Assembly (NCBI RefSeq): GCF_001908275.1
Contig: NZ_CP018620.1
Span: 5,394,001 to 5,458,000 of the forward strand
DNA from: Paenibacillus xylanexedens
GTDB lineage: Bacteria > Bacillota > Bacilli > Paenibacillales > Paenibacillaceae
Direction of reading: 5' to 3'
DNA length: 64,000 nt
This document shows positions 1-64,000 of this stretch, piece after piece (position 1 is the stretch's first letter; every line of letters starts with the position of its first letter). The notes beneath the pieces were generated by a model. It saw only the letters and a list, made by a program, of their open reading frames with translations, did not search any database and was not told the DNA's origin. The position numbers were made by a program, and so were the translations under genes.

Positions 1-234
1 TCCCGGGCGAATGGCGACAAGGGGACGCAATGTCTTCGTGTGACTCATCACAGCCGAGCCAACTACCCATGCATCCAGACAGGCTCCCCCTGTCGGAATC
101 AGTACAAATTCGAATCCTGCCTTCTCCGCCGTCTGTGCCACATCGATCAGATAATCCAAACTTGGCTCCCGCTCCGGGGCAACCCCTACATACTTACCAT
201 CCCCTGCTGTAGGCAAAAACCATCCAAACTTCAT
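1..234 (-). CDS. ssuD: SsuD-like FMNH2-dependent monooxygenase, N-terminal fragment
   Basis: Partial gene running off the left edge; 78 codons are visible from an ATG at 234, preceded by an AGGAAGAA ribosome site. The translated start has the luciferase-like monooxygenase pattern of alkanesulfonate monooxygenases: WFLPTAGDGKYVG at the N-terminus, then an AEKAGFEFVLIPTGG helix-loop, DAWVVGSA, and LRPLVAIRPG. In this family the enzyme uses reduced flavin from a partner reductase to release sulfite from alkanesulfonates for sulfur supply. Without the C-terminal part the substrate cannot be fixed; another LLM-class oxidoreductase is possible. A degenerate copy of the long-hairpin repeat lies directly upstream. 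Confidence 0.8.
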   Translation of the reverse strand, partial: MKFGWFLPTAGDGKYVGVAPEREPSLDYLIDVAQTAEKAGFEFVLIPTGGACLDAWVVGSAVMSHTKTLRPLVAIRPG

Positions 235-284
235 TTCTTCCTGTTCGCTCACAAAAGTCAATCCCTTCTATGATAAATTGCTCT

Positions 285-446
285 AAAAATGTTTCACTCA
301 AGCACTCGGTTACAGAAAACCTTTCGAGCACTCTTGTCCCCAGATTTCTTCTCATTCCCCTTTCATGGGGAAATCCGGTGACAAAGGCGCACGCTTCGCT
401 TCTTCAGGTCCTTTCTGTCCCCTCCGTTGTCGTGTCATTCTTTAAA
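285..446 (+). repeat. Long-hairpin repeat family A, copy 1 (degenerate)
   Basis: Most diverged of five copies. It keeps the core stem TGTCCCCAGATTT / AAATCCGGTGACA around a CCCC...GGGG hairpin, the CAGAAA / TTTCTG stem, the CACGCTTCGCTTCTTCAGG segment and the CCTCCGTTGTCGTG end. The outer terminal repeats are no longer clear, so the limits are approximate. Confidence 0.6.
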
Positions 447-605
447 TTGATTTATTAGACATATTCAGAATCAAATGCCGATTAATTAACTTTGTTTAAT
501 AGGTATGGACATCATATCAATTGATTTGTCTGTGAGCAATGTCATTTCGCGGCAATTTTATTTTGTCATTTTGTGGTCTTTTCTCAGATTTAGGTCTTCC
601 TGATC

Positions 606-635
606 TTGAATATATATAAAACCCACCTGTATAAT
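606..635 (+). promoter_or_regulatory. Candidate sigma-A promoter for the AraC-family gene
   Basis: TTGAAT at 606-611 and a perfect TATAAT at 630-635 with an 18-bp spacer. Transcription from here would run through repeat B copy 1 before reaching the gene at 919, giving an untranslated leader of about 280 nt. Confidence 0.5.
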
Positions 636-650
636 AGGTTTAAATACGTG

Positions 651-853
651 TTCAAAAAGTCTGGTTTTCAGTACCGAGAAGATGGAATGAAGCTAGAAAT
701 GGAGTAGCGGAGCGTAGGAAAACTACGTGAGCAACCACAATGTTTCCAAAGGAAACATACTTCGTAAGCCTCCCGCTTATTTCGGCTGAATTTCAGCTTC
801 GATGTTGATGATGCCACTAGGCATGATTCGTAATCAAAAGTGGACTTTTTGAA
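651..853 (+). repeat. Repeat family B, full-length copy with 11-bp inverted ends
   Basis: Begins TTCAAAAAGTC and ends GACTTTTTGAA, a perfect 11-bp inverted pair. The interior is an imperfect palindrome centred on GTTTCC-AAA-GGAAAC, with GAAGCT / AGCTTC nearer the ends. There is no coding potential. It lies between the candidate promoter at 606-635 and the AraC-family start, so it would be transcribed as leader RNA. Shortened relatives lie at 23128-23158 and 57654-57697. The size and ends resemble a non-autonomous palindromic mobile repeat. Confidence 0.7.
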
Positions 854-918
854 CTACATCTATAAGCGAAACTTTTAGAATGTACAAACGATACTTATAT
901 AATAAAGAGGTGTTCCTG

Positions 919-1791
919 ATGACCGAGAGCATGAAGGAAGACCACCATGAGTTTTTGGATATTATTTTCTTCACTCCATCTGAATTCGAGAAAGCTGGTG
1001 GCGCCTGGCCGATTCGCATCGGCCGTAATATAGCCAAGACCAACTATCATATTGGCCCTCGTACCACACCTTATCATTATTTGCTATTTGTGCTGGAGGG
1101 GGAAGGTACATTCATACAGAACGGACAGCGTCATGCCCTTCGTTCCAGGGATGCATTCTGTCTGTTTCCACATGTTACCCATGAGTACTGGACTGATCCA
1201 GAGAACACGTTGCAGAAAATATTTATTGCCTTTGACGGCGCACATGCAGCCGAACTATTGTCTCGGATCGGACTTACACCCGACTCACCATACCGTTCAG
1301 GTGTACTGACACCGGAGACCGCAAGTGCGATGCGCGCATTTATGGAGGATGTTCGCCAACCACAGGACGGAGCGAGTGATCTGGGACGACTCACCCGGTT
1401 TCTAAACCTCTTTGACCGGATAGCCCGTTCCCCGGCAACCAAAGGATTGCAACCGGATTCAGCCACACCTTGGCTTCAGAAAGGCAAGGAATACATGGAC
1501 ATTCATTTTGCAGGCGGCATCTCCGTGGAAGGTGTGTCTGCTCATGCGGGTGTGGATCGAACCCATTTTGCCAAACAGTTCCGCAAAGCCTATGGTCTGT
1601 CCCCTGTGCAATATATCCAGCAATTGAAAATGACCCAAGCCAAACGTCTACTCGTGCAGACGCCGCTAAGCTTAACTGAAGTGGCTCATTCCGTAGGTTA
1701 CCCGGACTTGTTCTCCTTCTCCAAGGCGTTCAAAAAGCAAGTCGGTCTGCCGCCCAATCGCTATCGGACAGCGGAGAGCACGAAAGAGTAA
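919..1791 (+). CDS. AraC-family transcriptional regulator with cupin sensor domain
   Basis: 290 aa. Residues about 35-120 look like an AraC-type cupin sensor (GPRTTPYHYLLFVLEGEG, later LFPHVTHEY). Residues about 185-285 hold the two helix-turn-helix units, with the family pattern VDRTHFAKQFRKAYGLSP then LTEVAHSVGYPDLFSFSKAF. I chose the ATG at 919 because AAAGAGGTG sits 6 nt before it; the reading frame is open further up but without a ribosome site. Such regulators usually respond to sugars. No partner gene is adjacent on the same strand, so the target is unknown. Confidence 0.85.
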   Translation: MTESMKEDHHEFLDIIFFTPSEFEKAGGAWPIRIGRNIAKTNYHIGPRTTPYHYLLFVLEGEGTFIQNGQRHALRSRDAFCLFPHVTHEYWTDPENTLQKIFIAFDGAHAAELLSRIGLTPDSPYRSGVLTPETASAMRAFMEDVRQPQDGASDLGRLTRFLNLFDRIARSPATKGLQPDSATPWLQKGKEYMDIHFAGGISVEGVSAHAGVDRTHFAKQFRKAYGLSPVQYIQQLKMTQAKRLLVQTPLSLTEVAHSVGYPDLFSFSKAFKKQVGLPPNRYRTAESTKE

Positions 1792-1949
1792 GGGAGCGAC
1801 CTTTCGCTCCCCAGACTATAATCCATGCCTCATGCACCACGCATTGTGTACGGTTAGGTAAGATGTCTCCTTTACCAAATTGCAATGGACTCCTGAGATT
1901 CGTATCCTGTACATCATGGTGCTGCAAAATCCAGCACTAATCCACCACC

Positions 1950-1983
1950 AAAAAAAGCAAGCCCCATCTACCCGGGACTTGCC
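1950..1983 (-). terminator. Rho-independent terminator of the polysaccharide cluster
   Basis: On the minus strand GCAAGTCCC pairs with GGGGCTTGC and is followed by seven T. It lies 65 bp past the stop of the gene at 2049-2972. Confidence 0.75.
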
Positions 1984-2048
1984 TTCTTTCTATACTACAG
2001 TCTTGACGCACGTACTCGAAACCAGGAACTTTTTACATTGACGTAACG

Positions 2049-2972
2049 CTATTCCTTCTCCTCATTCTTACGCGCAAGCGGAATACCGTTCTCCTTGGCA
2101 TACCATGCTTCATAATGATGCACAGCCACACCTGCAAAAGAAGAATGAGAGGTACCGAGATCAAACACCTTTGCCATCTCTTCATTCATATTGCTAACCG
2201 GTTTACGGAAAAAGGTCAGGTGATCCCCCTCGTGTGTATCCGCGAGTTCCGCTCCGATCCAGACTTTCTTGCCCAGATCATCCGCTTCGTCCAGTTCTTC
2301 CTTGGACAGATCATACATCTGCTGTCCACTGTCCCGGTAAGCCATAATGGCCACCGCATCGAAGTGGGAGATCACCCAGCGACTGAATGTACCCTCACTT
2401 TCAGCCGACTGACGGGCATCAAGCCAGAACGGAATGGCAGCGCTCATGTACAGTCCGGCATCCTCGCCGGCTTTTGTCCAGGCCTTCATGTTGTTCTGCC
2501 ACTCTGCAATGATGCTGCTCTCCTCGTTCTCCCAGCGCTTCAGCTGATACGGCTCTACATCCAGTTGAATGCCTTCGAAACGTTCATTCTTGGCCGAAGC
2601 TGCATTGTATGCTCGTACTCGCTCGATAAAAGCAATTCCTTCATCCCGCTTCTCCTCATAGGCCCAGTCTGCATGACCGTTAAGTCCATGCACTTCAATC
2701 TCAGCCTGCCCTGCAGCCGCAATGAATTTGCGGTATGTTGCGTCAGGCACCTCATCCTGGATTTGCAGGAAGATGGTATCCACGCCCTGTTCTTTGGAAA
2801 AGGCAATAATCTCAGGCGTTTGTTCTGCAATAATGGACGCGTCCCACAGCCAGGTCGCTTTATGCTCCTCTGCCTGGAACCATTTGAACATCCAGGACAG
2901 AAGCAGCAGGCACAACACCACAGCCAGAATGGCCCATTTCGCCATACCCACCAGCTTGCCCCGTTGCCTCAT
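2049..2972 (-). CDS. Membrane-anchored TIM-barrel glycosidase-like protein
   Basis: 307 aa, start ATG with GAGGAA just before it. One N-terminal membrane anchor (residues about 12-30, AILAVVLCLLLLSWMF), then a domain with the rhythm of a glycoside-hydrolase TIM barrel: VDTIFLQIQDE, GIQLDVEPY with Asp and Glu at a strand end as in GH18-type barrels, MSAAIPFWLD, VAIMAYRD, and a closing GVAVHHYEAWY. I do not recognise a named family. Last gene of the leftward polysaccharide cluster, 8 bp after the dehydrogenase stop, so it may trim or process the polymer outside the membrane. Catalytic activity is inferred only. Confidence 0.65.
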   Translation of the reverse strand: MRQRGKLVGMAKWAILAVVLCLLLLSWMFKWFQAEEHKATWLWDASIIAEQTPEIIAFSKEQGVDTIFLQIQDEVPDATYRKFIAAAGQAEIEVHGLNGHADWAYEEKRDEGIAFIERVRAYNAASAKNERFEGIQLDVEPYQLKRWENEESSIIAEWQNNMKAWTKAGEDAGLYMSAAIPFWLDARQSAESEGTFSRWVISHFDAVAIMAYRDSGQQMYDLSKEELDEADDLGKKVWIGAELADTHEGDHLTFFRKPVSNMNEEMAKVFDLGTSHSSFAGVAVHHYEAWYAKENGIPLARKNEEKE

Positions 2973-2980
2973 ATATTTCC

Positions 2981-4348
2981 TCAGACGAGCAACGCTTCAC
3001 TTGGTTCAAGCACAGGATGCTGTACCGAGTGACCAATCTTGTAGATATGCGGATGTGTGTACGAACGGAATGCATTACGTGTATCCAGAATCGGCACACC
3101 CATCTCGGCAATATCAAAGTAAGGTAAATCGCTGTGGTTGGTGATCAGCACGATGCAATCGTACTTCTTGAACTGCTCCAGATTGAACACTTCGCTGTGA
3201 ACGGTCTCGCCATGTTTGTCCTGGAAGGAATCCGCATGTGGGTCGTAGTAGCTAACGTTAGCTCCACTTTCCTTGAACAGTTCATATACTTCCAGTCCTG
3301 GTGATTCACGCAGGTCGGCAATATTCGGCTTGTACGACATGCCAAGGAGCAGAATATTTGATTTACGTACGGATTTAGCGTATTCGTTCAGAATTGTTGA
3401 CGTTTTGTTCAATACATAATATGGCATGTTGTCATTGGTGGATTGCGCCAGCTCAATGAATTTGCTATAGAAACGGAAGCCTTTGGCCTTCCATGACAGG
3501 TACATCGGATCCAGCGGAATGCAGTGTCCACCGATGCCTGGGCCTGGATAGAATGGCATGAAACCAAATGGTTTCGTCGCCGCCGCGTCAATAACTTCCC
3601 AGATATCGATGCCCATGCGGTCACACATCATCGCCATTTCATTTACAAAGGCAATGTTCACACTGCGGAATGTGTTCTCCAGCAGTTTGGACATCTCAGC
3701 CACTTTTGGTGAAGATACCGGTACTACGGTTTCTACATATTTTCCATATAGCGCTGTTCCGAGCTTCAAGCAAGCTTCAGTTGTGCCCCCGATTACTTTC
3801 GGAGTATTAAATGTTGTGAAACGTCCGTTCGACGGGTCCACACGCTCAGGCGAGAAGCAGAGGAAATAGTCTTTACCTGCTTCTTGTCCGATTTTGTCCA
3901 GCTGCTGCTGGATCAGTTCTTCGGTTGTACCTGGATAAGTGGTGCTCTCCAGCGTAATCAGCATGCCTGGTTTCATGTGCAGTTTGATCTGATCCACAAC
4001 AGTCTCGATGTAAGACGTATCCGGGTCCTGATTCTCACTAAGCGGTGTCGGTACGCAGATACTGAGTGCGTCGATCACGCGCAGCATACTGTAATCTGTC
4101 GTTGGCTGGAAACGACCGCTTTGCATTACTTTTTTCAACTCATCGGACGAAATATCGTGAATATAGGAATCTCCTTGATAGATACTTTCTACTTTGGACG
4201 CATCCAGATCAATTCCGATTACCGTGAAACCTTGATTGACCATTTCCACGGCAAGTGGAAGTCCTACGTAACCGAGCCCGACGACGCCGAGTACAGCTTC
4301 TTTATTTTCAATCGCATTCAGTAATGTGTGGAATTGTTGATTCTCCAT
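2981..4348 (-). CDS. Nucleotide-sugar (UDP-hexose/UDP-HexNAc) 6-dehydrogenase
   Basis: 455 aa. N-terminal Rossmann domain with GVVGLGYVGLPLA, a middle linker helix, and the catalytic Cys motif GPGIGGHCIPLDP near residue 270. The C-terminal domain carries LLLGMSYKPNIADLRESP. This is the WbpA/TviB/UDP-glucose dehydrogenase superfamily, which oxidises C6 of a UDP-sugar to a uronate with two NAD+. The N-terminal layout and the NTFRSVNIAFVNE stretch favour a UDP-N-acetylhexosamine enzyme over UDP-glucose, but this is not decisive. In context it would supply an acidic sugar to the glycosyltransferase of the cluster. Ribosome site CGGAGGGA precedes the ATG. Confidence 0.88.
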   Translation of the reverse strand: MENQQFHTLLNAIENKEAVLGVVGLGYVGLPLAVEMVNQGFTVIGIDLDASKVESIYQGDSYIHDISSDELKKVMQSGRFQPTTDYSMLRVIDALSICVPTPLSENQDPDTSYIETVVDQIKLHMKPGMLITLESTTYPGTTEELIQQQLDKIGQEAGKDYFLCFSPERVDPSNGRFTTFNTPKVIGGTTEACLKLGTALYGKYVETVVPVSSPKVAEMSKLLENTFRSVNIAFVNEMAMMCDRMGIDIWEVIDAAATKPFGFMPFYPGPGIGGHCIPLDPMYLSWKAKGFRFYSKFIELAQSTNDNMPYYVLNKTSTILNEYAKSVRKSNILLLGMSYKPNIADLRESPGLEVYELFKESGANVSYYDPHADSFQDKHGETVHSEVFNLEQFKKYDCIVLITNHSDLPYFDIAEMGVPILDTRNAFRSYTHPHIYKIGHSVQHPVLEPSEALLV

Positions 4349-4503
4349 GATATTCCCTCCGGGCAGTGTATTTGGTGGTGCTTAAAATCCATATAAATAG
4401 ATGAGTGTCTGTGCTCTAAATGTTGCTCTAATCTATCTGATTCATAGTGTAAAAAAAAGCTCTTACTTTGCACTTCACACAATCAGTTGTTCCAAGCTGT
4501 CTT

Positions 4504-5307
4504 CTAGTGCAGGCAACGTCTGATTCGTGCATCCAGCTCTACAGGTGAGAACGGTTTGGTCATGTAATCATCCACGCCGCTGCGGAAGCATTGACTAATC
4601 GTCTGCTCGACACGTTGTTCGGTCAACACGACAATTTTGGGTGGCTGCTCCATCTCCAGGTTCTGAATATGATGGATGAAGGGCAGACCATCGATGCCAT
4701 ACAGATTCAGTTCGGTGAGCACCAGGTCAGGTGTGACTTTCTCGATCAACTCCAGTGCAGCCAGTCCATCGACGGCTTCATAGGTTTCGTATCCCTGCAT
4801 CTTCAACCGCAATTGCAGGAATTCGCGTACCGTAGGATCGTTGTCCACAATCAAAATGCGTTCCGGCTCGTCCGCCGTATTGTCCAGCGTGTAGATATGA
4901 ATCTCCGACGAATCTACGAGCTTCGAGGACTCAGCCATATGCTGAATAGTTGCCTTCGAAGGGCGCTCCCCTTCCGGGAAACTGGCCAGTGTAATCTGTG
5001 GATCGGCACCGGGCAGAGTCTCTTGCAGCTCATGTTTGATCCGAAGCCCTTCATAGTGAACTTCATCCAGTGACAACCCTGGCAGCAGGACGGCAATCGC
5101 CTGGGTGGCCCCATCCTTCCACACCTGGAAGGCAGACTCACTCGTTTGCTCCAGATGTGTCCTGACCTGCTGCTCAGGTTGAGAGTTTCCTGCACAATGG
5201 ATGAACATTAAGCCGCATGTTTCGGCACCCGTTTCCTTCAATCCCTGTTCTACACTTCGGTACACATTAACGGCAGCCTCACGCTGCAATGTCGCCGTAT
5301 TTGGCAT
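4504..5307 (-). CDS. Degenerate GGDEF plus atypical receiver-domain protein
   Basis: 267 aa from the ATG at 5307. Residues about 10-140 align with the second half of a GGDEF domain (AIAVLLPGLSLDEV matches the usual FAVLLPGTSLEEA), but the signature is replaced by GATQA, so no cyclase activity is expected. Residues about 148-267 form a receiver domain: ILIVDNDP acid pair, switch Thr in VVLTEQ, Lys in TKPFS. At the phospho-acceptor position the sequence is PDLVLTEL, Glu instead of Asp (codon 4711-4713), so normal phosphorylation is not expected. No output DNA-binding domain. Inside the polysaccharide cluster it may bind c-di-GMP or act as a protein partner controlling synthesis, much as degenerate-GGDEF YdaK does in B. 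subtilis. That role is inference. Confidence 0.75.
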   Translation of the reverse strand: MPNTATLQREAAVNVYRSVEQGLKETGAETCGLMFIHCAGNSQPEQQVRTHLEQTSESAFQVWKDGATQAIAVLLPGLSLDEVHYEGLRIKHELQETLPGADPQITLASFPEGERPSKATIQHMAESSKLVDSSEIHIYTLDNTADEPERILIVDNDPTVREFLQLRLKMQGYETYEAVDGLAALELIEKVTPDLVLTELNLYGIDGLPFIHHIQNLEMEQPPKIVVLTEQRVEQTISQCFRSGVDDYMTKPFSPVELDARIRRCLH

Positions 5308-5336
5308 GTTCTTTTCCACCCTTCTCCTCGATTATC

Positions 5337-5563
5337 TATATAAGTCCAAAAAATATTATTTACACTGACACTCCGATGACAGAACAGCCTTTCGATCACT
5401 GTTATCCCCAGATTTTTTGATTCCTTTATACAAGGGGAAATCCGGAGATAAGCGTATGCTTTCGATGCAGCTTTCTTTCAGAAAGCTTTTAGGTGCACGC
5501 TTCGCTTCTTCAGGCTTTTTCTGCCCTCTCCGTTATCGTGTAAATGTCTAGTTGGACATATAA
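5337..5563 (+). repeat. Long-hairpin repeat family A, copy 2 (inside the polysaccharide cluster)
   Basis: Ends TATATAAGTCCAA and TTGGACATATAA. The next stem is ATTTACAC / GTGTAAAT, then CAGAA / TTCTG with AGCCT / AGGCT, then the core TTATCCCCAGATTT / AAATCCGGAGATAA. It carries an extra block of about 40 nt with its own AGCTTTC / GAAAGCT hairpin. It lies between the glycosyltransferase stop and the receiver-protein start, so an operon transcript would contain it. Confidence 0.8.
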
Positions 5564-5583
5564 TTGCTTTGATTATTCTTTAA

Positions 5584-6984
5584 TCAAGCGGCTTCGCTTG
5601 TTTTCTTCTCATCCTCGGACCAGCTTTGGCGTGTCATGGTACCCCATGAGTTGTTGTTTTGCATGAACTGCACATGTCCCTGCAATCTCCACAGTACGCC
5701 GAGCTGGTGGTAACCCACGAATTTCAACGCGGAGTAGACCAGCATTTTGACCAGATCGGAGAGCTTGTTGTAACGTTTGAAAGCAATCTCCTCCAGGACA
5801 AGTGCGCCTACACTCAGCAGATAACCACTCACAAAGTTCAGCAGTCCGAACAGAACCAGAATCGGCCATTGCGTCATATCCAGAAGCACATATCCAGTGA
5901 GAGCCAGAAGTCCGGTAATCCGGAAATACGGGTTCAGCGCTTCAAAAAGGACGTTATATGGCATGGTCACCATACCCATAACCTTATATTTTGGATTGAA
6001 CAACATGCCACGATTCTCGATCATGTTCTTCAGGTTCCCACGGCCCCAGCGCTTGCGCTGACTGGACAAGATCCGGTATGAATCCGGTGCCTGCGTCCAG
6101 CATACAGCCTCAGGACAGAAGGCAACGCGGTACTTCAATTTGTTTTCCAGCATATAACGGTGAAGTTTAATGATGATGTTCATGTCTTCCCCAGGATAAC
6201 CATCCCGGTATCCACCTACGGCGATAACAGCGTCCTTACGGAACATGCCGAAGGCACCAGAGACAATGATCAGACCGTTCATGTGACTCCAGCCAATCCG
6301 TCCGCCCAGGAAGGCTTTGAGATATTCAATCGACTGGAACATGGGCCAGATTTTGCGTGGCAGTGATACATCTTGCACTGCCCCATTTTCAATTTTGCAG
6401 CCATTGGCGATTCTTACATCTCCACCGATAGCTACCGTCTCTTCCGGATTCTCCATATACATGCGTGCCATGCGGATCAGGGCATCCTTCTCCAGCAACG
6501 AATCGGCATCGATGGAAGAGATCAACGGATAATGGGACAGGTTGATCCCGGCATTGAGGGAATCGGCCTTACCGCCGTTTTCCTTGTCAATGACATACAG
6601 ATCCGGGAACTCCGGGTTATGATAGATCCCACGAATTTTCTGACAGGCGATCTTGCCCCGAATCTTCGTATTGGGTACTGGCTTCAGCCGATATTCCTCC
6701 AACAGGATATTCAGCGTGGCATCACTGGAGCCATCATTCACCACAATGACTTCATACGTTGGATAATTCAGCGTCATCAGGCAGTTCACATTTTCAATAA
6801 TCGTCAGTTCCTCGTTGTATGCCGGTACCAGCAGAGAAACGGAAGGCACCAGTTCCGAGCCTGACAATGTATTGTATTTGGAATAATGCGACCGCCGGAA
6901 GATCGTCCAGATGTTACGGAACGATAAGGCCAAAATGGAAAAGTAGAGCGTATTTACAAAAACAACATAGTAGATTGCGACCAT
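5584..6984 (-). CDS. Membrane glycosyltransferase, family 2 (BcsA/NodC type)
   Basis: 466 aa from the first ATG. Residues 1-20 are a membrane helix; residues about 48-315 are the GT-A catalytic domain with VVNDGSSD (81-88), SIDADSLL (DxD, about 158-164), GEDMNI (265-270) and QRKRWGRGN (309-317, the QxxRW motif of processive synthases). Three or so membrane helices follow from about 340. Such enzymes polymerise a UDP-sugar and extrude the chain. The ATG at 6984 has no ribosome site, while AGGAGGGG at 7022-7029 points to a start at CTG 7014, which would add ten residues (LLRDLLLIYG) and overlap the previous stop. The polymer is unknown. Confidence 0.88.
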   Translation of the reverse strand: MVAIYYVVFVNTLYFSILALSFRNIWTIFRRSHYSKYNTLSGSELVPSVSLLVPAYNEELTIIENVNCLMTLNYPTYEVIVVNDGSSDATLNILLEEYRLKPVPNTKIRGKIACQKIRGIYHNPEFPDLYVIDKENGGKADSLNAGINLSHYPLISSIDADSLLEKDALIRMARMYMENPEETVAIGGDVRIANGCKIENGAVQDVSLPRKIWPMFQSIEYLKAFLGGRIGWSHMNGLIIVSGAFGMFRKDAVIAVGGYRDGYPGEDMNIIIKLHRYMLENKLKYRVAFCPEAVCWTQAPDSYRILSSQRKRWGRGNLKNMIENRGMLFNPKYKVMGMVTMPYNVLFEALNPYFRITGLLALTGYVLLDMTQWPILVLFGLLNFVSGYLLSVGALVLEEIAFKRYNKLSDLVKMLVYSALKFVGYHQLGVLWRLQGHVQFMQNNNSWGTMTRQSWSEDEKKTSEAA

Positions 6985-7006
6985 GCCGTAGATTAATAGT
7001 AGATCC

Positions 7007-8215
7007 CTAAGCAGTGTAATCCCCTCCTACCGTAGCGACACCTGTGCGCTTCTTGCTGGTTCTGTTCTCTCGTACAGGGCCAAAATAGCGATCGTACAGC
7101 AGTCTTTTTTTGTTATGTGCAATCATCTGCTCTACAGCTCTGTCATCGGTTCTCGTGTGCTGCATGGTACTCTCAATCTGCTGCATCGCAATCTCGCGCT
7201 CAGCAACTGTACCTTGCACAGCAGCCTGACACAGCGCTTCGAATCCCGGTTCACCGAGCTTGCTCAGACTCTCCGCACTGTTATATCGAACTCTCCAGTC
7301 TTCATCCCGAAGCGCTTTGCGCAGCAATGGAATGCTACCAGATGCATGCTTGTAACCAAGCGCTTGTACCACTTCGGCGCGAACTTCCGGATCGGGGTCC
7401 TGGATTAGCTTCAGGATTGTCTCATCCCGGAGTGCCGGACTTGCGCTAAGATACAGCTTCACCGCCTCGGCACGTACATCCTGATGTTCTGCGCCTACCA
7501 GTCTGTCGAGTGCAGGCATCACTTCAGGTACAGCCTGTCCCCACATGGCAACCAGTCCGACTTTAACAAAATCAGGATTTCGGTCTTCCAGCAATTCAAT
7601 TAGAATTCTGCTCGTATCCAGACTCGTTTCGAGCAAAATATCTGCCGCCAGATGGTGAATGGACTTACCTTTGGTTAACAGCAACGCCAGCATGTCTTTC
7701 AGTTCACCTTGCCGAGTCGTACATCTGGAGATGGACCGACCAATCATAATGGCCATCGGGCCCGGTTTCTCATCCTTCAGCAACTCCATCAAACCCGGAA
7801 CGGCTTCGGAACAACGCATGCCACCCAAGCGATAAGCAGCATCAATCTGGCGACCGTACCGCAGACGGCCCAGTTCCTTCAGATCATGCTCTACGAATCC
7901 TGCTTCACGGCACAGTGCAATTAATTTGTCGCGATACTCACCCTTGAACTGGTCGATCCATTCAATCATTCTGTCCTGAATGACTCTGCGTTCCAGCGGA
8001 GCCAGTTTGCCTGGTGGCAATTTGAGTGGACTATTCTCGGTCAAGGCTGTTTGCAGATAGGTGAAGTAGTCACGCTGCTTCAATTCATAAAACGCCGTCT
8101 TGCGTCGTTTGCCATTGTGGGACATTTTCATGGCAAACAATACGATGACGCCTACAACAACAAGTGCGATACAGATGTACAAAAACAGATAGGCCAAAGC
8201 CAAACTTGGAAACAT
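7007..8215 (-). CDS. Membrane-anchored HEAT-repeat protein
   Basis: 402 aa. Residues about 8-30 are a single membrane helix (YICIALVVVGVIVLFAM); the rest is helical with recurring HEAT/PBS-lyase-like units from about residue 125 on, for example VRAEAVKLYLSASPALRD, VRAEVVQALGYKHASGSI and WRVRYNSAESLSKLGEP. No catalytic residues seen. HEAT arrays bind other proteins, so this is likely a scaffold that holds the glycosyltransferase complex from the cytoplasmic side. Its stop overlaps the likely CTG start of the glycosyltransferase, consistent with coupled translation. Confidence 0.78.
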   Translation of the reverse strand: MFPSLALAYLFLYICIALVVVGVIVLFAMKMSHNGKRRKTAFYELKQRDYFTYLQTALTENSPLKLPPGKLAPLERRVIQDRMIEWIDQFKGEYRDKLIALCREAGFVEHDLKELGRLRYGRQIDAAYRLGGMRCSEAVPGLMELLKDEKPGPMAIMIGRSISRCTTRQGELKDMLALLLTKGKSIHHLAADILLETSLDTSRILIELLEDRNPDFVKVGLVAMWGQAVPEVMPALDRLVGAEHQDVRAEAVKLYLSASPALRDETILKLIQDPDPEVRAEVVQALGYKHASGSIPLLRKALRDEDWRVRYNSAESLSKLGEPGFEALCQAAVQGTVAEREIAMQQIESTMQHTRTDDRAVEQMIAHNKKRLLYDRYFGPVRENRTSKKRTGVATVGGDYTA

Positions 8216-8241
8216 GTGAAAAGGTCCTCCTTTATACTCAT

Positions 8242-10461
8242 TTATTCGATCTGAAAACTAGGAATTTTTTCGTAACTCTTCTTCATTTTTTCGTAGCTTA
8301 GCTTCAGCCGTTCACTATACTGCACCTGCTCCCAAGGTTGCCAGCTATATACCGGCAAAGTCTTCAGGTCCAGGGTCGTCTGTTCACCCCCAGGCCAAGA
8401 TACTTTCTTCGTGGCGCGGTCCGTTAACCACGGAATGAGGGCAACGCCTTCCACAGCAACTGTAGAGAACTCACGTCCGTTCTTGAGCGGTCCATAGTCG
8501 ATCGCTTGCAGCGAACTCGGATCACCGAACCCGAGTAACATCCAGGGAATTCGCATTTCCACCTGATTGCCGTTATACTGCCATGCCGTTAATGAATCCG
8601 TATCAGGTTGGCCGGGAGCCGTCGTTCCTCGCTTCAATGTTCCGACCTTTTCATTCATGAACGGTTGAGCAGATCGGGTATCCGGCGGTGTCATCCTCAG
8701 GCTGACTGCCAGATTCCATGGGTGGAACAAAACTGCGGAGGCTTGATCTGGCAGCATGTCGTATCCTTCTTTGCCGTACAGGCGCTGATTAAAGTCATAA
8801 TCCTTGGCAATCTCCACCTGTGATTCTTCATCCTGTCCCAGTGTAATTACTGTCTCAAGACCATCACTGAGTGTCCGGCCCGGGAGTAACTTATCAGGTT
8901 GACTGCCTCCAGCAAGTGTATCTGTGCCAATTCGCAGCACTGTCTTCTCCGGGTCAAACGGTTGATCCAAGGTCAGCCCAATATACAGATAGGCTTCATC
9001 ATGAGTCATCTTCATTTCCTGAATGCCGTCCACTTGGCCCTGCCAGGTCGTGACCTCTTCATCCTTCAGATCATCCCAGTCATCCAGTGATCCGTCGATA
9101 GTCAACTGTTCCTGTTTACCGGGGTCCATGGCAAGCAGACCAAACATCTTCTCGTTTGTCAGTACGTTCAGCCAATATGCACGGCGATCAGCCGGGATTT
9201 CCAGTGGCATCGTGTTCCATGTTTTTTTGAACCATTCATCCTGCCACATGAACACAATTGCTCCCGAGTATCCTTCATCATAGATATCCTGCGTCAGTGA
9301 CGCGTCGATATCTCCCTGCTCTACTTCGTTATGTCCACCCTGATTCCGTCCTCCCATACCCAGATGGGAAATACCAAGAGAAGAGGGTACGCCATACTCT
9401 GTAATCATTACAGGCATATCGGAAAACTCGGCTTTCAGCTTGCGCAGATAACTTTTGTACGTGTTGTACTCACCGTTCTCATCCTTGATGGTTTGGAGCG
9501 TTTTATCGATATGGAACAGATCCGGGTAATACGGGTACACATGGTAGGCTGCAAAATAACCTCCCTGCCACGCCTCCGGCTGAATATGTCGGGCATCCAC
9601 ACTGACGAGATCCTCTTCATACAGCGGCTCGCCGGGATGATCCAGCACATCGGTCGTTACCCAGTTGGTGAAAGTCATCGGATGTTCCCACCCATACTTC
9701 TTCTCCAGGACCGCCGTATGATCCAGCAGCTCTGCCAGCCAGTTCTCGAACGGTGACGCTTCTGGACTCGCCGAGAAATGAACTCCCTTATACTGCGGCA
9801 CGTCCGCATGTTTTGCATTTGTGTTGTCTACCATTGCCGGGTCCCATTCCGTCCCCACATGCCAGGCCATCAGGTATTTTCCTGCATTCGTTTTGTATTT
9901 GCCGCTGGACTCTCCCTGCTTGGCAGGAATGTCCGCATCACCATAGACAGCAGATACGGCCTTTTCAATCTCCTGCTTGAACGTCTGCTCAATATGGGCC
10001 GCATAGGCATCCTGTTTCTCAATCAACTCTTCTTCAGGTGACCATATGCCCTGTATAAAATATAACGGTTGCTCCCGGCCGCGGTTATATTCGACCAATG
10101 CGGAGTAGAAAATCGGTTCGTGAACCGTGTATACCCGGATTACATTGGCTCCCAGATCCTCGATCTGCTGGAACCACCGCAAGTAATCCTCTTTGGTCAG
10201 CGGGAATTCTCCCGGGTAATGCCCCGGTGAAGTTGCGCCCAGGTTGACACCTTTGACGAACATCTCCCTCCACGTTCCATCTGGCCCGTATTCCATGAAC
10301 CGGTCTCCATCGGTCTTGAATTTCATCTCCGTGCCGTTCTCCGCTGTGTACGTAACGAGCTTGGGTTGCATATAGTGCCATCCGGCAAATATCCCACCGG
10401 TTACCACCACTGCTCCTGTCAACACCGTTAATAACCAGCGTCTTCGTCTTTGTCTGCTCAT
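8242..10461 (-). CDS. Membrane-anchored glycoside-hydrolase-like protein with C-terminal sugar-binding-like domain
   Basis: 739 aa. Arg-rich N-terminus and one membrane helix (residues about 9-28), then a clan-A-like TIM barrel: VKGVNLGATSPGHYPGEF, LGANVIRVYTVHEP, YLMAWHVGTEWD and the putative nucleophile motif VMITEYGVPS near residue 350. The C-terminal part from about residue 455 starts LTIDGSLDDWDDL, typical of CBM9/DOMON-like modules, and is rich in beta strands. First gene of the leftward cluster, with AGAGGTGA before the ATG. A role in trimming, transferring or anchoring the polysaccharide is likely, but the reaction is not established. Confidence 0.75.
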   Translation of the reverse strand: MSRQRRRRWLLTVLTGAVVVTGGIFAGWHYMQPKLVTYTAENGTEMKFKTDGDRFMEYGPDGTWREMFVKGVNLGATSPGHYPGEFPLTKEDYLRWFQQIEDLGANVIRVYTVHEPIFYSALVEYNRGREQPLYFIQGIWSPEEELIEKQDAYAAHIEQTFKQEIEKAVSAVYGDADIPAKQGESSGKYKTNAGKYLMAWHVGTEWDPAMVDNTNAKHADVPQYKGVHFSASPEASPFENWLAELLDHTAVLEKKYGWEHPMTFTNWVTTDVLDHPGEPLYEEDLVSVDARHIQPEAWQGGYFAAYHVYPYYPDLFHIDKTLQTIKDENGEYNTYKSYLRKLKAEFSDMPVMITEYGVPSSLGISHLGMGGRNQGGHNEVEQGDIDASLTQDIYDEGYSGAIVFMWQDEWFKKTWNTMPLEIPADRRAYWLNVLTNEKMFGLLAMDPGKQEQLTIDGSLDDWDDLKDEEVTTWQGQVDGIQEMKMTHDEAYLYIGLTLDQPFDPEKTVLRIGTDTLAGGSQPDKLLPGRTLSDGLETVITLGQDEESQVEIAKDYDFNQRLYGKEGYDMLPDQASAVLFHPWNLAVSLRMTPPDTRSAQPFMNEKVGTLKRGTTAPGQPDTDSLTAWQYNGNQVEMRIPWMLLGFGDPSSLQAIDYGPLKNGREFSTVAVEGVALIPWLTDRATKKVSWPGGEQTTLDLKTLPVYSWQPWEQVQYSERLKLSYEKMKKSYEKIPSFQIE

Positions 10462-10584
10462 GTCTTTAGATTGCTCACCTCTCTAATATGCATCCTGCTT
10501 CAACATCGAATGGTCCAACATGAAGTTTACGAATCTTTCCGCTTCGGATGTCCGCTTGGTAGAGATGTCAGCGGTGTAGTTCTC

Positions 10585-10613
10585 ACTATAGCGCTAAGAC
10601 TCTGCATTTGTAA
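10585..10613 (-). promoter_or_regulatory. Candidate promoter of the polysaccharide cluster
   Basis: Minus strand: TTACAA (10608-10613), 17-bp spacer, TATAGT (10585-10590). The -10 fits well and the -35 is weak. A start here gives a leader of about 115 nt before the ATG at 10461. Confidence 0.35.
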
Positions 10614-11211
10614 CTAGGCTGATGGAAGCAAACATGAAATGGAACATTCTGCCCATAATTCGTAAAAAGAGCCATCAACTAGCACCGGGAAGCCTCTGAG
10701 ATACGTCTGATTCCCGAACACTAATATCTGCTGGAATCGCATGGTATTGGTGCCCTGCTGATCTTGCAATTCTGGAACCTATATTGTTATGTGCAACGCG
10801 GGTACAGGCAACGTTTGCCGTTTGAACACATACCCCATTAAACGCGAGTCATTATTTAAAGTTGCGGACCTTTTTACAGTATTAACCATAAAGATTACAA
10901 AATTGATACTATAGTCCGATAACGCATCAGCGATATTCCGCGTCACATCAAGGTTTTCTGAAAAATGCAGAAAACCAAAAAAGGACGTCAGTCCCCCTCT
11001 ATAGGACTGTACCCATTTATAAACCTTTTACAAAAACCTAAATGAACGCCCGGTCATCACCCAGAGGTCACAGATCTCTCACATTAAATGTAAAAAAGCA
11101 CATCTTATTTCCTAATTTCTGCCTCTAATATAGCTAATCCATAATTGTGTCCAATTTGCAAAATAATTCCGGTTGCTGCATTTCGAATTGTCGGATATGC
11201 TTATAAAACAA

Positions 11212-11223
11212 GAACACTTGTTC
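11212..11223 (+). promoter_or_regulatory. LexA (DinR) box upstream of the Y-family polymerase
   Basis: GAACACTTGTTC is a perfect match to the Gram-positive LexA half-site pair GAAC-N4-GTTC. It lies 95 bp before the polymerase ATG and overlaps a possible -35 (TTGTTC at 11218-11223, followed by GTTAAT after 17 bp). This predicts repression by LexA and induction by DNA damage. Confidence 0.75.
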
Positions 11224-11318
11224 CATACTGTAAATAAACTGTTAATTATCGATGTTCAAATGAAAATAATTGCTTCTTAACATAATAGCTTAGCATCACG
11301 AATAAGGAGAGAAGTCTT

Positions 11319-12563
11319 ATGCCTCGCCAAGACAGACGTGTCATCATGCTGGCAGACTGCCAGTCATTCTATGCCAGTGTGGAGAAGTCTGCACATCCCG
11401 AATACAAGGACCGCCCCCTCGTAGTCGCGGGAGATCCGGCGCGCCGTTCGGGTATTATTCTTGCGGCCTGTCCACTCGCCAAGTCCTATGGAATTACGAC
11501 AGCAGAACGACTGGGCGAAGCGCTCGCCAAATGTCCGGATGTTGTTGTTGTTCGCCCCCGGATGGCCGAATACATTCGGGTGTCCCTTCATATTACGCGT
11601 ATCCTTCAGTCTTACACGGATCTGGTGGAACCCTATAGTATTGACGAACAGTTTCTCGATGTCACCGGAAGCCTGGATCTGTTCGGTAGTCCCGAGACGA
11701 TTGCCCGTAGCATTCAATCAAGGGTGATGGATGAGACGGGTGTGTACATTCGGATCGGCATCAGTGATACCAAGGTCGTTAGCAAGATGGCCTGTGATCT
11801 GTATGCCAAGAAAGTCCCGGGAGGCATCTGTACGCTACCTCGCAAAGATCTGCCTTCAACGATCTGGGAAAAACCTGTGCGAGACATGTTCATGGTTGGT
11901 TCCCGCATGGCGCAACATCTCTACAAGATGGGCGTGCATACGATCGGTGATCTGGCCCAGACCCCATTGTCCCGACTGAGAGAACGTTGGGGTGTAAATG
12001 GTGAGGTACTGTGGCGTATCGCCCGCGGTATTGACGATTCCCCGGTCAAACCCGGGACCTATGCTCATCAGCAGCAGGGAATCGGACATCAGATGACGCT
12101 GCCCCGGGACTATGACTCCTGGGAAGATATCAAAGTGGTACTGCTTGAACTGGCGGAACTCGTCAGTCGGCGTTCCCGGGACAAATCACTCATGGGCCAT
12201 GTGGTCTCGGTTGGATGTCGCGGACAGGATTATGATCGGCCAACCGGTTTCTCCCGCCAAATGAAGGTGAATGAACCCACCAACATTACGGATGAAGTAT
12301 ACGATGCGGCGGCAGCTCTGTTCCTGCGTCATTGGGACGGATTACCCATCCGCCGCATCAGCGTGTCATTGACCGGACTTGTACCCGATTCCGAAGTGCA
12401 GCTGTCCTGGTTTGATGACCGCGAACGCAAAAGAGAACTGGAACGTGCGACAGATGATATCAAGCGCAGGTACGGAGATACCGCCATCATGCGGGCATCC
12501 TCCCTCTGCTCGTCCGCGCAAGCCCATGAACGTTCTCATAAAATTGGAGGTCATTATAAATGA
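11319..12563 (+). CDS. Y-family DNA polymerase, UvrX/YqjW type
   Basis: 414 aa. The palm starts with VIMLADCQSFYASVE, holding the first catalytic Asp, and continues to YSIDEQFLD with the catalytic Asp-Glu pair near residues 108-110. A helix-hairpin-helix thumb follows (MGVHTIGDLAQTP) and then a little-finger domain. This subgroup bypasses DNA lesions with low fidelity and is found with a YolD-like partner, as here. ATG preceded by GGAGAG. The next gene starts inside this stop (ATGA), so the two are co-translated, and the LexA box upstream points to SOS control. It is closer to UvrX/YqjW than to constitutive DinB. Confidence 0.88.
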   Translation: MPRQDRRVIMLADCQSFYASVEKSAHPEYKDRPLVVAGDPARRSGIILAACPLAKSYGITTAERLGEALAKCPDVVVVRPRMAEYIRVSLHITRILQSYTDLVEPYSIDEQFLDVTGSLDLFGSPETIARSIQSRVMDETGVYIRIGISDTKVVSKMACDLYAKKVPGGICTLPRKDLPSTIWEKPVRDMFMVGSRMAQHLYKMGVHTIGDLAQTPLSRLRERWGVNGEVLWRIARGIDDSPVKPGTYAHQQQGIGHQMTLPRDYDSWEDIKVVLLELAELVSRRSRDKSLMGHVVSVGCRGQDYDRPTGFSRQMKVNEPTNITDEVYDAAAALFLRHWDGLPIRRISVSLTGLVPDSEVQLSWFDDRERKRELERATDDIKRRYGDTAIMRASSLCSSAQAHERSHKIGGHYK

Positions 12564-12901
12564 GTAAAAAATTGCAGCAAAATGGTATCTTCGAATCCTC
12601 ACGCATGATGCTCCCCGAACACCGGGAAGCCTACATTCTTCATCAGGAACAACTTGCTCCTCGTACCCGCCCATCTCTGGATGCCCAGGCCGCGGAAGAA
12701 ATGTCCCGTTTGCTCAGCAACTCGATGATGCTTGGAGATAGGGTCACTATTACGTTGTTTCACGAACATGATGATATCCGTTACACGGGGCAAGTGCTTC
12801 GACTGGACCGTCCGGCCCGTACCCTCAGACTGCTGATGGAAGATGGGTCCCGGGATATTCAGATGAACCTCATTACAGATGTGGCCCTAGCCGATGACTG
12901 A
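12560..12901 (+). CDS. YolD-like protein
   Basis: 113 aa. It has the hallmark F-E-S-S-R-M-M-L-P-E-H-R-E stretch of YolD/YqjX proteins near residues 11-23, then a small beta domain (ITLFHEHDDIRYTGQVLRLD) resembling an OB or SH3-like fold. YolD-like proteins nearly always sit beside UvrX-type polymerases and have been suggested as accessory or control factors (UmuD-like); their biochemical role is unclear. The start overlaps the polymerase stop by four bases. Confidence 0.85.
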   Translation: MSKKLQQNGIFESSRMMLPEHREAYILHQEQLAPRTRPSLDAQAAEEMSRLLSNSMMLGDRVTITLFHEHDDIRYTGQVLRLDRPARTLRLLMEDGSRDIQMNLITDVALADD

Positions 12902-13116
12902 AGGGAGATGTACCCACCCCGATGTTGTGGATATTCCATGATAGATGCAGCATAGCCGTTGCCATGCAGGACTGTCTTCCTACACTTCCAGGTGAATACC
13001 AAAAGCAGCCGACGAGACATATCCAGACCATTCACTTCGTTCTAAAGAAGCAAAATATCAGATATGTGATTCATCGGCTACATATAAGGGTAAAGCTTCT
13101 TTTTCTGAAAAACTTC

Positions 13117-14058
13117 TTAGAAAAAGCTCCAGTCAAATTCCTTGGACAGACGCTCCAGCAGATGCACGCCGGCAATACTGTTGCCTTTGCGATTCAGAGC
13201 CGGGCCAACAAGACCTATGCCGAATTGTCCCGGTACAAGGGTCAAGATCCCTCCGGATACTCCACTTTTGGCGGGCAAACCAACCTCGATTGCAAATTCG
13301 CCTGATGCATTATACATACCACAGGTGGTCATGAAGGTTTTGGCAATCTGAACATAGCGACGAGGGATGAGTTCTTCTCCCGTAATTGGATCTGTTCCAT
13401 TATAGGCCAGAACGAGTGACATTCGAGACAGATCTGCACACGTCACTTCAATGGAGCAATGACGGAAATACACGGCAAGCACGTCTTCAACGTCATCCTT
13501 AATGACCCCGTTGTGCTTCAAAAAGTAGCCAAGTGAACGATTCATATGACCGCTCTCCGATTCGGACTGGAATACCTCTTCGTTATAACCCAACTGATCA
13601 TTATTCGCCAGTTTGCGGAAAAACTCCAGAATGCGACGTGATTTCTCTTCCTTACAGTCTCCTCCAACAAGCGAGGACACCGTAATCGCACCCGCATTAA
13701 TCAATGGATTAAATGGAATACCGGGTTCGACTAGTTCAAGCTTGATCATCGAATCGTAATCGTCGCCTGTCGGTTCTTTTCCTACATTAAAGAAAACCGC
13801 TTCTTCCCCATGATCCATCAGGGCCAGAATAAGGGTAAATACTTTGGAGATACTTTGCATCGTAAATGGGACACCGCAATCCCCTGCCGACACATAGTTT
13901 CCTTCGGCGTCCATGATATGTATACCGAGCTCATCCTGAGAGGCTTTGACAAGCTCCGGGATATACGAAGCCACCTTACCCTGCCCGGTGTGCAAACGAC
14001 TGGTCTCCAGCCACTCCGGCAGTAATGCATTCAGACGTTCCATGGTTGAATTGGACAT
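13117..14058 (-). CDS. glsA: Glutaminase
   Basis: 313 aa, the usual length of bacterial glutaminases. Hydrolyses L-glutamine to glutamate and ammonia. It has the serine-lysine dyad in MQSISKVF near residue 68, the PSGDDYDS-like loop (EPTGDDYDSMIKLE), the NPLINAGAI motif and a C-terminal GQFGIGLVGPALNRKGNS. The fold is beta-lactamase-like and the enzyme is cytoplasmic. GGAGGAG stands 7 nt before the ATG. It is monocistronic; an inverted repeat with a 50-nt loop lies just upstream. Confidence 0.95.
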   Translation of the reverse strand: MSNSTMERLNALLPEWLETSRLHTGQGKVASYIPELVKASQDELGIHIMDAEGNYVSAGDCGVPFTMQSISKVFTLILALMDHGEEAVFFNVGKEPTGDDYDSMIKLELVEPGIPFNPLINAGAITVSSLVGGDCKEEKSRRILEFFRKLANNDQLGYNEEVFQSESESGHMNRSLGYFLKHNGVIKDDVEDVLAVYFRHCSIEVTCADLSRMSLVLAYNGTDPITGEELIPRRYVQIAKTFMTTCGMYNASGEFAIEVGLPAKSGVSGGILTLVPGQFGIGLVGPALNRKGNSIAGVHLLERLSKEFDWSFF

Positions 14059-14090
14059 ATGTCATCTCCTCCACATCTCTATATAAGCAA

Positions 14091-14166
14091 GCATCTTGCA
14101 TGAAATGTGCATGGTGAACCCATGTACCATGATGATAATGAGCTCCATCTACATCATGCAAGATGC
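14091..14166. repeat. 13-bp perfect inverted repeat upstream of glsA
   Basis: GCATCTTGCATGA (14091-14103) and TCATGCAAGATGC (14154-14166) are exact inverses separated by 50 nt. No T tract follows on either strand. It lies between the start of glsA and the end of the acetyltransferase gene, so it could be a regulator site pair or a structured leader of glsA. Confidence 0.55.
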
Positions 14167-14200
14167 CCTATATTATCTGATTACCCTCAGAATAGTCTCT

Positions 14201-14683
14201 TTACCGCTTCATTTGAAGATTTAACTCCAAAATCTCGCCGGGAAGACCATCGTAATCGCCTGTCCAGGTGGATACAAAGTTCTGTCTGGTCAAGATCCGG
14301 CGGGAAGCAGCGTTACCCGGATCGATAACTGCATAGAGGGATCCAATCCCTGCGGCTTGTGCCTGAATAATCAACCGTGACGCTATAGATGTGCCTTGAC
14401 CTTTGCCCCAATGTTCAGGCAGGATCATGTAACCTATCTCAGCCTTGGTCGGGTCCTCCTGATCCGGAATCAATTTGGCATACGCCACACCGGCACCATC
14501 TTCACTAAATACCCGGTAATGTCCGCATGTGGAACGCTCATTAAACTCCAGCATGGTCTCAAATTGCGTTCTCGCCTCTTGCTCAGGTATTGCACGTTCT
14601 GTAATCTGTTTCATTACTTCCATATTGGAAACCAATGCATAATAATCATCAAAATCAGGTTGTGTGTATTTAATGAACTTCAT
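14201..14683 (-). CDS. GNAT-family N-acetyltransferase
   Basis: 160 aa from the ATG at 14683, which has AGAGGAGGC before it; the frame extends upstream without a ribosome site. Acetyl-CoA binding motif A is seen as IGYMILPEHWGKGQGTSIASRL, followed by VIDPGNAASRRILTRQNF, the typical C-terminal half of RimJ/RimL-like enzymes. The substrate is unknown. Confidence 0.85.
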   Translation of the reverse strand: MKFIKYTQPDFDDYYALVSNMEVMKQITERAIPEQEARTQFETMLEFNERSTCGHYRVFSEDGAGVAYAKLIPDQEDPTKAEIGYMILPEHWGKGQGTSIASRLIIQAQAAGIGSLYAVIDPGNAASRRILTRQNFVSTWTGDYDGLPGEILELNLQMKR

Positions 14684-14842
14684 GATATGCCTCCTCTGGG
14701 GTACATAACTTATCTTGGTCTTGTTGAATTCACCTAGAGTATAACAGATGCGAATGATGGAATGCACATAAGGCAACACGCTTGCAGGCAGCCAGATGAT
14801 CCGTTAGGCCAACAAGTCAGCAATCTGACAACTGTAGATACC

Positions 14843-14871
14843 AAAAAGCGGCCTCATCTGGAGACCGCTTT
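14843..14871 (-). terminator. Terminator of the MFS transporter gene
   Basis: Minus strand: AAAGCGGTCTC and GAGGCCGCTTTTT form a stem with loop CAGAT and a T run, 73 bp past the MFS stop. Confidence 0.8.
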
Positions 14872-14943
14872 GTTTACTTTGTTTTTTAATTTGCTTTTTA
14901 AGATGAAGAAATATTCTCTGTTCCGTACTTCCAGTGCATGTTG

Positions 14944-16239
14944 TTAGCTTGCCCGTGATGAAGGGTTAAGGTTCATCTGTTTCTCACGTTGACGTGCACG
15001 ACGACCTTCACCTGGAGGGGTAATGATCAGTGCGAGCAACAGCGAGACAGCGCAGAGTACAGCAATCACGATGAAGGTTAGATGGAATCCGCCCAGCAGG
15101 GCGCTGATGAATGATCCAGCCAAAGCACCAAATCCAAATCCCTGATAGATCACACCATAGTTTTTGCTCTGATTTTTCAGTCCGAAGTAATCAGCCACAA
15201 TCGCCGGGAATACCGTAATGTTACCGCCAAAGCAGAATGCAACGGCCGCCACACAGGCAAAGAAGATCCCGAAGGTCAGTGGAACCAGACTAAGTGTCAT
15301 GACAGCTACGGCTGTAACCAGCAATGCACCAGCGATGACTTTCATTCGTCCTACTTTATCCGACAGCGCACCGAGAATAATACGTCCTGCCGTGTTAAAG
15401 ATCGCAACCATGGCCACTGCATTCGCAGCGGTAGCTACATCAAGACCTGCAAGCTGTACACCGATATCTTTGACAATACCGATCAGATACAGGCCACTCA
15501 TACACGCCGTGAAAAAAATAACAAACAGCATATACGCTTCTTTTGTACGCAGCATCTCTTTCACCGTATAGTCATGACGTGCTACGACTTGTTTGGATCC
15601 TTCCTTGCTTGCCGGAGCCTGTTCACGAACAACCGCTTCGCGGATCAGGAATGATCCCGCAACGACCAGAACCAGAACGATAATGCCCCAGTACATAAAT
15701 GCCTGAGCAGGACCAACGGCACCAATCAATGCCGAGTTCACATATTTGAACAATAAACTACCGGTACCAAAGGCGCCGACTGAGATCCCCGAGATCAGAC
15801 CTTTGCGCTCCGGGAACCATTTGATCAGATTAGACAGCGACGTAATGTACGCCGTACCATCTGCAAAACCAACGACAAATCCAGCCAAAATGTACAGCAG
15901 TGTTAACGAGGTGACTTGGGAACTCAGAATAAGACCCAGCCCAAGCACAACCCCGGCTACACGGATCAGGCGCTGAAGACCCCAACGTTCCTGCAACCGG
16001 CCTGCAAACAATGTGGCAAATGCCAAAGCAAAACTGGTAATTGAAAAAGTTATCGCGACCGAGCTGACGTCCCATCCGAAACGATCAGACAACGGTTGAT
16101 TAAATAAACTCCAAGTATAGATGGTTCCAAGACCCATTTGTACAATGATGGTCCCCAACACAATAAGCCAGCGGTTCATTTTTGTAGGTGCAGATGTTGA
16201 TTCAGGTGTTGATGAAACGGATGAAATGGTTGCTTTCAT
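14944..16239 (-). CDS. MFS transporter, oxalate/formate-antiporter (YhjX-like) family
   Basis: 431 aa with about 12 membrane helices. Typical motifs are GLGTIYTWSLFNQPLSDRFGW after helix 1, FAGRLQERWGLQRLI between helices 2 and 3, and GALSDKVGRMKV between 8 and 9. In E. coli the related YhjX is a carrier switched on by a LytS/LytTR pair responding to pyruvate. Here such a pair lies immediately upstream on the same strand, so pyruvate or a similar small carboxylate is the best guess for the substrate. AAAGGGGAG precedes the ATG. Three 21-bp-spaced repeats and an extended -10 lie in front. Confidence 0.87.
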   Translation of the reverse strand: MKATISSVSSTPESTSAPTKMNRWLIVLGTIIVQMGLGTIYTWSLFNQPLSDRFGWDVSSVAITFSITSFALAFATLFAGRLQERWGLQRLIRVAGVVLGLGLILSSQVTSLTLLYILAGFVVGFADGTAYITSLSNLIKWFPERKGLISGISVGAFGTGSLLFKYVNSALIGAVGPAQAFMYWGIIVLVLVVAGSFLIREAVVREQAPASKEGSKQVVARHDYTVKEMLRTKEAYMLFVIFFTACMSGLYLIGIVKDIGVQLAGLDVATAANAVAMVAIFNTAGRIILGALSDKVGRMKVIAGALLVTAVAVMTLSLVPLTFGIFFACVAAVAFCFGGNITVFPAIVADYFGLKNQSKNYGVIYQGFGFGALAGSFISALLGGFHLTFIVIAVLCAVSLLLALIITPPGEGRRARQREKQMNLNPSSRAS

Positions 16240-16289
16240 CGTGATCTCCCCTTTGCCGATGTCATATACATGAATGCGTTCACAAGCTA

Positions 16290-16297
16290 ATCATACA
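16290..16297 (-). promoter_or_regulatory. Extended -10 element of the MFS gene promoter
   Basis: Minus strand TGTATGAT. No good -35 stands 17 bp upstream, as expected for a promoter needing an activator. The predicted transcript start, about 16283, puts the nearest operator repeat at around -45 to -54. Confidence 0.5.
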
Positions 16298-16325
16298 TGA
16301 AAGGGGATTCATTACACCGTTTTGA

Positions 16326-16379
16326 GCATGAGTTGCATCAGATGCGGAATGAAATGCTTCTAGATGCGCATGAGTTGCC
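16326..16379 (-). promoter_or_regulatory. Triple direct repeat with exact 21-bp period, candidate LytTR operator
   Basis: Minus strand units GGCAACTCAT (16370-16379), AGCATTTCAT (16349-16358) and TGCAACTCAT (16328-16337), each separated by 11 bp. The 21-bp period places all units on one face of the helix. From memory, the E. coli YpdB site is two GGCATTTCAT-like units with an 11-bp gap; the middle unit here matches it at nine of ten bases. The outermost unit lies within the last codons of the response-regulator gene. Confidence 0.65.
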
Positions 16380-17160
16380 TGAATTCTTTGACCTTACCGC
16401 GACTTACAGGTACTTCAGCCTCCAGATCGCGCAGACGGAGCAGATACGTATTGTTAAACCAAGGTACAATTTCACGGATTTGCGACAGATTTACGACGTA
16501 CGAACGGTGGCAGCGAAAGAACGTATCCTGTGGCAGTCGGCTGTGAAAATCCGATATGCTCACTGGCATGGTGAACTCCCCATTTTTGGTATATACCTTC
16601 GTCACTTTCTCTTGTGCTTCCGCATAGTAGATATCTGCCGTATCCGTAACAATAATATTGTCATTCCGCAGCAGATTAATTCTTCTGTCCGTATGGGAAT
16701 TCGTATCTCGTTCTCGTACCAGTTCACCATACGCAGCAGATCCATCCGCCGTAGGGGCTGGTACATCCTCAACATGTTGCTCCACCGGCGCATGATCACG
16801 TTTGAATGCAAGTTCCAGCTTATGGAGCATTGCAGCAATTCGTTTCTCGTCATACGGCTTCAGAATATAATCAAACGCCTCCAACTCAAAGGCTTCCGCT
16901 GCATGTTCCTTATACGCCGTAGTAAATACAATGTAGGGTTTCGTTGCAAACTTCCCAATATGATGGGCCAGCATCATACCGTCCAGCGAGGGAATATTGA
17001 TATCGAGAAAAATAACATCTACTTCTTGTTCCTGCAAAAACTTCAGTACATCCAGCCCATCTTCAAGGCGGTCCACCACTTCAATCTGACTATGTTCCTG
17101 GATTAAATAATTCAATTCCTCACTTGCCAGAATCTCATCTTCCACAATAAGAGCTCTCAT
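16360..17160 (-). CDS. LytTR-family response regulator
   Basis: 266 aa. Receiver domain 1-120 with acid pair VEDE, phospho-acceptor Asp in VIFLDINIP (about 53), TTAYKEH and LKPYD. After a linker rich in acidic and Ala residues comes a LytTR DNA-binding domain (about 160-266) with FFRCHRSYVVNLSQI and VSRGKVKEFRQLM. Resembles YpdB/BtsR. Starts 10 bp after the sensor kinase stop, so the two form an operon; the likely target is the next gene, the MFS transporter. Confidence 0.9.
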   Translation of the reverse strand: MRALIVEDEILASEELNYLIQEHSQIEVVDRLEDGLDVLKFLQEQEVDVIFLDINIPSLDGMMLAHHIGKFATKPYIVFTTAYKEHAAEAFELEAFDYILKPYDEKRIAAMLHKLELAFKRDHAPVEQHVEDVPAPTADGSAAYGELVRERDTNSHTDRRINLLRNDNIIVTDTADIYYAEAQEKVTKVYTKNGEFTMPVSISDFHSRLPQDTFFRCHRSYVVNLSQIREIVPWFNNTYLLRLRDLEAEVPVSRGKVKEFRQLMRI

Positions 17161-17170
17161 TGATCCATCA

Positions 17171-18838
17171 TCACCTTGTTACGACATCTCCTTTGGGCAC
17201 ATCAAATAAAATATCGGTTCCTTGTTCCAGCCTAGTAATGGTTACACCTTGTCCGTAGATAAGCTTGACCCGGCGATGCACATTATATAGCCCGATCTGG
17301 TTACCAGGCATACGGTCGTGGTAGACACGTTCAATAATATCTGCACTGATGCCTGCTCCTGTATCACTGACACTGATTCGCACAAACTCCGGATAATCCT
17401 GTACCCGTATTCGAACAGTCCCGGGTCCTTTGACCTTGAGAATGCCATGAATAATTGCATTTTCCACGAGCGGCTGGATGACAAGGCTCGGAATATGCAC
17501 CGCGACCTCATCAATCTCATAGATCACGTTAAGTCGGCTGCCAAAGCGAGCTTTCTCAATCTCCACATAATTACGGACCTGCTCCAGTTCCTTATGAATA
17601 TCAATTAACTCATCCGACAGCTCCAGATTATAACGCATGTACCCGGATAGATTCACAATCAACTCCCGCGCTCGATCCGGTTTGGTTCGGATGGATGAAG
17701 CAATCGCATTTAACGCATTAAACAGAAAATGAGGATGAATGGTTGTCTGTAGCGCACGCAGCTCTGCTTTGTTGGCAGCAGCCTTGATCTCTTCTACCCG
17801 CGATACTTCCATCTGAGTTGAGATGATCTGCGATAAACCTACAGCCATCGTTTGCAAAGGATACGTAATTTTGTACGCTTTGCGATAATAGATTTTGAGC
17901 GCACCTGTAATGTCTCCTCGTTCTTTGAGCGGAATGATTAACAGCGAGTGGATATCGGGTGTTTTTTCATCAATCACATCATTACTGATCGTAATCTCCC
18001 CGCTGGATATCGTCTTCTTGGTCATCTCACTTATAATTTCATTACCGATATGATATCGTTCCTCACCAAATCCTACATAAGCCAGTACATTCCGGGTATC
18101 CGTAATTGCAACCGCATCGGCCTGAATATCCTCCTGAATAATCCGGCAAATTTTGCGCAGAGAATCCTCATCAATCGAACGGAAATACGGCAAGGTTTTG
18201 TTTGCAATCTCCAGTGCTAGCTTCGCCTGACGAGCCGCAATCATTTCCTTTTCCCCTTCAACACTCTGCACCAAGAGCACAATTAGCCCAATGTTGACTT
18301 CACCCAGAATCATAGGCAGCGCAATCTTCGAAACAATGTCGGCACCCAGTGGATCGGGATAGGAAAATAACAGAATCAATAACATCGTGAGTGCTTCACA
18401 GATCATTCCAGCACCAATACCGATAATCCATCGCTTGGGCTTGGGCGTGTACTTATGTATATATACGGAGACCAGACCCGCCAGGATACTTGTGATCAGA
18501 CACGGTATAGCTGTGACTCCATCCATATCAATCAAATACCGATGTACCCCTGAAACAATACCCGTAATAATACCCACAGGCGCTCCGAACAAAATACCAC
18601 CCGATAACACGGCGATGATCCGTACATTCACCAGTGAACCTTCAACATTAATGCCCGTATATGTCCCGAAAATGGCAAAAGCACAGAATAACAAGGTAAC
18701 CGCAATAGACTCCTGCCACCTTAATTTCCCCTTTTGCAGAATCTGCCTAAACCTTGGCACCCTCGACAGAAAGAATAAAAATATAATCAACAGCGCCGCC
18801 CGTTCAAATAAACCCAGCAGCATCGTAAACATCTCCAA
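17171..18838 (-). CDS. LytS-family sensor histidine kinase (5TM-LYT, GAF)
   Basis: 555 aa counted from a TTG at 18838 that has GTGGAGGAAG in front; an ATG two codons on is the alternative, and the frame stays open upstream without a ribosome site. N-terminal 5TM-LYT membrane sensor (residues about 1-165, including [19 protein letters not shown]), a GAF domain (about 200-340), then a His_kinase domain with the phospho-acceptor [12 protein letters not shown] and an ATPase domain with VENAIIHG and DTGAGIS. Related to BtsS/YpdA, which sense extracellular pyruvate. The ligand here is inferred from the neighbouring carrier. Confidence 0.88.
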
Positions 18839-19144
18839 TCGTACTTCCTCCACATCTGTTTGAAAAATAAAATGCATACCGACACAGCCACGCCTTTTTG
18901 ACATAACTTCAAGGACATTAATCCATAAGGCTAGTACGTTCGTATGAAACAGTTTACCGCTCCCCCCAGAGGAAAGCAAAGTCCATCCTGTGAAAAAAAT
19001 TCTACAGGACTACACCAAGTATGCATATGATAGTTCATCCTTTAACTTCCATGAAAATGTCCGACTCCAGAAAAACCTATGTTATAATCAGTTGTCATGT
19101 TATTCCAATTATTCAATGAAATTAATACAGAAAGGTGTTCATAC
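18839..19144. other. 306-bp divergent intergenic region
   Basis: Carries the leader of the sensor kinase (leftward) and the promoter of the small membrane protein (rightward, TATAAT at 19083-19088). No clear leftward promoter, operator or repeat was recognised. Confidence 0.4.
19083..19088 (+). promoter_or_regulatory. -10 element of the small membrane protein gene
   Basis: Perfect TATAAT preceded by GT; the -35 region (CCGACT at 17 bp) is poor. It lies 57 bp before the ATG at 19145. Confidence 0.4.
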
Positions 19145-19411
19145 ATGCTTGCCATTCTACTTTTAGGTTTGCTTCTGTTTTTTATTCTTCTATGGCTCAC
19201 CATTTATTGTGTCGCCAGACGATCCAAGGATCCTGAACGATCAACAAAGCTTGTCCTACAAATTATTTTATTTATTTCAATCCTAATTTTAATTGTACAG
19301 GACTACATTCTAAAAGAAGATCCTTATAACAGCACTATAATTGTAGTTCTACTCATAACCTTAATATTCATCAGCTCTTTTCAAGATAAAAGCAAGAGTA
19401 CCAAAAGATAA
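19145..19411 (+). CDS. Small membrane protein of unknown function
   Basis: 88 aa from the ATG at 19145, chosen for AGAAAGGTG 6-7 nt upstream. It has two or three hydrophobic helices (MLAILLLGLLLFFILLWLTI; LVLQIILFISILILIVQDYI; IIVVLLITLIFISSF) split by a basic loop RRSKDPERSTK and a basic C-terminus. It is more AT-rich than its neighbours, which may mean later acquisition. I do not recognise the family. A strong terminator follows. Confidence 0.6.
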   Translation: MLAILLLGLLLFFILLWLTIYCVARRSKDPERSTKLVLQIILFISILILIVQDYILKEDPYNSTIIVVLLITLIFISSFQDKSKSTKR

Positions 19412-19470
19412 AAATACATATAAACACAATTTAAAGCCCCACTAAATTCTCTATAGCATGCCTTCACCAC

Positions 19471-19522
19471 AAAAAAGGGTGTTCCATCATGTCATACATG
19501 ACTAATGGAACACCCCTTCTTA
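19471..19522 (+). terminator. Bidirectional terminator
   Basis: GGGTGTTCCAT and ATGGAACACCC form an 11-bp stem with a second inner stem TCATGT / ACATGA. A run of A lies on the left side and TTCTT on the right side, so it can act on both strands. Confidence 0.8.
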
Positions 19523-19558
19523 ATTACCAAACAATCATTCGATGTAATTTGGTTTTTA

Positions 19559-19742
19559 TAAAATGAACTCCAGCTACACAACAACGGAGAGTGCAGAACC
19601 AATCTGAAGAAGCGAAGCGTGCGCCTTTATCCCCGGATTTTACCCTTTAGAAAAGGGAATCAAAAAAATCCGGGGATAACAGCGATCGGAAGATGGTACT
19701 GCACTCGGAGTGGTCACGTGTAACACCCTGTAGTTCATTTTA
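19559..19742 (-). repeat. Long-hairpin repeat family A, copy 3 (inverted orientation)
   Basis: Ends TAAAATGAACT and AGTTCATTTTA, an exact 11-bp inverse. The second stem is GAGTGCAG / CTGCACTC with ACCA / TGGT; other copies have GACAG / CTGTC here, so both sides changed together. The core is a perfect TTATCCCCGGATTT / AAATCCGGGGATAA. It carries the conserved GAAGAAGCGAAGCGTGCGC strand in the reverse sense. Confidence 0.85.
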
Positions 19743-19767
19743 CCCCACCCAACATTACATAGAATCC

Positions 19768-20055
19768 CTACCTAAACATCCCCCACAGCTTAATCAAATG
19801 AAACGTATTGTTCGGATCAATCTTCTGCGCGAGTACAAACGCAACAAACTGCTCCTCCTGCGCCGGAGAGAAATTCTCATTCATAATGACAGCGGAAGAC
19901 TTGACCAACCTTCTGACCTTGGCCTTATCTTGCAGATCAGACTTGGTCACGCCATCAATCAACTTTTTGATACGCTCTTTGACAGCGGGATTTTTCATCT
20001 TTAATTTGATCCGCTCCACCAGCTGCGGACTAATTCCATATTGTTGATAACCCAA
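19768..20055 (-). CDS. SpoVIF-like sporulation protein
   Basis: 95 aa from a TTG at 20055 that follows GGGAGGTG by 9 nt; the frame continues 11 codons upstream, but there the ribosome site would be internal. Small and basic with helices SPQLVERIKLKMKNPAVKERIKKLI and KAKVRRLVKSSAVIMNENFSPAQEEQFVAFVL cut at a conserved DLQDK. It resembles the stage VI sporulation protein F (YjcC) family, needed for proper spore coat assembly. The similarity is judged by eye, so the family call is moderate. A monocistronic leftward gene. Confidence 0.55.
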   Translation of the reverse strand: MGYQQYGISPQLVERIKLKMKNPAVKERIKKLIDGVTKSDLQDKAKVRRLVKSSAVIMNENFSPAQEEQFVAFVLAQKIDPNNTFHLIKLWGMFR

Positions 20056-20170
20056 AACGTATAGCACCTCCCAAAAGAATGAACTCACTTCTTATTCATA
20101 TGTCGGGAGGGCTTGTACACTTGTCTTTTTTTACAAAGGTAATACGAAAAACCCGCTATTATGGCAAGCT

Positions 20171-22216
20171 TTAGTCAATCAGATCACCCTTGAATACTTG
20201 CTGTTGCTGTAGGAAATCACGCAGAGGTGCATAGTCCATGGAGGTCCAGAAAGTCGCATCCTCAATTAAGTGGGTCACGTCATCTCTGGCCTGTTCCAGC
20301 ACAGCAAAATCAGCAACCATATCGGCAAGACGGAATTCAGGTAGTCCGCTCTGTTTGGTACCAAAGAAATCACCCGGACCCCGGAGATCCAGGTCACGCC
20401 GGGATACCTCGAATCCATCCTCCGTTTCCGTCATGACCTTCATGCGTTCCTGTCCAACCTCCGTCTTGGGATCAGCAATGAGTACACAATAGGAAGCATG
20501 CGCACCACGACCGACCCGACCACGAAGCTGATGCAGCTGGGAGAGACCGAAACGGTCCGCGTCCATAATGACCATCAACGTGGCATTTGGCACATCGACC
20601 CCGACCTCGACAACGGTGGTGGAGACAAGCAACTGAATATCATTGCTATAGAAGTCCCGCATCATCTCTTCTTTCTCCGCAGCCGTCATCCGTCCATGCA
20701 GCAGACCTACACGATATTTCGGAAAGTTCTGCTGCATCTGCACATGCAGATCAATGGCATTCTGCACATCCAGTTTCTCCGACTCTTCAATAAGCGGACA
20801 GATTAGATAGGCCTGACGGCCCTGATCCACTTCTCTGGAGATAAACCCGAGCACCCGCTCCATCATATCGTGCTTAACCCAATACGTAGAGATGGGAATC
20901 CGTCCCTTCGGACGTTCCGAGATCGTGGATACTTCAATATCCCCAAAAGCCGTAATCGCAAGTGTCCGCGGAATTGGCGTAGCCGTCATCGTTAACACAT
21001 CCGGATTATATCCTTTGCGTCGTAAAACGCTGCGCTGATTCACCCCGAAGCGATGCTGCTCGTCCGTCACCACAAGACCCAGATCACGGAAGAAAACATC
21101 TTCCTGAATCAGGGCGTGTGTACCCACCACGATATCAATCATGCCCATTTGCAACGAGGCGATCAGATCTTTACGTTTGCGTCCATTTACACTGCCCGTT
21201 AACAGCCCTACGGTTACCCCAAACGGTTCAAACAGCTTTTGCAGTGACCGCATATGCTGCTCCGCCAGAATCTCTGTAGGCACCATCAGAGCCCCTTGGA
21301 ACCCAGATCGAACAGTCGTGTATAGCGCAATTGCTGCAATAACCGTTTTACCCGATCCGACATCACCCTGCAATAACCGGTTCATTGCATAGGGCGAACG
21401 CATATCACGCAGAATTTCAAGCTCCACCTTTTTCTGAGCATCTGTTAATTCAAAAGGTAAACTGCGTACAAACTCACGGATTGTCGTATTGTCCGTGGTA
21501 TGCACCACACCATCCATGCGATTCCGGTTGAGCGCGCGATACGCCTGCATTTTCAACTGGAACAGAAACAGCTCCTCATACACCATCCGCTGTCTAGCCT
21601 GTTGACCTTCCCGGTTGTCCTGTGGACGATGAATTCCTGCAATCGCCTGCTTGCGTGGCATCAAGCTGTATTTCTTCATCAAGGACTGAGGCAAAATCTC
21701 AGGAATCATATCTCCGAATTGGATTAATCCCTGATTGATCGTTTTCCGCATCCATTGTTGCGTCAGCTTGCCGGTTACCGAATATACAGGTTGAAGTGTA
21801 CCTGAACGCCCATCGCCTTTATCGGGGAACTCCGAGTCAGTCACTGTCATCTGCATGCGTTTTTGTTCCCATTTTCCCGTAATCACAATCTCCCGATTGG
21901 GGGTAAGCTGTTCTTTGAGGAAATGGCGATTGAACCAGGTGGCTGTAATCATCCACTCTTCCGTCATGATCTTACAGGTGAGACGAGACTTTTTACCGTA
22001 TCGCTGTAATACAGGAATACCCATCACCTGTCCCTGGACCGTAATCTTGTCCCCATCCTTCACTTCACTAAGTGAACGCAGACGATAATCCTCGTAACGG
22101 AACGGATAATATTCAAGCAGGTCTTTAACAGTAGAGATGCCAAAGGCGTGAAGCTCTCCCTCTTTGAGAGCACTCACGCCGTTAATTTGCTTAACTGATA
22201 TTTCTTCCAATTTCAT
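20171..22216 (-). CDS. recG: ATP-dependent DNA helicase RecG
   Basis: 681 aa, normal for RecG. Start chosen at MKLEEISVKQINGVS (ATG 22216, GAGGG upstream). Wedge/OB domain about 60-150 (GDKITVQGQVMGIPVLQRYG), Walker A GDVGSGKTVIA near 285, DEQH box VTDEQHRFGVNQR, TATPIPRTLAITAFGD, and the C-terminal QLHQLRGRVGRG with the TRG segment. Unwinds Holliday junctions and reverses stalled forks. It follows the degV-type gene by 10 bp. Confidence 0.96.
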   Translation of the reverse strand: MKLEEISVKQINGVSALKEGELHAFGISTVKDLLEYYPFRYEDYRLRSLSEVKDGDKITVQGQVMGIPVLQRYGKKSRLTCKIMTEEWMITATWFNRHFLKEQLTPNREIVITGKWEQKRMQMTVTDSEFPDKGDGRSGTLQPVYSVTGKLTQQWMRKTINQGLIQFGDMIPEILPQSLMKKYSLMPRKQAIAGIHRPQDNREGQQARQRMVYEELFLFQLKMQAYRALNRNRMDGVVHTTDNTTIREFVRSLPFELTDAQKKVELEILRDMRSPYAMNRLLQGDVGSGKTVIAAIALYTTVRSGFQGALMVPTEILAEQHMRSLQKLFEPFGVTVGLLTGSVNGRKRKDLIASLQMGMIDIVVGTHALIQEDVFFRDLGLVVTDEQHRFGVNQRSVLRRKGYNPDVLTMTATPIPRTLAITAFGDIEVSTISERPKGRIPISTYWVKHDMMERVLGFISREVDQGRQAYLICPLIEESEKLDVQNAIDLHVQMQQNFPKYRVGLLHGRMTAAEKEEMMRDFYSNDIQLLVSTTVVEVGVDVPNATLMVIMDADRFGLSQLHQLRGRVGRGAHASYCVLIADPKTEVGQERMKVMTETEDGFEVSRRDLDLRGPGDFFGTKQSGLPEFRLADMVADFAVLEQARDDVTHLIEDATFWTSMDYAPLRDFLQQQQVFKGDLID

Positions 22217-22226
22217 GTCTAATCCC

Positions 22227-23090
22227 TCATTCCGGAACAGGCCACATAAAGATCGCAATGACACCAGGTCCAACATGGCTGCCTACAACGGCTCCAATAT
22301 TGGTATAGACCACTTCATTCAGTGTAAAATGACCACGCAGCTGCTCTGCACAAGCGATCGCTGATCCCGGGTCAGCGGTATGACCTACCGCCAGGTTCAC
22401 CCGTTTGCCTGCAAGATCCTTCTGGAACAGCTCAATAATGCGTGCCATTGCTTTTTTATGACCTCTGACTTTCTCAACTGCGTAGATAACGCCTTCTTCA
22501 TCAATAGACAGGATCGGCTTAATGTTAAGCAACGTTCCCAAGATGGCTGAAGCTTTGCCAATCCGGCCGCCTTTTTGCAGATACTCAAGGGTATCCACGA
22601 GAAAGAACAATTTACGAGATTTTTGCATCCCTTCAATAGCAGCAGCGATTTCGACTGCTGACTTGCCCTGTTCGGCAAGTTCAGCAGCCTGTACCACCAT
22701 TAGACCGTATCCATACGATGCTGACTTCGAATCCAGCACGGTGATGTCACCCTCACGCTCCAGCAAAGACTTGCCAAGCATGGCCGATTGATAGGTACCA
22801 CTCATGCCGGATGACAGGTGGATCGATACAATCGGGCGTTCCGGGTTCTCATCAAGCAATGCTTGGTACACATTCATGAAATCGGTTGGAGATGGCTGTG
22901 AAGTTGTAGGCAACACCGATACCTTCTTCAACTTTTCGTAGAACTGTTCCGAAGTCAGATCAACGCCATCTGCATAGGTCTCTTCACCGAACAGAAGGCG
23001 CAGCGGAACAATGTGAATCCCGTATTTGCGAATGAGTTCTTCGGGAATATCCGCCGTACTGTCTGTTACAATCGCAACCTTGTGGCTCAT
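22227..23090 (-). CDS. DegV-family fatty-acid-binding protein (FakB-like)
   Basis: 287 aa. Opens with VAIVTDSTADIPEELI, the DegV hallmark, then VLPTTSQPSPTDF and SIHLSSGMSGTYQSA, where the TSQPS Thr/Ser binds the fatty-acid carboxyl in FakB proteins. In this family the protein presents a fatty acid to FakA for phosphorylation. The fakA gene lies immediately upstream on the same strand (76 bp, with a small palindrome between), so a fakA-fakB operon is likely. Confidence 0.9.
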   Translation of the reverse strand: MSHKVAIVTDSTADIPEELIRKYGIHIVPLRLLFGEETYADGVDLTSEQFYEKLKKVSVLPTTSQPSPTDFMNVYQALLDENPERPIVSIHLSSGMSGTYQSAMLGKSLLEREGDITVLDSKSASYGYGLMVVQAAELAEQGKSAVEIAAAIEGMQKSRKLFFLVDTLEYLQKGGRIGKASAILGTLLNIKPILSIDEEGVIYAVEKVRGHKKAMARIIELFQKDLAGKRVNLAVGHTADPGSAIACAEQLRGHFTLNEVVYTNIGAVVGSHVGPGVIAIFMWPVPE

Positions 23091-23127
23091 GACTCTCCTC
23101 CTCTTCGCTAGAGTGCTATAAGTACAT

Positions 23128-23158
23128 GTTCAAAAAGTCAACCAGAGACTTTTTGAAC
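23128..23158. repeat. Repeat family B, minimal copy (12-bp arms, 7-nt loop)
   Basis: GTTCAAAAAGTC and GACTTTTTGAAC are exact inverses around AACCAGA. It consists of nothing but the terminal repeats of the copy at 651-853. It lies between fakA and the degV-type gene and could act as a transcript hairpin there. Confidence 0.7.
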
Positions 23159-23166
23159 AACCTTTA

Positions 23167-24978
23167 TTAGGACTCTACGGAGAACAAATAATAATACACA
23201 GGCTGTCCTCCAAGATGTACCTCTACCTCAGCATCAGGATACTGTACTTCAAGCCATGCAGCGAGGGCAGCAGTAACCTCAGGGTCAGCTTCGTCCCCTT
23301 CAAGGATCGTCACCACTTCATCTCCACTCTCCATCATCTGTTTGAGCAGACCTTCACATGCTTGAAGCATGGTTTCATCCGTCGCTACAATTTTGGAGTT
23401 ATGAATACCTATATAGTGCCCCGCCTTAATATCTAATTCATCATATTGCGTATCACGAACCGCATGAGTCACTTGACCGGACTGTACCCGGCTGATGGCC
23501 TCCAACATTTGATCACGGTTTGTTTCCGCAGACTCATCTTCCTGGAAAGCAAAGGCAGCAGCCATCCCCTGTGGAATGGTCTTGCTTGGAATAACCGTAA
23601 TCCGGCGCTCATCTTCAAGCAATTCACGAGCCTGCTCCGCAGCCAGTACAATATTCGAGTTATTCGGGAGTATAAATACCTGCTCCGCAGCAATGGAACG
23701 AACGGCTTTCACAAAATCCTCAGTACTCGGATTCATCGTCTGTCCACCGGACAGAACAACATCAACGCCAAGACTTTGGAAAATCTCTGCAATACCGTCA
23801 CCGGAGGATACCGCAATAAAACCATACGGTGCCATCTCATCTGCTGGAAGCACAGCCTCTTCCATACTGCGCGCTGCCTCAGGTGGAATGTCTGCAAACA
23901 ATTCAGGTGATGGAGCAATGTCCATGCCTGCTGTCAGGAGATCCCGATGCTGTTCACGCATATTGAGAATATGAATCTGTGTAATCTCACCATAATGCAG
24001 CGCCAAGTTTAATACATCGCCTGGTGTCTTGGAATGGACATGAACTTTGATGACTTCATCATCGGCAATGATGATGATCGAATCCCCATTAACTGACAAC
24101 GCTTTCCGGAATGCTTCGTCATCAAATGCCACTCCTGCGTTCTCTCCAAGCTCACGATTAATGAAGAATTCCATATCATACAGGAATTCAATATCTTCCG
24201 TTTCCAGTCTCGCCTGAGCAGACAATGGCATCTCTGGTGCAATCACCTGCTGCTGTGCAGGCTTCTTGATATCCACTTCTGTCGGTGCAGCCGGTTTCAA
24301 AGCAGATGCTGCCACGGATGGGGTTACTTCTTTGTTCAGTGAAGTACGACTCCCTCCGTCACTTTGCAGCAATACTTCCATAAAGCCCTCGTAGATATAT
24401 ACAAGCCCCTGACCACCTGAATCCACAACACCAACCTGTTTCAGTACAGGCAGTAATTCCGGAGTCATTGCCAGTGCTTCTTTTGCTTTTAACAAAACTT
24501 CATTCATTAATTCAGTAATATCATTCGTCCGTCTTGCGTAGTAGTTGGCATGTTTCGCCGCTTCCTTGGCTACGGTAAGAATGGTCCCTTCAACGGGCTT
24601 TACGACTGCTTTGTAAGCTGCGTCAACACCGTTCTGCAGGGCTGCTGCAAATTGGAGCGTATTCAGTTCCTCATAGGGAGCAGCTGAACGACTAAAACCA
24701 CGGAACAATTGCGACAGAATAACTCCTGAATTCCCCCGTGCGCCCATAAGCAGGCCTTTCGATAGAATACCGGCAGCTTCGCCGATGGAGGCAGAACTTT
24801 TTCTTTTAATCTCTGCGACTCCTGCACTCATTGTCAAATTCATGTTCGTTCCCGTGTCACCATCCGGCACAGGGAAAACATTCAGGGAATTGACGTGCTC
24901 TGCATGCTGTCCAAGTTGTTCCGCTCCGGCAAGTACCATTGCGGTGAAATCTGTTCCATTTAAAGAACGTATACTCAA
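23167..24978 (-). CDS. fakA: Fatty acid kinase FakA (DAK2 domain, YloV)
   Basis: 603 aa from a TTG at 24978, which follows AGGAAGGGG by 9 nt; the frame runs 22 codons further up without a ribosome site. The N-terminal DAK2 domain (about 1-205) has NVFPVPDGDTGTNMN and MGARGNSGVILSQL. Next is an Ala/Pro-rich linker, then the middle and C-terminal domains of the DAK2/YloV family (about 245-603). It phosphorylates fatty acids held by FakB proteins so that exogenous fatty acid enters phospholipid synthesis. The DegV-type partner follows in the same direction. Confidence 0.92.
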   Translation of the reverse strand: MSIRSLNGTDFTAMVLAGAEQLGQHAEHVNSLNVFPVPDGDTGTNMNLTMSAGVAEIKRKSSASIGEAAGILSKGLLMGARGNSGVILSQLFRGFSRSAAPYEELNTLQFAAALQNGVDAAYKAVVKPVEGTILTVAKEAAKHANYYARRTNDITELMNEVLLKAKEALAMTPELLPVLKQVGVVDSGGQGLVYIYEGFMEVLLQSDGGSRTSLNKEVTPSVAASALKPAAPTEVDIKKPAQQQVIAPEMPLSAQARLETEDIEFLYDMEFFINRELGENAGVAFDDEAFRKALSVNGDSIIIIADDEVIKVHVHSKTPGDVLNLALHYGEITQIHILNMREQHRDLLTAGMDIAPSPELFADIPPEAARSMEEAVLPADEMAPYGFIAVSSGDGIAEIFQSLGVDVVLSGGQTMNPSTEDFVKAVRSIAAEQVFILPNNSNIVLAAEQARELLEDERRITVIPSKTIPQGMAAAFAFQEDESAETNRDQMLEAISRVQSGQVTHAVRDTQYDELDIKAGHYIGIHNSKIVATDETMLQACEGLLKQMMESGDEVVTILEGDEADPEVTAALAAWLEVQYPDAEVEVHLGGQPVYYYLFSVES

Positions 24979-25044
24979 GTGAGAATTCCCCTTCCTAGCT
25001 TGATACACGAACACCTTGCACCAAGATGTGTCTGGTCTGTTCAT

Positions 25045-25400
25045 GCGCTAACGCGGACTGCGTTATTCTTCGTCCATACCTTGTCCGGCACAGGCATACA
25101 ATACAACATGTCAGCCGGATTAACGGTCTGGGCGGCCGGGCTACCAATATCCTGCACTCTCTGCACCCCTAACTTCGGGGCATACGGATATGCACCGGTA
25201 TCAAGAGCCGGCATGAATGCCGCATGGAGACTGGTGCCAATGATGGAATGCCGCAGCTCACAGCGTTGCCAAAAAGCAGACCACCGACCTCTAAGTACGG
25301 TTTATTCTCCGACTTCCTCGCGGCAACAGCCTGTTCACCACTGTATTATGGACTACTCAACATTGTACTATATTAGACAGGAGAAATAAATAAAGTTTTT
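25045..25400. other. Unassigned stretch upstream of fakA
   Basis: In related genomes an asp23-type gene usually precedes fakA, but nothing like it is readable here. On the minus strand one frame stays open for about 90 codons and stops in the TGA of the ATGA at 25044, without a credible start; its translation (for example GAYPYAPKLGVQRVQDIG) is not recognised. A weak leftward promoter may be TTTATT, 17 bp, TACAAT just upstream of it. I assign no gene. Confidence 0.4.
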
Positions 25401-25407
25401 GGATCAG

Positions 25408-25437
25408 TTGACGAAGCTTTTTTAATTATGATATTAT
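25408..25437 (+). promoter_or_regulatory. Promoter of rpmB
   Basis: TTGACG (25408-25413), 18-bp spacer, TATTAT (25432-25437). It gives an rpmB leader of about 170 nt. Confidence 0.65.
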
Positions 25438-25439
25438 AT

Positions 25440-25615
25440 TCAAGTATTGTTTTATGCAGGTTAAGTAATGGAAATGATCCGGTTCATGCCGGCTTAAACA
25501 ACGCCATTAGCTACTGAAACCTGATCTTTATGATCAGGAAGAACAATTTAGTCCTTATGGAATGACTTTTCGTTTCTGAAGGCAACTGGTTATTTTAGGA
25601 TAGGAGGTGTAATCT
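25440..25615 (+). promoter_or_regulatory. Long 5' leader of rpmB with hairpin
   Basis: About 170 nt of untranslated leader. It contains the perfect stem CCTGATC / GATCAGG (25520-25538) with loop TTTAT, and ends with the strong ribosome site AGGAGGTG. A control element for L28 synthesis is possible, but I do not recognise a known ribosomal-protein leader motif. Confidence 0.4.
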
Positions 25616-25804
25616 ATGTCTCGCAAATGTTATGTGACAGGTAAGAAACCGGGCACCGGTAACCACGTATCCCACGCTAACAACCGTAACCGTCGTACTT
25701 GGGGCGTAAACGTTCAGAAGGTCCGCATTCTCGTTGACGGCAAACCAAAACGTGTATACGTAAGCACCCGTGCACTGAAAGCCGGTAAAGTGACTCGCGT
25801 ATAA
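25616..25804 (+). CDS. rpmB: 50S ribosomal protein L28
   Basis: 62 aa, very basic. Starts [20 protein letters not shown] and has the [13 protein letters not shown] and [10 protein letters not shown] stretches of L28. It lacks zinc-ribbon CxxC pairs, so it is the Cys-poor form. Runs against all surrounding genes, as rpmB does in B. subtilis between spoVM and the fakA (yloV) region. Confidence 0.97.
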
Positions 25805-25834
25805 TCACGCAAAGCTACTATAAATCGGGTAAGC

Positions 25835-25867
25835 AAAAAGCACCTTGTTCCTTGCAGGTGCTTTTTT
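25835..25867 (+). terminator. rpmB terminator
   Basis: AAAAAGCACCT and AGGTGCTTTTTT pair perfectly around a 10-nt loop, with T and A tracts on the two sides. Confidence 0.9.
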
Positions 25868-25998
25868 GGTATTCAAAAAAGGGATTCTTGAATACGCTCA
25901 TTAACATGTGAATGGCCGCCGCATGGCGCTTCGCAGGTACGAATTCCAGATAAGCCTGAGCCAAAGCGGCGGTATTCCCTGTTACCTTATCAATCGGA

Positions 25999-26079
25999 TC
26001 AGTGCTTTTGAAACGTATTAAGAATCGCCTTTACAAACCCTCCCAAAAACTTCGGCAGTTTGAATGTGTAAAATTTCAT
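25999..26079 (-). CDS. spoVM: Stage V sporulation protein M
   Basis: 26 aa: MKFYTFKLPKFLGGFVKAIL, then NTFQKH and TGA. It matches the amphipathic SpoVM helix of B. subtilis almost residue for residue, including the Pro at position 9 needed for curvature sensing. SpoVM sits on the convex forespore membrane and anchors the coat ATPase SpoIVA. GGGGAGGGTG precedes the ATG. It is too small for most gene finders, but position (between rpe and rpmB) and sequence agree. Confidence 0.95.
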   Translation of the reverse strand: MKFYTFKLPKFLGGFVKAILNTFQKH

Positions 26080-26152
26080 AATTCACCCTCCCCATCATGC
26101 TCATGCGTCCGCCGTATCCTATGCTTCAGGCCTTCTTTACCTCAAACACGAC

Positions 26153-26187
26153 AAAAAAGGCTACATGAGAAACCTGCTCATGTAACC
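26153..26187 (-). terminator. Terminator after the rpe transcription unit
   Basis: Minus strand: GGTTACATGAG and CTCATGTAGCC form a long stem followed by six T. It separates the 83-aa gene from spoVM. Confidence 0.85.
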
Positions 26188-26246
26188 ATATTTATGCGGA
26201 ACCTTCGATCCCTATTCCACAATGACAAGCCCGAAGATCAGGTCAT

Positions 26247-26498
26247 TTACGTTTGGGCAGGAATATATTGATAGGCAGCGATCATGAAAACACTCAGTAA
26301 ATAATACAGTATGCCGAAAATGACAAAAGTAACCCGATGTCCCGTACGATCAAATTTGCGGAAATACATAATAACAACGCCTACCCCGATTAATGACGTA
26401 ATAGCATTAAACGGGGATTGAATAACCGCAAACAAAGCAAGCACAAGTCCCGTCACGAGACTCGCAGCCATCGTCCACAGTGTCTCCTTGAGGGTCAT
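26247..26498 (-). CDS. Small membrane protein of unknown function downstream of rpe
   Basis: 83 aa with about three hydrophobic segments: TMAASLVTGLVLALFAVI, SLIGVGVVIMYF and VTFVIFGILYYLLSVFMIAAY, with a short basic loop RKFDRTGHR. The ATG is 3 bp after the rpe stop and the ribosome site ACGGAGGC lies within the end of rpe, so it is co-translated with rpe. In B. subtilis this place is held by thiN (yloS); this protein is unrelated. I do not recognise its family. Confidence 0.7.
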   Translation of the reverse strand: MTLKETLWTMAASLVTGLVLALFAVIQSPFNAITSLIGVGVVIMYFRKFDRTGHRVTFVIFGILYYLLSVFMIAAYQYIPAQT

Positions 26499-26501
26499 AG
26501 A

Positions 26502-27161
26502 TCAGCCTCCGTAGCTACGGCGAATTTCAGTAATCGCGGCAGCACGATCCTCACGTCCAAATACGGCACTCCCAGCAACGAGCACATCTGCTCCAGCTTC
26601 CACCACAAGCGGGGCTGTATCGGCAGCAATTCCGCCATCTACTTCGATATGTACATCATGGCGTCCCTTTTCGTTCAACCAGGTACGAATCTGCTTGATT
26701 TTGTTCATGGTACCCGAGATGAAAGCCTGTCCACCAAAGCCAGGATTGACCGTCATAACAAGAACCATGTCCACATCATCCAGAACTTCGAGAATGGCAG
26801 ACGCTGGCGTTCCTGGATTAAGGGCAACTCCTGCCTTCACTCCTTGCTCCTTAATTAAATGAATAACGCGGTGCAAATGCACACAAGCCTCAGCATGAAC
26901 GGTAATTACCGCTGCACCCGCTTTGGCAAATTCCTCAACATAACGCTCCGGATTCTCAATCATCAAATGCACATCGAGCGGTAAGCTTGTATGTGGAGCG
27001 ATTGCTTTCACAATCGCAGGTCCAAGCGTAATATTAGGGACGAAATGACCGTCCATAACGTCAACATGAATCCAGTCTCCTCCTGCAGCTTGGGCTTCTG
27101 CAACTTCCGCACCAAGGCGGGCAAAGTCAGCTGATAATATCGATGGGGCAATTTTAATCAT
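26502..27161 (-). CDS. rpe: Ribulose-phosphate 3-epimerase
   Basis: 219 aa TIM barrel. Interconverts ribulose 5-phosphate and xylulose 5-phosphate in the pentose phosphate pathway. It shows [14 protein letters not shown], the metal-binding [41 protein letters not shown] and VDGGI. It starts 1 bp after the rsgA stop, with CGGAGG overlapping the end of that gene. Confidence 0.96.
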
Positions 27162-27162
27162 G

Positions 27163-28071
27163 TTAATACCTCCGCTTCTTATCTTTCATTTCGGTCAGGA
27201 ACAGCACATAGTGCTGATATCGGCTTTCGGAGATCAGACCTTCCTCCTTCGCCGCAAGCACACGACAGCCTGGTTCATGTGTATGGGTACAACCTCGGAA
27301 TTTGCACTGATCTGCAAACTGGGCGAATTCGCGGAAACAAGTGGAGAGTTCCTCCACACCGATCTCCAGAAAGTCCAGTTGGCTGAATCCTGGCGTATCC
27401 GCAACAAATCCACCATTATCCAACGGAATAAGTTCCACGTGCCTAGTGGTGTGTTTCCCTCGTCCTAGTCGCATGCTGATTGCATTTGTCTCCAGCGTCA
27501 GGCCCGGCATCAATGCATTTAACATCGAAGACTTGCCTACACCGGATTGTCCGGAGAATACGCTGATCTTACCAGCCAGACGATCTCTGAGCAATTCACT
27601 TCCTTCACCGGTACGTGAACTTGTGGAGATCACTTCATAACCAACCTGTTCATACAATGCTTTCACTTCAGCAACAGTGTCTTTGGATGGATCAGCCAAA
27701 TCCAGTTTGGTCAACACAATGAGTGCATCCAGCCCCGCCTGCTCGATGTGAACAAGGAACTTGTCCAACAGGTTCAGGTTCATATCCGGTTCCTTCACAG
27801 AGAACACGAGAACAGCCAAACTTACATTCGCTACAGGAGGACGGATAAGTTCCGTCTCACGCTTCCGAATTTCATCAACCGTTCCTTCTCCGTTCTCAGT
27901 CAACATGTAGCTGACGCGATCACCTACAAGCGGTGACGTTCCCCGCTTTCTGAAGATACCTCTGGCTCGACATTGAACGGCGGAACCTTCAACCGAAGGA
28001 ACCCCGTTGTCTTCCACTGGCATGACATAATAGTAACCGCTTAGCGCTTTAACGATGATACCTTCTGGCAT
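27163..28071 (-). CDS. rsgA: Ribosome small subunit-dependent GTPase RsgA
   Basis: 302 aa; start taken at [16 protein letters not shown] (ATG 28071, AAAGGAGGG upstream). An N-terminal OB domain is followed by a circularly permuted GTPase with motifs in the order TKLD (G4), GQSGVGKSS (G1) and DTPGFSQL (G3), and a C-terminal zinc site [14 protein letters not shown]. It helps late 30S maturation; the B. subtilis form (CpgA) is a PrkC substrate. It sits next to prkC here. Confidence 0.95.
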
Positions 28072-28132
28072 AGCTCCGACGCCCTCCTTTAGATGGTGGT
28101 ACATTTACTCCAGACGCCAGCATAAGCCGCCC

Positions 28133-30343
28133 TTATGGACGGCTTGATGCGTTAACGACTTCCTTTTTCTTCTCTTTTTCCTTGCCGTGCCCCTTACCAT
28201 TATTCATGGCAGAAGTGTCCTCATCTACGCTGTCACCCTCACCGTCTGCCGGTGTGGACTCAGGTTCACCTTCCTGATTGGGATCAACACTTCCCTCATC
28301 AACGCTACCTTCACCTGGATCAGGCTCATTTTCTGGCGGCGTCTCCGTGGTTTGTTCCGGGTCAATGGAAGGTACATTCACTGTTCCGTTTTTGGCTTCA
28401 CTGTAGGAGACAAGATACGTATCCAGGAACTGCCCATCACGATATACAGACACAGCCCCATTTTCATTTGGAGCTAGCACAAGTGGAATGGTCAAGGTTT
28501 GGGTTGAGTTCACAGTGCGGGTTCCCCATTCCTGATTCTTGCCACGTGCGTCTTCATACGTGATACGGATTTTACTGTTTTTGCCCTCTTCTTTGGGTGA
28601 AACATTGATATTAAAAGGATATTCCAGCGCTTCGGGCGGATACCCTGTACTGATAAAGATTGTAATCTTATCACCAGGACTCACCTCTGTGCCCGCTTCC
28701 ACAGGCCATTGCTGCGTCACTTTGCCCTGGTCCACCGTATAACTTGATTCTTCCTGTACCTGAGCAAGCACAAGTCCAGCAGATTTCAGTTTTTCTTCGG
28801 CTTCACTGCGGGTAAGATTTTTCAGATCAGGCATTTTGACCGTTTCAGTACCTTTGCTTACGGTCAACTCAATCTGAACTATAGCAGGATCAAATTCCTC
28901 ATTCACACCCGGTGTCTGGGAAATAACAGAACCTGAAGCCACATCATTGGAGAACTCTTCTTTCCGCTGAATCTGATCTTCCTTAATACCAAGCGCAGTC
29001 AGCTTCTTGACAGCCTCATCATAAGTTACTTGTTTGACATCAATCATCTTCAAAAGTTCTTTTTCTGCACCAACACTGATCTGGACCTCGGATCCTTCTT
29101 TGACAACATCGCCTTCTTTTCTGCTCTGTTCATAGACGATACCGGGTTCGACACCTTCCTGGTACAGACGGATGACCTCATCACTGACGACGAGTCCTTT
29201 CTCCTCAAGCATTTCCCGAGCTTTTTCTTCTGTCTGGGTGATCACGTTAGGCACGGTTACTTCAGGTACAACCAGCATACCCTTGACATACCATACAACG
29301 CCCACCATGGCGATTAGAATAAGAACGGTTAATGAAATGAGTAGTGCTGGCTTCTTCCAGCTCTTGGATTTTGCCTTACCCTTGCCAGTTTCTTCGTTAG
29401 ACTCCATCACTGGCACCGCACCCGTGGATGTAACTCCACGCGGTTCAGGCTTGATCGCTGGCATTACGCGAGTCTGGTCTATATCATCCTCATCCGGAAA
29501 ATCAATCTTCGTTTCATTACGTCTCTCCGGCATCAGGCAAGTTTCCAGATCGGTCTGCATTTCTTTGGCCGACTGATAACGTTCCTGCGGATTTTTACGC
29601 ATGGATTTTAAGATGACATTTTCCACACTTTGCGGAATCAATGGATTGAATTTGCGTGGTTCATCGAACTCTTCCTGCAAATGCTTCAATGCCACACTGA
29701 TTGGACTTTCACCCAGAAACGGAAGTTGCCCGGTAAGCATTTGGTAAAGTACGATCCCAAGAGAATATAAGTCCGATTTTTCACCAGTAACGATGCCTTT
29801 GGCATGCTCCGGTGAGAAATAATGTACAGAACCAACTACGGAACCCGTCTGCGTAATCGTTGTAGATGTAACCGCACGGGCAATCCCGAAATCCGTTACT
29901 TTCACACGGCCATTCCGGCCAATTAATATATTGTGGGGTTTGATATCCCGATGAATGATTTGATTATGATGTGCATGATCAAGAGCATCTGCAATCTGGG
30001 AAGCGATTCGCACCGATTCGTCCACCTGCAGAGGGGCGCGTTCTTTAATAATTTCATTCAAGTTTTTGCCTTCCACGTACTCCATGACAATATAATGAAC
30101 GTCATCTTCCTGCCCCACGTCATAAATGCTAACTACATTCGGATGAGACAGCGATGCTGCCGACTGTGCTTCCCTGCGGAAACGGCGAATAAACTCTTCG
30201 TCATGCACAAACTGTTGTCTAAGGACTTTGATCGCTACATTCCGGTTCAACAGAAGATCCTGGGCTTTGTACACAAGAGCCATGCCGCCACCGCCGACAC
30301 GCTCAATCACTTCATAGCGTCCGCCTAGCTGGTGCCCAATCAT
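28133..30343 (-). CDS. prkC: PASTA-domain Ser/Thr protein kinase
   Basis: 736 aa. Cytoplasmic kinase domain 10-270 with GGGGMALVYKA, VAIKVL, HRDIKPHNIL and DFGIAR; one membrane helix near 340 (ALLISLTVLILIAMVGVVW); three PASTA domains outside (about 362-430, 431-500, 501-570); then an Ig-like segment and an acidic, low-complexity tail of about 70 residues ending in a Lys-rich stretch. It senses peptidoglycan fragments or lipid II and acts in germination and cell-wall control. The ATG overlaps the prpC stop (ATGA), so kinase and phosphatase are co-translated. Confidence 0.95.
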   Translation of the reverse strand: MIGHQLGGRYEVIERVGGGGMALVYKAQDLLLNRNVAIKVLRQQFVHDEEFIRRFRREAQSAASLSHPNVVSIYDVGQEDDVHYIVMEYVEGKNLNEIIKERAPLQVDESVRIASQIADALDHAHHNQIIHRDIKPHNILIGRNGRVKVTDFGIARAVTSTTITQTGSVVGSVHYFSPEHAKGIVTGEKSDLYSLGIVLYQMLTGQLPFLGESPISVALKHLQEEFDEPRKFNPLIPQSVENVILKSMRKNPQERYQSAKEMQTDLETCLMPERRNETKIDFPDEDDIDQTRVMPAIKPEPRGVTSTGAVPVMESNEETGKGKAKSKSWKKPALLISLTVLILIAMVGVVWYVKGMLVVPEVTVPNVITQTEEKAREMLEEKGLVVSDEVIRLYQEGVEPGIVYEQSRKEGDVVKEGSEVQISVGAEKELLKMIDVKQVTYDEAVKKLTALGIKEDQIQRKEEFSNDVASGSVISQTPGVNEEFDPAIVQIELTVSKGTETVKMPDLKNLTRSEAEEKLKSAGLVLAQVQEESSYTVDQGKVTQQWPVEAGTEVSPGDKITIFISTGYPPEALEYPFNINVSPKEEGKNSKIRITYEDARGKNQEWGTRTVNSTQTLTIPLVLAPNENGAVSVYRDGQFLDTYLVSYSEAKNGTVNVPSIDPEQTTETPPENEPDPGEGSVDEGSVDPNQEGEPESTPADGEGDSVDEDTSAMNNGKGHGKEKEKKKEVVNASSRP

Positions 30344-31116
30344 GACTCACACCCCGTTTCCGTATCCACGGAACCTTCCCTCTGCAACTCGAACAATGCA
30401 ACCGTGATGTTGTCGTCTCCCCCAGCAAGTAAAGCCAACTGAAGCAGTCGGTCTGCACGATCTTCCAATGCCAGTTCCAGATTGCCAGCAACCTGAATAA
30501 TCTGCTCATTGCTGACCAGGTTACTGAGACCATCACTGCACAGGAGAAGAACTTCGCCTTCCTCCAGCTTGACGGTATCCAGATCTACCTTCACCTCGGC
30601 ATCTGTTCCAAGCGCACGAGTTAGTACGTTGCGACGTGGATGATGGGACACATCCTCTTTGCTAATCTGACCATTTTTGAACAATTCATTCACCAGTGTA
30701 TGGTCCTCGGTTAGCTGGATCACAGCTTTGTTCGCAATTTTGTAGGCTCTGCTATCACCGATGTGTCCAATAACACCTTCCGTATCGTTCAATAAAGCCG
30801 CAACCACCGTTGTTCCCATGTTGTGATACTTGTCATCTGTTGATGCCGTGCGGAAGATAACTTCGTTGGCATGCAAAATAGCATCGCTGAGAGCCGCAGA
30901 CAGAGACGCATGTGACAGACCTGGTTCCAGTGTTCCCAGATCTTTCACCAACGTCTCTACTGCCAAGCGGCTTGCCGTATCCCCTGCAAGATGTCCACCC
31001 ATGCCATCGGCAACAATACCCAGAATATATCCTGTATCGAGATTACGAATCCAGGCTGAATCTTCATTCACCGAACGCACTCGTCCGATATGGCTCACAT
31101 GAACTGTTTTGATCAA
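30340..31116 (-). CDS. prpC: PP2C-type Ser/Thr phosphatase PrpC (Stp)
   Basis: 258 aa from a TTG start with GAGGTGAG in front. Metal-binding motifs of bacterial PP2C are present: VRSVNEDSAW, GIVADGMGGHLAGD, IGDSRAYKI, TEDHTLVNELF, LCSDGLSN and GGDDNITVALF. It removes phosphates placed by PrkC, whose gene overlaps its stop codon. Starts 7 bp after the rlmN stop. Confidence 0.95.
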   Translation of the reverse strand: MIKTVHVSHIGRVRSVNEDSAWIRNLDTGYILGIVADGMGGHLAGDTASRLAVETLVKDLGTLEPGLSHASLSAALSDAILHANEVIFRTASTDDKYHNMGTTVVAALLNDTEGVIGHIGDSRAYKIANKAVIQLTEDHTLVNELFKNGQISKEDVSHHPRRNVLTRALGTDAEVKVDLDTVKLEEGEVLLLCSDGLSNLVSNEQIIQVAGNLELALEDRADRLLQLALLAGGDDNITVALFELQREGSVDTETGCES

Positions 31117-31123
31117 AACGTTC

Positions 31124-32164
31124 TCACCTCAACTCCATATGCTTTGCACGAAGCTGACCGCAAGCGGCAGCAATATCATGTCCCTGTTCACGACGAATGG
31201 TTACATTAACACCCTGTTCCGAGAGAATCTTCTGAAAATTGAAAATGTCGCTTCTCGATGTTCTTACGTATTTGCGTTCAGGTACATGGTTAACCGGAAT
31301 CAGATTCACGTGGCACAACATGTTCTTAAGCACACTTGCCAGTTCTGCTGCATGCTCTGGCTGGTCGTTTACCCCACCAATAAGTGCATACTCGAACGTA
31401 ATTCTCCGACCTGTTTTGGCCAAATAATAACGAAGGGACTCCATCACATCTTCAAAAGGAAAACGCCGGTTAACCGGCATCAATTTCGAACGCAACGCAT
31501 CATTTGGTGCATGGATCGAAATGGCGAGGTTAATCTGTGTATCTTCATCTGCAAACTTGTAGATGTTCGGAACGATTCCGCTCGTGGATACCGTGATGTG
31601 ACGCTGACCGATGTTCAGCCCTTTTTCATGAATCATAATGCGCAGGAAAGTCATCGTAGCTTCATAGTTTTCGAAAGGTTCACCCGAACCCATGATCACG
31701 ATGCTGCTGACACGCTCGCCTCGTTCATCCAGAATTTTCTGAGCCTGCACAACCTGGGCAACAATCTCCCCAGCCGTAAGGTTACGCTTGAGACCACCCA
31801 AGGTGGATGCACAGAACGTACAACCAATACGACAACCAACCTGTGTGGTTACACAGATGCTGTTCCCGTAGTTATGCTTCATGATTACTGTCTCAATGGC
31901 ATGATCATCATGAAGACCAAAGAGGAATTTAACCGTTCCATCCTTGGATTCAAACTTGGTAATTTCCTTAAGCGTTACAAATTCAAATTGCTCTGTCAGC
32001 TTTTCACGCAACGGCTTGGACAGATTGGTCATTTCACTGAAATCATTCACGCGTTTTACATAAATCCAGTCAAAGATTTGGCCACCGCGAAACGCCGGCT
32101 CCCCATTCTCCACAGCCCATTGCTGCAGTTGTTCCAGAGAATAATCATATATAAAAGGTTTCAT
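31124..32164 (-). CDS. rlmN: 23S rRNA / tRNA dual-specificity methyltransferase RlmN
   Basis: 346 aa radical-SAM enzyme that methylates C2 of A2503 in 23S rRNA and A37 in some tRNAs. The iron-sulfur motif [10 protein letters not shown] is at about 115, with GEPFENYEA after it. The catalytic Cys pair is completed by the C-terminal AACGQLRAK. The leader [12 protein letters not shown] near the N-terminus is typical. A 250-bp gap and a terminator upstream suggest its own promoter, though none was clear. Confidence 0.96.
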
Positions 32165-32368
32165 TTTGTTGTCAACACCTATTCCTTCTTTTCTTTTCGT
32201 TGGCTTCCTTCTTTTCGTTCCATTCGTCCTATTCTATCACAAAGACCACGTTACATCCATGTATACCCTTGATATCTGTACTTCATGCATTATAACATCT
32301 CAATGCCGCCATCGCACCCTGTCATCACATTCTCTGACAATTATATCGAAGTCCCATCACAAAGAAAT

Positions 32369-32390
32369 CCGCCGAAGTTCCCCTCGGCGG
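32369..32390 (-). terminator. Terminator-like hairpin after rsmB
   Basis: Minus strand: CCGCCGA / TCGGCGG stem with loop GGGGAACT, followed by TTTCTTTG, 27 bp past the rsmB stop. The T tract is interrupted. Confidence 0.6.
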
Positions 32391-32416
32391 TCATACTTCC
32401 GTGCTCTATTAAACTG

Positions 32417-33895
32417 TTATTCCGCTGTTTTTGTCAACCGTGCGATGAAAAATCCGTCACTGTGAGCGTATTGTGGCAAAATCTGAATACCACCGTTCAC
32501 AACCTTCAAGTTCGCTGTCTCCGATTCAGACCAGACGGATGTTTCTGCTGGGCTGTATTCCGGATGTCGATTCAAGAAGTCTGCAACCATATCCTCATTC
32601 TCAGCAGGCTCAATCGTACACGTGCTATACACCAGAATACCACCTGGTTTTAACAACGGCGCAACATGATCAAGCAATTCACGCTGCAAGCCTGCGATAT
32701 CTTCGATATCTTTTATGGTTTTGGTCCATTTCACATCAGGCTTGCGGCGAATAACACCCAGACCTGAACATGGTGCATCCAGCAAAATGCGGTCAAACGA
32801 CGCTTCCGGATACCGTTCATTCAGGTCTAGCGCATCTCCAGTTACAGCATCGATACAAGTCAGACCGAGACGCTCCGCCTGATCCAGAATCAGTTGGCGC
32901 TTGTGAGCATGTACATCATTCGCGACAATACGACCGCGATCCTGCATTTTCTCAGCCATGTGAGCTGTTTTACCACCTGGAGCTGCGCAGCAATCCAATA
33001 CAAGTTGGTCTACTTCTGGCGCAACTGCTTCAGCGACAAGCATGGAACTTTCGTCCTGTACAGAGAACAACCCGTCCCGATACCAGGACGTTAGAGCCAT
33101 GTTTCCGCCACTACGTACAAGAATTCCATCGGAACTCAGCTGAGAAGCTTCAACGACTGCACCTGTACGGGTCATCTCATGCATCAGTTTCTCCCGTGTG
33201 GTCATTGTTGTGTTGACCCGGACACTCACCGCTGGCGGCTCATTATTCGCACGACAGATCGCTTCCGCTGTCTCTTCGCCGTACTGGGCAATCCAGCGTT
33301 CAACCATCCATAACGGGTGGGAATGCTCCAGTGAAATACGTTCTGCAACGGGCAGATGTTCTGGAATACGAAGTTCATCCCGATTGCGGATCATATTGCG
33401 GAGCACTCCATTCACCATACCCGAGATTCCCTGATGGCCCAGTTTCTTCGCCAGATTAACCGCTTCGCTCACCACGGCATGCTCCGGAATACGATCCAGG
33501 TATATCATCTGATATACGCTGATCCGCAGCAGGCTACGAACCCATGGTTGCAGTTTGGATACTCCTTTGGCGACGTAACGTTCCAGAAAATAATCAAGTG
33601 TATTCAATCTCGCGATTGTTCCATACACCAATTCGGTAGCTAGTCCAGCATCTGCGGGGCTTAAATCCGCCTCTTTCAGACGGCGGTTCAACTCCAGATT
33701 ACTGTATGCTCCATCTTGCTCAACAGCACTCAGAACCTTGACTGCCAATGTACGAGCAGATGTTTTGGGTTGCTGGGAGCGCGATGCACCACCCGATTTA
33801 CCCGAATTCGGACGACGGTTTCCTTCACGTCCGGATGAATTCCCATTAGCTTTCTGGCCTTTTCCTGACGAACGACCTGGTATGTTACCGCTCAT
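32417..33895 (-). CDS. rsmB: 16S rRNA (cytosine-967-C5)-methyltransferase RsmB
   Basis: 492 aa. N-terminal Gly/Ser/Arg-rich tail of about 45 residues, unusually long, then a NusB-like domain (ARTLAVKVLSAVEQDGAYSN...) and a methyltransferase domain with LDCCAAPGGKTAHMAEK, LLDAPCSGLGV and YSTCTIEPAENE, containing the two catalytic Cys. The start overlaps the fmt stop (ATGA), so it is translated with fmt. Confidence 0.95.
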   Translation of the reverse strand: MSGNIPGRSSGKGQKANGNSSGREGNRRPNSGKSGGASRSQQPKTSARTLAVKVLSAVEQDGAYSNLELNRRLKEADLSPADAGLATELVYGTIARLNTLDYFLERYVAKGVSKLQPWVRSLLRISVYQMIYLDRIPEHAVVSEAVNLAKKLGHQGISGMVNGVLRNMIRNRDELRIPEHLPVAERISLEHSHPLWMVERWIAQYGEETAEAICRANNEPPAVSVRVNTTMTTREKLMHEMTRTGAVVEASQLSSDGILVRSGGNMALTSWYRDGLFSVQDESSMLVAEAVAPEVDQLVLDCCAAPGGKTAHMAEKMQDRGRIVANDVHAHKRQLILDQAERLGLTCIDAVTGDALDLNERYPEASFDRILLDAPCSGLGVIRRKPDVKWTKTIKDIEDIAGLQRELLDHVAPLLKPGGILVYSTCTIEPAENEDMVADFLNRHPEYSPAETSVWSESETANLKVVNGGIQILPQYAHSDGFFIARLTKTAE

Positions 33896-34845
33896 CGCAG
33901 CACCGTTCCAGGTTTCAGTGTACCACCGCGAGCAAAGTCAGCGGCCTGCATCACCTTTTTGCCTGCAGGTTGCACTTCAGTCAACCACAGAGACCCATCC
34001 CCAGTGCGAACTTCAATCCCTGCCTTGTTCAATTGCAGCACGGTTCCCGGCTCTGCTTGTCCAGCATCCGAAGAAGTTGCCAGATCCACCTGATCGGGGT
34101 TAGCCGTTGCCCAGACTTTGAAGACCTGATCATCCCACATCGTAAATGCACCGGAGAACGGCACAAGACCACGAATCTGATTGAACAGTTCACGTGAAGT
34201 ACGACTCCAGTCCATTTTCTCGTCATCCCGAGTCAGATTGCGAGCATACGAAGCCTCGGCATCATCCTGAGGGACCGCCGTTGTCTCGCCTGCAATCAAT
34301 CGTGGCATTTCTGCCTGAAGCAGTTTGGAACCAGCCTCACTTAATTTATCAAACATCGATCCTGATGTATCTTCATCCGTAATTGGCAGTTCCACACGCG
34401 AAATCATATCTCCGGTGTCCAAGCCTTCAGCCATATACATCAATGTGACTCCTGTCACGGATTCTCCGTTAATAATGGAACGTTGGATCGGGGCTCCTCC
34501 CCGATATTTCGGTAAAAGAGAGCCGTGCACGTTCACACAACCGCGAACAGGCATATCCAGCACGGCTTTGGGCAGAATCTGTCCAAAGGCCGCGGTTACG
34601 ATCAGATCCGGCTTCCATTCAGCCAAGCGGGCTACCGCTTCCGGATCACGCAATTTAACAGGTTGAAACACCGGCAGACCGTGGCGTTCTGCCGCGGCCT
34701 TAACCGGTGTTGGCGTAAGTACTTTTTTGCGTCCTTGTGGTTTGTCAGGCTGAGTCACCACACCCACCACATTGTATCCCTCTGCCATCAGCATATCGAG
34801 AGAAGGAACTGCAAATTCAGGTGTTCCCATAAAAACAATATTCAA
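33892..34845 (-). CDS. fmt: Methionyl-tRNA formyltransferase
   Basis: 317 aa from a TTG at 34845, placed 7 nt after AAGGAG; the GTG nine bases upstream would overlap the ribosome site. Formylates initiator Met-tRNA. It shows IVFMGTPEFAVPSL, VNVHGSLLPKYRGGAPIQ, MYMAEGLDTGDM and a C-terminal OB-like domain. Its ribosome site begins at the def stop codon, so def-fmt are tightly linked. Confidence 0.95.
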   Translation of the reverse strand: MNIVFMGTPEFAVPSLDMLMAEGYNVVGVVTQPDKPQGRKKVLTPTPVKAAAERHGLPVFQPVKLRDPEAVARLAEWKPDLIVTAAFGQILPKAVLDMPVRGCVNVHGSLLPKYRGGAPIQRSIINGESVTGVTLMYMAEGLDTGDMISRVELPITDEDTSGSMFDKLSEAGSKLLQAEMPRLIAGETTAVPQDDAEASYARNLTRDDEKMDWSRTSRELFNQIRGLVPFSGAFTMWDDQVFKVWATANPDQVDLATSSDAGQAEPGTVLQLNKAGIEVRTGDGSLWLTEVQPAGKKVMQAADFARGGTLKPGTVLR

Positions 34846-34857
34846 ATCGATCACTCC

Positions 34858-35346
34858 TTAATTACGACGCGGTCCCGTTTGATCGGCTGCAATTTCGTAC
34901 ACTTTCTCGGCGACATCCGTAAAGAGTACGCCATCCAGATGATCAATCTCATGCTGGAATGCACGGGACAGCAAGCCACTACCCGTAATAATCAGCTCTT
35001 TACCTTCACGATCCAGACCTTTAACCGTAACGGTCTCGAAACGGCGAACATCACCATTAATTCCAGGGATACTCAGACAACCTTCCGGTCCAAATTGTTC
35101 TCCCTCACTCGCAATGATCTCCGGGTTAATCATCTTGATCAGCCCTTGCTCATCACCTGCGTCGATAACAATCAGACGTTTCAAAATACCGACCTGCGGC
35201 GCAGCAAGACCCACACCTTCTGCATCGTACATGGTATCAGCCATATCATCCAGCAATTTTTGTACATTTGGTGTAATTTTGGTTACTTCTTTGGCTCTCT
35301 TGTGGAGCACCTCATCTGGTTCTTGCACGATAATGCGAATCGACAT
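34858..35346 (-). CDS. def: Peptide deformylase
   Basis: 162 aa. Removes the formyl group from new proteins. The three family motifs are present: GVGLAAPQVG, EGCLSIPG with the metal Cys, and QHEIDHLDGVLF with the two metal His and catalytic Glu. Placed between priA and fmt in one leftward unit; GGAAGGTG precedes the ATG. Confidence 0.96.
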   Translation of the reverse strand: MSIRIIVQEPDEVLHKRAKEVTKITPNVQKLLDDMADTMYDAEGVGLAAPQVGILKRLIVIDAGDEQGLIKMINPEIIASEGEQFGPEGCLSIPGINGDVRRFETVTVKGLDREGKELIITGSGLLSRAFQHEIDHLDGVLFTDVAEKVYEIAADQTGPRRN

Positions 35347-35461
35347 GTTGTAAGCACCTTCCTAATCCTCATCATAATTTCAGGACGATATCTGTATTTT
35401 GGGGTATTCATTTTAATCTATGTTTATACCGCTTGTTTACATCCGCATTGCTGCAAAATGC

Positions 35462-38011
35462 TTACATTAACATTTGCGGGTCTACATCCAGACTAATAAG
35501 CAATTTTTGCGCCTGAACATCATCGTCCATGCGCCGGGCCGTAGCCAGAGCGAGTCCTATGGCGTCTACATCCCCCCGCCATTTTATCATACATTGGAAT
35601 CTGTATCTATTCTTGATCCGAGGAATCGGAGACGCTACCGGCCCCAGTACATCAAAGGCATCATTGCTGAATCGATCCAGACTGCCGAGCCATCCAGCCG
35701 CATTAGCCTTCTCTTTCAGTATTCGCGTATAGTTCTCGGCAAGACGAATCAATACCGGAAGTTGCTCATGCGAAAAGGTCACCAGAATCAGGCGACAGTA
35801 TGGCGGATATTGCAAATTGCGACGGTGCAGCAATTCCTCACGTACAAACGACACATAGTCATGCTGACTCGCATGGCCAATGGAGTAGTGCTCCGGCGTA
35901 TAGGACTGAACAAACACTTCACCAGGCAATTGGTGCCGACCCGCTCGGCCTGCTACCTGAGTTAGTAACTGAAACGTTTTTTCGGCAGCACGAAAATCAG
36001 GCAAATTCAATGCTGAATCCGCTGTTATCACGCCAACCAGAGTCACATCAGGGAAATCAAGTCCCTTCGCAACCATCTGGGTGCCCAGCAATACATCCGC
36101 CTTTTTCTCACGAAACTGTTTCAGCAGCTTCTCGTGAGCCCCTTTTTCCGTTGTTGTATCCACATCCATTCGTATGACCCGAATACCCGGAAAGAGCTTG
36201 GCAAGCTCTTCCTCGACTCGCTGTGTACCTGTACCAAAGTATCGAATATGCTCACTTCCACAATCCGGACACACCTCCGGAGCCGCTTCCGCATACCCGC
36301 AGTAATGACAACGGAGATTATTCGAGCGCTGATGGTACGTCAATGAAATATCACATTCGGGACAACCTGCCACATATCCACAACTTCGGCACATGACAAA
36401 GGTCGAATATCCACGGCGATTCAGCAGAAGCACCGTCTGTTCACCACGTTCCAAGCGCTCCTCCAGCCCTTTGTGCAAAGCCCTGCTGAACATGGAGCGG
36501 TTGCCATCCTTCAACTCTTCACGCATGTCAACGATCCGCACTTCGGGTAGTTTGTTCCCCAGTGCCCGTGTTGGCATCTCCAGCAAGAGTGGTGCAAAAT
36601 CATCATTACTCTGCGAGCGTGCCGCGTAATAACTTTCCAGCGAAGGTGTCGCTGAACCCAGAACAACCACGGCCTGGTGCTGCTGTGCTCTTTTTACCGC
36701 CACATCACGAGCATGATATTTCGGAGTTTCCTCCTGTTTGTAGGAAGTCTCGTGTTCTTCATCCATAATAATCAACCCAAGCCGACTGAATGGAGCAAAT
36801 ACGGCTGAACGCGCCCCAATCGCAACCTTCACCTGACCCTCACGAATCTTGCGCCATTCATCATAACGTTCACCGCCAGACAGACGACTGTGCATAACAG
36901 CAACTTGGTCACCGAAGCGCCCTTTGAAGCGCTCTACCATCTGTGGTGTGAGTGCAATCTCGGGCACCAGAACGATAGCCTGCCGATCCTGCTCGATGCA
37001 TTGTTGAATGGTTTGAAGATAGACTTCCGTCTTGCCACTTCCCGTAACACCATGTAACAAAAACACTCCATGGCGTTGTTCCTGCAATCGGCCATTGATA
37101 TTGTCGTAGACAAGTTTTTGCTCTTCAGTCAGAACCAGCGGTTCAGTCGCTTTAAACTTCCTGCCCTGGTAAGGGTCACGAAAGACCTCAACGTCCTCGG
37201 TTACGATTAATCCCTTTTCCTCAAGCCCTTTAATCGTCGCAGCCGATACCTGTAGTGTAGATAACACTTCTTTCATCGGCATGGGCAGCAGTTCTTTCAT
37301 TTCCAGCAAAAAAGCCAGAATCTCCTTCTGCCGCTGTGCTTTCGCCGGGAATGAAGCAAGTGCTTCCTGAGCAGCAGCAATATCTACAGCCAGATCAACG
37401 GACTTCATCGTTTTTTTATTTAACTTGTCCTTGATGGCCTGACTTTCCAGCAGCACGCCACCAAGCAATAATTTCTTAATTAGTGCAGCATGATTGGGAT
37501 ATTTTCGACTCAGTTGTTGCAGCGGTACCTGACCCCGACTTTTGACAAAGCGGATGATATCCTGCTGTACTTTCTCGGTCGTAGACTCTTCTCCCCAAAC
37601 AAATAACATCTCATCATCCGGTTGTGCTCCCGCCATCTGTCCATCAAGTGCATCTCCCAGCGAGATGTATCGCTCTGCTTTCCCTTTCAATGCCGTCGGC
37701 ACCATGACCTGCAATGACAAAATCCGGTTACTGGCATAACGTCCACTCATCCATTCGGCCAACTCAACCAAATCCTTTGACAACGGGGGAACAATGTCCA
37801 GTAACTCCTGAATCTGCTTAAGCTTGAATGTTTCCTCTCCGGTACGCGGCACAAGATCAATCACGAATCCCTGCACCGTCCGATGACCAAAAGGCACACC
37901 CACCCGGCTGCCAATCTCGATCCATTCTCTCATCGATTCAGGTACCAGGTAATCAAACGGCCGATCTGTTTCCTTCACGGGAACATCGACTATGACCTTG
38001 GCAATCTCCAT
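35462..38011 (-). CDS. priA: Primosomal protein N' (replication restart helicase PriA)
   Basis: 849 aa. N-terminal DNA-binding domain, Walker A HGVTGSGKTEVY near 325, DEEH box MDEEHETSYKQEE, then eight zinc-binding Cys in paired CxxC units (CRSCGYVAGCPEC, CHYCG, CPDCG) near 550-590 and QVAGRAGRH. It reloads DnaB at stalled forks. Longer than E. coli PriA by roughly 115 residues, in line with Bacillota homologues. Starts 3 bp past the coaBC stop. Confidence 0.96.
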   Translation of the reverse strand: MEIAKVIVDVPVKETDRPFDYLVPESMREWIEIGSRVGVPFGHRTVQGFVIDLVPRTGEETFKLKQIQELLDIVPPLSKDLVELAEWMSGRYASNRILSLQVMVPTALKGKAERYISLGDALDGQMAGAQPDDEMLFVWGEESTTEKVQQDIIRFVKSRGQVPLQQLSRKYPNHAALIKKLLLGGVLLESQAIKDKLNKKTMKSVDLAVDIAAAQEALASFPAKAQRQKEILAFLLEMKELLPMPMKEVLSTLQVSAATIKGLEEKGLIVTEDVEVFRDPYQGRKFKATEPLVLTEEQKLVYDNINGRLQEQRHGVFLLHGVTGSGKTEVYLQTIQQCIEQDRQAIVLVPEIALTPQMVERFKGRFGDQVAVMHSRLSGGERYDEWRKIREGQVKVAIGARSAVFAPFSRLGLIIMDEEHETSYKQEETPKYHARDVAVKRAQQHQAVVVLGSATPSLESYYAARSQSNDDFAPLLLEMPTRALGNKLPEVRIVDMREELKDGNRSMFSRALHKGLEERLERGEQTVLLLNRRGYSTFVMCRSCGYVAGCPECDISLTYHQRSNNLRCHYCGYAEAAPEVCPDCGSEHIRYFGTGTQRVEEELAKLFPGIRVIRMDVDTTTEKGAHEKLLKQFREKKADVLLGTQMVAKGLDFPDVTLVGVITADSALNLPDFRAAEKTFQLLTQVAGRAGRHQLPGEVFVQSYTPEHYSIGHASQHDYVSFVREELLHRRNLQYPPYCRLILVTFSHEQLPVLIRLAENYTRILKEKANAAGWLGSLDRFSNDAFDVLGPVASPIPRIKNRYRFQCMIKWRGDVDAIGLALATARRMDDDVQAQKLLISLDVDPQMLM

Positions 38012-38014
38012 ATC

Positions 38015-39250
38015 CTAATTCCTCCCGGCAATGCGCTCCGCCGCAATCCGGAGCAACCGATGAGCCACATCGTCCTTGGCCATCACTGGAAGCTCCTCCA
38101 CCAAACCTTCCCGGTCATAGATATGTACCGCGTTGGTGTCTGTTCCAAATCCTGCACCCGTGCGGGTTACATCATTGGCTACGATCAGATCACAGTTTTT
38201 CCGTTCCAATTTCTCACGTGCATACATCTCAACTGACTGAGTCTCCGCAGCAAAACCAATCAAAAACTGATGGGTTTTCTGTTTGCCCAGTGTTTCAAGA
38301 ATATCTATATTTTTAATAAGTTCGAGCGACAGCGTGTCGCCTTTCTTCTTGATCTTCTCGGTATAAACTTCCTTTGGACGATAATCGGCAACTGCCGCCG
38401 CCTTAACCACGATATCAGCATCGTCCCACTCGCGTGTTACCGCTTCATACATATCCTGTGCAGACTGTACAGGGATCAACTCCACGTTCTCCGGTGGCTT
38501 GGATTGGGTACTGCCCATAACCAATTTCACATCTGCCCCCAGATCACGCGCAGCTGCGGCTATGGCAAATCCCATTTTGCCAGATGAATCGTTCGTAATG
38601 TATCGTACTGGATCAATGCGCTCAATCGTACCTCCAGCCGTAACAACAACCTTCTTGCCTTGTAACAATGGAGCTTGTCCCTGCCGACTAATGCCTGCAG
38701 ACTCTCGCTGTTCAAAGAAACGTTCTACCACATCCACAATGCTCTCCGGTTCTTCCAGACGTCCCTTGCCCACATATCCACACGCAAGCAGACCTTCACC
38801 CGGTTCAATCATCATGGCGCCCCGTTCAACAAGCAGGTTCATATTATGCTTTACAGCTGGATGATCATACATATGTACATTCATCGCTGGAGCAATCATG
38901 ACAGGGGCTGTCGTGGCAAGAAGAGTCGTTGAGAGCATATCATCTGCCATGCCATGCGCCATCTTGGCAATGACATTGGCTGTTGCCGGAGCAACCAGAA
39001 CAAGATCCGCCAGATCGGCCAGATGAATATGAGATACGACTGCTGGTTCACGCTCATCAAATGTATCGGTATATACGGTGTTTCGGGTCAACGTTTGCAG
39101 CGTCAATTCGGTAATAAACTGTGTAGCAGAAGCTGTCATGATCACATGAACATCCGCTCCCTTTTGCACCAGTCTGCTGCATAATGTTGCCGCTTTGTAA
39201 GCGGCTATGCCGCCAGTCACACCAAGCACGATTTTTTTACCGTTCAACAT
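38015..39250 (-). CDS. coaBC: Bifunctional phosphopantothenoylcysteine decarboxylase / phosphopantothenate-cysteine ligase
   Basis: 411 aa. The N-terminal CoaC half (about 1-190) is a flavoprotein: VLGVTGGIAAYKAA, the catalytic-His region IHLADLADLVLVAPAT, APAMNVHMYDHPA and the Cys motif ACGYVGKGRL. The C-terminal CoaB half begins VVVTAGGTIERIDPVRYITN, with KAAAVADYRP and a Lys-rich KIKKKGD. Two steps of coenzyme A synthesis. A terminator separates it from rpoZ upstream, so it probably has its own promoter. Confidence 0.96.
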   Translation of the reverse strand: MLNGKKIVLGVTGGIAAYKAATLCSRLVQKGADVHVIMTASATQFITELTLQTLTRNTVYTDTFDEREPAVVSHIHLADLADLVLVAPATANVIAKMAHGMADDMLSTTLLATTAPVMIAPAMNVHMYDHPAVKHNMNLLVERGAMMIEPGEGLLACGYVGKGRLEEPESIVDVVERFFEQRESAGISRQGQAPLLQGKKVVVTAGGTIERIDPVRYITNDSSGKMGFAIAAAARDLGADVKLVMGSTQSKPPENVELIPVQSAQDMYEAVTREWDDADIVVKAAAVADYRPKEVYTEKIKKKGDTLSLELIKNIDILETLGKQKTHQFLIGFAAETQSVEMYAREKLERKNCDLIVANDVTRTGAGFGTDTNAVHIYDREGLVEELPVMAKDDVAHRLLRIAAERIAGRN

Positions 39251-39313
39251 GTTTATTTCCCCCGATATTTATACGACGTCTAAGTAAGATTCCGTTAAAA
39301 TATGCTTATTCGT

Positions 39314-39338
39314 AAAAAAATAACAACCTCGCGGTTGT
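39314..39338 (-). terminator. rpoZ terminator
   Basis: Minus strand: ACAACC-GCGA-GGTTGT followed by TATTTTTTT, 50 bp past the rpoZ stop. Confidence 0.8.
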
Positions 39339-39388
39339 CAATTAATCCGGCTTGCGCCGTATGCAGTTGAAGAGCAGCCGCAGGCGGC

Positions 39389-39601
39389 TTACTCTTCTTC
39401 TTCGTCCTGTCCTTTGATGACAACGAGCAGGTCTCCATAGATTTCTTCCAGTGCAACGCCAACTTGCTTATGGGATCTCGCACCTCTTAAATCCGTTTTT
39501 TCACCTTCACGTAGCTGTCTAGCCCGGCGGGAAGCAGCAACAACAAGGGAATACTTGCTGTCGACTTTGTTCATCATTTCATCAATAGAAGGATACAGCA
39601 T
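39389..39601 (-). CDS. rpoZ: DNA-directed RNA polymerase omega subunit
   Basis: 70 aa from the ATG at 39601 (AGAGGTG upstream). It begins [20 protein letters not shown], has the conserved ASRRARQL helix and ends in an acidic tail QDEEEE. Stabilises RNA polymerase assembly. It follows gmk in the yicC-remA-gmk-rpoZ order known from B. subtilis. Confidence 0.95.
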
Positions 39602-39758
39602 ATTAACAAACACCTCTTCGCATTAGTATAATCACAAGTTGCCGCCTGACAGAACTGATGTGGCATGTCTTCACACCCGGGCATTCCGAGAAGGAGTGCT
39701 TCAGTATATGATATGACAACTGCCCCACTTATATCGCATTCTGCAGCGGCAAAAGGGA

Positions 39759-40331
39759 TTATTTATTGATCTTACAATGTTCGGCGATTATGATGCTTTC
39801 TATTCTCTTGCACGCCAAATCAATTTCATCATTAACAACAGCGTAATCATACTGCTCCAGCAGACTGATCTCATCAACCGCCACGGACATCCGGTGATCA
39901 ATGGTCGCTTGGCTTTCGGTACCACGGCCCTGAATGCGATCTTTCAGCTCGTCCAATGAAGGAGGAAGCAGGAAAACAAAGATCCCTTCCGGGAATTTCT
40001 CTTTCACTTTTAACGCGCCTTGAACCTCAATCTCCAGAATGATGTCGCGGCCTTCGTTAATCGTTTTCTCTACAAAATCACGCGGTGTTCCGTAATAATT
40101 ACCAACATACTCCGCATGTTCCAACAATTGATCTTCAGCAATCATGTTCTGGAACTCTTCATGACTTCTGAAGAAATAGTTCACACCATGTTCTTCACCA
40201 AGACGAGGCTGACGGGTTGTCGCCGATACAGAATAGATCAATTCCGGCACCCGTTTGCGCAAAGCGCTGCATACAGTACCCTTCCCGACCCCAGATGGGC
40301 CGGACAACACTACCAGTAATCCCTTAGACAT
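39759..40331 (-). CDS. gmk: Guanylate kinase
   Basis: 190 aa; start set at [19 protein letters not shown] (ATG 40331, TGGAGTG upstream). The P-loop is GPSGVGKGT and the GMP-binding segment [16 protein letters not shown] follows near residue 40. Converts GMP to GDP with ATP. It lies 13 bp after remA; the remA-gmk pair is widely kept in Bacillota. Confidence 0.96.
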
Positions 40332-40344
40332 ATTACACTCCATT

Positions 40345-40605
40345 TTATTCGTCGTTATCATCATCTTTCGAAGAAAGACGATGGGCGACCGTCTCAGGCT
40401 GAACTGCAGACAAAATGACATGATCGCTATCCGTAATAATTACGGCACGAGTACGTCTTCCGTACGTTGCATCAATCAGCATGTGACGATCTCTTGCCTC
40501 TTGTATAATTCTCTTGATCGGCGCCGATTCCGGACTCACGATGGATATAATCCGGTTCGCCGATACGATGTTACCGAATCCAATGTTAATGAGTTTGATT
40601 GCCAT
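40345..40605 (-). CDS. remA: Extracellular matrix regulator RemA (DUF370)
   Basis: 86 aa; start taken as [20 protein letters not shown] (ATG 40605, GGGGGAAG upstream). Helix [13 protein letters not shown] ([35 protein letters not shown] cut at its loop) is diagnostic. In B. subtilis RemA binds DNA and activates the matrix operons, glycine betaine uptake and other genes; it assembles into rings. Worth linking to the polysaccharide cluster of this window as a possible target, though no site was identified. Confidence 0.95.
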
Positions 40606-40656
40606 AATCAGGTTCTTCCCCCTATACATGCGACTCTTTTGCCGAAATGTGGCCGT

Positions 40657-41556
40657 TCATTCGATATTCGCAGCTTGCTCACGAATCTTCTCCAGCTCCG
40701 CCTTCATCTCGACAACACGATTCACCAGAGCCAAATGGTTGGCTTTTGATCCAATCGTATTGACTTCCCGATTCATCTCTTGAATTAGAAAGTCCAACTT
40801 ACGACCTACGGGCTCATCATTCTTCAGCAGTTCCCTGCTCTGTCCAAAGTGACTCTGTAGACGCGTAAGCTCCTCTTCTATGTTAGAACGATCGGCAAAC
40901 ATTGCAATTTCCATACCCAATTTATGCTCATCAAAAGGGAAAGAGCCTTCTTCCTGCATTTCCGTAAGCCTTTGTCTTAGCTTGTTGCGATAATCACTTA
41001 CTACAGTTGGTGCAAGATTAAGCATCTCGGTATGCAGTGACTCCAGACGGGAAATCCGCCGTTCCAGATCACTGGCCAGATGAAGACCCTCGCGAGCGCG
41101 CATCTGTTCAAGGCTGGACAGAGCCTCTTTCAATCCTTCCTGCAGAACTCGCTCCCATTCGTCCTTCTGCTCTTCGGGAATGGAACTTGTCCCATCCGAA
41201 TGAACCATGACGTCCGGCAGCCCAAGCATATCCACAATACTTGGTTTGCCCTGCAATCCATATTGGGTCTCCAGTTGCTCTGCAGCCTGCAGATAGGCCC
41301 TGACCGTCTGTTCATTCAGAACAGCGGGAAGAGCCTGGTCTTCCTCTTTTTCTTTCATTACATAAACATCAATCCGCCCACGTTTCAAACGACTCTGTAC
41401 GATCTTCCTCAAACCGTCTTCATAATACGTCCACTCTCTTGGCAGACGCATCATCACTTCGCAATAACGATGATTAACAGATTTGATCTCTAATTGTACC
41501 TTATAGCCGCCAAAATGAAAGGCGGATTGACCGTATCCGGTCATACTGAATGACAT
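40657..41556 (-). CDS. YicC-family endoribonuclease
   Basis: 299 aa from the ATG at 41556 (MSFSMTGYGQS). There is no strong ribosome site; GTG 41565 and ATG 41562 are alternatives. YicC family: N-terminal MTGYG, EIKSVNHRYCEVMMRLP, and a C-terminal DUF1732 half with KLDFLIQEMNREVNTIGSKA and VEMKAELEKIREQAANIE. E. coli YicC is reported to be an endoribonuclease acting on small RNAs. It follows yitJ with only about 20 bp between, and remA follows. Confidence 0.93.
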   Translation of the reverse strand: MSFSMTGYGQSAFHFGGYKVQLEIKSVNHRYCEVMMRLPREWTYYEDGLRKIVQSRLKRGRIDVYVMKEKEEDQALPAVLNEQTVRAYLQAAEQLETQYGLQGKPSIVDMLGLPDVMVHSDGTSSIPEEQKDEWERVLQEGLKEALSSLEQMRAREGLHLASDLERRISRLESLHTEMLNLAPTVVSDYRNKLRQRLTEMQEEGSFPFDEHKLGMEIAMFADRSNIEEELTRLQSHFGQSRELLKNDEPVGRKLDFLIQEMNREVNTIGSKANHLALVNRVVEMKAELEKIREQAANIE

Positions 41557-41575
41557 CGGCATCACATCCGTTTTA

Positions 41576-43465
41576 CTATTGTAATTGATTATTAGGGTTG
41601 AAACAAGTAGGACATTGATGCTCCGACTTCTCCCATACGTATTGAGTCAGTTCGGCAGTCATGCCGTAGAACATAAACGGTGTCATGAGATAGATGCCTT
41701 TGAAATGCGCTGTTGCTACGTCCAGCAGTTCTTTGGCAATTTTTACTCCCATCGCACGGCCTTCTTCGCCTTCCAGACCGGCCATACGGGAACGCACTTC
41801 ATCCGAGAGCTGAATTCCGGGAACCTCGTTGTGCAGATACTCTGCATTCCGTCCACTCGCCAGCGGCATTACACCTACAAAAATGGGCACATCCAGATGT
41901 TTGGTCGCTTCGTGCATTGCTACAATCAACTCAGGATCATAGATCGGTTGTGTCATGATGTAATCAGCGCCAGAGGCAATTTTCTTCTCCAGACGTTGTA
42001 CAGCTTTCTCCAAATATTTCACATTAGGATTAAATGCCGCTCCGATGACAAAACCAGCTTTTTGCTTCAGCGGTTTACCTGAGAAAGCCACTCCATCGTT
42101 CAACTGTTTGATCATGCGTATGATTTCAAAAGAAGTCAGATCGTATACCGAGCTCGAACCAGGCAGATCGCCAAATCTTGCAGGATCTCCTGTTACAGCC
42201 AGTACATGATTAATACTCAAAGCATCAAATCCCATCATGTGGGACTGCGTTCCAATCAGATTCCGGTCACGGCAGGCAATATGCACCAGTGGACGAAGGC
42301 CCGTGCGATCCTGAACGAGGTGACCCAGCGCCATGTTGCTCATGCGTGTAACCGCGAGTGAATTATCGGCCAGTGTCAGGGCATCGGCTCCGGCTGCTTT
42401 CAGTGTCTCGGCACCTTTCATGAACTTGGCAATGTCCAAGTCACGTGGCGGGTCAAGTTCAACGATAACGGTGTGACGATGCTTGACCAGATCAACGATC
42501 GTAGGCTGTCCGCCACGTCCGGAACGCTCATCCACATGTTCATGCAACACAATACGCGGTTTGGATTCTGACGGATCAGGCTCCAGAATGGGCGAAGGCA
42601 CATAGTCAGCAAGCGCCTCTTTCATAGCGGTAATATGATCAGGTGTCGTACCACAGCAACCGCCGATAATACGAGCGCCCAGTTCAGCAAATTGCACTGC
42701 CGTCTGACCAAAGTACTCCGGAGTCGCACCATAACGGAACTGACCATCCACATAATCTGCGGCACCCGCGTTCGGGTAGACGGACATTGGAATACCAATA
42801 CGTCCGGAGACGGTTTCCATGGCACGCATAATCCCGTTTGGACCTGAGCGACAGTTAAAACCAATGACGTCCGCACCCTGCTCCCGCATAATACGGAAGG
42901 CTTCAGGCATTGTATATCCGTCCAGTGTGTGTCCTACATCCTCTACCGCGAACTGTCCAATTACGGGCAGATCACTTAGCTTGCGCGCTTGCAAAAGGGC
43001 AATATCCATTTCCTCGATATCATAGAAGGTCTCAAGCAAAATGCCATCCACGCCTTCATCTAGCAGTGCAGAGATCTGTTGTTGATAAAAGCGTTTCAGT
43101 TCACTCGTTGACACGTTTGTCCGCTTGCCACCTCGAATGGAACCAACTGCACCAAGCACATAACCGGTATCTCCAGCTACCTCTTTGGCGATGCGTACGC
43201 CGGCACGGTTCACGTCCTCCACCTTGGACTCCAGACCGAACTTGGACAACTTGTCGTAATTGGCAGAATACGTATTTGTTTCAAATATTTCTGTACCTGC
43301 ATCCCGATAACGGCGATGTACATCCGCCACTACTTCAGGTGAAATCAAGTTTAATTCTTCATATGAAATCCCCACCGGGAACCCCATTTGGTACAGAAAT
43401 GTTCCCATGGCCCCATCTCCAACGAGAACCCGTTCCTGCATAACTTTGCGCAAATCCGCCTTCAT
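41576..43465 (-). CDS. yitJ: Bifunctional homocysteine S-methyltransferase / methylenetetrahydrofolate reductase (YitJ type)
   Basis: 629 aa. The N-terminal homocysteine methyltransferase domain (about 1-300) has VGDGAMGTFLYQMG and the zinc Cys in VIGFNCRSGP and IGGCCGTTPDHI. The C-terminal reductase domain (about 330-610) has VELDPPRDLD, HIACRDRN, ALSINHVLAVTGDPARFGD and ADYIMTQPIYDPE. It makes 5-methyl-THF and transfers methyl to homocysteine. The 213-bp upstream gap contains no recognisable S-box riboswitch, unlike yitJ of B. subtilis. GGGGGGAAA precedes the ATG. Confidence 0.92.
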   Translation of the reverse strand: MKADLRKVMQERVLVGDGAMGTFLYQMGFPVGISYEELNLISPEVVADVHRRYRDAGTEIFETNTYSANYDKLSKFGLESKVEDVNRAGVRIAKEVAGDTGYVLGAVGSIRGGKRTNVSTSELKRFYQQQISALLDEGVDGILLETFYDIEEMDIALLQARKLSDLPVIGQFAVEDVGHTLDGYTMPEAFRIMREQGADVIGFNCRSGPNGIMRAMETVSGRIGIPMSVYPNAGAADYVDGQFRYGATPEYFGQTAVQFAELGARIIGGCCGTTPDHITAMKEALADYVPSPILEPDPSESKPRIVLHEHVDERSGRGGQPTIVDLVKHRHTVIVELDPPRDLDIAKFMKGAETLKAAGADALTLADNSLAVTRMSNMALGHLVQDRTGLRPLVHIACRDRNLIGTQSHMMGFDALSINHVLAVTGDPARFGDLPGSSSVYDLTSFEIIRMIKQLNDGVAFSGKPLKQKAGFVIGAAFNPNVKYLEKAVQRLEKKIASGADYIMTQPIYDPELIVAMHEATKHLDVPIFVGVMPLASGRNAEYLHNEVPGIQLSDEVRSRMAGLEGEEGRAMGVKIAKELLDVATAHFKGIYLMTPFMFYGMTAELTQYVWEKSEHQCPTCFNPNNQLQ

Positions 43466-43635
43466 CCTATTTCCCCCCGCCTAGCTGTGATCATTTACAT
43501 ACTAATGTAACACAAAAAACGCTAAAAAACGAAGAAAAACACAGGTTTTTAATGAGTATCCAGCTCATATGGACTTTCTTGCCATACAGCCCCCAATATG
43601 TCTCTGTACAGGAGACACGACCTATCCTTTTTGAC

Positions 43636-43660
43636 AAAAAAAGAGGCCCGCAGGCCCCTT
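43636..43660 (-). terminator. dapF terminator
   Basis: Minus strand: GGGGCC-TGCG-GGCCTC stem followed by seven T, about 20 bp past the dapF stop. Confidence 0.8.
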
Positions 43661-43679
43661 TGGTTAAACCTTTCACTTT

Positions 43680-44513
43680 TTATGAAGTGATTCCCTTAAA
43701 AACAACTTCAGCAGGTCCAGTCATGTACACATGATTGTCAGCTTCATTCCACTCAATGTGGAGATCCCCACCCTTGAGGCTGATGACTGCTGTACGATCT
43801 GTATGTCCATTCAGGACAGAGGATACCAGTGTTGCACAAGCTCCGGTTCCACAAGCTAGTGTTGGACCCGCTCCGCGTTCCCATACACGCATGTCCACAT
43901 ATCCACGGTCACGAACTGTGGCGAATTCCACATTGATTTTTTTCGGAAACATCGGATGCACTTCAAGAAGTGGGCCCCAAGTCGTGAGGTCAAAATTCAC
44001 AGCGTCATCTACATAGATAACCGCATGTGGATTACCCATGGATACGGCAGTGAATTTGAACGCATGTCCATTCGCTTCAATGTAGTGATCAACCACTGGG
44101 TTGGCATCCACCGTTGTAGGCACTTGAAGGCCGTTCAGGATCGGCTCACCCATGTCAACACGAACCGTTTCCACTTTACCATCACGAATGTTGAGACTTA
44201 CAGGTTGTACCCCTGCACCAATCGTTTCAATGGTGATCTGCTCCTGGTTCACGTGACCATGATCGTATACGTATTTGGATACACAGCGAATGGCATTACC
44301 GCACTGCTCTGCTTCCGAACCGTCCGAATTCATGATACGCATCTGAAAGTCTGCCTTTTCTGAAGGCAGTATATAAACCAGGCCGTCCGCACCGATACCA
44401 AAGAACCGGTTGCACCATTTCACAGCCAATTCTGCAGCATCTGCCGGAAGCTCCTTTTCACCAAATACAACGATAAAATCGTTACCAAGTCCATGCATTT
44501 TCGTAAATTCCAT
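43680..44513 (-). CDS. dapF: Diaminopimelate epimerase
   Basis: 277 aa; start set at MEFTKMHGLGNDFIVV (ATG 44513, AAGGAGTG upstream). The two catalytic Cys are seen in EAEQCGNAIRC and in LACGTGACAT. Converts LL- to meso-diaminopimelate for lysine and cell-wall synthesis. A single-gene unit, bracketed by terminators. Confidence 0.96.
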   Translation of the reverse strand: MEFTKMHGLGNDFIVVFGEKELPADAAELAVKWCNRFFGIGADGLVYILPSEKADFQMRIMNSDGSEAEQCGNAIRCVSKYVYDHGHVNQEQITIETIGAGVQPVSLNIRDGKVETVRVDMGEPILNGLQVPTTVDANPVVDHYIEANGHAFKFTAVSMGNPHAVIYVDDAVNFDLTTWGPLLEVHPMFPKKINVEFATVRDRGYVDMRVWERGAGPTLACGTGACATLVSSVLNGHTDRTAVISLKGGDLHIEWNEADNHVYMTGPAEVVFKGITS

Positions 44514-44606
44514 AATCTTGCCCACTCCTTTTGGCAGTCTGCTGCCAAAGCTATATTCTTGCTCTTCTACAGGATTACCATAGAAATTCATATTCAGCAT
44601 TTACAC

Positions 44607-44663
44607 AAAAAAGCTATCCTGCAAAATGCCAAAGCTGCCGCTTTGAATCATTTTGAGGATAGC
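44607..44663 (-). terminator. Terminator of the P-type ATPase gene
   Basis: Minus strand: GCTATCCT-CAAAATG pairs with CATTTTG-AGGATAGC (one bulge), with an inner AAAGC / GCTTT stem, followed by six T. Lies 33 bp past the ATPase stop. Confidence 0.9.
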
Positions 44664-44695
44664 ATAACGAAATAGGTAAGGAAAAGGTATTGATT

Positions 44696-47554
44696 TTATG
44701 CTGAAAACTTTGTACTTTTCGGTACGAAGCGGCCAGAACCACCCATACGGCGGCGGTTACGACGACCACCCCAGACGCTGCCTGCGCCCATAAGGAACGT
44801 GGGAATGCCCGCAGCAACGATACAGATCGCCCACTCACGCAAACCAAGCGGTACGGTTTTGAAGATCGGCTGCAAGGGTTCAACGTACATGACAACCAGC
44901 ATCAGTACAACCGATGAAATCACAGCAAGAACCAGATATTTGTTCTGTAGTGGATTCCGGTGGAAGATCGACCGCGAACTACGGCAATCAAAGACATGAA
45001 TGAGTTGCGCCAAAACGAGTGTCGCGAATGCCACCGACTGTGCCTTGATCAGTTGCCCCGGATTATCCGGTGCAGCCTGAAGGGTAAGCCAGAACGCTCC
45101 GAGTGTGCATAATCCAATCAACACACCCCGGCTAACGATTTTCCAACCCAGTCTCCGCGCAAAAATATTTTCCTTGGCTCCACGGGGTTTGTGTTCCATC
45201 AAATCTTTCTCAGGCTGATCTACCCCGAGCGCCATTGCAGGCAAACCATCCGTCACCAGGTTAACCCACAGAATCTGAATAGGCACGAGTGGTAGCGGTA
45301 GGCCCATCATCATTGCAAAGAACATTGTCAATATTTCGCCCACGTTTGATGCCAGCAAATAACGGATAAACTTGCGAATGTTCTCATAAATATTACGGCC
45401 TTCTTCAATGGCAGCCACAATGGTTGAGAAGTTATCATCACTCAGAATGAGCGCCGAAGCTTCCTTCGTGACATCTGTACCCGTAATGCCCATCGCGATC
45501 CCGATGTCTGCTGCTTTAATGGCTGGAGCATCATTAACTCCATCACCCGTCATGGCGACGACATGCCCTTTGCGCTGTAACGATTTCACGATGCGAAGCT
45601 TGTGTTCCGGAGATACCCTTGAGAACACGTATATGCCCTCTACCTGTTTATCCAGTTGATCGTCTGTCATGCCTGCCAGTTGCTGACCACTTAACGAAGC
45701 CCCTCCGCGGGGAAGAATCCCCAACTGATGAGCAATGGCTTCTGCCGTTGTTCCATGATCACCTGTGATCATGACAGTTCGAATCCCCGCCTTGCGGCAT
45801 GTGGCAATCGCATCTCGCACTTCACGACGCGGCGGATCAATCATACCTGCAAGTCCTACGAAAACAAGCTGACTTTCGGCGGCGTGTTCGTCAGCCACTT
45901 TTTCTTCCGGCCGCACTTCACGGTAGGCCATTCCGAGGACACGTAGTGCTGCTCCGGCCATGCTCTCATTTGCAGCCATTACTTTCTGTCGCAGTGTTCC
46001 AGTGAAAGGTACAACCTTGCCTTCCCACAAAATATAACTACAGTGTCCGATCAACACATCCGGTGCACCTTTGGTATAGATCATTCGGCCTCCCTGATGA
46101 TGAACCAGGACCGACATGCGTTTACGCTCCGAATCAAACGGGAATTCCTGCTGGCGGGCATACAACTCTTTGAGTCCGGCAGGAGTAAGCCCCATTTTGG
46201 AGGCCAGTATGACGAGTGCCCCTTCCGTCGGATCGCCTTTCAGCTCCCAGAATACATTGTCTCGTTGAACGGTTTCTTCTTGGAGATCACCTTTTTTCGT
46301 ATTTTTCTTGACGTCCTTTTTGTTATCCTTGCCCTTTTTCTTGCTCCCCACCTCGCTTGCAGCACTTTCCACAATACTCGCATTGTTGCAAAGCGCGCTG
46401 ATCTGAAGCATTCTGCGCAGGGACTGGTCACTCTTCAGTTCCACCGTACGACCGTTCTCCAGCATCTGACCTTCAGGTGCATAACCATCCCCGGTAACCT
46501 TGATGCTGCGTCCCTCCAGCCACACATCCGTTACCGTCATCTTGTTCTGGGTGAGCGTGCCAGTCTTATCCGAACAGATTACGGATGCACAACCAAGGGT
46601 CTCGACAGAAGGCAGTTTGCGTACAATGGCTTTACGTTTGATCATACGCTGTACGCCTAGTGCAAGTGCAATGGTTACAATTGCCGGCAGACCCTCCGGT
46701 ATGGCAGCCACCGCGAGGCTGACCCCTGCCAGAAACATGCCAACGGCTGGTTGTCCGTGCAATATCCCTGCGACGACAACCATAATGGTTAATCCCAATG
46801 CGACAAAAATCAGAATTTTGCCCAATTGCTCCAGCCTGTGCTGTAACGGTGTTTCTTGCTCCTCCGTATTCTGGATTAGATCGGCAATTTTGCCCATCTC
46901 GGTCTTCATCCCCGTACGGATAACCACACCTTTGGCTGTGCCACGAGTGACCATGGTACCCATAAAACCAATATTCTTCTGATCACCCAGCGGAACGTCC
47001 TCGTCCGCAATCGGAAGGCAATGTTTGCTTACAGGAACCGATTCCCCGGTAAGTGCCGACTCCTCGACATCCAGACTGTTCGTTTGCAGCCAGCGCACAT
47101 CAGCGGGTATGCGGTCCCCACTCTCCACCATGATAATATCCCCGGGGACAAGTTGTTTGGCGGCAAGGTGTACTTCCTGGCCTGAACGAAGCACTTTGGC
47201 AAGAGGTGCAGACAACTGTTTCAATGCACGAAGAGATCGTTCAGCCCGGAATTCCTGTACAAACCCCAGAATAGCATTCAGTACGATAATAGCCACAATC
47301 GTTACCGCATCCAGATACTCACCCAGTAATCCGGATACCAACGTTGCTCCCATCAACACCAGCACCATAAAATCCTTGAACTGATTCAAGAGCAATGTAA
47401 TTGGAGAAATGCGTTTCCCCTCGCTCAGCTCATTCGAACCGACCACTTTCCTCTTCTCTGCTACAGCTTCATCCGTCAATCCTTCCTGCGGGCTGACGCC
47501 AAGAGTGTTACGAAGCTCTTCATCACTAAGTTGATGCCACTTGGTATGTTCCAT
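44696..47554 (-). CDS. Calcium-transporting P-type ATPase (YloB type)
   Basis: 952 aa P2A-type pump. The N-terminal cation domain starts [17 protein letters not shown], the M4 ion site is AIPEGLPAI, phosphorylation motif [10 protein letters not shown] at about 330, nucleotide domain KGAPDVLIG, hinge [16 protein letters not shown], and six C-terminal helices. The closest known type is B. subtilis YloB, a Ca2+ ATPase tied to sporulation. An inserted Lys-rich segment ([19 protein letters not shown]) sits in the nucleotide-binding domain just before the KGDPTEGAL motif. Adjacent to rqcH, as in B. subtilis, but transcribed away from it. Confidence 0.92.
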
Positions 47555-47909
47555 GCTTCAAGTTTCCCTCCCAGTCTGTATTTCATCTGCAAAATAAGCT
47601 CACATGACTCACCGGCGCGCTGGTCGACAGGCTGTACACTATGCCGGACAAACTACCTGCTCTATATGTATTCGGACAGGTCTGTGATTAGCACCCGGAA
47701 GGTGAATCCTTTCCCTGATGGACAGAATAGGCTAAAATAAAAGTCTGCGATGTTCTGCGCAGTACCAATTCCAGCGTTCAACAGGCAAGCAACGAAGAAT
47801 CTGTAGCCAGTCCTTGTTTTTTACATACCTGGTTGCACGTTTCAGTTATATAGATGAAGCATTTGGCATGATAAATGCAGATGCTCGATAGAGAGAGGAA
47901 GTGGAAAAA
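47555..47909. other. 355-bp divergent intergenic region
   Basis: Separates the ATPase (leftward) and rqcH (rightward), so both promoters should lie here. I could not pick a convincing -35/-10 pair for either. No repeat of family A or B and no clear hairpin was seen. Confidence 0.4.
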
Positions 47910-49682
47910 ATGGCATTGGACGGCATTGTAACACGGGCCATTGTTCATGAACTGCAAGGCTGCATTGGTGGACGTATCAGCAAAATCCATCAGCCGAATG
48001 GCCATGACGTAGTTCTCACCCTGCGTGCTCAGCGCGGAAATAGTAAATTGCTTGTTTCGGCAAGCCCAACCTATCCCCGTGTGCATTATACGGAAAAGAC
48101 ATTCCTTAACCCTACGGAAGCACCCATGTTCTGCATGTTGCTCCGTAAGCACTGTGAAGGTGCAATCATTGAGGAGATCCGTCAGATTGGCATGGAGCGT
48201 ATTATCCACATCAATGTGCGCCAGCGCGACGAACTGGGGGATGTTTCGGTTAAACGGATCATCATTGAATTGATGGGGCGTCACAGTAATATTATTTTGC
48301 TTGATCCTGTTACAGGAACGATTCTGGATGGCATTCATCATGTGACTCCTTCCATCAGTAGCTACCGGGTAATCATGCCTGGATTCGCGTATACTGCCCC
48401 ACCCGAGCAACATAAAAGTAATCCGCTCGAAGTGAGTCGTACAGCATTCGAGGACAGCTATCATGCCGCTGAAGAAGATGCATCACGCTGGCTTGTGAAC
48501 TCCTTTAGCGGTCTTAGCCCGTTAATTGCGGGAGAGATTGCTGCTCGTGGAATTGCTGCTGAAGGCACAGTGAGTACTCAAGCTGTGGTTGAGGGTGAAA
48601 GCCGAGTTGAGGCTGGTGCACTCTGGAACGCTTTTGAAGCCGTGATGGGGCCTGTCAGAGATCATATCTACACACCTGTAACCGGAATGAACGCCAAAGG
48701 CAAAATGATTTTCTCGGCCGTTCATCTTCAGAGCATTCAGGACTTGGAGAAAACCTATGACACGATGAGCAAGTGCATGGAGGATTACTACGGAGACAAG
48801 GCAGAACGGGACACGGTTAAACAGAGAGTAAGTGATCTGCTCCGTTTTCTGCAGAATGAGCGAAGCAAAAACATCAAAAAGCTGGACAACCTGAACAAGG
48901 ATCTGCTGGAAGCGGACGATGCGGACAAGTTCAGACTATGGGGTGAGTTGCTGTTTGCCTCCCTGCATCAGGTTCACAAAGGGGACAAGAGCGTGGAGCT
49001 TGTGAACTTCTACGATGAAGACCAAGCCAACATTACCATTCAGCTTGATCCACTGCTCACACCGTCTGACAACGCACAACGTTATTTCAAGCGTTATAAC
49101 AAATATAAGAACAGTCTGGCTGTCATTCATGAGCAGCTTGGCAAAACCAAAGACGAGATCGACTATCTCGATAACCTGTTACAGCAGCTCTCCATTGCAT
49201 CGATGAACGATATTGAGGAAATACGGGACGAGCTTGTACAGCAAGGATACCTTCGTGACCGTAATAAAAAGGGTAAAAAGAAGAAGAAAAGTGACCGTCC
49301 AACCGTACACCAGTTCACCTCCTCCGAGGGGATTGATATTCTTGTGGGCAAAAACAACCTGCAAAATGAGTATGTGACCAACCGTCTTGCTTCTTCCAAC
49401 GACACCTGGCTGCATACCAAAGACATTCCAGGTTCACATGTCGTTATTCGCAGTACAGACTTTGGTGAAGCTACATTGGAAGAAGCAGCTCAGCTTGCTG
49501 CCTACTTCAGCCAAGCCAAGGAGTCCAGCAGTGTGCCTGTGGATTACACGTTTATCCGTCATGTGCGCAAACCAAGTGGTGCGAAGCCTGGTTTTGTGAT
49601 CTATGATCATCAGAAGACGTTGTTTGTCACGCCAAATGATGAATTGATCAAGAGTCTGCCATCCACGATTAAAAATGGATAG
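47910..49682 (+). CDS. rqcH: Ribosome quality-control protein RqcH (Rqc2, NFACT family)
   Basis: 590 aa from the ATG at 47910 (MALDGIVTRAIVHELQG, with GAGAGAGGAA upstream); a GTG nine bases earlier is the alternative. NFACT-N domain 1-200 (GGRISKIHQPNGHDVVL), helix-hairpin-helix, long coiled coil about 280-430, then the NFACT-R RNA-binding domain from about 445 with ILVGKNNLQNEYVTNRLA and TWLHTKDIPGSHVVIR. It binds obstructed 50S subunits and directs poly-alanine tailing. A basic linker KKGKKKKKSDRP precedes NFACT-R. Repeat A copy 4 begins 3 bp past the stop. Confidence 0.93.
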   Translation: MALDGIVTRAIVHELQGCIGGRISKIHQPNGHDVVLTLRAQRGNSKLLVSASPTYPRVHYTEKTFLNPTEAPMFCMLLRKHCEGAIIEEIRQIGMERIIHINVRQRDELGDVSVKRIIIELMGRHSNIILLDPVTGTILDGIHHVTPSISSYRVIMPGFAYTAPPEQHKSNPLEVSRTAFEDSYHAAEEDASRWLVNSFSGLSPLIAGEIAARGIAAEGTVSTQAVVEGESRVEAGALWNAFEAVMGPVRDHIYTPVTGMNAKGKMIFSAVHLQSIQDLEKTYDTMSKCMEDYYGDKAERDTVKQRVSDLLRFLQNERSKNIKKLDNLNKDLLEADDADKFRLWGELLFASLHQVHKGDKSVELVNFYDEDQANITIQLDPLLTPSDNAQRYFKRYNKYKNSLAVIHEQLGKTKDEIDYLDNLLQQLSIASMNDIEEIRDELVQQGYLRDRNKKGKKKKKSDRPTVHQFTSSEGIDILVGKNNLQNEYVTNRLASSNDTWLHTKDIPGSHVVIRSTDFGEATLEEAAQLAAYFSQAKESSSVPVDYTFIRHVRKPSGAKPGFVIYDHQKTLFVTPNDELIKSLPSTIKNG

Positions 49683-49685
49683 TAT

Positions 49686-49874
49686 ATATAAGTTGAACTA
49701 AAGATTATTTACACTGACACTACGATGACAGAACAACCTTCCAATCGCTGTTATCCCCAGATTTTTCTGATCCCCTTTTTCAAGGGTAAATCCGGGGATA
49801 AAGGCGAACGCTCCGCTTTTTCAGGTTTTTTCTGTCCTCTCCGTTAACGAATAAATGATTAGTTCAACTTATAT
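49686..49874 (+). repeat. Long-hairpin repeat family A, copy 4
   Basis: Best-preserved ends: ATATAAGTTGAACTAA and TTAGTTCAACTTATAT are exact 16-bp inverses. Inside: GACAGAA / TTCTGTC, AACCT / AGGTT, TTATCCCC-GATTT / AAATC-GGGGATAA, and a small CCCCTT...AAGGG top hairpin. The unpaired side strand GGCGAACGCTCCGCTTTTTC is kept. Lies at the 3' end of rqcH. Confidence 0.88.
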
Positions 49875-49894
49875 AGATGTAATAGTAACAATAG

Positions 49895-49931
49895 AAAAAT
49901 CCCCTGACCATTAACGGTTCAGGGGATTTTT
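49895..49931 (+). terminator. rqcH terminator (bidirectional)
   Basis: AAAAATCCCCTGA and TCAGGGGATTTTT are exact 13-bp inverses around an 11-nt loop. Confidence 0.92.
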
Positions 49932-49987
49932 GTGGTTGCACTACATGTTTGAATGATATGTGAAGCTCAGCTTATTTAGCTTTCTCT

Positions 49988-50016
49988 TTGAATATTAATT
50001 CATTTATATGTATAAT
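49988..50016 (+). promoter_or_regulatory. Promoter of the acetyltransferase gene
   Basis: TTGAAT (49988-49993), 17-bp spacer, perfect TATAAT (50011-50016), 45 bp before the ATG. Confidence 0.65.
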
Positions 50017-50061
50017 GATTCAATTGTGATGAATAAAATTTATAGTTAAAGGAAGTGTACC

Positions 50062-50508
50062 ATGACCATACATATTAGAGAAACTCAACCTGATGATCTG
50101 AAACCCTTGATGGCATTAATGCATGACTATGTTGTGGGATTCTACAACAACCCTTGGCCTGGTGATCAATCCATCCAGCTTTTGATCAACAACCTGCTTA
50201 ATCAGCAGATCGGTGCTCAATTCGTGGCAGAAGAGGACGGGAAGCTTATCGGATTTTCCACCCTGTTCTTTACATACAGCACGATGAAAGCAGAACGTGT
50301 CGCCATCATGAATGACCTATTTGTTACGGAAACATTCAGAGAGGGCGAAGCAGAAGCTAAATTATTTGCACACTGTCAGCAGTATACGCGTAACCATGGA
50401 TGTGCATATATGTCTTGGATCACAGCAGTGACCAATGAGCGGGCACAGCAATTATTCGAACGTCTTGGGGCTACACGTGGCGCTTGGGTAAACTATTCCA
50501 TTACATAG
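50062..50508 (+). CDS. GNAT-family N-acetyltransferase
   Basis: 148 aa. N-terminal strand-helix HIRETQPDDLKPLMALMHDY, then VAEEDGKLIGFSTLFFTYST, the acetyl-CoA region IMNDLFVTETFREGEAEAKLF and the last part SWITAVTNERAQQLFERLGA, the usual GNAT end. AAAGGAAGTG precedes the ATG. Own promoter and terminator, so a single-gene unit. Substrate unknown. Confidence 0.85.
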   Translation: MTIHIRETQPDDLKPLMALMHDYVVGFYNNPWPGDQSIQLLINNLLNQQIGAQFVAEEDGKLIGFSTLFFTYSTMKAERVAIMNDLFVTETFREGEAEAKLFAHCQQYTRNHGCAYMSWITAVTNERAQQLFERLGATRGAWVNYSIT

Positions 50509-50522
50509 ACTATTTTCAGAAC

Positions 50523-50579
50523 AAAAAAAGGGACATGCAAACATGAAGGTTCAGCCCTATCATGCTTGCATGTCCTTTA
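50523..50579 (+). terminator. Bidirectional terminator between acetyltransferase and PHP gene
   Basis: GGACATGCAA and TTGCATGTCC pair, extended by CATGA / TCATG. Seven A lie on the left (T on the minus strand); TTTAC lies on the right. Serves both convergent genes. Confidence 0.8.
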
Positions 50580-50650
50580 CTCCTTCGATCTTAAATGTAT
50601 CCAGTAATACAGAATTTATTATAGTCAGATAGAGCGTTGCAACGTCTCGC

Positions 50651-51520
50651 TTACTCTCCCTTTTGCTGTGAAGCAGCTGCCTTCAACCTTTCCAACACAT
50701 CAACCGTTACGGTCTTGCTACCAAGATCTCCGTGGAAAACAACACCTTGCCGTTTGCCATGATAATCAGATCCACCTGTTTCAATGAGGTCGTATTCCTT
50801 GGCCAGCTTACCATACCTGCGTTCCTCTTCTGGGCCATGGTCCGAATGAAACACCTCAATGCCATCTGGACGAGAGTCTTCGATGATACGTCGCACCAAT
50901 TCATCATCATTATAGAGACCCGGATGGGCAATTACAGCGGCTCCACCTGCGGCTCTGATCCACTCGCAAGCATCCTCTGGTGCAACGCGGGGTACAGATA
51001 CAAAGCCTGGCTTGCCTTCAGCAAGATACTGATCAAAAGCATCCCGCATGTCGACCGCATATCCCTTCTTCACCAGCACATCGGCCATATGAGGTCTTCC
51101 AATACTCTCATCCGGCTCTAACGGTCGTCCCAGCTCATCCAGTACCTCCTGCCAGCTTATATCAAGCCCGAGTTCCTGCAGCTTGGCGATAATCAGATGA
51201 TTTCGCTCATCTCGCGCTTCTCGTAATCCGGCCAACCGTTGCAGGAATATCTCATTCTCCGTATTAACGTAATAGCCCAGCACATGAATATCTTTCCCGC
51301 CAGCCCGGGTGCTGATCTCCACTCCGGCAACAACATCAATATCGTACTCTTTTCCCGCTTGTTGTGCTTCCGCTACACCGGCTACTGTATCATGGTCTGT
51401 TAGGGCAACCGCAGATAGCCCTTTTTGTTTGGCAAGCTTCACATTATCAGCAGGTGGCTGCATTCCATCGGAAGCCTGACTATGCGTATGAAGATCACAG
51501 CGTCCTTGGCGCTGATCCAT
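50651..51520 (-). CDS. PHP-domain phosphoesterase (YciV/TrpH-like)
   Basis: 289 aa; ATG 51520 is 9 nt after AAAGGAG. Metal ligands of the PHP fold are in CDLHTHSQASDGM, ALTDHDTVAG, VEISTRAG and GSDYHGK near the C-terminus, with VIAHPGLYN between. Related E. coli RnaAM (YciV/TrpH) hydrolyses 3',5'-nucleotide bisphosphates and the 5' ends of short RNA. The substrate here is inferred from the family only. Confidence 0.88.
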   Translation of the reverse strand: MDQRQGRCDLHTHSQASDGMQPPADNVKLAKQKGLSAVALTDHDTVAGVAEAQQAGKEYDIDVVAGVEISTRAGGKDIHVLGYYVNTENEIFLQRLAGLREARDERNHLIIAKLQELGLDISWQEVLDELGRPLEPDESIGRPHMADVLVKKGYAVDMRDAFDQYLAEGKPGFVSVPRVAPEDACEWIRAAGGAAVIAHPGLYNDDELVRRIIEDSRPDGIEVFHSDHGPEEERRYGKLAKEYDLIETGGSDYHGKRQGVVFHGDLGSKTVTVDVLERLKAAASQQKGE

Positions 51521-51587
51521 GATCAACAGCTCCTTTGTTTAAAATTGATTATGATTCAATCTTATCTACCATTGATGTTGCCAACGA

Positions 51588-52511
51588 TTATGCCTTCCCC
51601 GTCTTATGTACCGACTTAGGCTGCTCCTGCTGACGCAGATAATTCAGGAAAGCGACTGCTGACAAGGGCAACAAGGACGATTTTAGATGGATGGCATAGA
51701 ACTGCCTTTTGAATTCGAGTCCACGGATATCCACAATATGAACAAGTCCCAGAGCCAGTTCATGCTGCACCGAAGAAGGAGATAACATCGTAATACCTAC
51801 CCCTGCCTCCACGGCCGATTTTACCGCTCCTGTACTGCCAAGTTCCATCACCACATTCATATCCTGTGGATCAATCTTTTTCTTTTGCAATTGGTCTTCC
51901 ATCACCTGACGAGTACCCGAGCCCTTCTCACGCAGCACAAAAGGATAATTCATTACATCCTCAATATTCACTTTGCTACGCTTAGCCAAATCATGTCCGG
52001 CAGGTACAATCAGTTTCAGCTCGTCCTGCATGACAGGCTCCACAATCATGTCCGGGTGGTGCACTGGCGCTTCAATCAGACCAAAATTAAGCTGGTGCTT
52101 CAATATATCATCCATAATTTGCGTTGTATTCATCACTTTCATGACAATTGAAATATCGGGATACTGAAGTGCAAATGGTCCGAGCATGCGTGGAAGCACA
52201 TATTCCCCGATTGTTAAGCTGGCTCCCAGCTGGAGTCTGCCCTGTAACATCTGGGTAAACGCCGACATCGCTTCGTCCGTCTGTCTGACCAGCTCTACAC
52301 TCCGTTTCGCATGAGGTAATAAAGTCCGGCCAGCCTCGGATAATTCTATTTTTTTGGTGGAACGATGCAGTAACTTGGTGCCAAAATAGTCCTCCAATGA
52401 TTGAATCTGCATCGTTACTGCCGGTTGAGTCATATGTAATGCTTGTGCCGCAGCCGAGAAACTCCCTTTCTCTGCTACCGTATAAAAAATATGCAATTGG
52501 TGAAAATTCAT
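51588..52511 (-). CDS. LysR-family transcriptional regulator
   Basis: 307 aa. N-terminal winged helix FHQLHIFYTVAEKGSFSAAAQALHMTQ (first 30 residues or so), then a periplasmic-binding-protein-like effector domain from about 90 (LQLGASLTIGEYVLPRML). The pattern with SLTIGEYVLP is that of CysL/YwfK-like members that act in sulfur or amino acid metabolism. No target is obvious next door. Ribosome site AGAGGGGCG. Confidence 0.9.
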   Translation of the reverse strand: MNFHQLHIFYTVAEKGSFSAAAQALHMTQPAVTMQIQSLEDYFGTKLLHRSTKKIELSEAGRTLLPHAKRSVELVRQTDEAMSAFTQMLQGRLQLGASLTIGEYVLPRMLGPFALQYPDISIVMKVMNTTQIMDDILKHQLNFGLIEAPVHHPDMIVEPVMQDELKLIVPAGHDLAKRSKVNIEDVMNYPFVLREKGSGTRQVMEDQLQKKKIDPQDMNVVMELGSTGAVKSAVEAGVGITMLSPSSVQHELALGLVHIVDIRGLEFKRQFYAIHLKSSLLPLSAVAFLNYLRQQEQPKSVHKTGKA

Positions 52512-52568
52512 ATCTTCGCCCCTCTTCGATTACACTCTCTACATTGTAGCCGATTTCCCGCTTGGCAA

Positions 52569-52597
52569 CAAAAAAAGCATGCAGCTTGTCTGCATGC
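52569..52597 (-). terminator. Terminator of the 145-aa gene
   Basis: Minus strand: GCATGCAG and CTGCATGC around ACAAG, followed by seven T. Confidence 0.85.
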
Positions 52598-52643
52598 GAT
52601 AATACTTGAATCTATGATTTCAACATATTGAATCTACTCAGGC

Positions 52644-53081
52644 TTACTTATGCTTGCGGCTATTTTTGACCAGCGTCATTCTTCTTGAATGTCTTAACCA
52701 TGAATAATATGATTTCAGGTCCCTCAACTCAATGGTCTCCGACATACGTCCCAGAAACGTAACCACAATCATTTTGTGCAGCGGGTTGCCCGCAATATCA
52801 TATTCTCCTTCAAGTTCGGAAAATTCGGCGACCACCACCAGATCCTCATCAATCAGGTAGACGTCCTGTTCATTACGGTAGTATGGTGTTATACGGTCCT
52901 GCTTCAGACACTCCCATAACCACGCCGCAATATGGTCATCATCACTACGTGCAGGCTCAATACGGTCTGCATACCGCATCTTGGCATGATGGGTAATGAC
53001 GATGTCGGCCACTTTCTTGTCTCCAAGAGCCACGAAAAACGGCTCGTAGGTGCTCCAACGTTGCATCACCTTATCACGCAT
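52644..53081 (-). CDS. Conserved protein of unknown function
   Basis: 145 aa from the ATG at 53081 with GGTGGAGAG upstream. Cytoplasmic, no signal or membrane helix. Mixed alpha/beta with ITHHAKMRYADRIEPARSDD, then a beta-rich part YLIDEDLVVVAEFSELEGEY and VVTFLGRMSETIELRDL. The H-A-K-M-R-Y-A-D-R motif followed by strands recalls BrnT/RelE-like small RNases, but no antitoxin partner is adjacent, so this is only a structural hint. A terminator follows; ylbG is the next gene upstream. Confidence 0.6.
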   Translation of the reverse strand: MRDKVMQRWSTYEPFFVALGDKKVADIVITHHAKMRYADRIEPARSDDDHIAAWLWECLKQDRITPYYRNEQDVYLIDEDLVVVAEFSELEGEYDIAGNPLHKMIVVTFLGRMSETIELRDLKSYYSWLRHSRRMTLVKNSRKHK

Positions 53082-53212
53082 GGGAATCACTCTCCACCAG
53101 ATAGGACTTTCTATCTATTTATTACCAAATATATTACAACATTAGTCCCGCAACCTCAAGGCGTAAGTTTAACTTTTTTTCACAATAGCCAATTTGTGTA
53201 TAATTCAAGAAA

Positions 53213-53231
53213 AGAGCGACCCCAAAGGGTC
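53213..53231 (-). terminator. Possible terminator of ylbG
   Basis: Minus strand: short GACCC-TTT-GGGGTC stem followed by GCTCTTTTCTT. The stem is short, so this is tentative. Confidence 0.45.
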
Positions 53232-53246
53232 CCTCCAGTTTCTCGT

Positions 53247-53510
53247 CTATATTCCGTAAAAGCTCGTTTTGTCCATCGTTTTGCTGGCATACTCGGTTTT
53301 GATCTCATTACGATACGAGCGTTCGATCTTGCGCACATAGGAAAGTCGCTTCACATTTTTCATCGTATCATCTGCCCGTTCTGCATTAACATACATGACT
53401 ACATAATGCATACGGCGGGAAATATAATGCACGGTGCCATATTTTTCGAGATTACGGGCAGCCTTCAAATCACTGACCCAAATAATGAATCCTGTCCTTT
53501 CCGCAAACAT
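53247..53510 (-). CDS. ylbG: YlbG family protein (DUF2129)
   Basis: 87 aa from the second of two adjacent ATG codons. It matches YlbG: MFAERTGFIIWV, NLEKYGTVHYISRRMHYVVMYV and VKRLSYVRKIERSYRNEIKTE. Small beta-alpha protein of unknown function, usually kept next to ylbF as here. It begins 30 bp after the ricF stop. Confidence 0.9.
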   Translation of the reverse strand: MFAERTGFIIWVSDLKAARNLEKYGTVHYISRRMHYVVMYVNAERADDTMKNVKRLSYVRKIERSYRNEIKTEYASKTMDKTSFYGI

Positions 53511-53540
53511 CATCGTTCCCCGCCCTTCTATAATGATGAC

Positions 53541-53978
53541 TTAACTGCAACCACACTTGCCGCCACTACCGCAGCCGCCCTTTGGATTCGGGTCATTACT
53601 CGGTACCTTAATGGTCGTTGACACTGCAAATGCAATGGTCTCTGACATCTGAAATAACATATCATCCAGGGACTTCTCTGCCTGTTTGAAGCGGATTACC
53701 GCCTCGAAATTTTCCAACTCCTGTTCCAGAGCCTTCACCTGGTCTTTTGCTGCATGATAATCCGGGTGAAAATGACCGAAACGCTGTGTTTCTTCAAACA
53801 ATTCCTTCTTGGCATTCAGCTTCCGAATCCCCATCTGAATCTCAGGGGTAGTCTCGACTTGCTGCTTCCAATATAAATAATCCGATACTTCGGCAGATTG
53901 GTTAATCATGTCGCCCAGTTCATATGCGCCCGTTAACACTTGGGCCATATCGACCGTGTTCATTTCCGCTACGCTCAT
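53541..53978 (-). CDS. ricF: RicF (YlbF), subunit of the Y-complex
   Basis: 145 aa, mostly helical (YlbF/YmcA fold): AYELGDMINQSAEVSDYLYW, PEIQMGIRKLNAKKELFEE and a coiled segment to about 110. The C-terminus ends GGCGSGGKCGCS with three Cys, the region shown in the RicAFT complex to take part in [4Fe-4S] binding. The complex steers RNase Y cleavage of operon transcripts and affects sporulation and biofilm choice. Partners ricA and ricT are not in this window. Confidence 0.88.
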   Translation of the reverse strand: MSVAEMNTVDMAQVLTGAYELGDMINQSAEVSDYLYWKQQVETTPEIQMGIRKLNAKKELFEETQRFGHFHPDYHAAKDQVKALEQELENFEAVIRFKQAEKSLDDMLFQMSETIAFAVSTTIKVPSNDPNPKGGCGSGGKCGCS

Positions 53979-54130
53979 GAAATATTCATCCTATCTATAT
54001 ATAAAGTTCTACTTAACGTAGACTACCTCATCATAGCATATCCATGAATAGTTAAGAAGAGTTTTTCCTGCAATTAGAAATAGGGGGAACTCTAAAATTC
54101 GCCTTTCAACCTGATATTCACGTGAAATAG

Positions 54131-55849
54131 TCAGGTTATGACATCATCTGGCAGGATAAGACGCATTGTATCCCACTCTGACGGGGAGAATGTACGCCAT
54201 TCCGTCTCTGATGTATTTTCACTTGAATCCAACATGCACCAACCGCTTAAAGTCCATTGTTCATGACCCTCTACCTGATGTGGAATGAGGTATTGCGTAC
54301 GATTTTCCTGTTGTATCCCCAGCTTGGTCTGCCACTCAATGGCTTTGGCAGCAATCTGTCGGGCGGTTGAACTATGATATCGACGCCACTCCTTGTACCA
54401 GGTCTCCGGTATCTCCTCAAATCCCAACAGAGAGAACTTCTTCTCAATGACAGAATGATCACGCTCCAACCCATGCAGAGAAGCAGAGACATCAACCAGA
54501 CCTAGATTATCGGGAGTGTAGAAAGAAGAATATACATCGCTCAACATATCTTTTTCTAATAAATTCGGATCATCTGCGGAGCCTGTACTTACCTCCACTA
54601 CCTCCCTGTTCCGCTCTACAGTCAACGGTGTAGCACCCGTCTCCTTGCCCCAATCTGCTAATGCAATCCGTACATTCTCCGGTATGCCTGTCAGCGCATA
54701 TTGATCCAGAAACTCCATCACTTCATGTAATTCATACCCTCTGGCTAGGGCAGAAATGAATCGTTCTCTTGTCAGACGGTAGATGGACATTCGATCACGC
54801 GTCACCCGTTCTGCGCATTGCTCCAGCATCCAGATCACATCAGGCCCTGCTTCGGGCGGTACCAACATTTCGAAATCAGGTTGCATGTAAAATCCACAAG
54901 GCTCCGTTTCACTTGCCATCTCTTGTTCACGATTTAACAGGCTCTGCGGTTCGATCAGCCAGCGGAATACCAGCTCTCCCGACTGATCTTCTCCTACTTC
55001 ACCATAACCCCAGCCAGCCAGTGCGCAGAGCCAGCCCCTGACCCGTGGTTTCAACTCCGAATTCTCTATATGGCACCATATATTTTTTTCTGGAGCAAAC
55101 ACTGCCAATTGATAACGGAAATGCTGCAACGCAGGTTCAGCTTCTCCGTATCTTTCCATACACGCTTGATATATTTCCCGATGCATCTGTCTCCACGAGA
55201 GCTTCAACCATTTTTGTAATCGATGTTCTACAATCTGAATTTGGCCATCTGACTTCTGAACCAGATTCAGACTGAGCAGTAGATCGAGAAGGATTGCTAC
55301 GTGGGTCGGATACAAATCCGAATGTTTATATCTGATGCCCAGACCTTCAAAGTCTGTCGAAGATAATACCGTGATCACACTTAATTTTTGAACACTTTTC
55401 TTATGTATGGTGCCCTTCCCTGTCAAAGGAAGTCCTTCTCTTTCAATCCACGCGATCAGATGAAGAAGCTCCGCAGCAGTATCCGGCTTTCCTTCCTGTA
55501 TTACATGAGCATGCTGTACCATCTGTTTAACGGTCATACCCACTCTTTGTGCGTAAGCAATCGTCAATGTCTCCAACAGCGAAGCAGGAATATAGAATAA
55601 TCGCTCCCCCCAACTTTTATATACAGATTCAATCCATCTTTGCTGCCTAAGGTTGGCGAATGAAGAATTGGCTTCTGCGACACTTAGTCCTTCGATGGCC
55701 CACTGTTCTCGCGGCAGGAGGGAGGAAAAAGACTGACCGGCATGTTTGTGAAAAATTGCACCAAGCACTTTTTGTTCCACCAAAGTAAGCTTTGACCATG
55801 AATCAAGGTTCAGTATCACAGGCTCATCTATTGGTTCAAATGAAGACAT
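54131..55849 (-). CDS. Helicase-associated protein (Helicase_C_3 / XPB-partner family)
   Basis: 572 aa, no membrane helix or nucleotide-binding motif. The N-terminal part has winged-helix-like stretches (LTLVEQKVLGAIFHKHAG); the middle part (about 325-400) has QPDFEMLVPPEAGPDVIWML and YRLTRERFISALARGYELHE, the pattern of the helicase-associated (Helicase_C_3) domain. Mycobacteria carry the same kind of gene beside their XPB helicase (Rv0862c beside Rv0861c, from memory). Starts 36 bp after the XPB stop and is surely co-transcribed. It probably guides or regulates the helicase in DNA repair; no direct function is known to me. Confidence 0.7.
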   Translation of the reverse strand: MSSFEPIDEPVILNLDSWSKLTLVEQKVLGAIFHKHAGQSFSSLLPREQWAIEGLSVAEANSSFANLRQQRWIESVYKSWGERLFYIPASLLETLTIAYAQRVGMTVKQMVQHAHVIQEGKPDTAAELLHLIAWIEREGLPLTGKGTIHKKSVQKLSVITVLSSTDFEGLGIRYKHSDLYPTHVAILLDLLLSLNLVQKSDGQIQIVEHRLQKWLKLSWRQMHREIYQACMERYGEAEPALQHFRYQLAVFAPEKNIWCHIENSELKPRVRGWLCALAGWGYGEVGEDQSGELVFRWLIEPQSLLNREQEMASETEPCGFYMQPDFEMLVPPEAGPDVIWMLEQCAERVTRDRMSIYRLTRERFISALARGYELHEVMEFLDQYALTGIPENVRIALADWGKETGATPLTVERNREVVEVSTGSADDPNLLEKDMLSDVYSSFYTPDNLGLVDVSASLHGLERDHSVIEKKFSLLGFEEIPETWYKEWRRYHSSTARQIAAKAIEWQTKLGIQQENRTQYLIPHQVEGHEQWTLSGWCMLDSSENTSETEWRTFSPSEWDTMRLILPDDVIT

Positions 55850-55885
55850 ATCCCAATCCCTCCTCTTTTCGCGAGTATAAATGGA

Positions 55886-57580
55886 CTATTCGTTCTCATG
55901 AACGATGGCATATTCATATCCCTGCTCCACCAAGAACATCTGACGGTTTAATGCAAACTCCTGTTCCTTACTATCCTCTGATACCAACGCATAAAAATAT
56001 GCTTTGTTTTCTCCATCTTTTGGTCTCAGAATTCTCCCCAAACGTTGTGCCTCTTCCTGCCTTGACCCGAAACTCCCGGATATCTCAAGCGCAACAGCAG
56101 CATCGGGCAAATCCACTGCAAAATTAGCAACCTTGGATACCACAATTGTTTTAATCTCTCCACGTCGAAAAGCGGCAAACCACTTGATTCGCTCTTGCTG
56201 TGACATGGTTCCCGAGATCAAAGGTGCTTCAATTTCCCGGGCAATCAACTCAAGTTGATCCAGATATTGTCCAATCACTAACGCAGGCAAATCCCGATGA
56301 CGTTCCAGCAAACGCTTGACTACACGTACCTTCGCCGGATTCTCGGCAGCCAATCGAAATTGGTGCTTAACCTCTGCTTGCAGATAATTCGATCTTAGTT
56401 CCGAGGAAAATGGGATACGTATCTCCTGGCATTGTACATCCGCAATCCACCCTTGCTGCTCCAGTTGTTTCCACGGCATATCATAGAGCTTCGGACCAAT
56501 CAGCGAGAAAACATCCTGTTCACAGCCATCCTCTCGAACCAATGTAGCCGTTAATCCCAGCCTTCGCGTAGCTTGAATATCCGCAGTTGCACGAAACACT
56601 GGTGCTGGCAGCAAATGTACTTCATCATATATGATCAGCCCCCATTGCCGCTCACTGAGCAGTTTGATGTGGGTAAAATCAGCATCCTTTGATTTCCGGT
56701 GTGTAAGAATCTGATATGTAGCTACAGTCACAGGTTTCACCTGTTTTTTCTGACCAGAATACTCACCGATCTGTTCGCTGGTAATCGTGGTTTTGTCTTG
56801 AATTTCCTGAATCCACTGTCGCACAGACGTTGTATTAGACGTCAAAATAAGGCATTCACATTGAAGCCGCTCCAGCACGGCCATGCCAATGACTGTTTTT
56901 CCTGCCCCGCAAGGAAGTACGAGTAAACCGCTTCCTCCCATGCCCTCACTGCCTTCGAATGCATCCACAGCCTCTCTCTGGTAAGAACGCAGCGCAAACC
57001 GCTCAGAGTGGTCACCCGGATCATTAGACCGCCAATCAAATGAAAGCTTGGTTCCCTCCCGATATCCCACGTAATCAAGTACGGGGTAACCCAATCGTGT
57101 TAATTCCCTTTTTAATAACCCTCGCTGTTCTCCTGGGAGCAGAAGTTCATGAGCGTCCTTACGTTCCATGCGAAAGGCAGCTATTGTTTTCAATCCACTT
57201 AATTCATCCAGCAACCGCTCATCCTCACTGTAAAGGCGCATTCTGGTGTGATCTGCTTCGGAATGCAGCTTTAATTTGCCATACTGATCCATGATTCTCC
57301 GAACATCCTGTATCAGTGCAGCAGGCACGTTCCAGCGGGATACCAGCTCCAAACTTGCGATGACCTGATCTGCATTCCATCCCAGCGCAGCCGCATTCCA
57401 GAGCGATAACGGAGTGATTCGGTAGGTATGAAACGCTGCCGGTGTCTTAACCAGTTCTGAATACATCCCAAGCTGCTCTCTTGCTCTTTCAAATCCGGGG
57501 TGACCAACTTCCAGCAAAACTGTAAAATCTCGCTGAACGATACAAGCATCTGTCCTTACCGTATGTTCTGTTTCTTCCAT
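55886..57580 (-). CDS. DNA repair helicase, bacterial XPB type (superfamily 2)
   Basis: 564 aa from ATG 57580, which has AGGAGG 10 nt before it. N-terminal damage-recognition-like domain about 1-190, then helicase domain 1 with Walker A LPCGAGKTVIG, DEVH box IIYDEVHLLPAP, TATLVREDG with the Arg-Glu-Asp motif special to XPB, and helicase domain 2 with ALVIGQYLDQL and EEAQRLGRILRPK. Archaeal and mycobacterial relatives unwind DNA 3'-5'. The RED motif separates it from ordinary DEAH proteins. Confidence 0.88.
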   Translation of the reverse strand: MEETEHTVRTDACIVQRDFTVLLEVGHPGFERAREQLGMYSELVKTPAAFHTYRITPLSLWNAAALGWNADQVIASLELVSRWNVPAALIQDVRRIMDQYGKLKLHSEADHTRMRLYSEDERLLDELSGLKTIAAFRMERKDAHELLLPGEQRGLLKRELTRLGYPVLDYVGYREGTKLSFDWRSNDPGDHSERFALRSYQREAVDAFEGSEGMGGSGLLVLPCGAGKTVIGMAVLERLQCECLILTSNTTSVRQWIQEIQDKTTITSEQIGEYSGQKKQVKPVTVATYQILTHRKSKDADFTHIKLLSERQWGLIIYDEVHLLPAPVFRATADIQATRRLGLTATLVREDGCEQDVFSLIGPKLYDMPWKQLEQQGWIADVQCQEIRIPFSSELRSNYLQAEVKHQFRLAAENPAKVRVVKRLLERHRDLPALVIGQYLDQLELIAREIEAPLISGTMSQQERIKWFAAFRRGEIKTIVVSKVANFAVDLPDAAVALEISGSFGSRQEEAQRLGRILRPKDGENKAYFYALVSEDSKEQEFALNRQMFLVEQGYEYAIVHENE

Positions 57581-57653
57581 TTGGAGCATTCCTCCTATCA
57601 CAAAAAAAGTTCAGTTCCGGCAGCTTCCGAAAATGAACCTGTATAATTGCGAA

Positions 57654-57697
57654 TTCAAAAAGTTTGGTTTTCAGTACCGATAAGTGGACTTTTTGGA
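57654..57697. repeat. Repeat family B, short copy with internal deletion
   Basis: Keeps both ends of the copy at 651-853, TTCAAAAAGT plus TGGTTTTCAGTACCGA on the left and TAAGTGGACTTTTTGG on the right, and lacks the 150 bp or so between. The likeness goes past the right end (ACATCTATAA in both). Lies upstream of the XPB gene. Confidence 0.7.
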
Positions 57698-57716
57698 CAA
57701 CATCTATAAAAATCCA

Positions 57717-57757
57717 CAAAAAAAACATCCTGCCCATACCTCGGTATGAACAGGATG
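57717..57757 (-). terminator. Terminator of the M20 amidohydrolase gene
   Basis: Minus strand: GCATCCTGTTCATACC pairs with GGTATGGGCAGGATG (two mismatches), followed by a run of T. Confidence 0.9.
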
Positions 57758-57774
57758 CCCAACTAGCTATAAAG

Positions 57775-58944
57775 TCATTCGGCTGTGTAACCCTTGGCCA
57801 TTGCGATAAATAATCTCACGGCAGTCTGCATCGCGTCTTCATCAAAATCAAACATCGGATGATGATGCGGATAGATCGCATTTTTATCCGGGTTGCCTGC
57901 TCCAACAAACATAAAGCACCCTGGAACCTTCTGCAGATAATAGGCAAAATCTTCCGCTGGCATCAGCATCGGGGAAGCTTGCACTCGTTCTGCCCCAAAT
58001 AGTTCTGTAGCTTCTCTGAAGAAACGTGCTGTCTCCTGTTCATCATTCACCACAGGCGGATATCCCATAATATATTTCACTTGCGTCTCTGCCCCATACG
58101 CTGCCCCTGTCTGGGCTACCATGGTAAGCACGCGCTCTTTCATCCCGTTTCGGGTCTCTTCATCAAACGTTCTTACCGTACCGCTCATTTTGCATTGCTC
58201 TGCAATTACATTCTGAGCCGAGCCCGCCTGCATTGTACCAATGGTCAGCACCGCCGGTTGCAATGGATCAACCGAACGACTAACAACGGTCTGAAGCTGC
58301 ATCACAAGCGCAGAACCCGCGATAAGACTATCTATCGTGGATTGTGGCATCCCGCCATGTCCACCTTTGCCTTTGATCTCAATGTAAAAATCGTCCGCCG
58401 CCGCCATCATCGGTCCTGCTTTACTGGCAACAACACCTACAGGTAGCGGGGTCCACAGATGAATGCCGTATATGACATCCACGCCTTCAAGCGCACCATC
58501 CGCAATGACCTGAACTGCGCCGCCCGGAAGCAGTTCTTCTGCTGGCTGGAACAAAAAACGAATCTCTCCTTGGATCTCCTGCTTGTGACGGCTGAAATAC
58601 AATGCCGTACCGAGCAAGATTGAGATATGACCATCGTGGCCGCATGCATGCATCGCTCCTACTTGTTGTGATGCATACTCGATATTCTTTTCATCCTGAA
58701 TTGGAAGTGCATCCATATCAGCTCGCAGCATGACGACAGGACCCGACTTGTCCCCACGAATGGTACCGATGACCCCGTGACCACCAACATGACGCCTCAC
58801 TTCAACACCAAAACTCTCCAACATATCCGCTACAAAAGAGGATGTCTTCTCCTCATGAAAGGAAACCTCAGGATTGCGATGAAGGTGACGCCGCCATTCC
58901 ACCATGTGGATCTGCAGATCTTCCCACCATACATTATTAGTCAT
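57775..58944 (-). CDS. M20-family amidohydrolase (N-acyl-L-amino acid / hippurate type)
   Basis: 389 aa; ATG 58944 with GGGTGGAG upstream. Metal-binding motifs of M20D peptidases: RRHLHRNPEVSFHE, VMLRADMDALPI, MHACGHDGH, FLFQPAEELLPGGA and MPAEDFAYYL. A dimerisation domain lies about 180-290 (GKGGHGGMPQSTID). Releases an acyl group from N-acyl amino acids, or a related substrate. Related IAA-amino-acid or acetyl-diaminopimelate hydrolases cannot be excluded. Confidence 0.88.
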   Translation of the reverse strand: MTNNVWWEDLQIHMVEWRRHLHRNPEVSFHEEKTSSFVADMLESFGVEVRRHVGGHGVIGTIRGDKSGPVVMLRADMDALPIQDEKNIEYASQQVGAMHACGHDGHISILLGTALYFSRHKQEIQGEIRFLFQPAEELLPGGAVQVIADGALEGVDVIYGIHLWTPLPVGVVASKAGPMMAAADDFYIEIKGKGGHGGMPQSTIDSLIAGSALVMQLQTVVSRSVDPLQPAVLTIGTMQAGSAQNVIAEQCKMSGTVRTFDEETRNGMKERVLTMVAQTGAAYGAETQVKYIMGYPPVVNDEQETARFFREATELFGAERVQASPMLMPAEDFAYYLQKVPGCFMFVGAGNPDKNAIYPHHHPMFDFDEDAMQTAVRLFIAMAKGYTAE

Positions 58945-59066
58945 GTCTCTCCACCCTTTCAATCTTAAACGGGACTTGGATCAAGCCCGAACCTACCTCT
59001 TCAAACCTATTGCTGTATATTGTAGCAGAATTGGAAGAAAACCGATACGAAACGCCTTTGGAAAGC

Positions 59067-59095
59067 TTGCACGGGAAGGGGAAACATACTATCAT
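59067..59095 (+). promoter_or_regulatory. Promoter of yugN-ftsW
   Basis: TTGCAC (59067-59072), 17-bp spacer, TATCAT (59090-59095), 60 bp before the yugN ATG. Confidence 0.6.
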
Positions 59096-59154
59096 GAACT
59101 AGAGAAATACTCGAGAAATTATACTCGGAAGCTTATGAGGAGGATCAAACGCTT

Positions 59155-59502
59155 ATGATTTTTGAGAATACAGGCTTGGATGGCTTGAAGAGCGACTTGG
59201 CATACCTGGATGAGAGCGCCGAGAAAGTCGGATTTGTCCGGTGGCAATGGGAATATTACCGTGCTACATATGACTACAAAATTGAAGATGAACAAACCAA
59301 CTCAGAATACTTTGTACGCATTAATACCCGCGCTGTGGAAGGCAAATTGGAAAAACCGGATACCGTTCTTGCTGTTGAAGCAGTATACCTTGGCAAAGCC
59401 ACTTTCCCTCACGGCCTGGATTATGACTCTTCCGTTCCGCAACCAGTCGTGAAGCTGGCAGCCGAAAAATTACAGCAGCTTAAAGAACTGCTGGAAGCAT
59501 AG
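59155..59502 (+). CDS. YugN-like family protein
   Basis: 115 aa, start ATG with GAGGAGGATC upstream. Matches the YugN-like family by MIFENTGLDGL, WQWEYYRATYDYKIED, FVRINTRAVEGKLE and FPHGLDYDSSVP. Single soluble domain of unknown function. ftsW follows after 13 bp, so they share a transcript. Confidence 0.78.
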   Translation: MIFENTGLDGLKSDLAYLDESAEKVGFVRWQWEYYRATYDYKIEDEQTNSEYFVRINTRAVEGKLEKPDTVLAVEAVYLGKATFPHGLDYDSSVPQPVVKLAAEKLQQLKELLEA

Positions 59503-59515
59503 GCTGGGCCAAACG

Positions 59516-60805
59516 ATGAAACAACAAACGGCCCAAACGAAAACGAAGAGAGGCACGCCGGATTTTCAACTGCTAATCCTCACTTTATTGTTGGTGGGCT
59601 TTGGACTGGTGATGGTATTCAGCTCCAGTTCCAGCATTGCAATCGCAAGCGATAAATTTAACAATGATGCCCTTTACTTCACGAAAAAACAACTTATGTG
59701 GGCGATTATCGGTCTATTTGGCATGTTTTTTGCCATGAATATCCGTTTCAACAAGTACAAAAAGCTCTATGCACCCTTTTTCCTGCTCACTACGGTCATG
59801 CTGGTGATTGTTTTGATCTCAGGTGCAGTATTGAACGGTGCACGAAGCTGGATTCACATTTTTGGTTTCAGTCTTCAGCCTGCGGAATTCGCAAAAATTG
59901 CTATCATTCTATACCTCTCTGCACTGATCACCAAAAAAGGTGAAGGCTTCAGGGTTTTCAAGACAGGGTATTTTCCCGTCCTGTTTATCGTCGGATTCAT
60001 CGCAGGGCTGATTATGCTGCAACCAGACTTCGGTACCACCTTCATTCTGGTGTCCACCTGTGGTCTCTTGATCTATGCCGGTGGAGCCAGTATGAAACAT
60101 ATCCTGGGTTCAATTCTCCTGGTTGTACTCGGTGGGGCACTGGCGTTCGGAGCGAATTCCCTGTTTTCTTCCATGTCTCCTTCCGACACAACGACTGCTA
60201 CAACAGCAGTCACTGCGGAGCAGAACTACAAGATCGGACGTATTCAGGCTTTCCTTGATCCAATGTCCGATATTAATGGCGGAAGTCTTAACCTCTACCG
60301 TTCTCTTGTTGCCATTGGTGATGGCGGCATGACAGGTTCCGGGATTGGACAAGGTACGATGAAGCTGCATTATTTGCCAAACGCGTATAATGACTTTATT
60401 TTCTCCGTAATCGGGGAAGAACTCGGATTCATCGGAAGTGCATTATTCCTGCTAGTTTACCTGTACTTCATCTGGCGCGGAATCATTGTCTCTCTTCGCT
60501 GTCCCGATCCATTCGGAACACTGGTCGGCATAGGTATCATGGGACTGATCGCGATTCAGGCATTTATCAACATTGGTGGTGTAACTCAGACCATTCCGGT
60601 GACGGGGGTCACGCTTCCATTTATCAGTTATGGGGGTACCTCACTCTTTGTGATGATGGTTGCCATGGGCATTCTGCTCAGTATCTCACGTACTAACAAT
60701 CTGGACGTGATCAAGGAAGAGAAAACGAAGTCAGTGACTGTACAGACACAGACTCGTACCTCTCCTGCTCTTCGTTCACGGGAGTCCATCCGTCGGATTC
60801 GGTAA
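59516..60805 (+). CDS. ftsW: Peptidoglycan glycosyltransferase FtsW (SEDS family)
   Basis: 429 aa with about ten membrane helices. SEDS motifs: GLVMVFSSSSSIA in helix 1, LNGARSWIHIFGFSLQPAEFAK, YKIGRIQAFLDP in the large extracellular loop, FIFSVIGEELGFIG with the catalytic-site region, and PVTGVTLPFISYGGTSLF. SpoVE or RodA are possible from sequence alone; nearness to ylaN, which flanks ftsW in B. subtilis, supports FtsW. The loop contains an uncommon Thr/Ala run (DTTTATTAVTAEQ). Confidence 0.82.
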   Translation: MKQQTAQTKTKRGTPDFQLLILTLLLVGFGLVMVFSSSSSIAIASDKFNNDALYFTKKQLMWAIIGLFGMFFAMNIRFNKYKKLYAPFFLLTTVMLVIVLISGAVLNGARSWIHIFGFSLQPAEFAKIAIILYLSALITKKGEGFRVFKTGYFPVLFIVGFIAGLIMLQPDFGTTFILVSTCGLLIYAGGASMKHILGSILLVVLGGALAFGANSLFSSMSPSDTTTATTAVTAEQNYKIGRIQAFLDPMSDINGGSLNLYRSLVAIGDGGMTGSGIGQGTMKLHYLPNAYNDFIFSVIGEELGFIGSALFLLVYLYFIWRGIIVSLRCPDPFGTLVGIGIMGLIAIQAFINIGGVTQTIPVTGVTLPFISYGGTSLFVMMVAMGILLSISRTNNLDVIKEEKTKSVTVQTQTRTSPALRSRESIRRIR

Positions 60806-60816
60806 AAAAGCAACTC

Positions 60817-60855
60817 AAAAAAGGCTGTGCACCCAATGGATGCGCAGCCTTTTTC
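60817..60855 (+). terminator. Bidirectional terminator between ftsW and asp23
   Basis: GGCTGTGCA and TGCGCAGCC pair over nine positions (one G-U), with A run on the left and T run on the right. Confidence 0.88.
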
Positions 60856-60934
60856 TGTGTACTCGTTACTATTCTGTCTATCAAGATGAAGAACAGGTCA
60901 ATATCGCTCTGTCCTCCATTGCGGATTGCGATTT

Positions 60935-61297
60935 CTACAGATCGTCGCCTTTGAAAGATACGCCTTCTACCTTTACATTGACTTCAACCACGCGTAATCC
61001 GGTCATGGTCTCTACCGCTTCTCTTACATTCTGCTGAAGCATACGGGAAACTTCATGAATCGGGGTTTCGTACAGGACGATGATGCGCAGGTCAATGGCT
61101 GCTTCCAGCTGGCCGACCTCAACGCTCACGCCTTTCTGTACGTTTTTACCGCTGAGTCGCTTCGCCCAGCCCTCTGACAATCCTCCAGACATTGCGGCAA
61201 TTCCGGGTGTTTCCATTGCAGCCATTCCGGCAATTTTTGCAACCACGTCATCGGCAATCCGGATGTTTCCGCTCTCCAGTTGAAGTTGTTCTGCCAT
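60935..61297 (-). CDS. Asp23/Gls24 family envelope stress protein
   Basis: 120 aa. Family pattern GNIRIADDVVAKIAGMAAMETPGIAAMSGG at the N-terminus (here cut into two), then GVSVEVGQLEAAIDLRIIVLYETPIHEVSRML and VVEVNVKVEGVSF. These proteins sit under the membrane via partners such as AmaP and affect envelope stress. It stands alone, away from fakA, where the usual yloU copy is missing. GGAGGATG precedes the ATG. Confidence 0.9.
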   Translation of the reverse strand: MAEQLQLESGNIRIADDVVAKIAGMAAMETPGIAAMSGGLSEGWAKRLSGKNVQKGVSVEVGQLEAAIDLRIIVLYETPIHEVSRMLQQNVREAVETMTGLRVVEVNVKVEGVSFKGDDL

Positions 61298-61480
61298 GCC
61301 ACATCCTCCTTCACTTCGTTACTCGTATTTTAAATCCTTTCCACCCCAAAAAGCAAATTAAACTCAAAAAGATGCGTTTACAACCTACCACCATTTGGTT
61401 ATATTGAAATATGAAAATAATCTCATAAGCGATTTACAGTGTTATTCAAAACAAAATAATTTATAACCGAGGTGTTTGTT

Positions 61481-62551
61481 GTGAGAAACCGGATTTCATC
61501 CATTTTGCTGATTGCGTTCTTTGCACTCAGTGCCATCGCCCACTACATGAAATGGGATTCGATTCTACAGTTCGTGATATCAGCCATTTCGGTTATTTTT
61601 GTGGCCGGTTTTTTAGGCAAAGCCACCGAAAATGTGGCCCACTACGCCGGACAGCGGCTGGGTGGATTCTTGAATGCCACCTTCGGCAATGCTGCCGAAT
61701 TGATCATCGCCATTTTCCTCGTCAAAGAGGGACTCTTCGACATGGTCAAAGCTAGTCTGACAGGTTCCATCATCGGAAATCTGCTGTTAGTGCTCGGGTT
61801 AAGTATTTTTGCCGGAGGACTCAAGTTCAAAATTCAGAATTATAATGTTTCACTTGCAGGTCTGAATGGTTCCCTGATGATTGTTGCCATCATTGCCCTG
61901 TTTATTCCGGCAGTCTTTCTCAACACACATTCCATTACACAGAAAGACACAAATACACTTAGTCTCATCGTGGCCGGATTGCTCATCCTCGCGTATATTG
62001 CGTGGTTGCTATTCTCCATGGTGACACATAAGAACTACCTCGCAGACGTCACTGAGGATCGCGATGAAGAGCTACCTCATGAGCATGCTCCGGCATGGTC
62101 CAAGAAAAAATCAATTCTCTATCTGGTGCTCGCAACAGTCATGGTTGCCTTCGTCAGTGAATGGCTGGTGGGCACGCTCGAAGTCTTCACTTCGGAATTT
62201 GGACTTAGCGAACTGTTTGTCGGTGCATTCCTTGTCGCCATCATCGGTAATGCAGCCGAACACAGTGCAGCCATCATGCTTGCCATGAAAAATAAAATTG
62301 GAGCCGCCGTTGAAATTGCGGTTGGCAGCAGCTTGCAGATCGCACTCTTCGTTGCTCCTGTACTGATTTTTGTCAGCTACTTCACAGGCAGAACCATGGA
62401 TATCGTATTCACAACGATTGAACTGGTCGCCATCGGCGTATCCGTATTTATTGCGAAGTCCATTACCCAAGATGGTTCAACGAATTGGTACGAAGGTTTA
62501 CTCCTGCTCGTGGTATATATCATACTCGGTGTATCCTTCTTCCTGGTGTAA
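61481..62551 (+). CDS. Calcium/proton antiporter (CAX family)
   Basis: 356 aa from a GTG at 61481 (CGAGGTG upstream; an in-frame GTG nine bases earlier overlaps the ribosome site). About 11 membrane helices. The two signature repeats are ATFGNAAELIIAIFL in helix 2-3 and AIIGNAAEHSAAIMLAM in helix 7-8, which bind Ca2+. An acidic loop EDRDEELPHEHA separates the halves. Exports Ca2+ in exchange for H+. B. subtilis YfkE (ChaA) is the likely counterpart. Together with the ATPase at 44696 this gives two calcium exporters. Confidence 0.92.
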   Translation: MRNRISSILLIAFFALSAIAHYMKWDSILQFVISAISVIFVAGFLGKATENVAHYAGQRLGGFLNATFGNAAELIIAIFLVKEGLFDMVKASLTGSIIGNLLLVLGLSIFAGGLKFKIQNYNVSLAGLNGSLMIVAIIALFIPAVFLNTHSITQKDTNTLSLIVAGLLILAYIAWLLFSMVTHKNYLADVTEDRDEELPHEHAPAWSKKKSILYLVLATVMVAFVSEWLVGTLEVFTSEFGLSELFVGAFLVAIIGNAAEHSAAIMLAMKNKIGAAVEIAVGSSLQIALFVAPVLIFVSYFTGRTMDIVFTTIELVAIGVSVFIAKSITQDGSTNWYEGLLLLVVYIILGVSFFLV

Positions 62552-62568
62552 CCAGGCCCTCACCAAGC

Positions 62569-62760
62569 TATATAAGTTAAACTAAAGAATATTTACACTG
62601 GACACTCCGATGACAGAACAACCTTCCGATCGCTGTTATCCCCTGATTTTTTTGATTCCTTTTATAAAGGGGTAAATCCGGGGATAAAGGCGAACGCTCC
62701 GCTTCTTCAGGTTATTTCTGTCCTCTCCGTTTTGTGTAAATGTTTAGTTAAATTTATATA
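62569..62760 (+). repeat. Long-hairpin repeat family A, copy 5
   Basis: Ends TATATAAGTTAAACTAAA and TTTAGTTAAATTTATATA (16 of 18 paired). Then TTTACAC / GTGTAAA, GACAGAA / TTCTGTC, AACCT / AGGTT, core TTATCCCC-GATTT / AAATC-GGGGATAA and CCTTT / AAAGG top. The side strand GGCGAACGCTCCGCTTCTTC is identical in sense to copy 4. Confidence 0.88.
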
Positions 62761-62780
62761 ACACTAAAATATACAAGCCA

Positions 62781-62820
62781 CAAGAGGCAGCCCGAATTTA
62801 CATTCGGTGCTGTCTCTTTG
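62781..62820 (+). terminator. Hairpin after repeat copy 5, likely antiporter terminator
   Basis: AGAGGCAGC-CCGAAT and ATTCGG-TGCTGTCTCT pair around TTAC, followed by TTTGCTTG. The T tract is short. Confidence 0.6.
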
Positions 62821-62872
62821 CTTGTATGAGCCCTCCGGCTGGCTTGTATCTCCATCCCCCGTTCAGACGCAC

Positions 62873-62902
62873 AAAAAAAGCATGCATAAACGCCTGCATG
62901 CC
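62873..62902 (-). terminator. ylaN terminator
   Basis: Minus strand: GCATGCA and TGCATGC around GGCGTTTA, followed by seven T. Confidence 0.85.
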
Positions 62903-62929
62903 TTCTATTCTGACCCGCGCATTTGCAGG

Positions 62930-63223
62930 CTATTGCTCATTCTTCTTGTTCAAGGCTTCATATAAAATTGCCAAATTCCGCTCAAGCGCGCTAACCAGCT
63001 GCTTACCTGCACCTTCTGGAAGGAGCCCTGCACGAACAGCAAAATCAACTTCTTTGGAGAACCCATACATCTGTGTATCCAATACTTCCTCATAGAGAGG
63101 GCAGTAGCGGGTAGCCAGATTCTCCATCTGTACTTCAATAAGCTTCTGTATTTTATCTGCATCTTCTTGAAGAAGACTGATCGCTTTCAAATTCAGCTGG
63201 TCCTGCAGATCAGATGAAGTCAT
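62930..63223 (-). CDS. ylaN: YlaN family protein (DUF1507)
   Basis: 97 aa; ATG 63223 chosen for AGGGGGGAAAA upstream. All-helical small protein with the family core VQMENLATRYCPLYEEVLDT, QMYGFSKEVDFAVRAGL. In S. aureus and B. subtilis YlaN binds Fe(II), works with Fur and becomes important in iron shortage. B. subtilis has it next to ftsW; here it lies 2 kb from ftsW, with asp23 and the antiporter in between. Confidence 0.92.
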   Translation of the reverse strand: MTSSDLQDQLNLKAISLLQEDADKIQKLIEVQMENLATRYCPLYEEVLDTQMYGFSKEVDFAVRAGLLPEGAGKQLVSALERNLAILYEALNKKNEQ

Positions 63224-63403
63224 GCATTTTTCCCCCCTATGTCCCAAAAATCGCGTAAAGACGTTCTACCTCTAATATTAGACGAAATGAAGAGCTAATA
63301 CAAGAACCTGACCAAAATAAGCCCGCAAAGTTAAGCCTTTTGTTGAAGCTTAATCCACCTGTTCCAGCCACGTCCAGACGAGTATTCAGATCATTCCATG
63401 CCA

Positions 63404-63434
63404 AAAAACACCCCTGCCAAAAAGGCAAAGGTGC
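63404..63434 (-). terminator. Terminator of the HPr-like gene
   Basis: Minus strand: CACC-TTT-GCC and GGC-AGG-GGTG around TTTTT, followed by six T. Confidence 0.75.
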
Positions 63435-63447
63435 TTCTTGAGAGCTA

Positions 63448-63693
63448 TTACTCAGATGCGATGCTTACATTCAGTCCATGCTTGGCAAATACTTCTGACA
63501 TGGCTGCTTTTGCTTCAACTGCATCTGGACCATGAACATGCAGTTCATAGCTGTGCGTGCTGATCAGCGTTGTAAACAATCCGAGAATACTTTTCACATC
63601 GATATACTTGTTCTCCGAATGAAGCACGATTGAAGAAGTAAACTTGCCTGCTGTTTGAGCAATTTCTACTACAGCCGCGTTATTACTCGACAT
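63448..63693 (-). CDS. Short HPr-like protein lacking the His15 segment
   Basis: 81 aa; ATG with ACGGAGGGA upstream and no good start further up. From residue 5 on it aligns with HPr/Crh: AAVVEIAQTAGKFTSSIVL matches the first helix and next strand, YIDVKSILGLFTTL matches the Ser46 region (Ser kept), and VHGPDAVEAKAAMSEVF the last helix. The N-terminal strand and the loop with the phosphocarrier His15 are absent, so it cannot act in sugar phosphotransfer by that route. Phosphorylation at Ser46 remains conceivable. Single-gene unit. Function unknown. Confidence 0.7.
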   Translation of the reverse strand: MSSNNAAVVEIAQTAGKFTSSIVLHSENKYIDVKSILGLFTTLISTHSYELHVHGPDAVEAKAAMSEVFAKHGLNVSIASE

Positions 63694-63789
63694 AGGAATC
63701 CCTCCGTCTTTTTACTATTGGTATCATCTATTAATTACCACTACATGATACCGTGAATCCGCTTTCCTAGCAACAGCAAAATCCTGTTC

Positions 63790-64000
63790 CTACTTCAAAT
63801 GGTCCGGATTCAGGCATTCCAGCTCAGGAATGACAAAGATACCGTCTTTACGAATCAGCACATCGTCAAAATAAATCTCCCCGCCGCCATAATCCGGACG
63901 CTGGATCAATACGAGATCCCAGTGGATGGACGAGCGGTTGCCATTGTCAGTTTCTTCATACGCCTGACCTGGCGTAAAGTGCAAGCTGCCTGCGATTTTT
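63790..64000 (-). CDS. M29-family aminopeptidase, C-terminal fragment
   Basis: Partial gene running off the right edge; 70 codons are visible. The C-terminus has [42 protein letters not shown] and ends [10 protein letters not shown], as in thermophilic M29 (AmpS/AmpT) metallo-aminopeptidases, where the His-Trp-Asp supplies metal ligands. No terminator follows directly on the minus strand before the HPr-like gene. Confidence 0.82.

Follow-up and report, generated by a model that had tools for sequence, protein, structure and literature searches.

A widespread IS630-type MITE of Paenibacillus that probably carries a structured RNA domain

The window analysed here, a 64,000-nucleotide stretch of a Paenibacillus genome, contains five copies of a short non-coding mobile element (Table 1), of which the host genome (G000) holds at least 147. 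This number comes from searching the complete genome with a covariance model. It is a lower bound, since scoring covered 150 of the 2206 first-look candidates and weaker copies could be missing. The five copies reported in the first-pass annotation were all recovered at the positions given there, and the genome-wide search revealed no others in the window. Each folds into a single long hairpin, as had been claimed, and the paired base differences quoted between copies are present in the sequence. The outer inverted ends were borne out in copy 4, in which both arms are intact, but in copy 1 they have decayed so far that they no longer make a good inverted repeat. The annotation recognised no named family; likewise, a search of the window against Rfam 15 returned no family match at the gathering score, and at nine loci, with E values up to 1, a lone sub-threshold match (ROSE_2) fell outside the element. 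Searches of the mainly open-access literature yielded no description of the Paenibacillus element and no paper combining IS630, MITE and Paenibacillus. The family was found in 32 of 36 genomes of the genus, and in none of 23 genomes outside it.

Table 1. Copies of the element and their parts in the window. Strands given for copies are the inferred RNA (sense) strand, opposite to the strand read in the first-pass annotation.
Feature	Positions	Strand	Description	Basis
Copy 1	266..462	-	decayed ends, type A core	covariance model, folding
Copy 2	5333..5569	-	type A with extra internal module	covariance model, ortholog comparison
Internal module of copy 2	5457..5492	-	whole insert a few bases longer	36-base pattern match
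Copy 3	19551..19750	+	type B lower stem	covariance model, ortholog comparison
Copy 4	49681..49879	-	type A, terminal inverted repeats intact on both sides	covariance model
Terminal inverted repeat of copy 4, arm 1	49687..49701	+		exact match to TATAAGTTSAACTAA
Terminal inverted repeat of copy 4, arm 2	49859..49873	-		exact match to TATAAGTTSAACTAA
Copy 5	62565..62764	-	type A	covariance model

The element is an IS630-type MITE, because its terminal inverted repeats match those of IS630 transposons, and because a site that is occupied in one relative may be short or empty in another. The match covers the outer ~20 bp on each side and involves IS630-family transposons from other Paenibacillus. 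Where the IS630 transposase was 75% or more identical to that of locus L346 in genome G006, 10 of 11 loci had both ends (two of the ten being one insertion), with an end-to-end spacing of ~1.12-1.17 kb. They occurred together at none of the 14 loci with more distant transposases, and the shuffled-locus control for end matches gave 0.05 per locus. The L346 transposon has the same terminal repeats in the same CTATATA..TATATAG context, with ~20 bp per end common to the MITE by eye, and differs in being of the autonomous type with a transposase. It has inserted into a Mutator-type transposase gene, at a CTAG site, and read by eye it is flanked on either side by TA, a clear target duplication. In MITE sites compared by eye, the length fits a TA duplication for copy 5 and for a G022/G024 site versus G000, while another comparison is off by one base, the TA-rich ends making the register ambiguous. 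The ends of the element pair because they are transposon ends. The refuting match named in the first-pass annotation, to a known MITE with a transposase of identical ends, thus applies to the ends.

The consensus of ~200 bp has stops in all six translated frames, so that the element has no transposase gene of its own and a coding core is ruled out. A DDE_3 search of the host genome gave no match, and movement there at present would be hypothetical. An autonomous parent in the host was also sought among 97 listed places that differ from the terminal repeat by no more than one base; the single pair of them spaced at ~1.7 kb encloses a GTPase-like gene and not a transposase.

Sixty-nine full-versus-short comparisons of orthologous sites were listed, some of which are rearrangements and not clean empty sites. 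The site of copy 4 is short or empty in G022, G024 and G008 and internally deleted in G025 and G011, and the site of copy 5 lacks the element in G022, G023 and G016. Subtypes also differ at one and the same site: copy 3, type B in the window, is type A in its G024 ortholog, and the switch affects both arms at once, both here and at G000 position 5392819. Many of the paired changes between copies are therefore whole-subfamily differences, interchangeable at one locus, and not in-place compensatory mutations. The internal module is gained and lost at fixed sites among orthologs (that of copy 2 is missing from the G024 ortholog). It occurs at 69 sites in G000, versus none in the reversed control: 55 inside copies listed by the covariance model, 13 in further copies (10 fetched regions and L333) and one ~40 bases outside a listed copy. 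Since 68 of the 69 sites fall inside copies of the element, the module is regarded as part of the family, and a separate mobile family was rejected.

Tests of covariation gave mixed results. When the structure was given, 91.1% of the cells in a 32-copy alignment paired, compared to 42-48% with the partner slid, and 28 pairs had changed on both sides, versus a shuffled mean of 10.6 (none of 500 shuffles reached 28). On a tree of 200 distinct copies, in which subfamily switching inflates the counts, both partners changed on the same branch 25 times in the core (null 2.7, sd 1.5, never above 7 in 500) and 74 times in the ends (null 40.1, sd 5.5). A stricter test on 103 model-aligned copies, which used the G statistic and a pooled null, left only 2 of 73 pairs significant, and within loci the core displayed one double Watson-Crick change versus 58 single ones.

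The direction of the single changes was more informative. On the strand read in the first-pass annotation (the annotated strand), single changes from a Watson-Crick pair in the core stems gave A.C 74 times and G.T 13 times, whereas the ends gave A.C 114 and G.T 138. An A.C on the annotated strand is a G.U on the opposite one, and the opposite strand is accordingly the one read as RNA. The core bias was similar in the 97 copies not fetched by pattern (A.C 40, G.T 5) and the 103 pattern-fetched copies (39 and 8), and within 40 orthologous loci (23 and 6 in the core, 20 and 27 in the ends). In unpaired core columns, G>A did not outnumber C>T. The opposite-strand core folded better in 179 of 200 copies (mean -43.6 versus -39.0 kcal/mol); the unpaired strand described as conserved is indeed kept in sequence, but is better read on this opposite strand. 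The contrast appeared only when stems were split and a structure-free alignment was used; it is hidden in model-aligned cell counts over all pairs (130 G.T, 150 A.C). Several results speak against the RNA reading. Counts over all helices gave 47 G.T and 54 A.C, and the core pattern is not followed by the top hairpin (G.T 52, A.C 40) or by the GATTT stem (4 to 3). In the core, all 32 of 32 copies have T.G at one pair on the annotated strand, and thus C.A on the inferred RNA strand, and core pairs are often broken outright (82 transversions). A SAM riboswitch control, tiny at 12 distinct sequences, gave G.U 4 and A.C 1. Because a double-stranded cruciform predicts no strand difference, it is disfavoured for the core. 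Of the original alternatives, an RNA or cruciform versus a palindromic mobile repeat, mobility thus holds for the ends and RNA-like wobble for the core. Judged from these sequence comparisons, the element is probably a MITE with an RNA domain that is under selection on the complement of the annotated strand.

Gene conversion, or correction between arms and copies templated by the hairpin, could also generate paired changes with no selection for pairing. The joint switching of both arms between orthologs and the coming and going of the internal module at fixed sites agree with such a process, which may still contribute to subfamily differences. Arm-to-arm correction, however, lacks a preference for wobble orientation, unlike the core (13 to 74, as against 138 to 114 in the ends), and a comparison by eye of copy 2 with its ortholog in G024 suggests a paired change via G.U intermediates; as a full explanation, conversion is unlikely.

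We consider it quite unlikely that the element is a plain IS630 MITE, whose hairpin would be a by-product of its origin and whose core would have no function of its own. Terminal inverted repeats, presence and absence at sites, and subfamily structure would account for its copy number and spread; many resident copies carry mismatches, and whole elements are not unusually conserved. Including subtype switches, their identity between G000 and the two closest relatives in the comparison was 90.2 and 90.0%, no higher than that of third codon positions (92.0 and 91.2%). A by-product, however, would leave G.T and A.C balanced in every stem, which they are not in the core, and its ends should be no less conserved than its core. 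In contrast, the core diverges about half as fast between orthologs: in 42 of 65 ortholog pairs, those at least 88% alike, divergence was 4.2% in paired core positions, 9.2% in the ends and outer stem, and 13.0% in the top loop.

The inferred RNA strand is sense to both flanking genes in 72 of the 81 copies located between co-directional genes; 24 copies lie between divergent genes. Orientation also tracks the replication arm, with 18 plus and 46 minus copies in the 0.41-3.76 Mb interval and 67 plus and 16 minus elsewhere (0 of 300 permutations, on a coarser breakpoint grid). This tracking, together with the existence of G.T wobble in DNA, would fit selection of the strand as a single-stranded DNA hairpin on the lagging-strand template. 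Copies nevertheless follow their genes even where these run against the leading direction (6 of 8, versus 60 of 66 with it; Fisher p 1.2e-4, copies not all independent), and IS630-type DDE transposition uses double-stranded DNA, which makes such a hairpin a highly improbable explanation. An intrinsic terminator or REP-like 3' element is extremely unlikely: the hairpin is strong and often near gene ends, and the plus strand of copy 4 has one terminator-like site, but copy 5 has none inside (a terminator-like site sits just outside), the consensus lacks a T-run after the sense hairpin (by eye), and the 72 copies between co-directional genes and the 24 between divergent genes would block expression.

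For a MITE carrying an RNA domain, the following course may be proposed. With ends that are those of the IS630 transposons of the genus, the element would have been moved in trans by an IS630 transposase into TA or CTAG sites. In the long run, as the orientation bias shows, copies tend to lie with one strand sense to the neighbouring genes, and this strand would be transcribed within mRNA, 3' of, between or 5' of genes. On the sense strand, the core is predicted to form a long hairpin that includes an internal loop and a small GCGNAGC mini-hairpin, and selection would keep this fold after the ends decay, consistent with the wobble signature. The fold might render the insert harmless or useful in mRNA, perhaps by guiding processing or shielding transcript ends. 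A bolder and tentative reading of the sequences is a genus-wide selfish element with a new class of structured RNA as cargo, which would serve as a portable module for mRNA processing or expression. Its subfamilies would share an apical domain and have one of three lower stems, unrelated to one another but each self-complementary, together with the mini-hairpin and a side hairpin that is optional and can be repeated in tandem; a borrowed IS630 transposase would have spread it, and the core would then have been kept in mRNAs, in some places without the ends.

Comparable repeats are described in other Firmicutes. According to the account of the bcr1-bcr18 repeats of the Bacillus cereus group (PMC3446304), about half of the repeat copies are found in mRNAs, bcr1-3 being MITE-like and bcr10 and bcr18 regarded as RNA elements. 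Compared by description only, they resemble the Paenibacillus element as intergenic repeats of Firmicutes, but their MITE-like and RNA-like families are kept apart (PMC3446304), whereas the Paenibacillus element would combine both features. The BOX elements of Streptococcus pneumoniae are described as modular, structured and co-transcribed, with proposed effects on expression; in contrast to the present element, their modules repeat otherwise and their ends are related to ISSpn2 (PMC3049150). RUP of S. pneumoniae is given as 107 bp long, with 110 copies in the genome studied, terminal inverted repeats similar to IS630-Spn1, a tight predicted fold and 60.9% of copies on the leading strand (PMC3049150). 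Both are short, non-coding, high-copy elements with IS630-type ends. As far as the description of RUP goes, the Paenibacillus element differs in its length (~190-200 bp), large core, stronger sense bias and host (PMC3049150). The optional internal module, the alternative lower stems and the core wobble test pertain to the Paenibacillus element only.

Drawings of bacterial MITEs as folded RNA are common, but they usually do not settle whether the fold is under selection or simply results from the inverted repeats. In the present element the strand test comes out one way for the ends and the other way for the core, so that the two possibilities can be told apart. The comparison of G.U with A.C changes offers a cheap test for other repeat families. 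If the proposed RNA domain is real, well over a hundred copies per genome would place one RNA fold in many mRNAs, where its effect would be easy to measure across copies by RNA-seq.

All five copies of the hairpin element reported in the first-pass annotation were confirmed in place, each with the one-hairpin fold claimed for it, and a model search of the whole genome found no sixth copy in the window among the candidates scored. The pairing of their arms, also claimed there, is genuine: 91.1% of cells paired in 32 copies, compared with 42-48% when the partner was slid. In the host genome (G000), the model search yielded at least 147 copies, a lower bound because scoring covered 150 of the 2206 first-look candidates, and 11 additional copies were observed beyond these. 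With a single copy as DNA query, the element was detected in 32 of 36 genomes of the same genus (own included) and in none of 23 genomes representing the order's other genera. A DNA pattern matched at least 120 stretches in named genomes, and the 80 titles among the matches listed were all Paenibacillus.

Intact copies terminate in CTATATAAGTTGAACTAA and its complement, and a GAAC/CAAC variant also occurs. PF13358 (DDE_3, the IS630 transposase domain) had no match in G000, so the family looks orphaned there. When relatives were searched with this domain, one locus (L346) carried the element's ends on both sides of a transposase, and extending the search to 75 genomes of the genus revealed 25 loci. 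The transposase frames are IS630-type. Both ends, spaced 1.12-1.17 kb, were found in 10 of the 11 loci with at least 75% transposase identity to L346 (two of the 10 being one and the same insertion) and in none of the 14 with 58% or less. By eye, the L346 transposon is inserted at CTAG inside a Mutator-family transposase gene, with TA on either side. The GAAC/CAAC variant is also found among the transposons (L368), so transposition accounts for the base pairing between the outer ends.

The core was analyzed by the direction of its mispairs. One transition from a Watson-Crick pair gives G.T or A.C (stated here on the strand first written); RNA of one strand tolerates G.U and not A.C, and the opposite strand reverses both. 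Two hundred distinct copies were aligned to the consensus from sequence alone, and changes were mapped onto a tree. In the ends and outer stem, G.T arose 138 times and A.C 114 times, compared with 13 and 74 times in the core stems (p 1.6e-11); the positive control for this test was small. Because 103 of the copies had been fetched with a pattern fixing part of the core, the copies were split: core counts were 5 G.T and 40 A.C in the 97 non-pattern copies, and 8 and 39 in the pattern-fetched set. Within 40 orthologous loci (each change counted once per locus, pairs at least 88% alike, GATTT stem included in the core), they were 6 and 23, with 27 and 20 in the ends. In unpaired core columns G>A was not in excess over C>T, and T>C slightly outnumbered A>G, a bias too small to account for the asymmetry. 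From this asymmetry we infer that the core behaves as RNA of the opposite (sense) strand. The earlier structured-RNA proposal is supported for the core, on the strand opposite to the one written, and set aside for the outer ends.

The sense strand gave the better fold in 179 of 200 cores. Across 42 of 65 pairs of orthologous copies, divergence was 4.2% in the core stems, 9.2% in the ends and outer stem and 13.0% in the top loop. GNA loops of the GCGNAGC kind are unusually stable, and this mini-hairpin is retained on the sense strand, its six fixed positions being kept in 88-96 of the 97 non-pattern copies, with N variable. By eye, one pair of window copy 2 is G-C in G000, A.C (sense-strand G.U) in the relative G024 and A-T in the family consensus, suggesting a path of change via sense-strand wobble.

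Of 128 copies with context, 81 sit between co-directional genes, 72 of them in sense. Sense copies numbered 60 of 66 where such genes run along the leading direction and 6 of 8 where they run against it; orientation is therefore tied more closely to the genes than to replication, on small numbers, with genes taken as simple open frames and some copies mutually orthologous.

Several observations count against an RNA core: 2 of 73 pairs pass a stricter covariation test, double changes within loci are scarce, one T.G pair is invariant on the strand first written, the GATTT stem and top hairpin depart from the wobble pattern, and whole elements are not unusually conserved.

Among 276 distinct copies, motifs assigned the lower stem to types A (206), B (14) and C (20), with 36 unclassified. 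With as many as 4 errors tolerated and no shuffled control, both ends were recognised in 148, 10 and 2 copies of the three types, respectively. Type C (L415, L419, L420, L191, L193 and others) combines the common apical core with a different self-complementary lower stem, and in 12 of 20 the IS630 ends are unrecognisable on either side. At window copy 3 and G000 5392819, relatives carry another subtype at the same site, both arms having switched together. An internal module of ~40 bases is gained or lost between orthologous copies, including window copy 2, and is doubled or tripled in tandem elsewhere. Over 800 kb of G000 compared with syntenic 400-kb stretches of four relatives (G024, G022, G023 and G016), many full copies in one genome corresponded to short or empty sites in another, the flanking DNA being mostly >90% identical. 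A TA duplication fits the site length at some sites and is ambiguous at others. Some of the short sites reflect deletions inside the element, as in G025 and G011 at copy 4.

Individual loci with variant, partial or transposon-borne sequences (L, fetched locus)
Locus	Position	Feature
L333	G000 C1:1381250-1381560	Internal module, three in tandem
L418		Internal module, doubled
G000	3713997	Internal module, doubled
G000	C1:5673711-5674234	Partial copies clustered in tandem
G000	5326345-5327146	Partial copies clustered in tandem
L091	4032-4157	Core-type copy with TTGTCTCC/GGAGACAA replacing TTATCCCC/GGGGATAA; A-T to G-C difference from the L097 copy in following stem
L097	7848-7973	Ortholog of L091 copy, same replacement
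L346	972-2010	IS630 transposase split over two frames around an A run, which may reflect programmed frameshifting or an inactivated gene
L330	3423-3441 (G000 C1:6404923)	Solitary terminal repeat ~1.5 kb from a full copy, no adjoining core
L334	G000 C1:4314243-4314337	95-bp deletion derivative, both ends retained; the deletion apparently joins GTTATC direct repeats, as in the G025 copy of site 4

Repeats of the bcr type in B. cereus frequently occur in mRNAs (PMC3446304). The S. pneumoniae RUP folds tightly, carries ends resembling those of IS630-Spn1 and lies on the leading strand in 60.9% of its copies (PMC3049150). The Paenibacillus element resembles RUP in how its ends work, and differs in showing evidence of a selected core fold on the sense strand.
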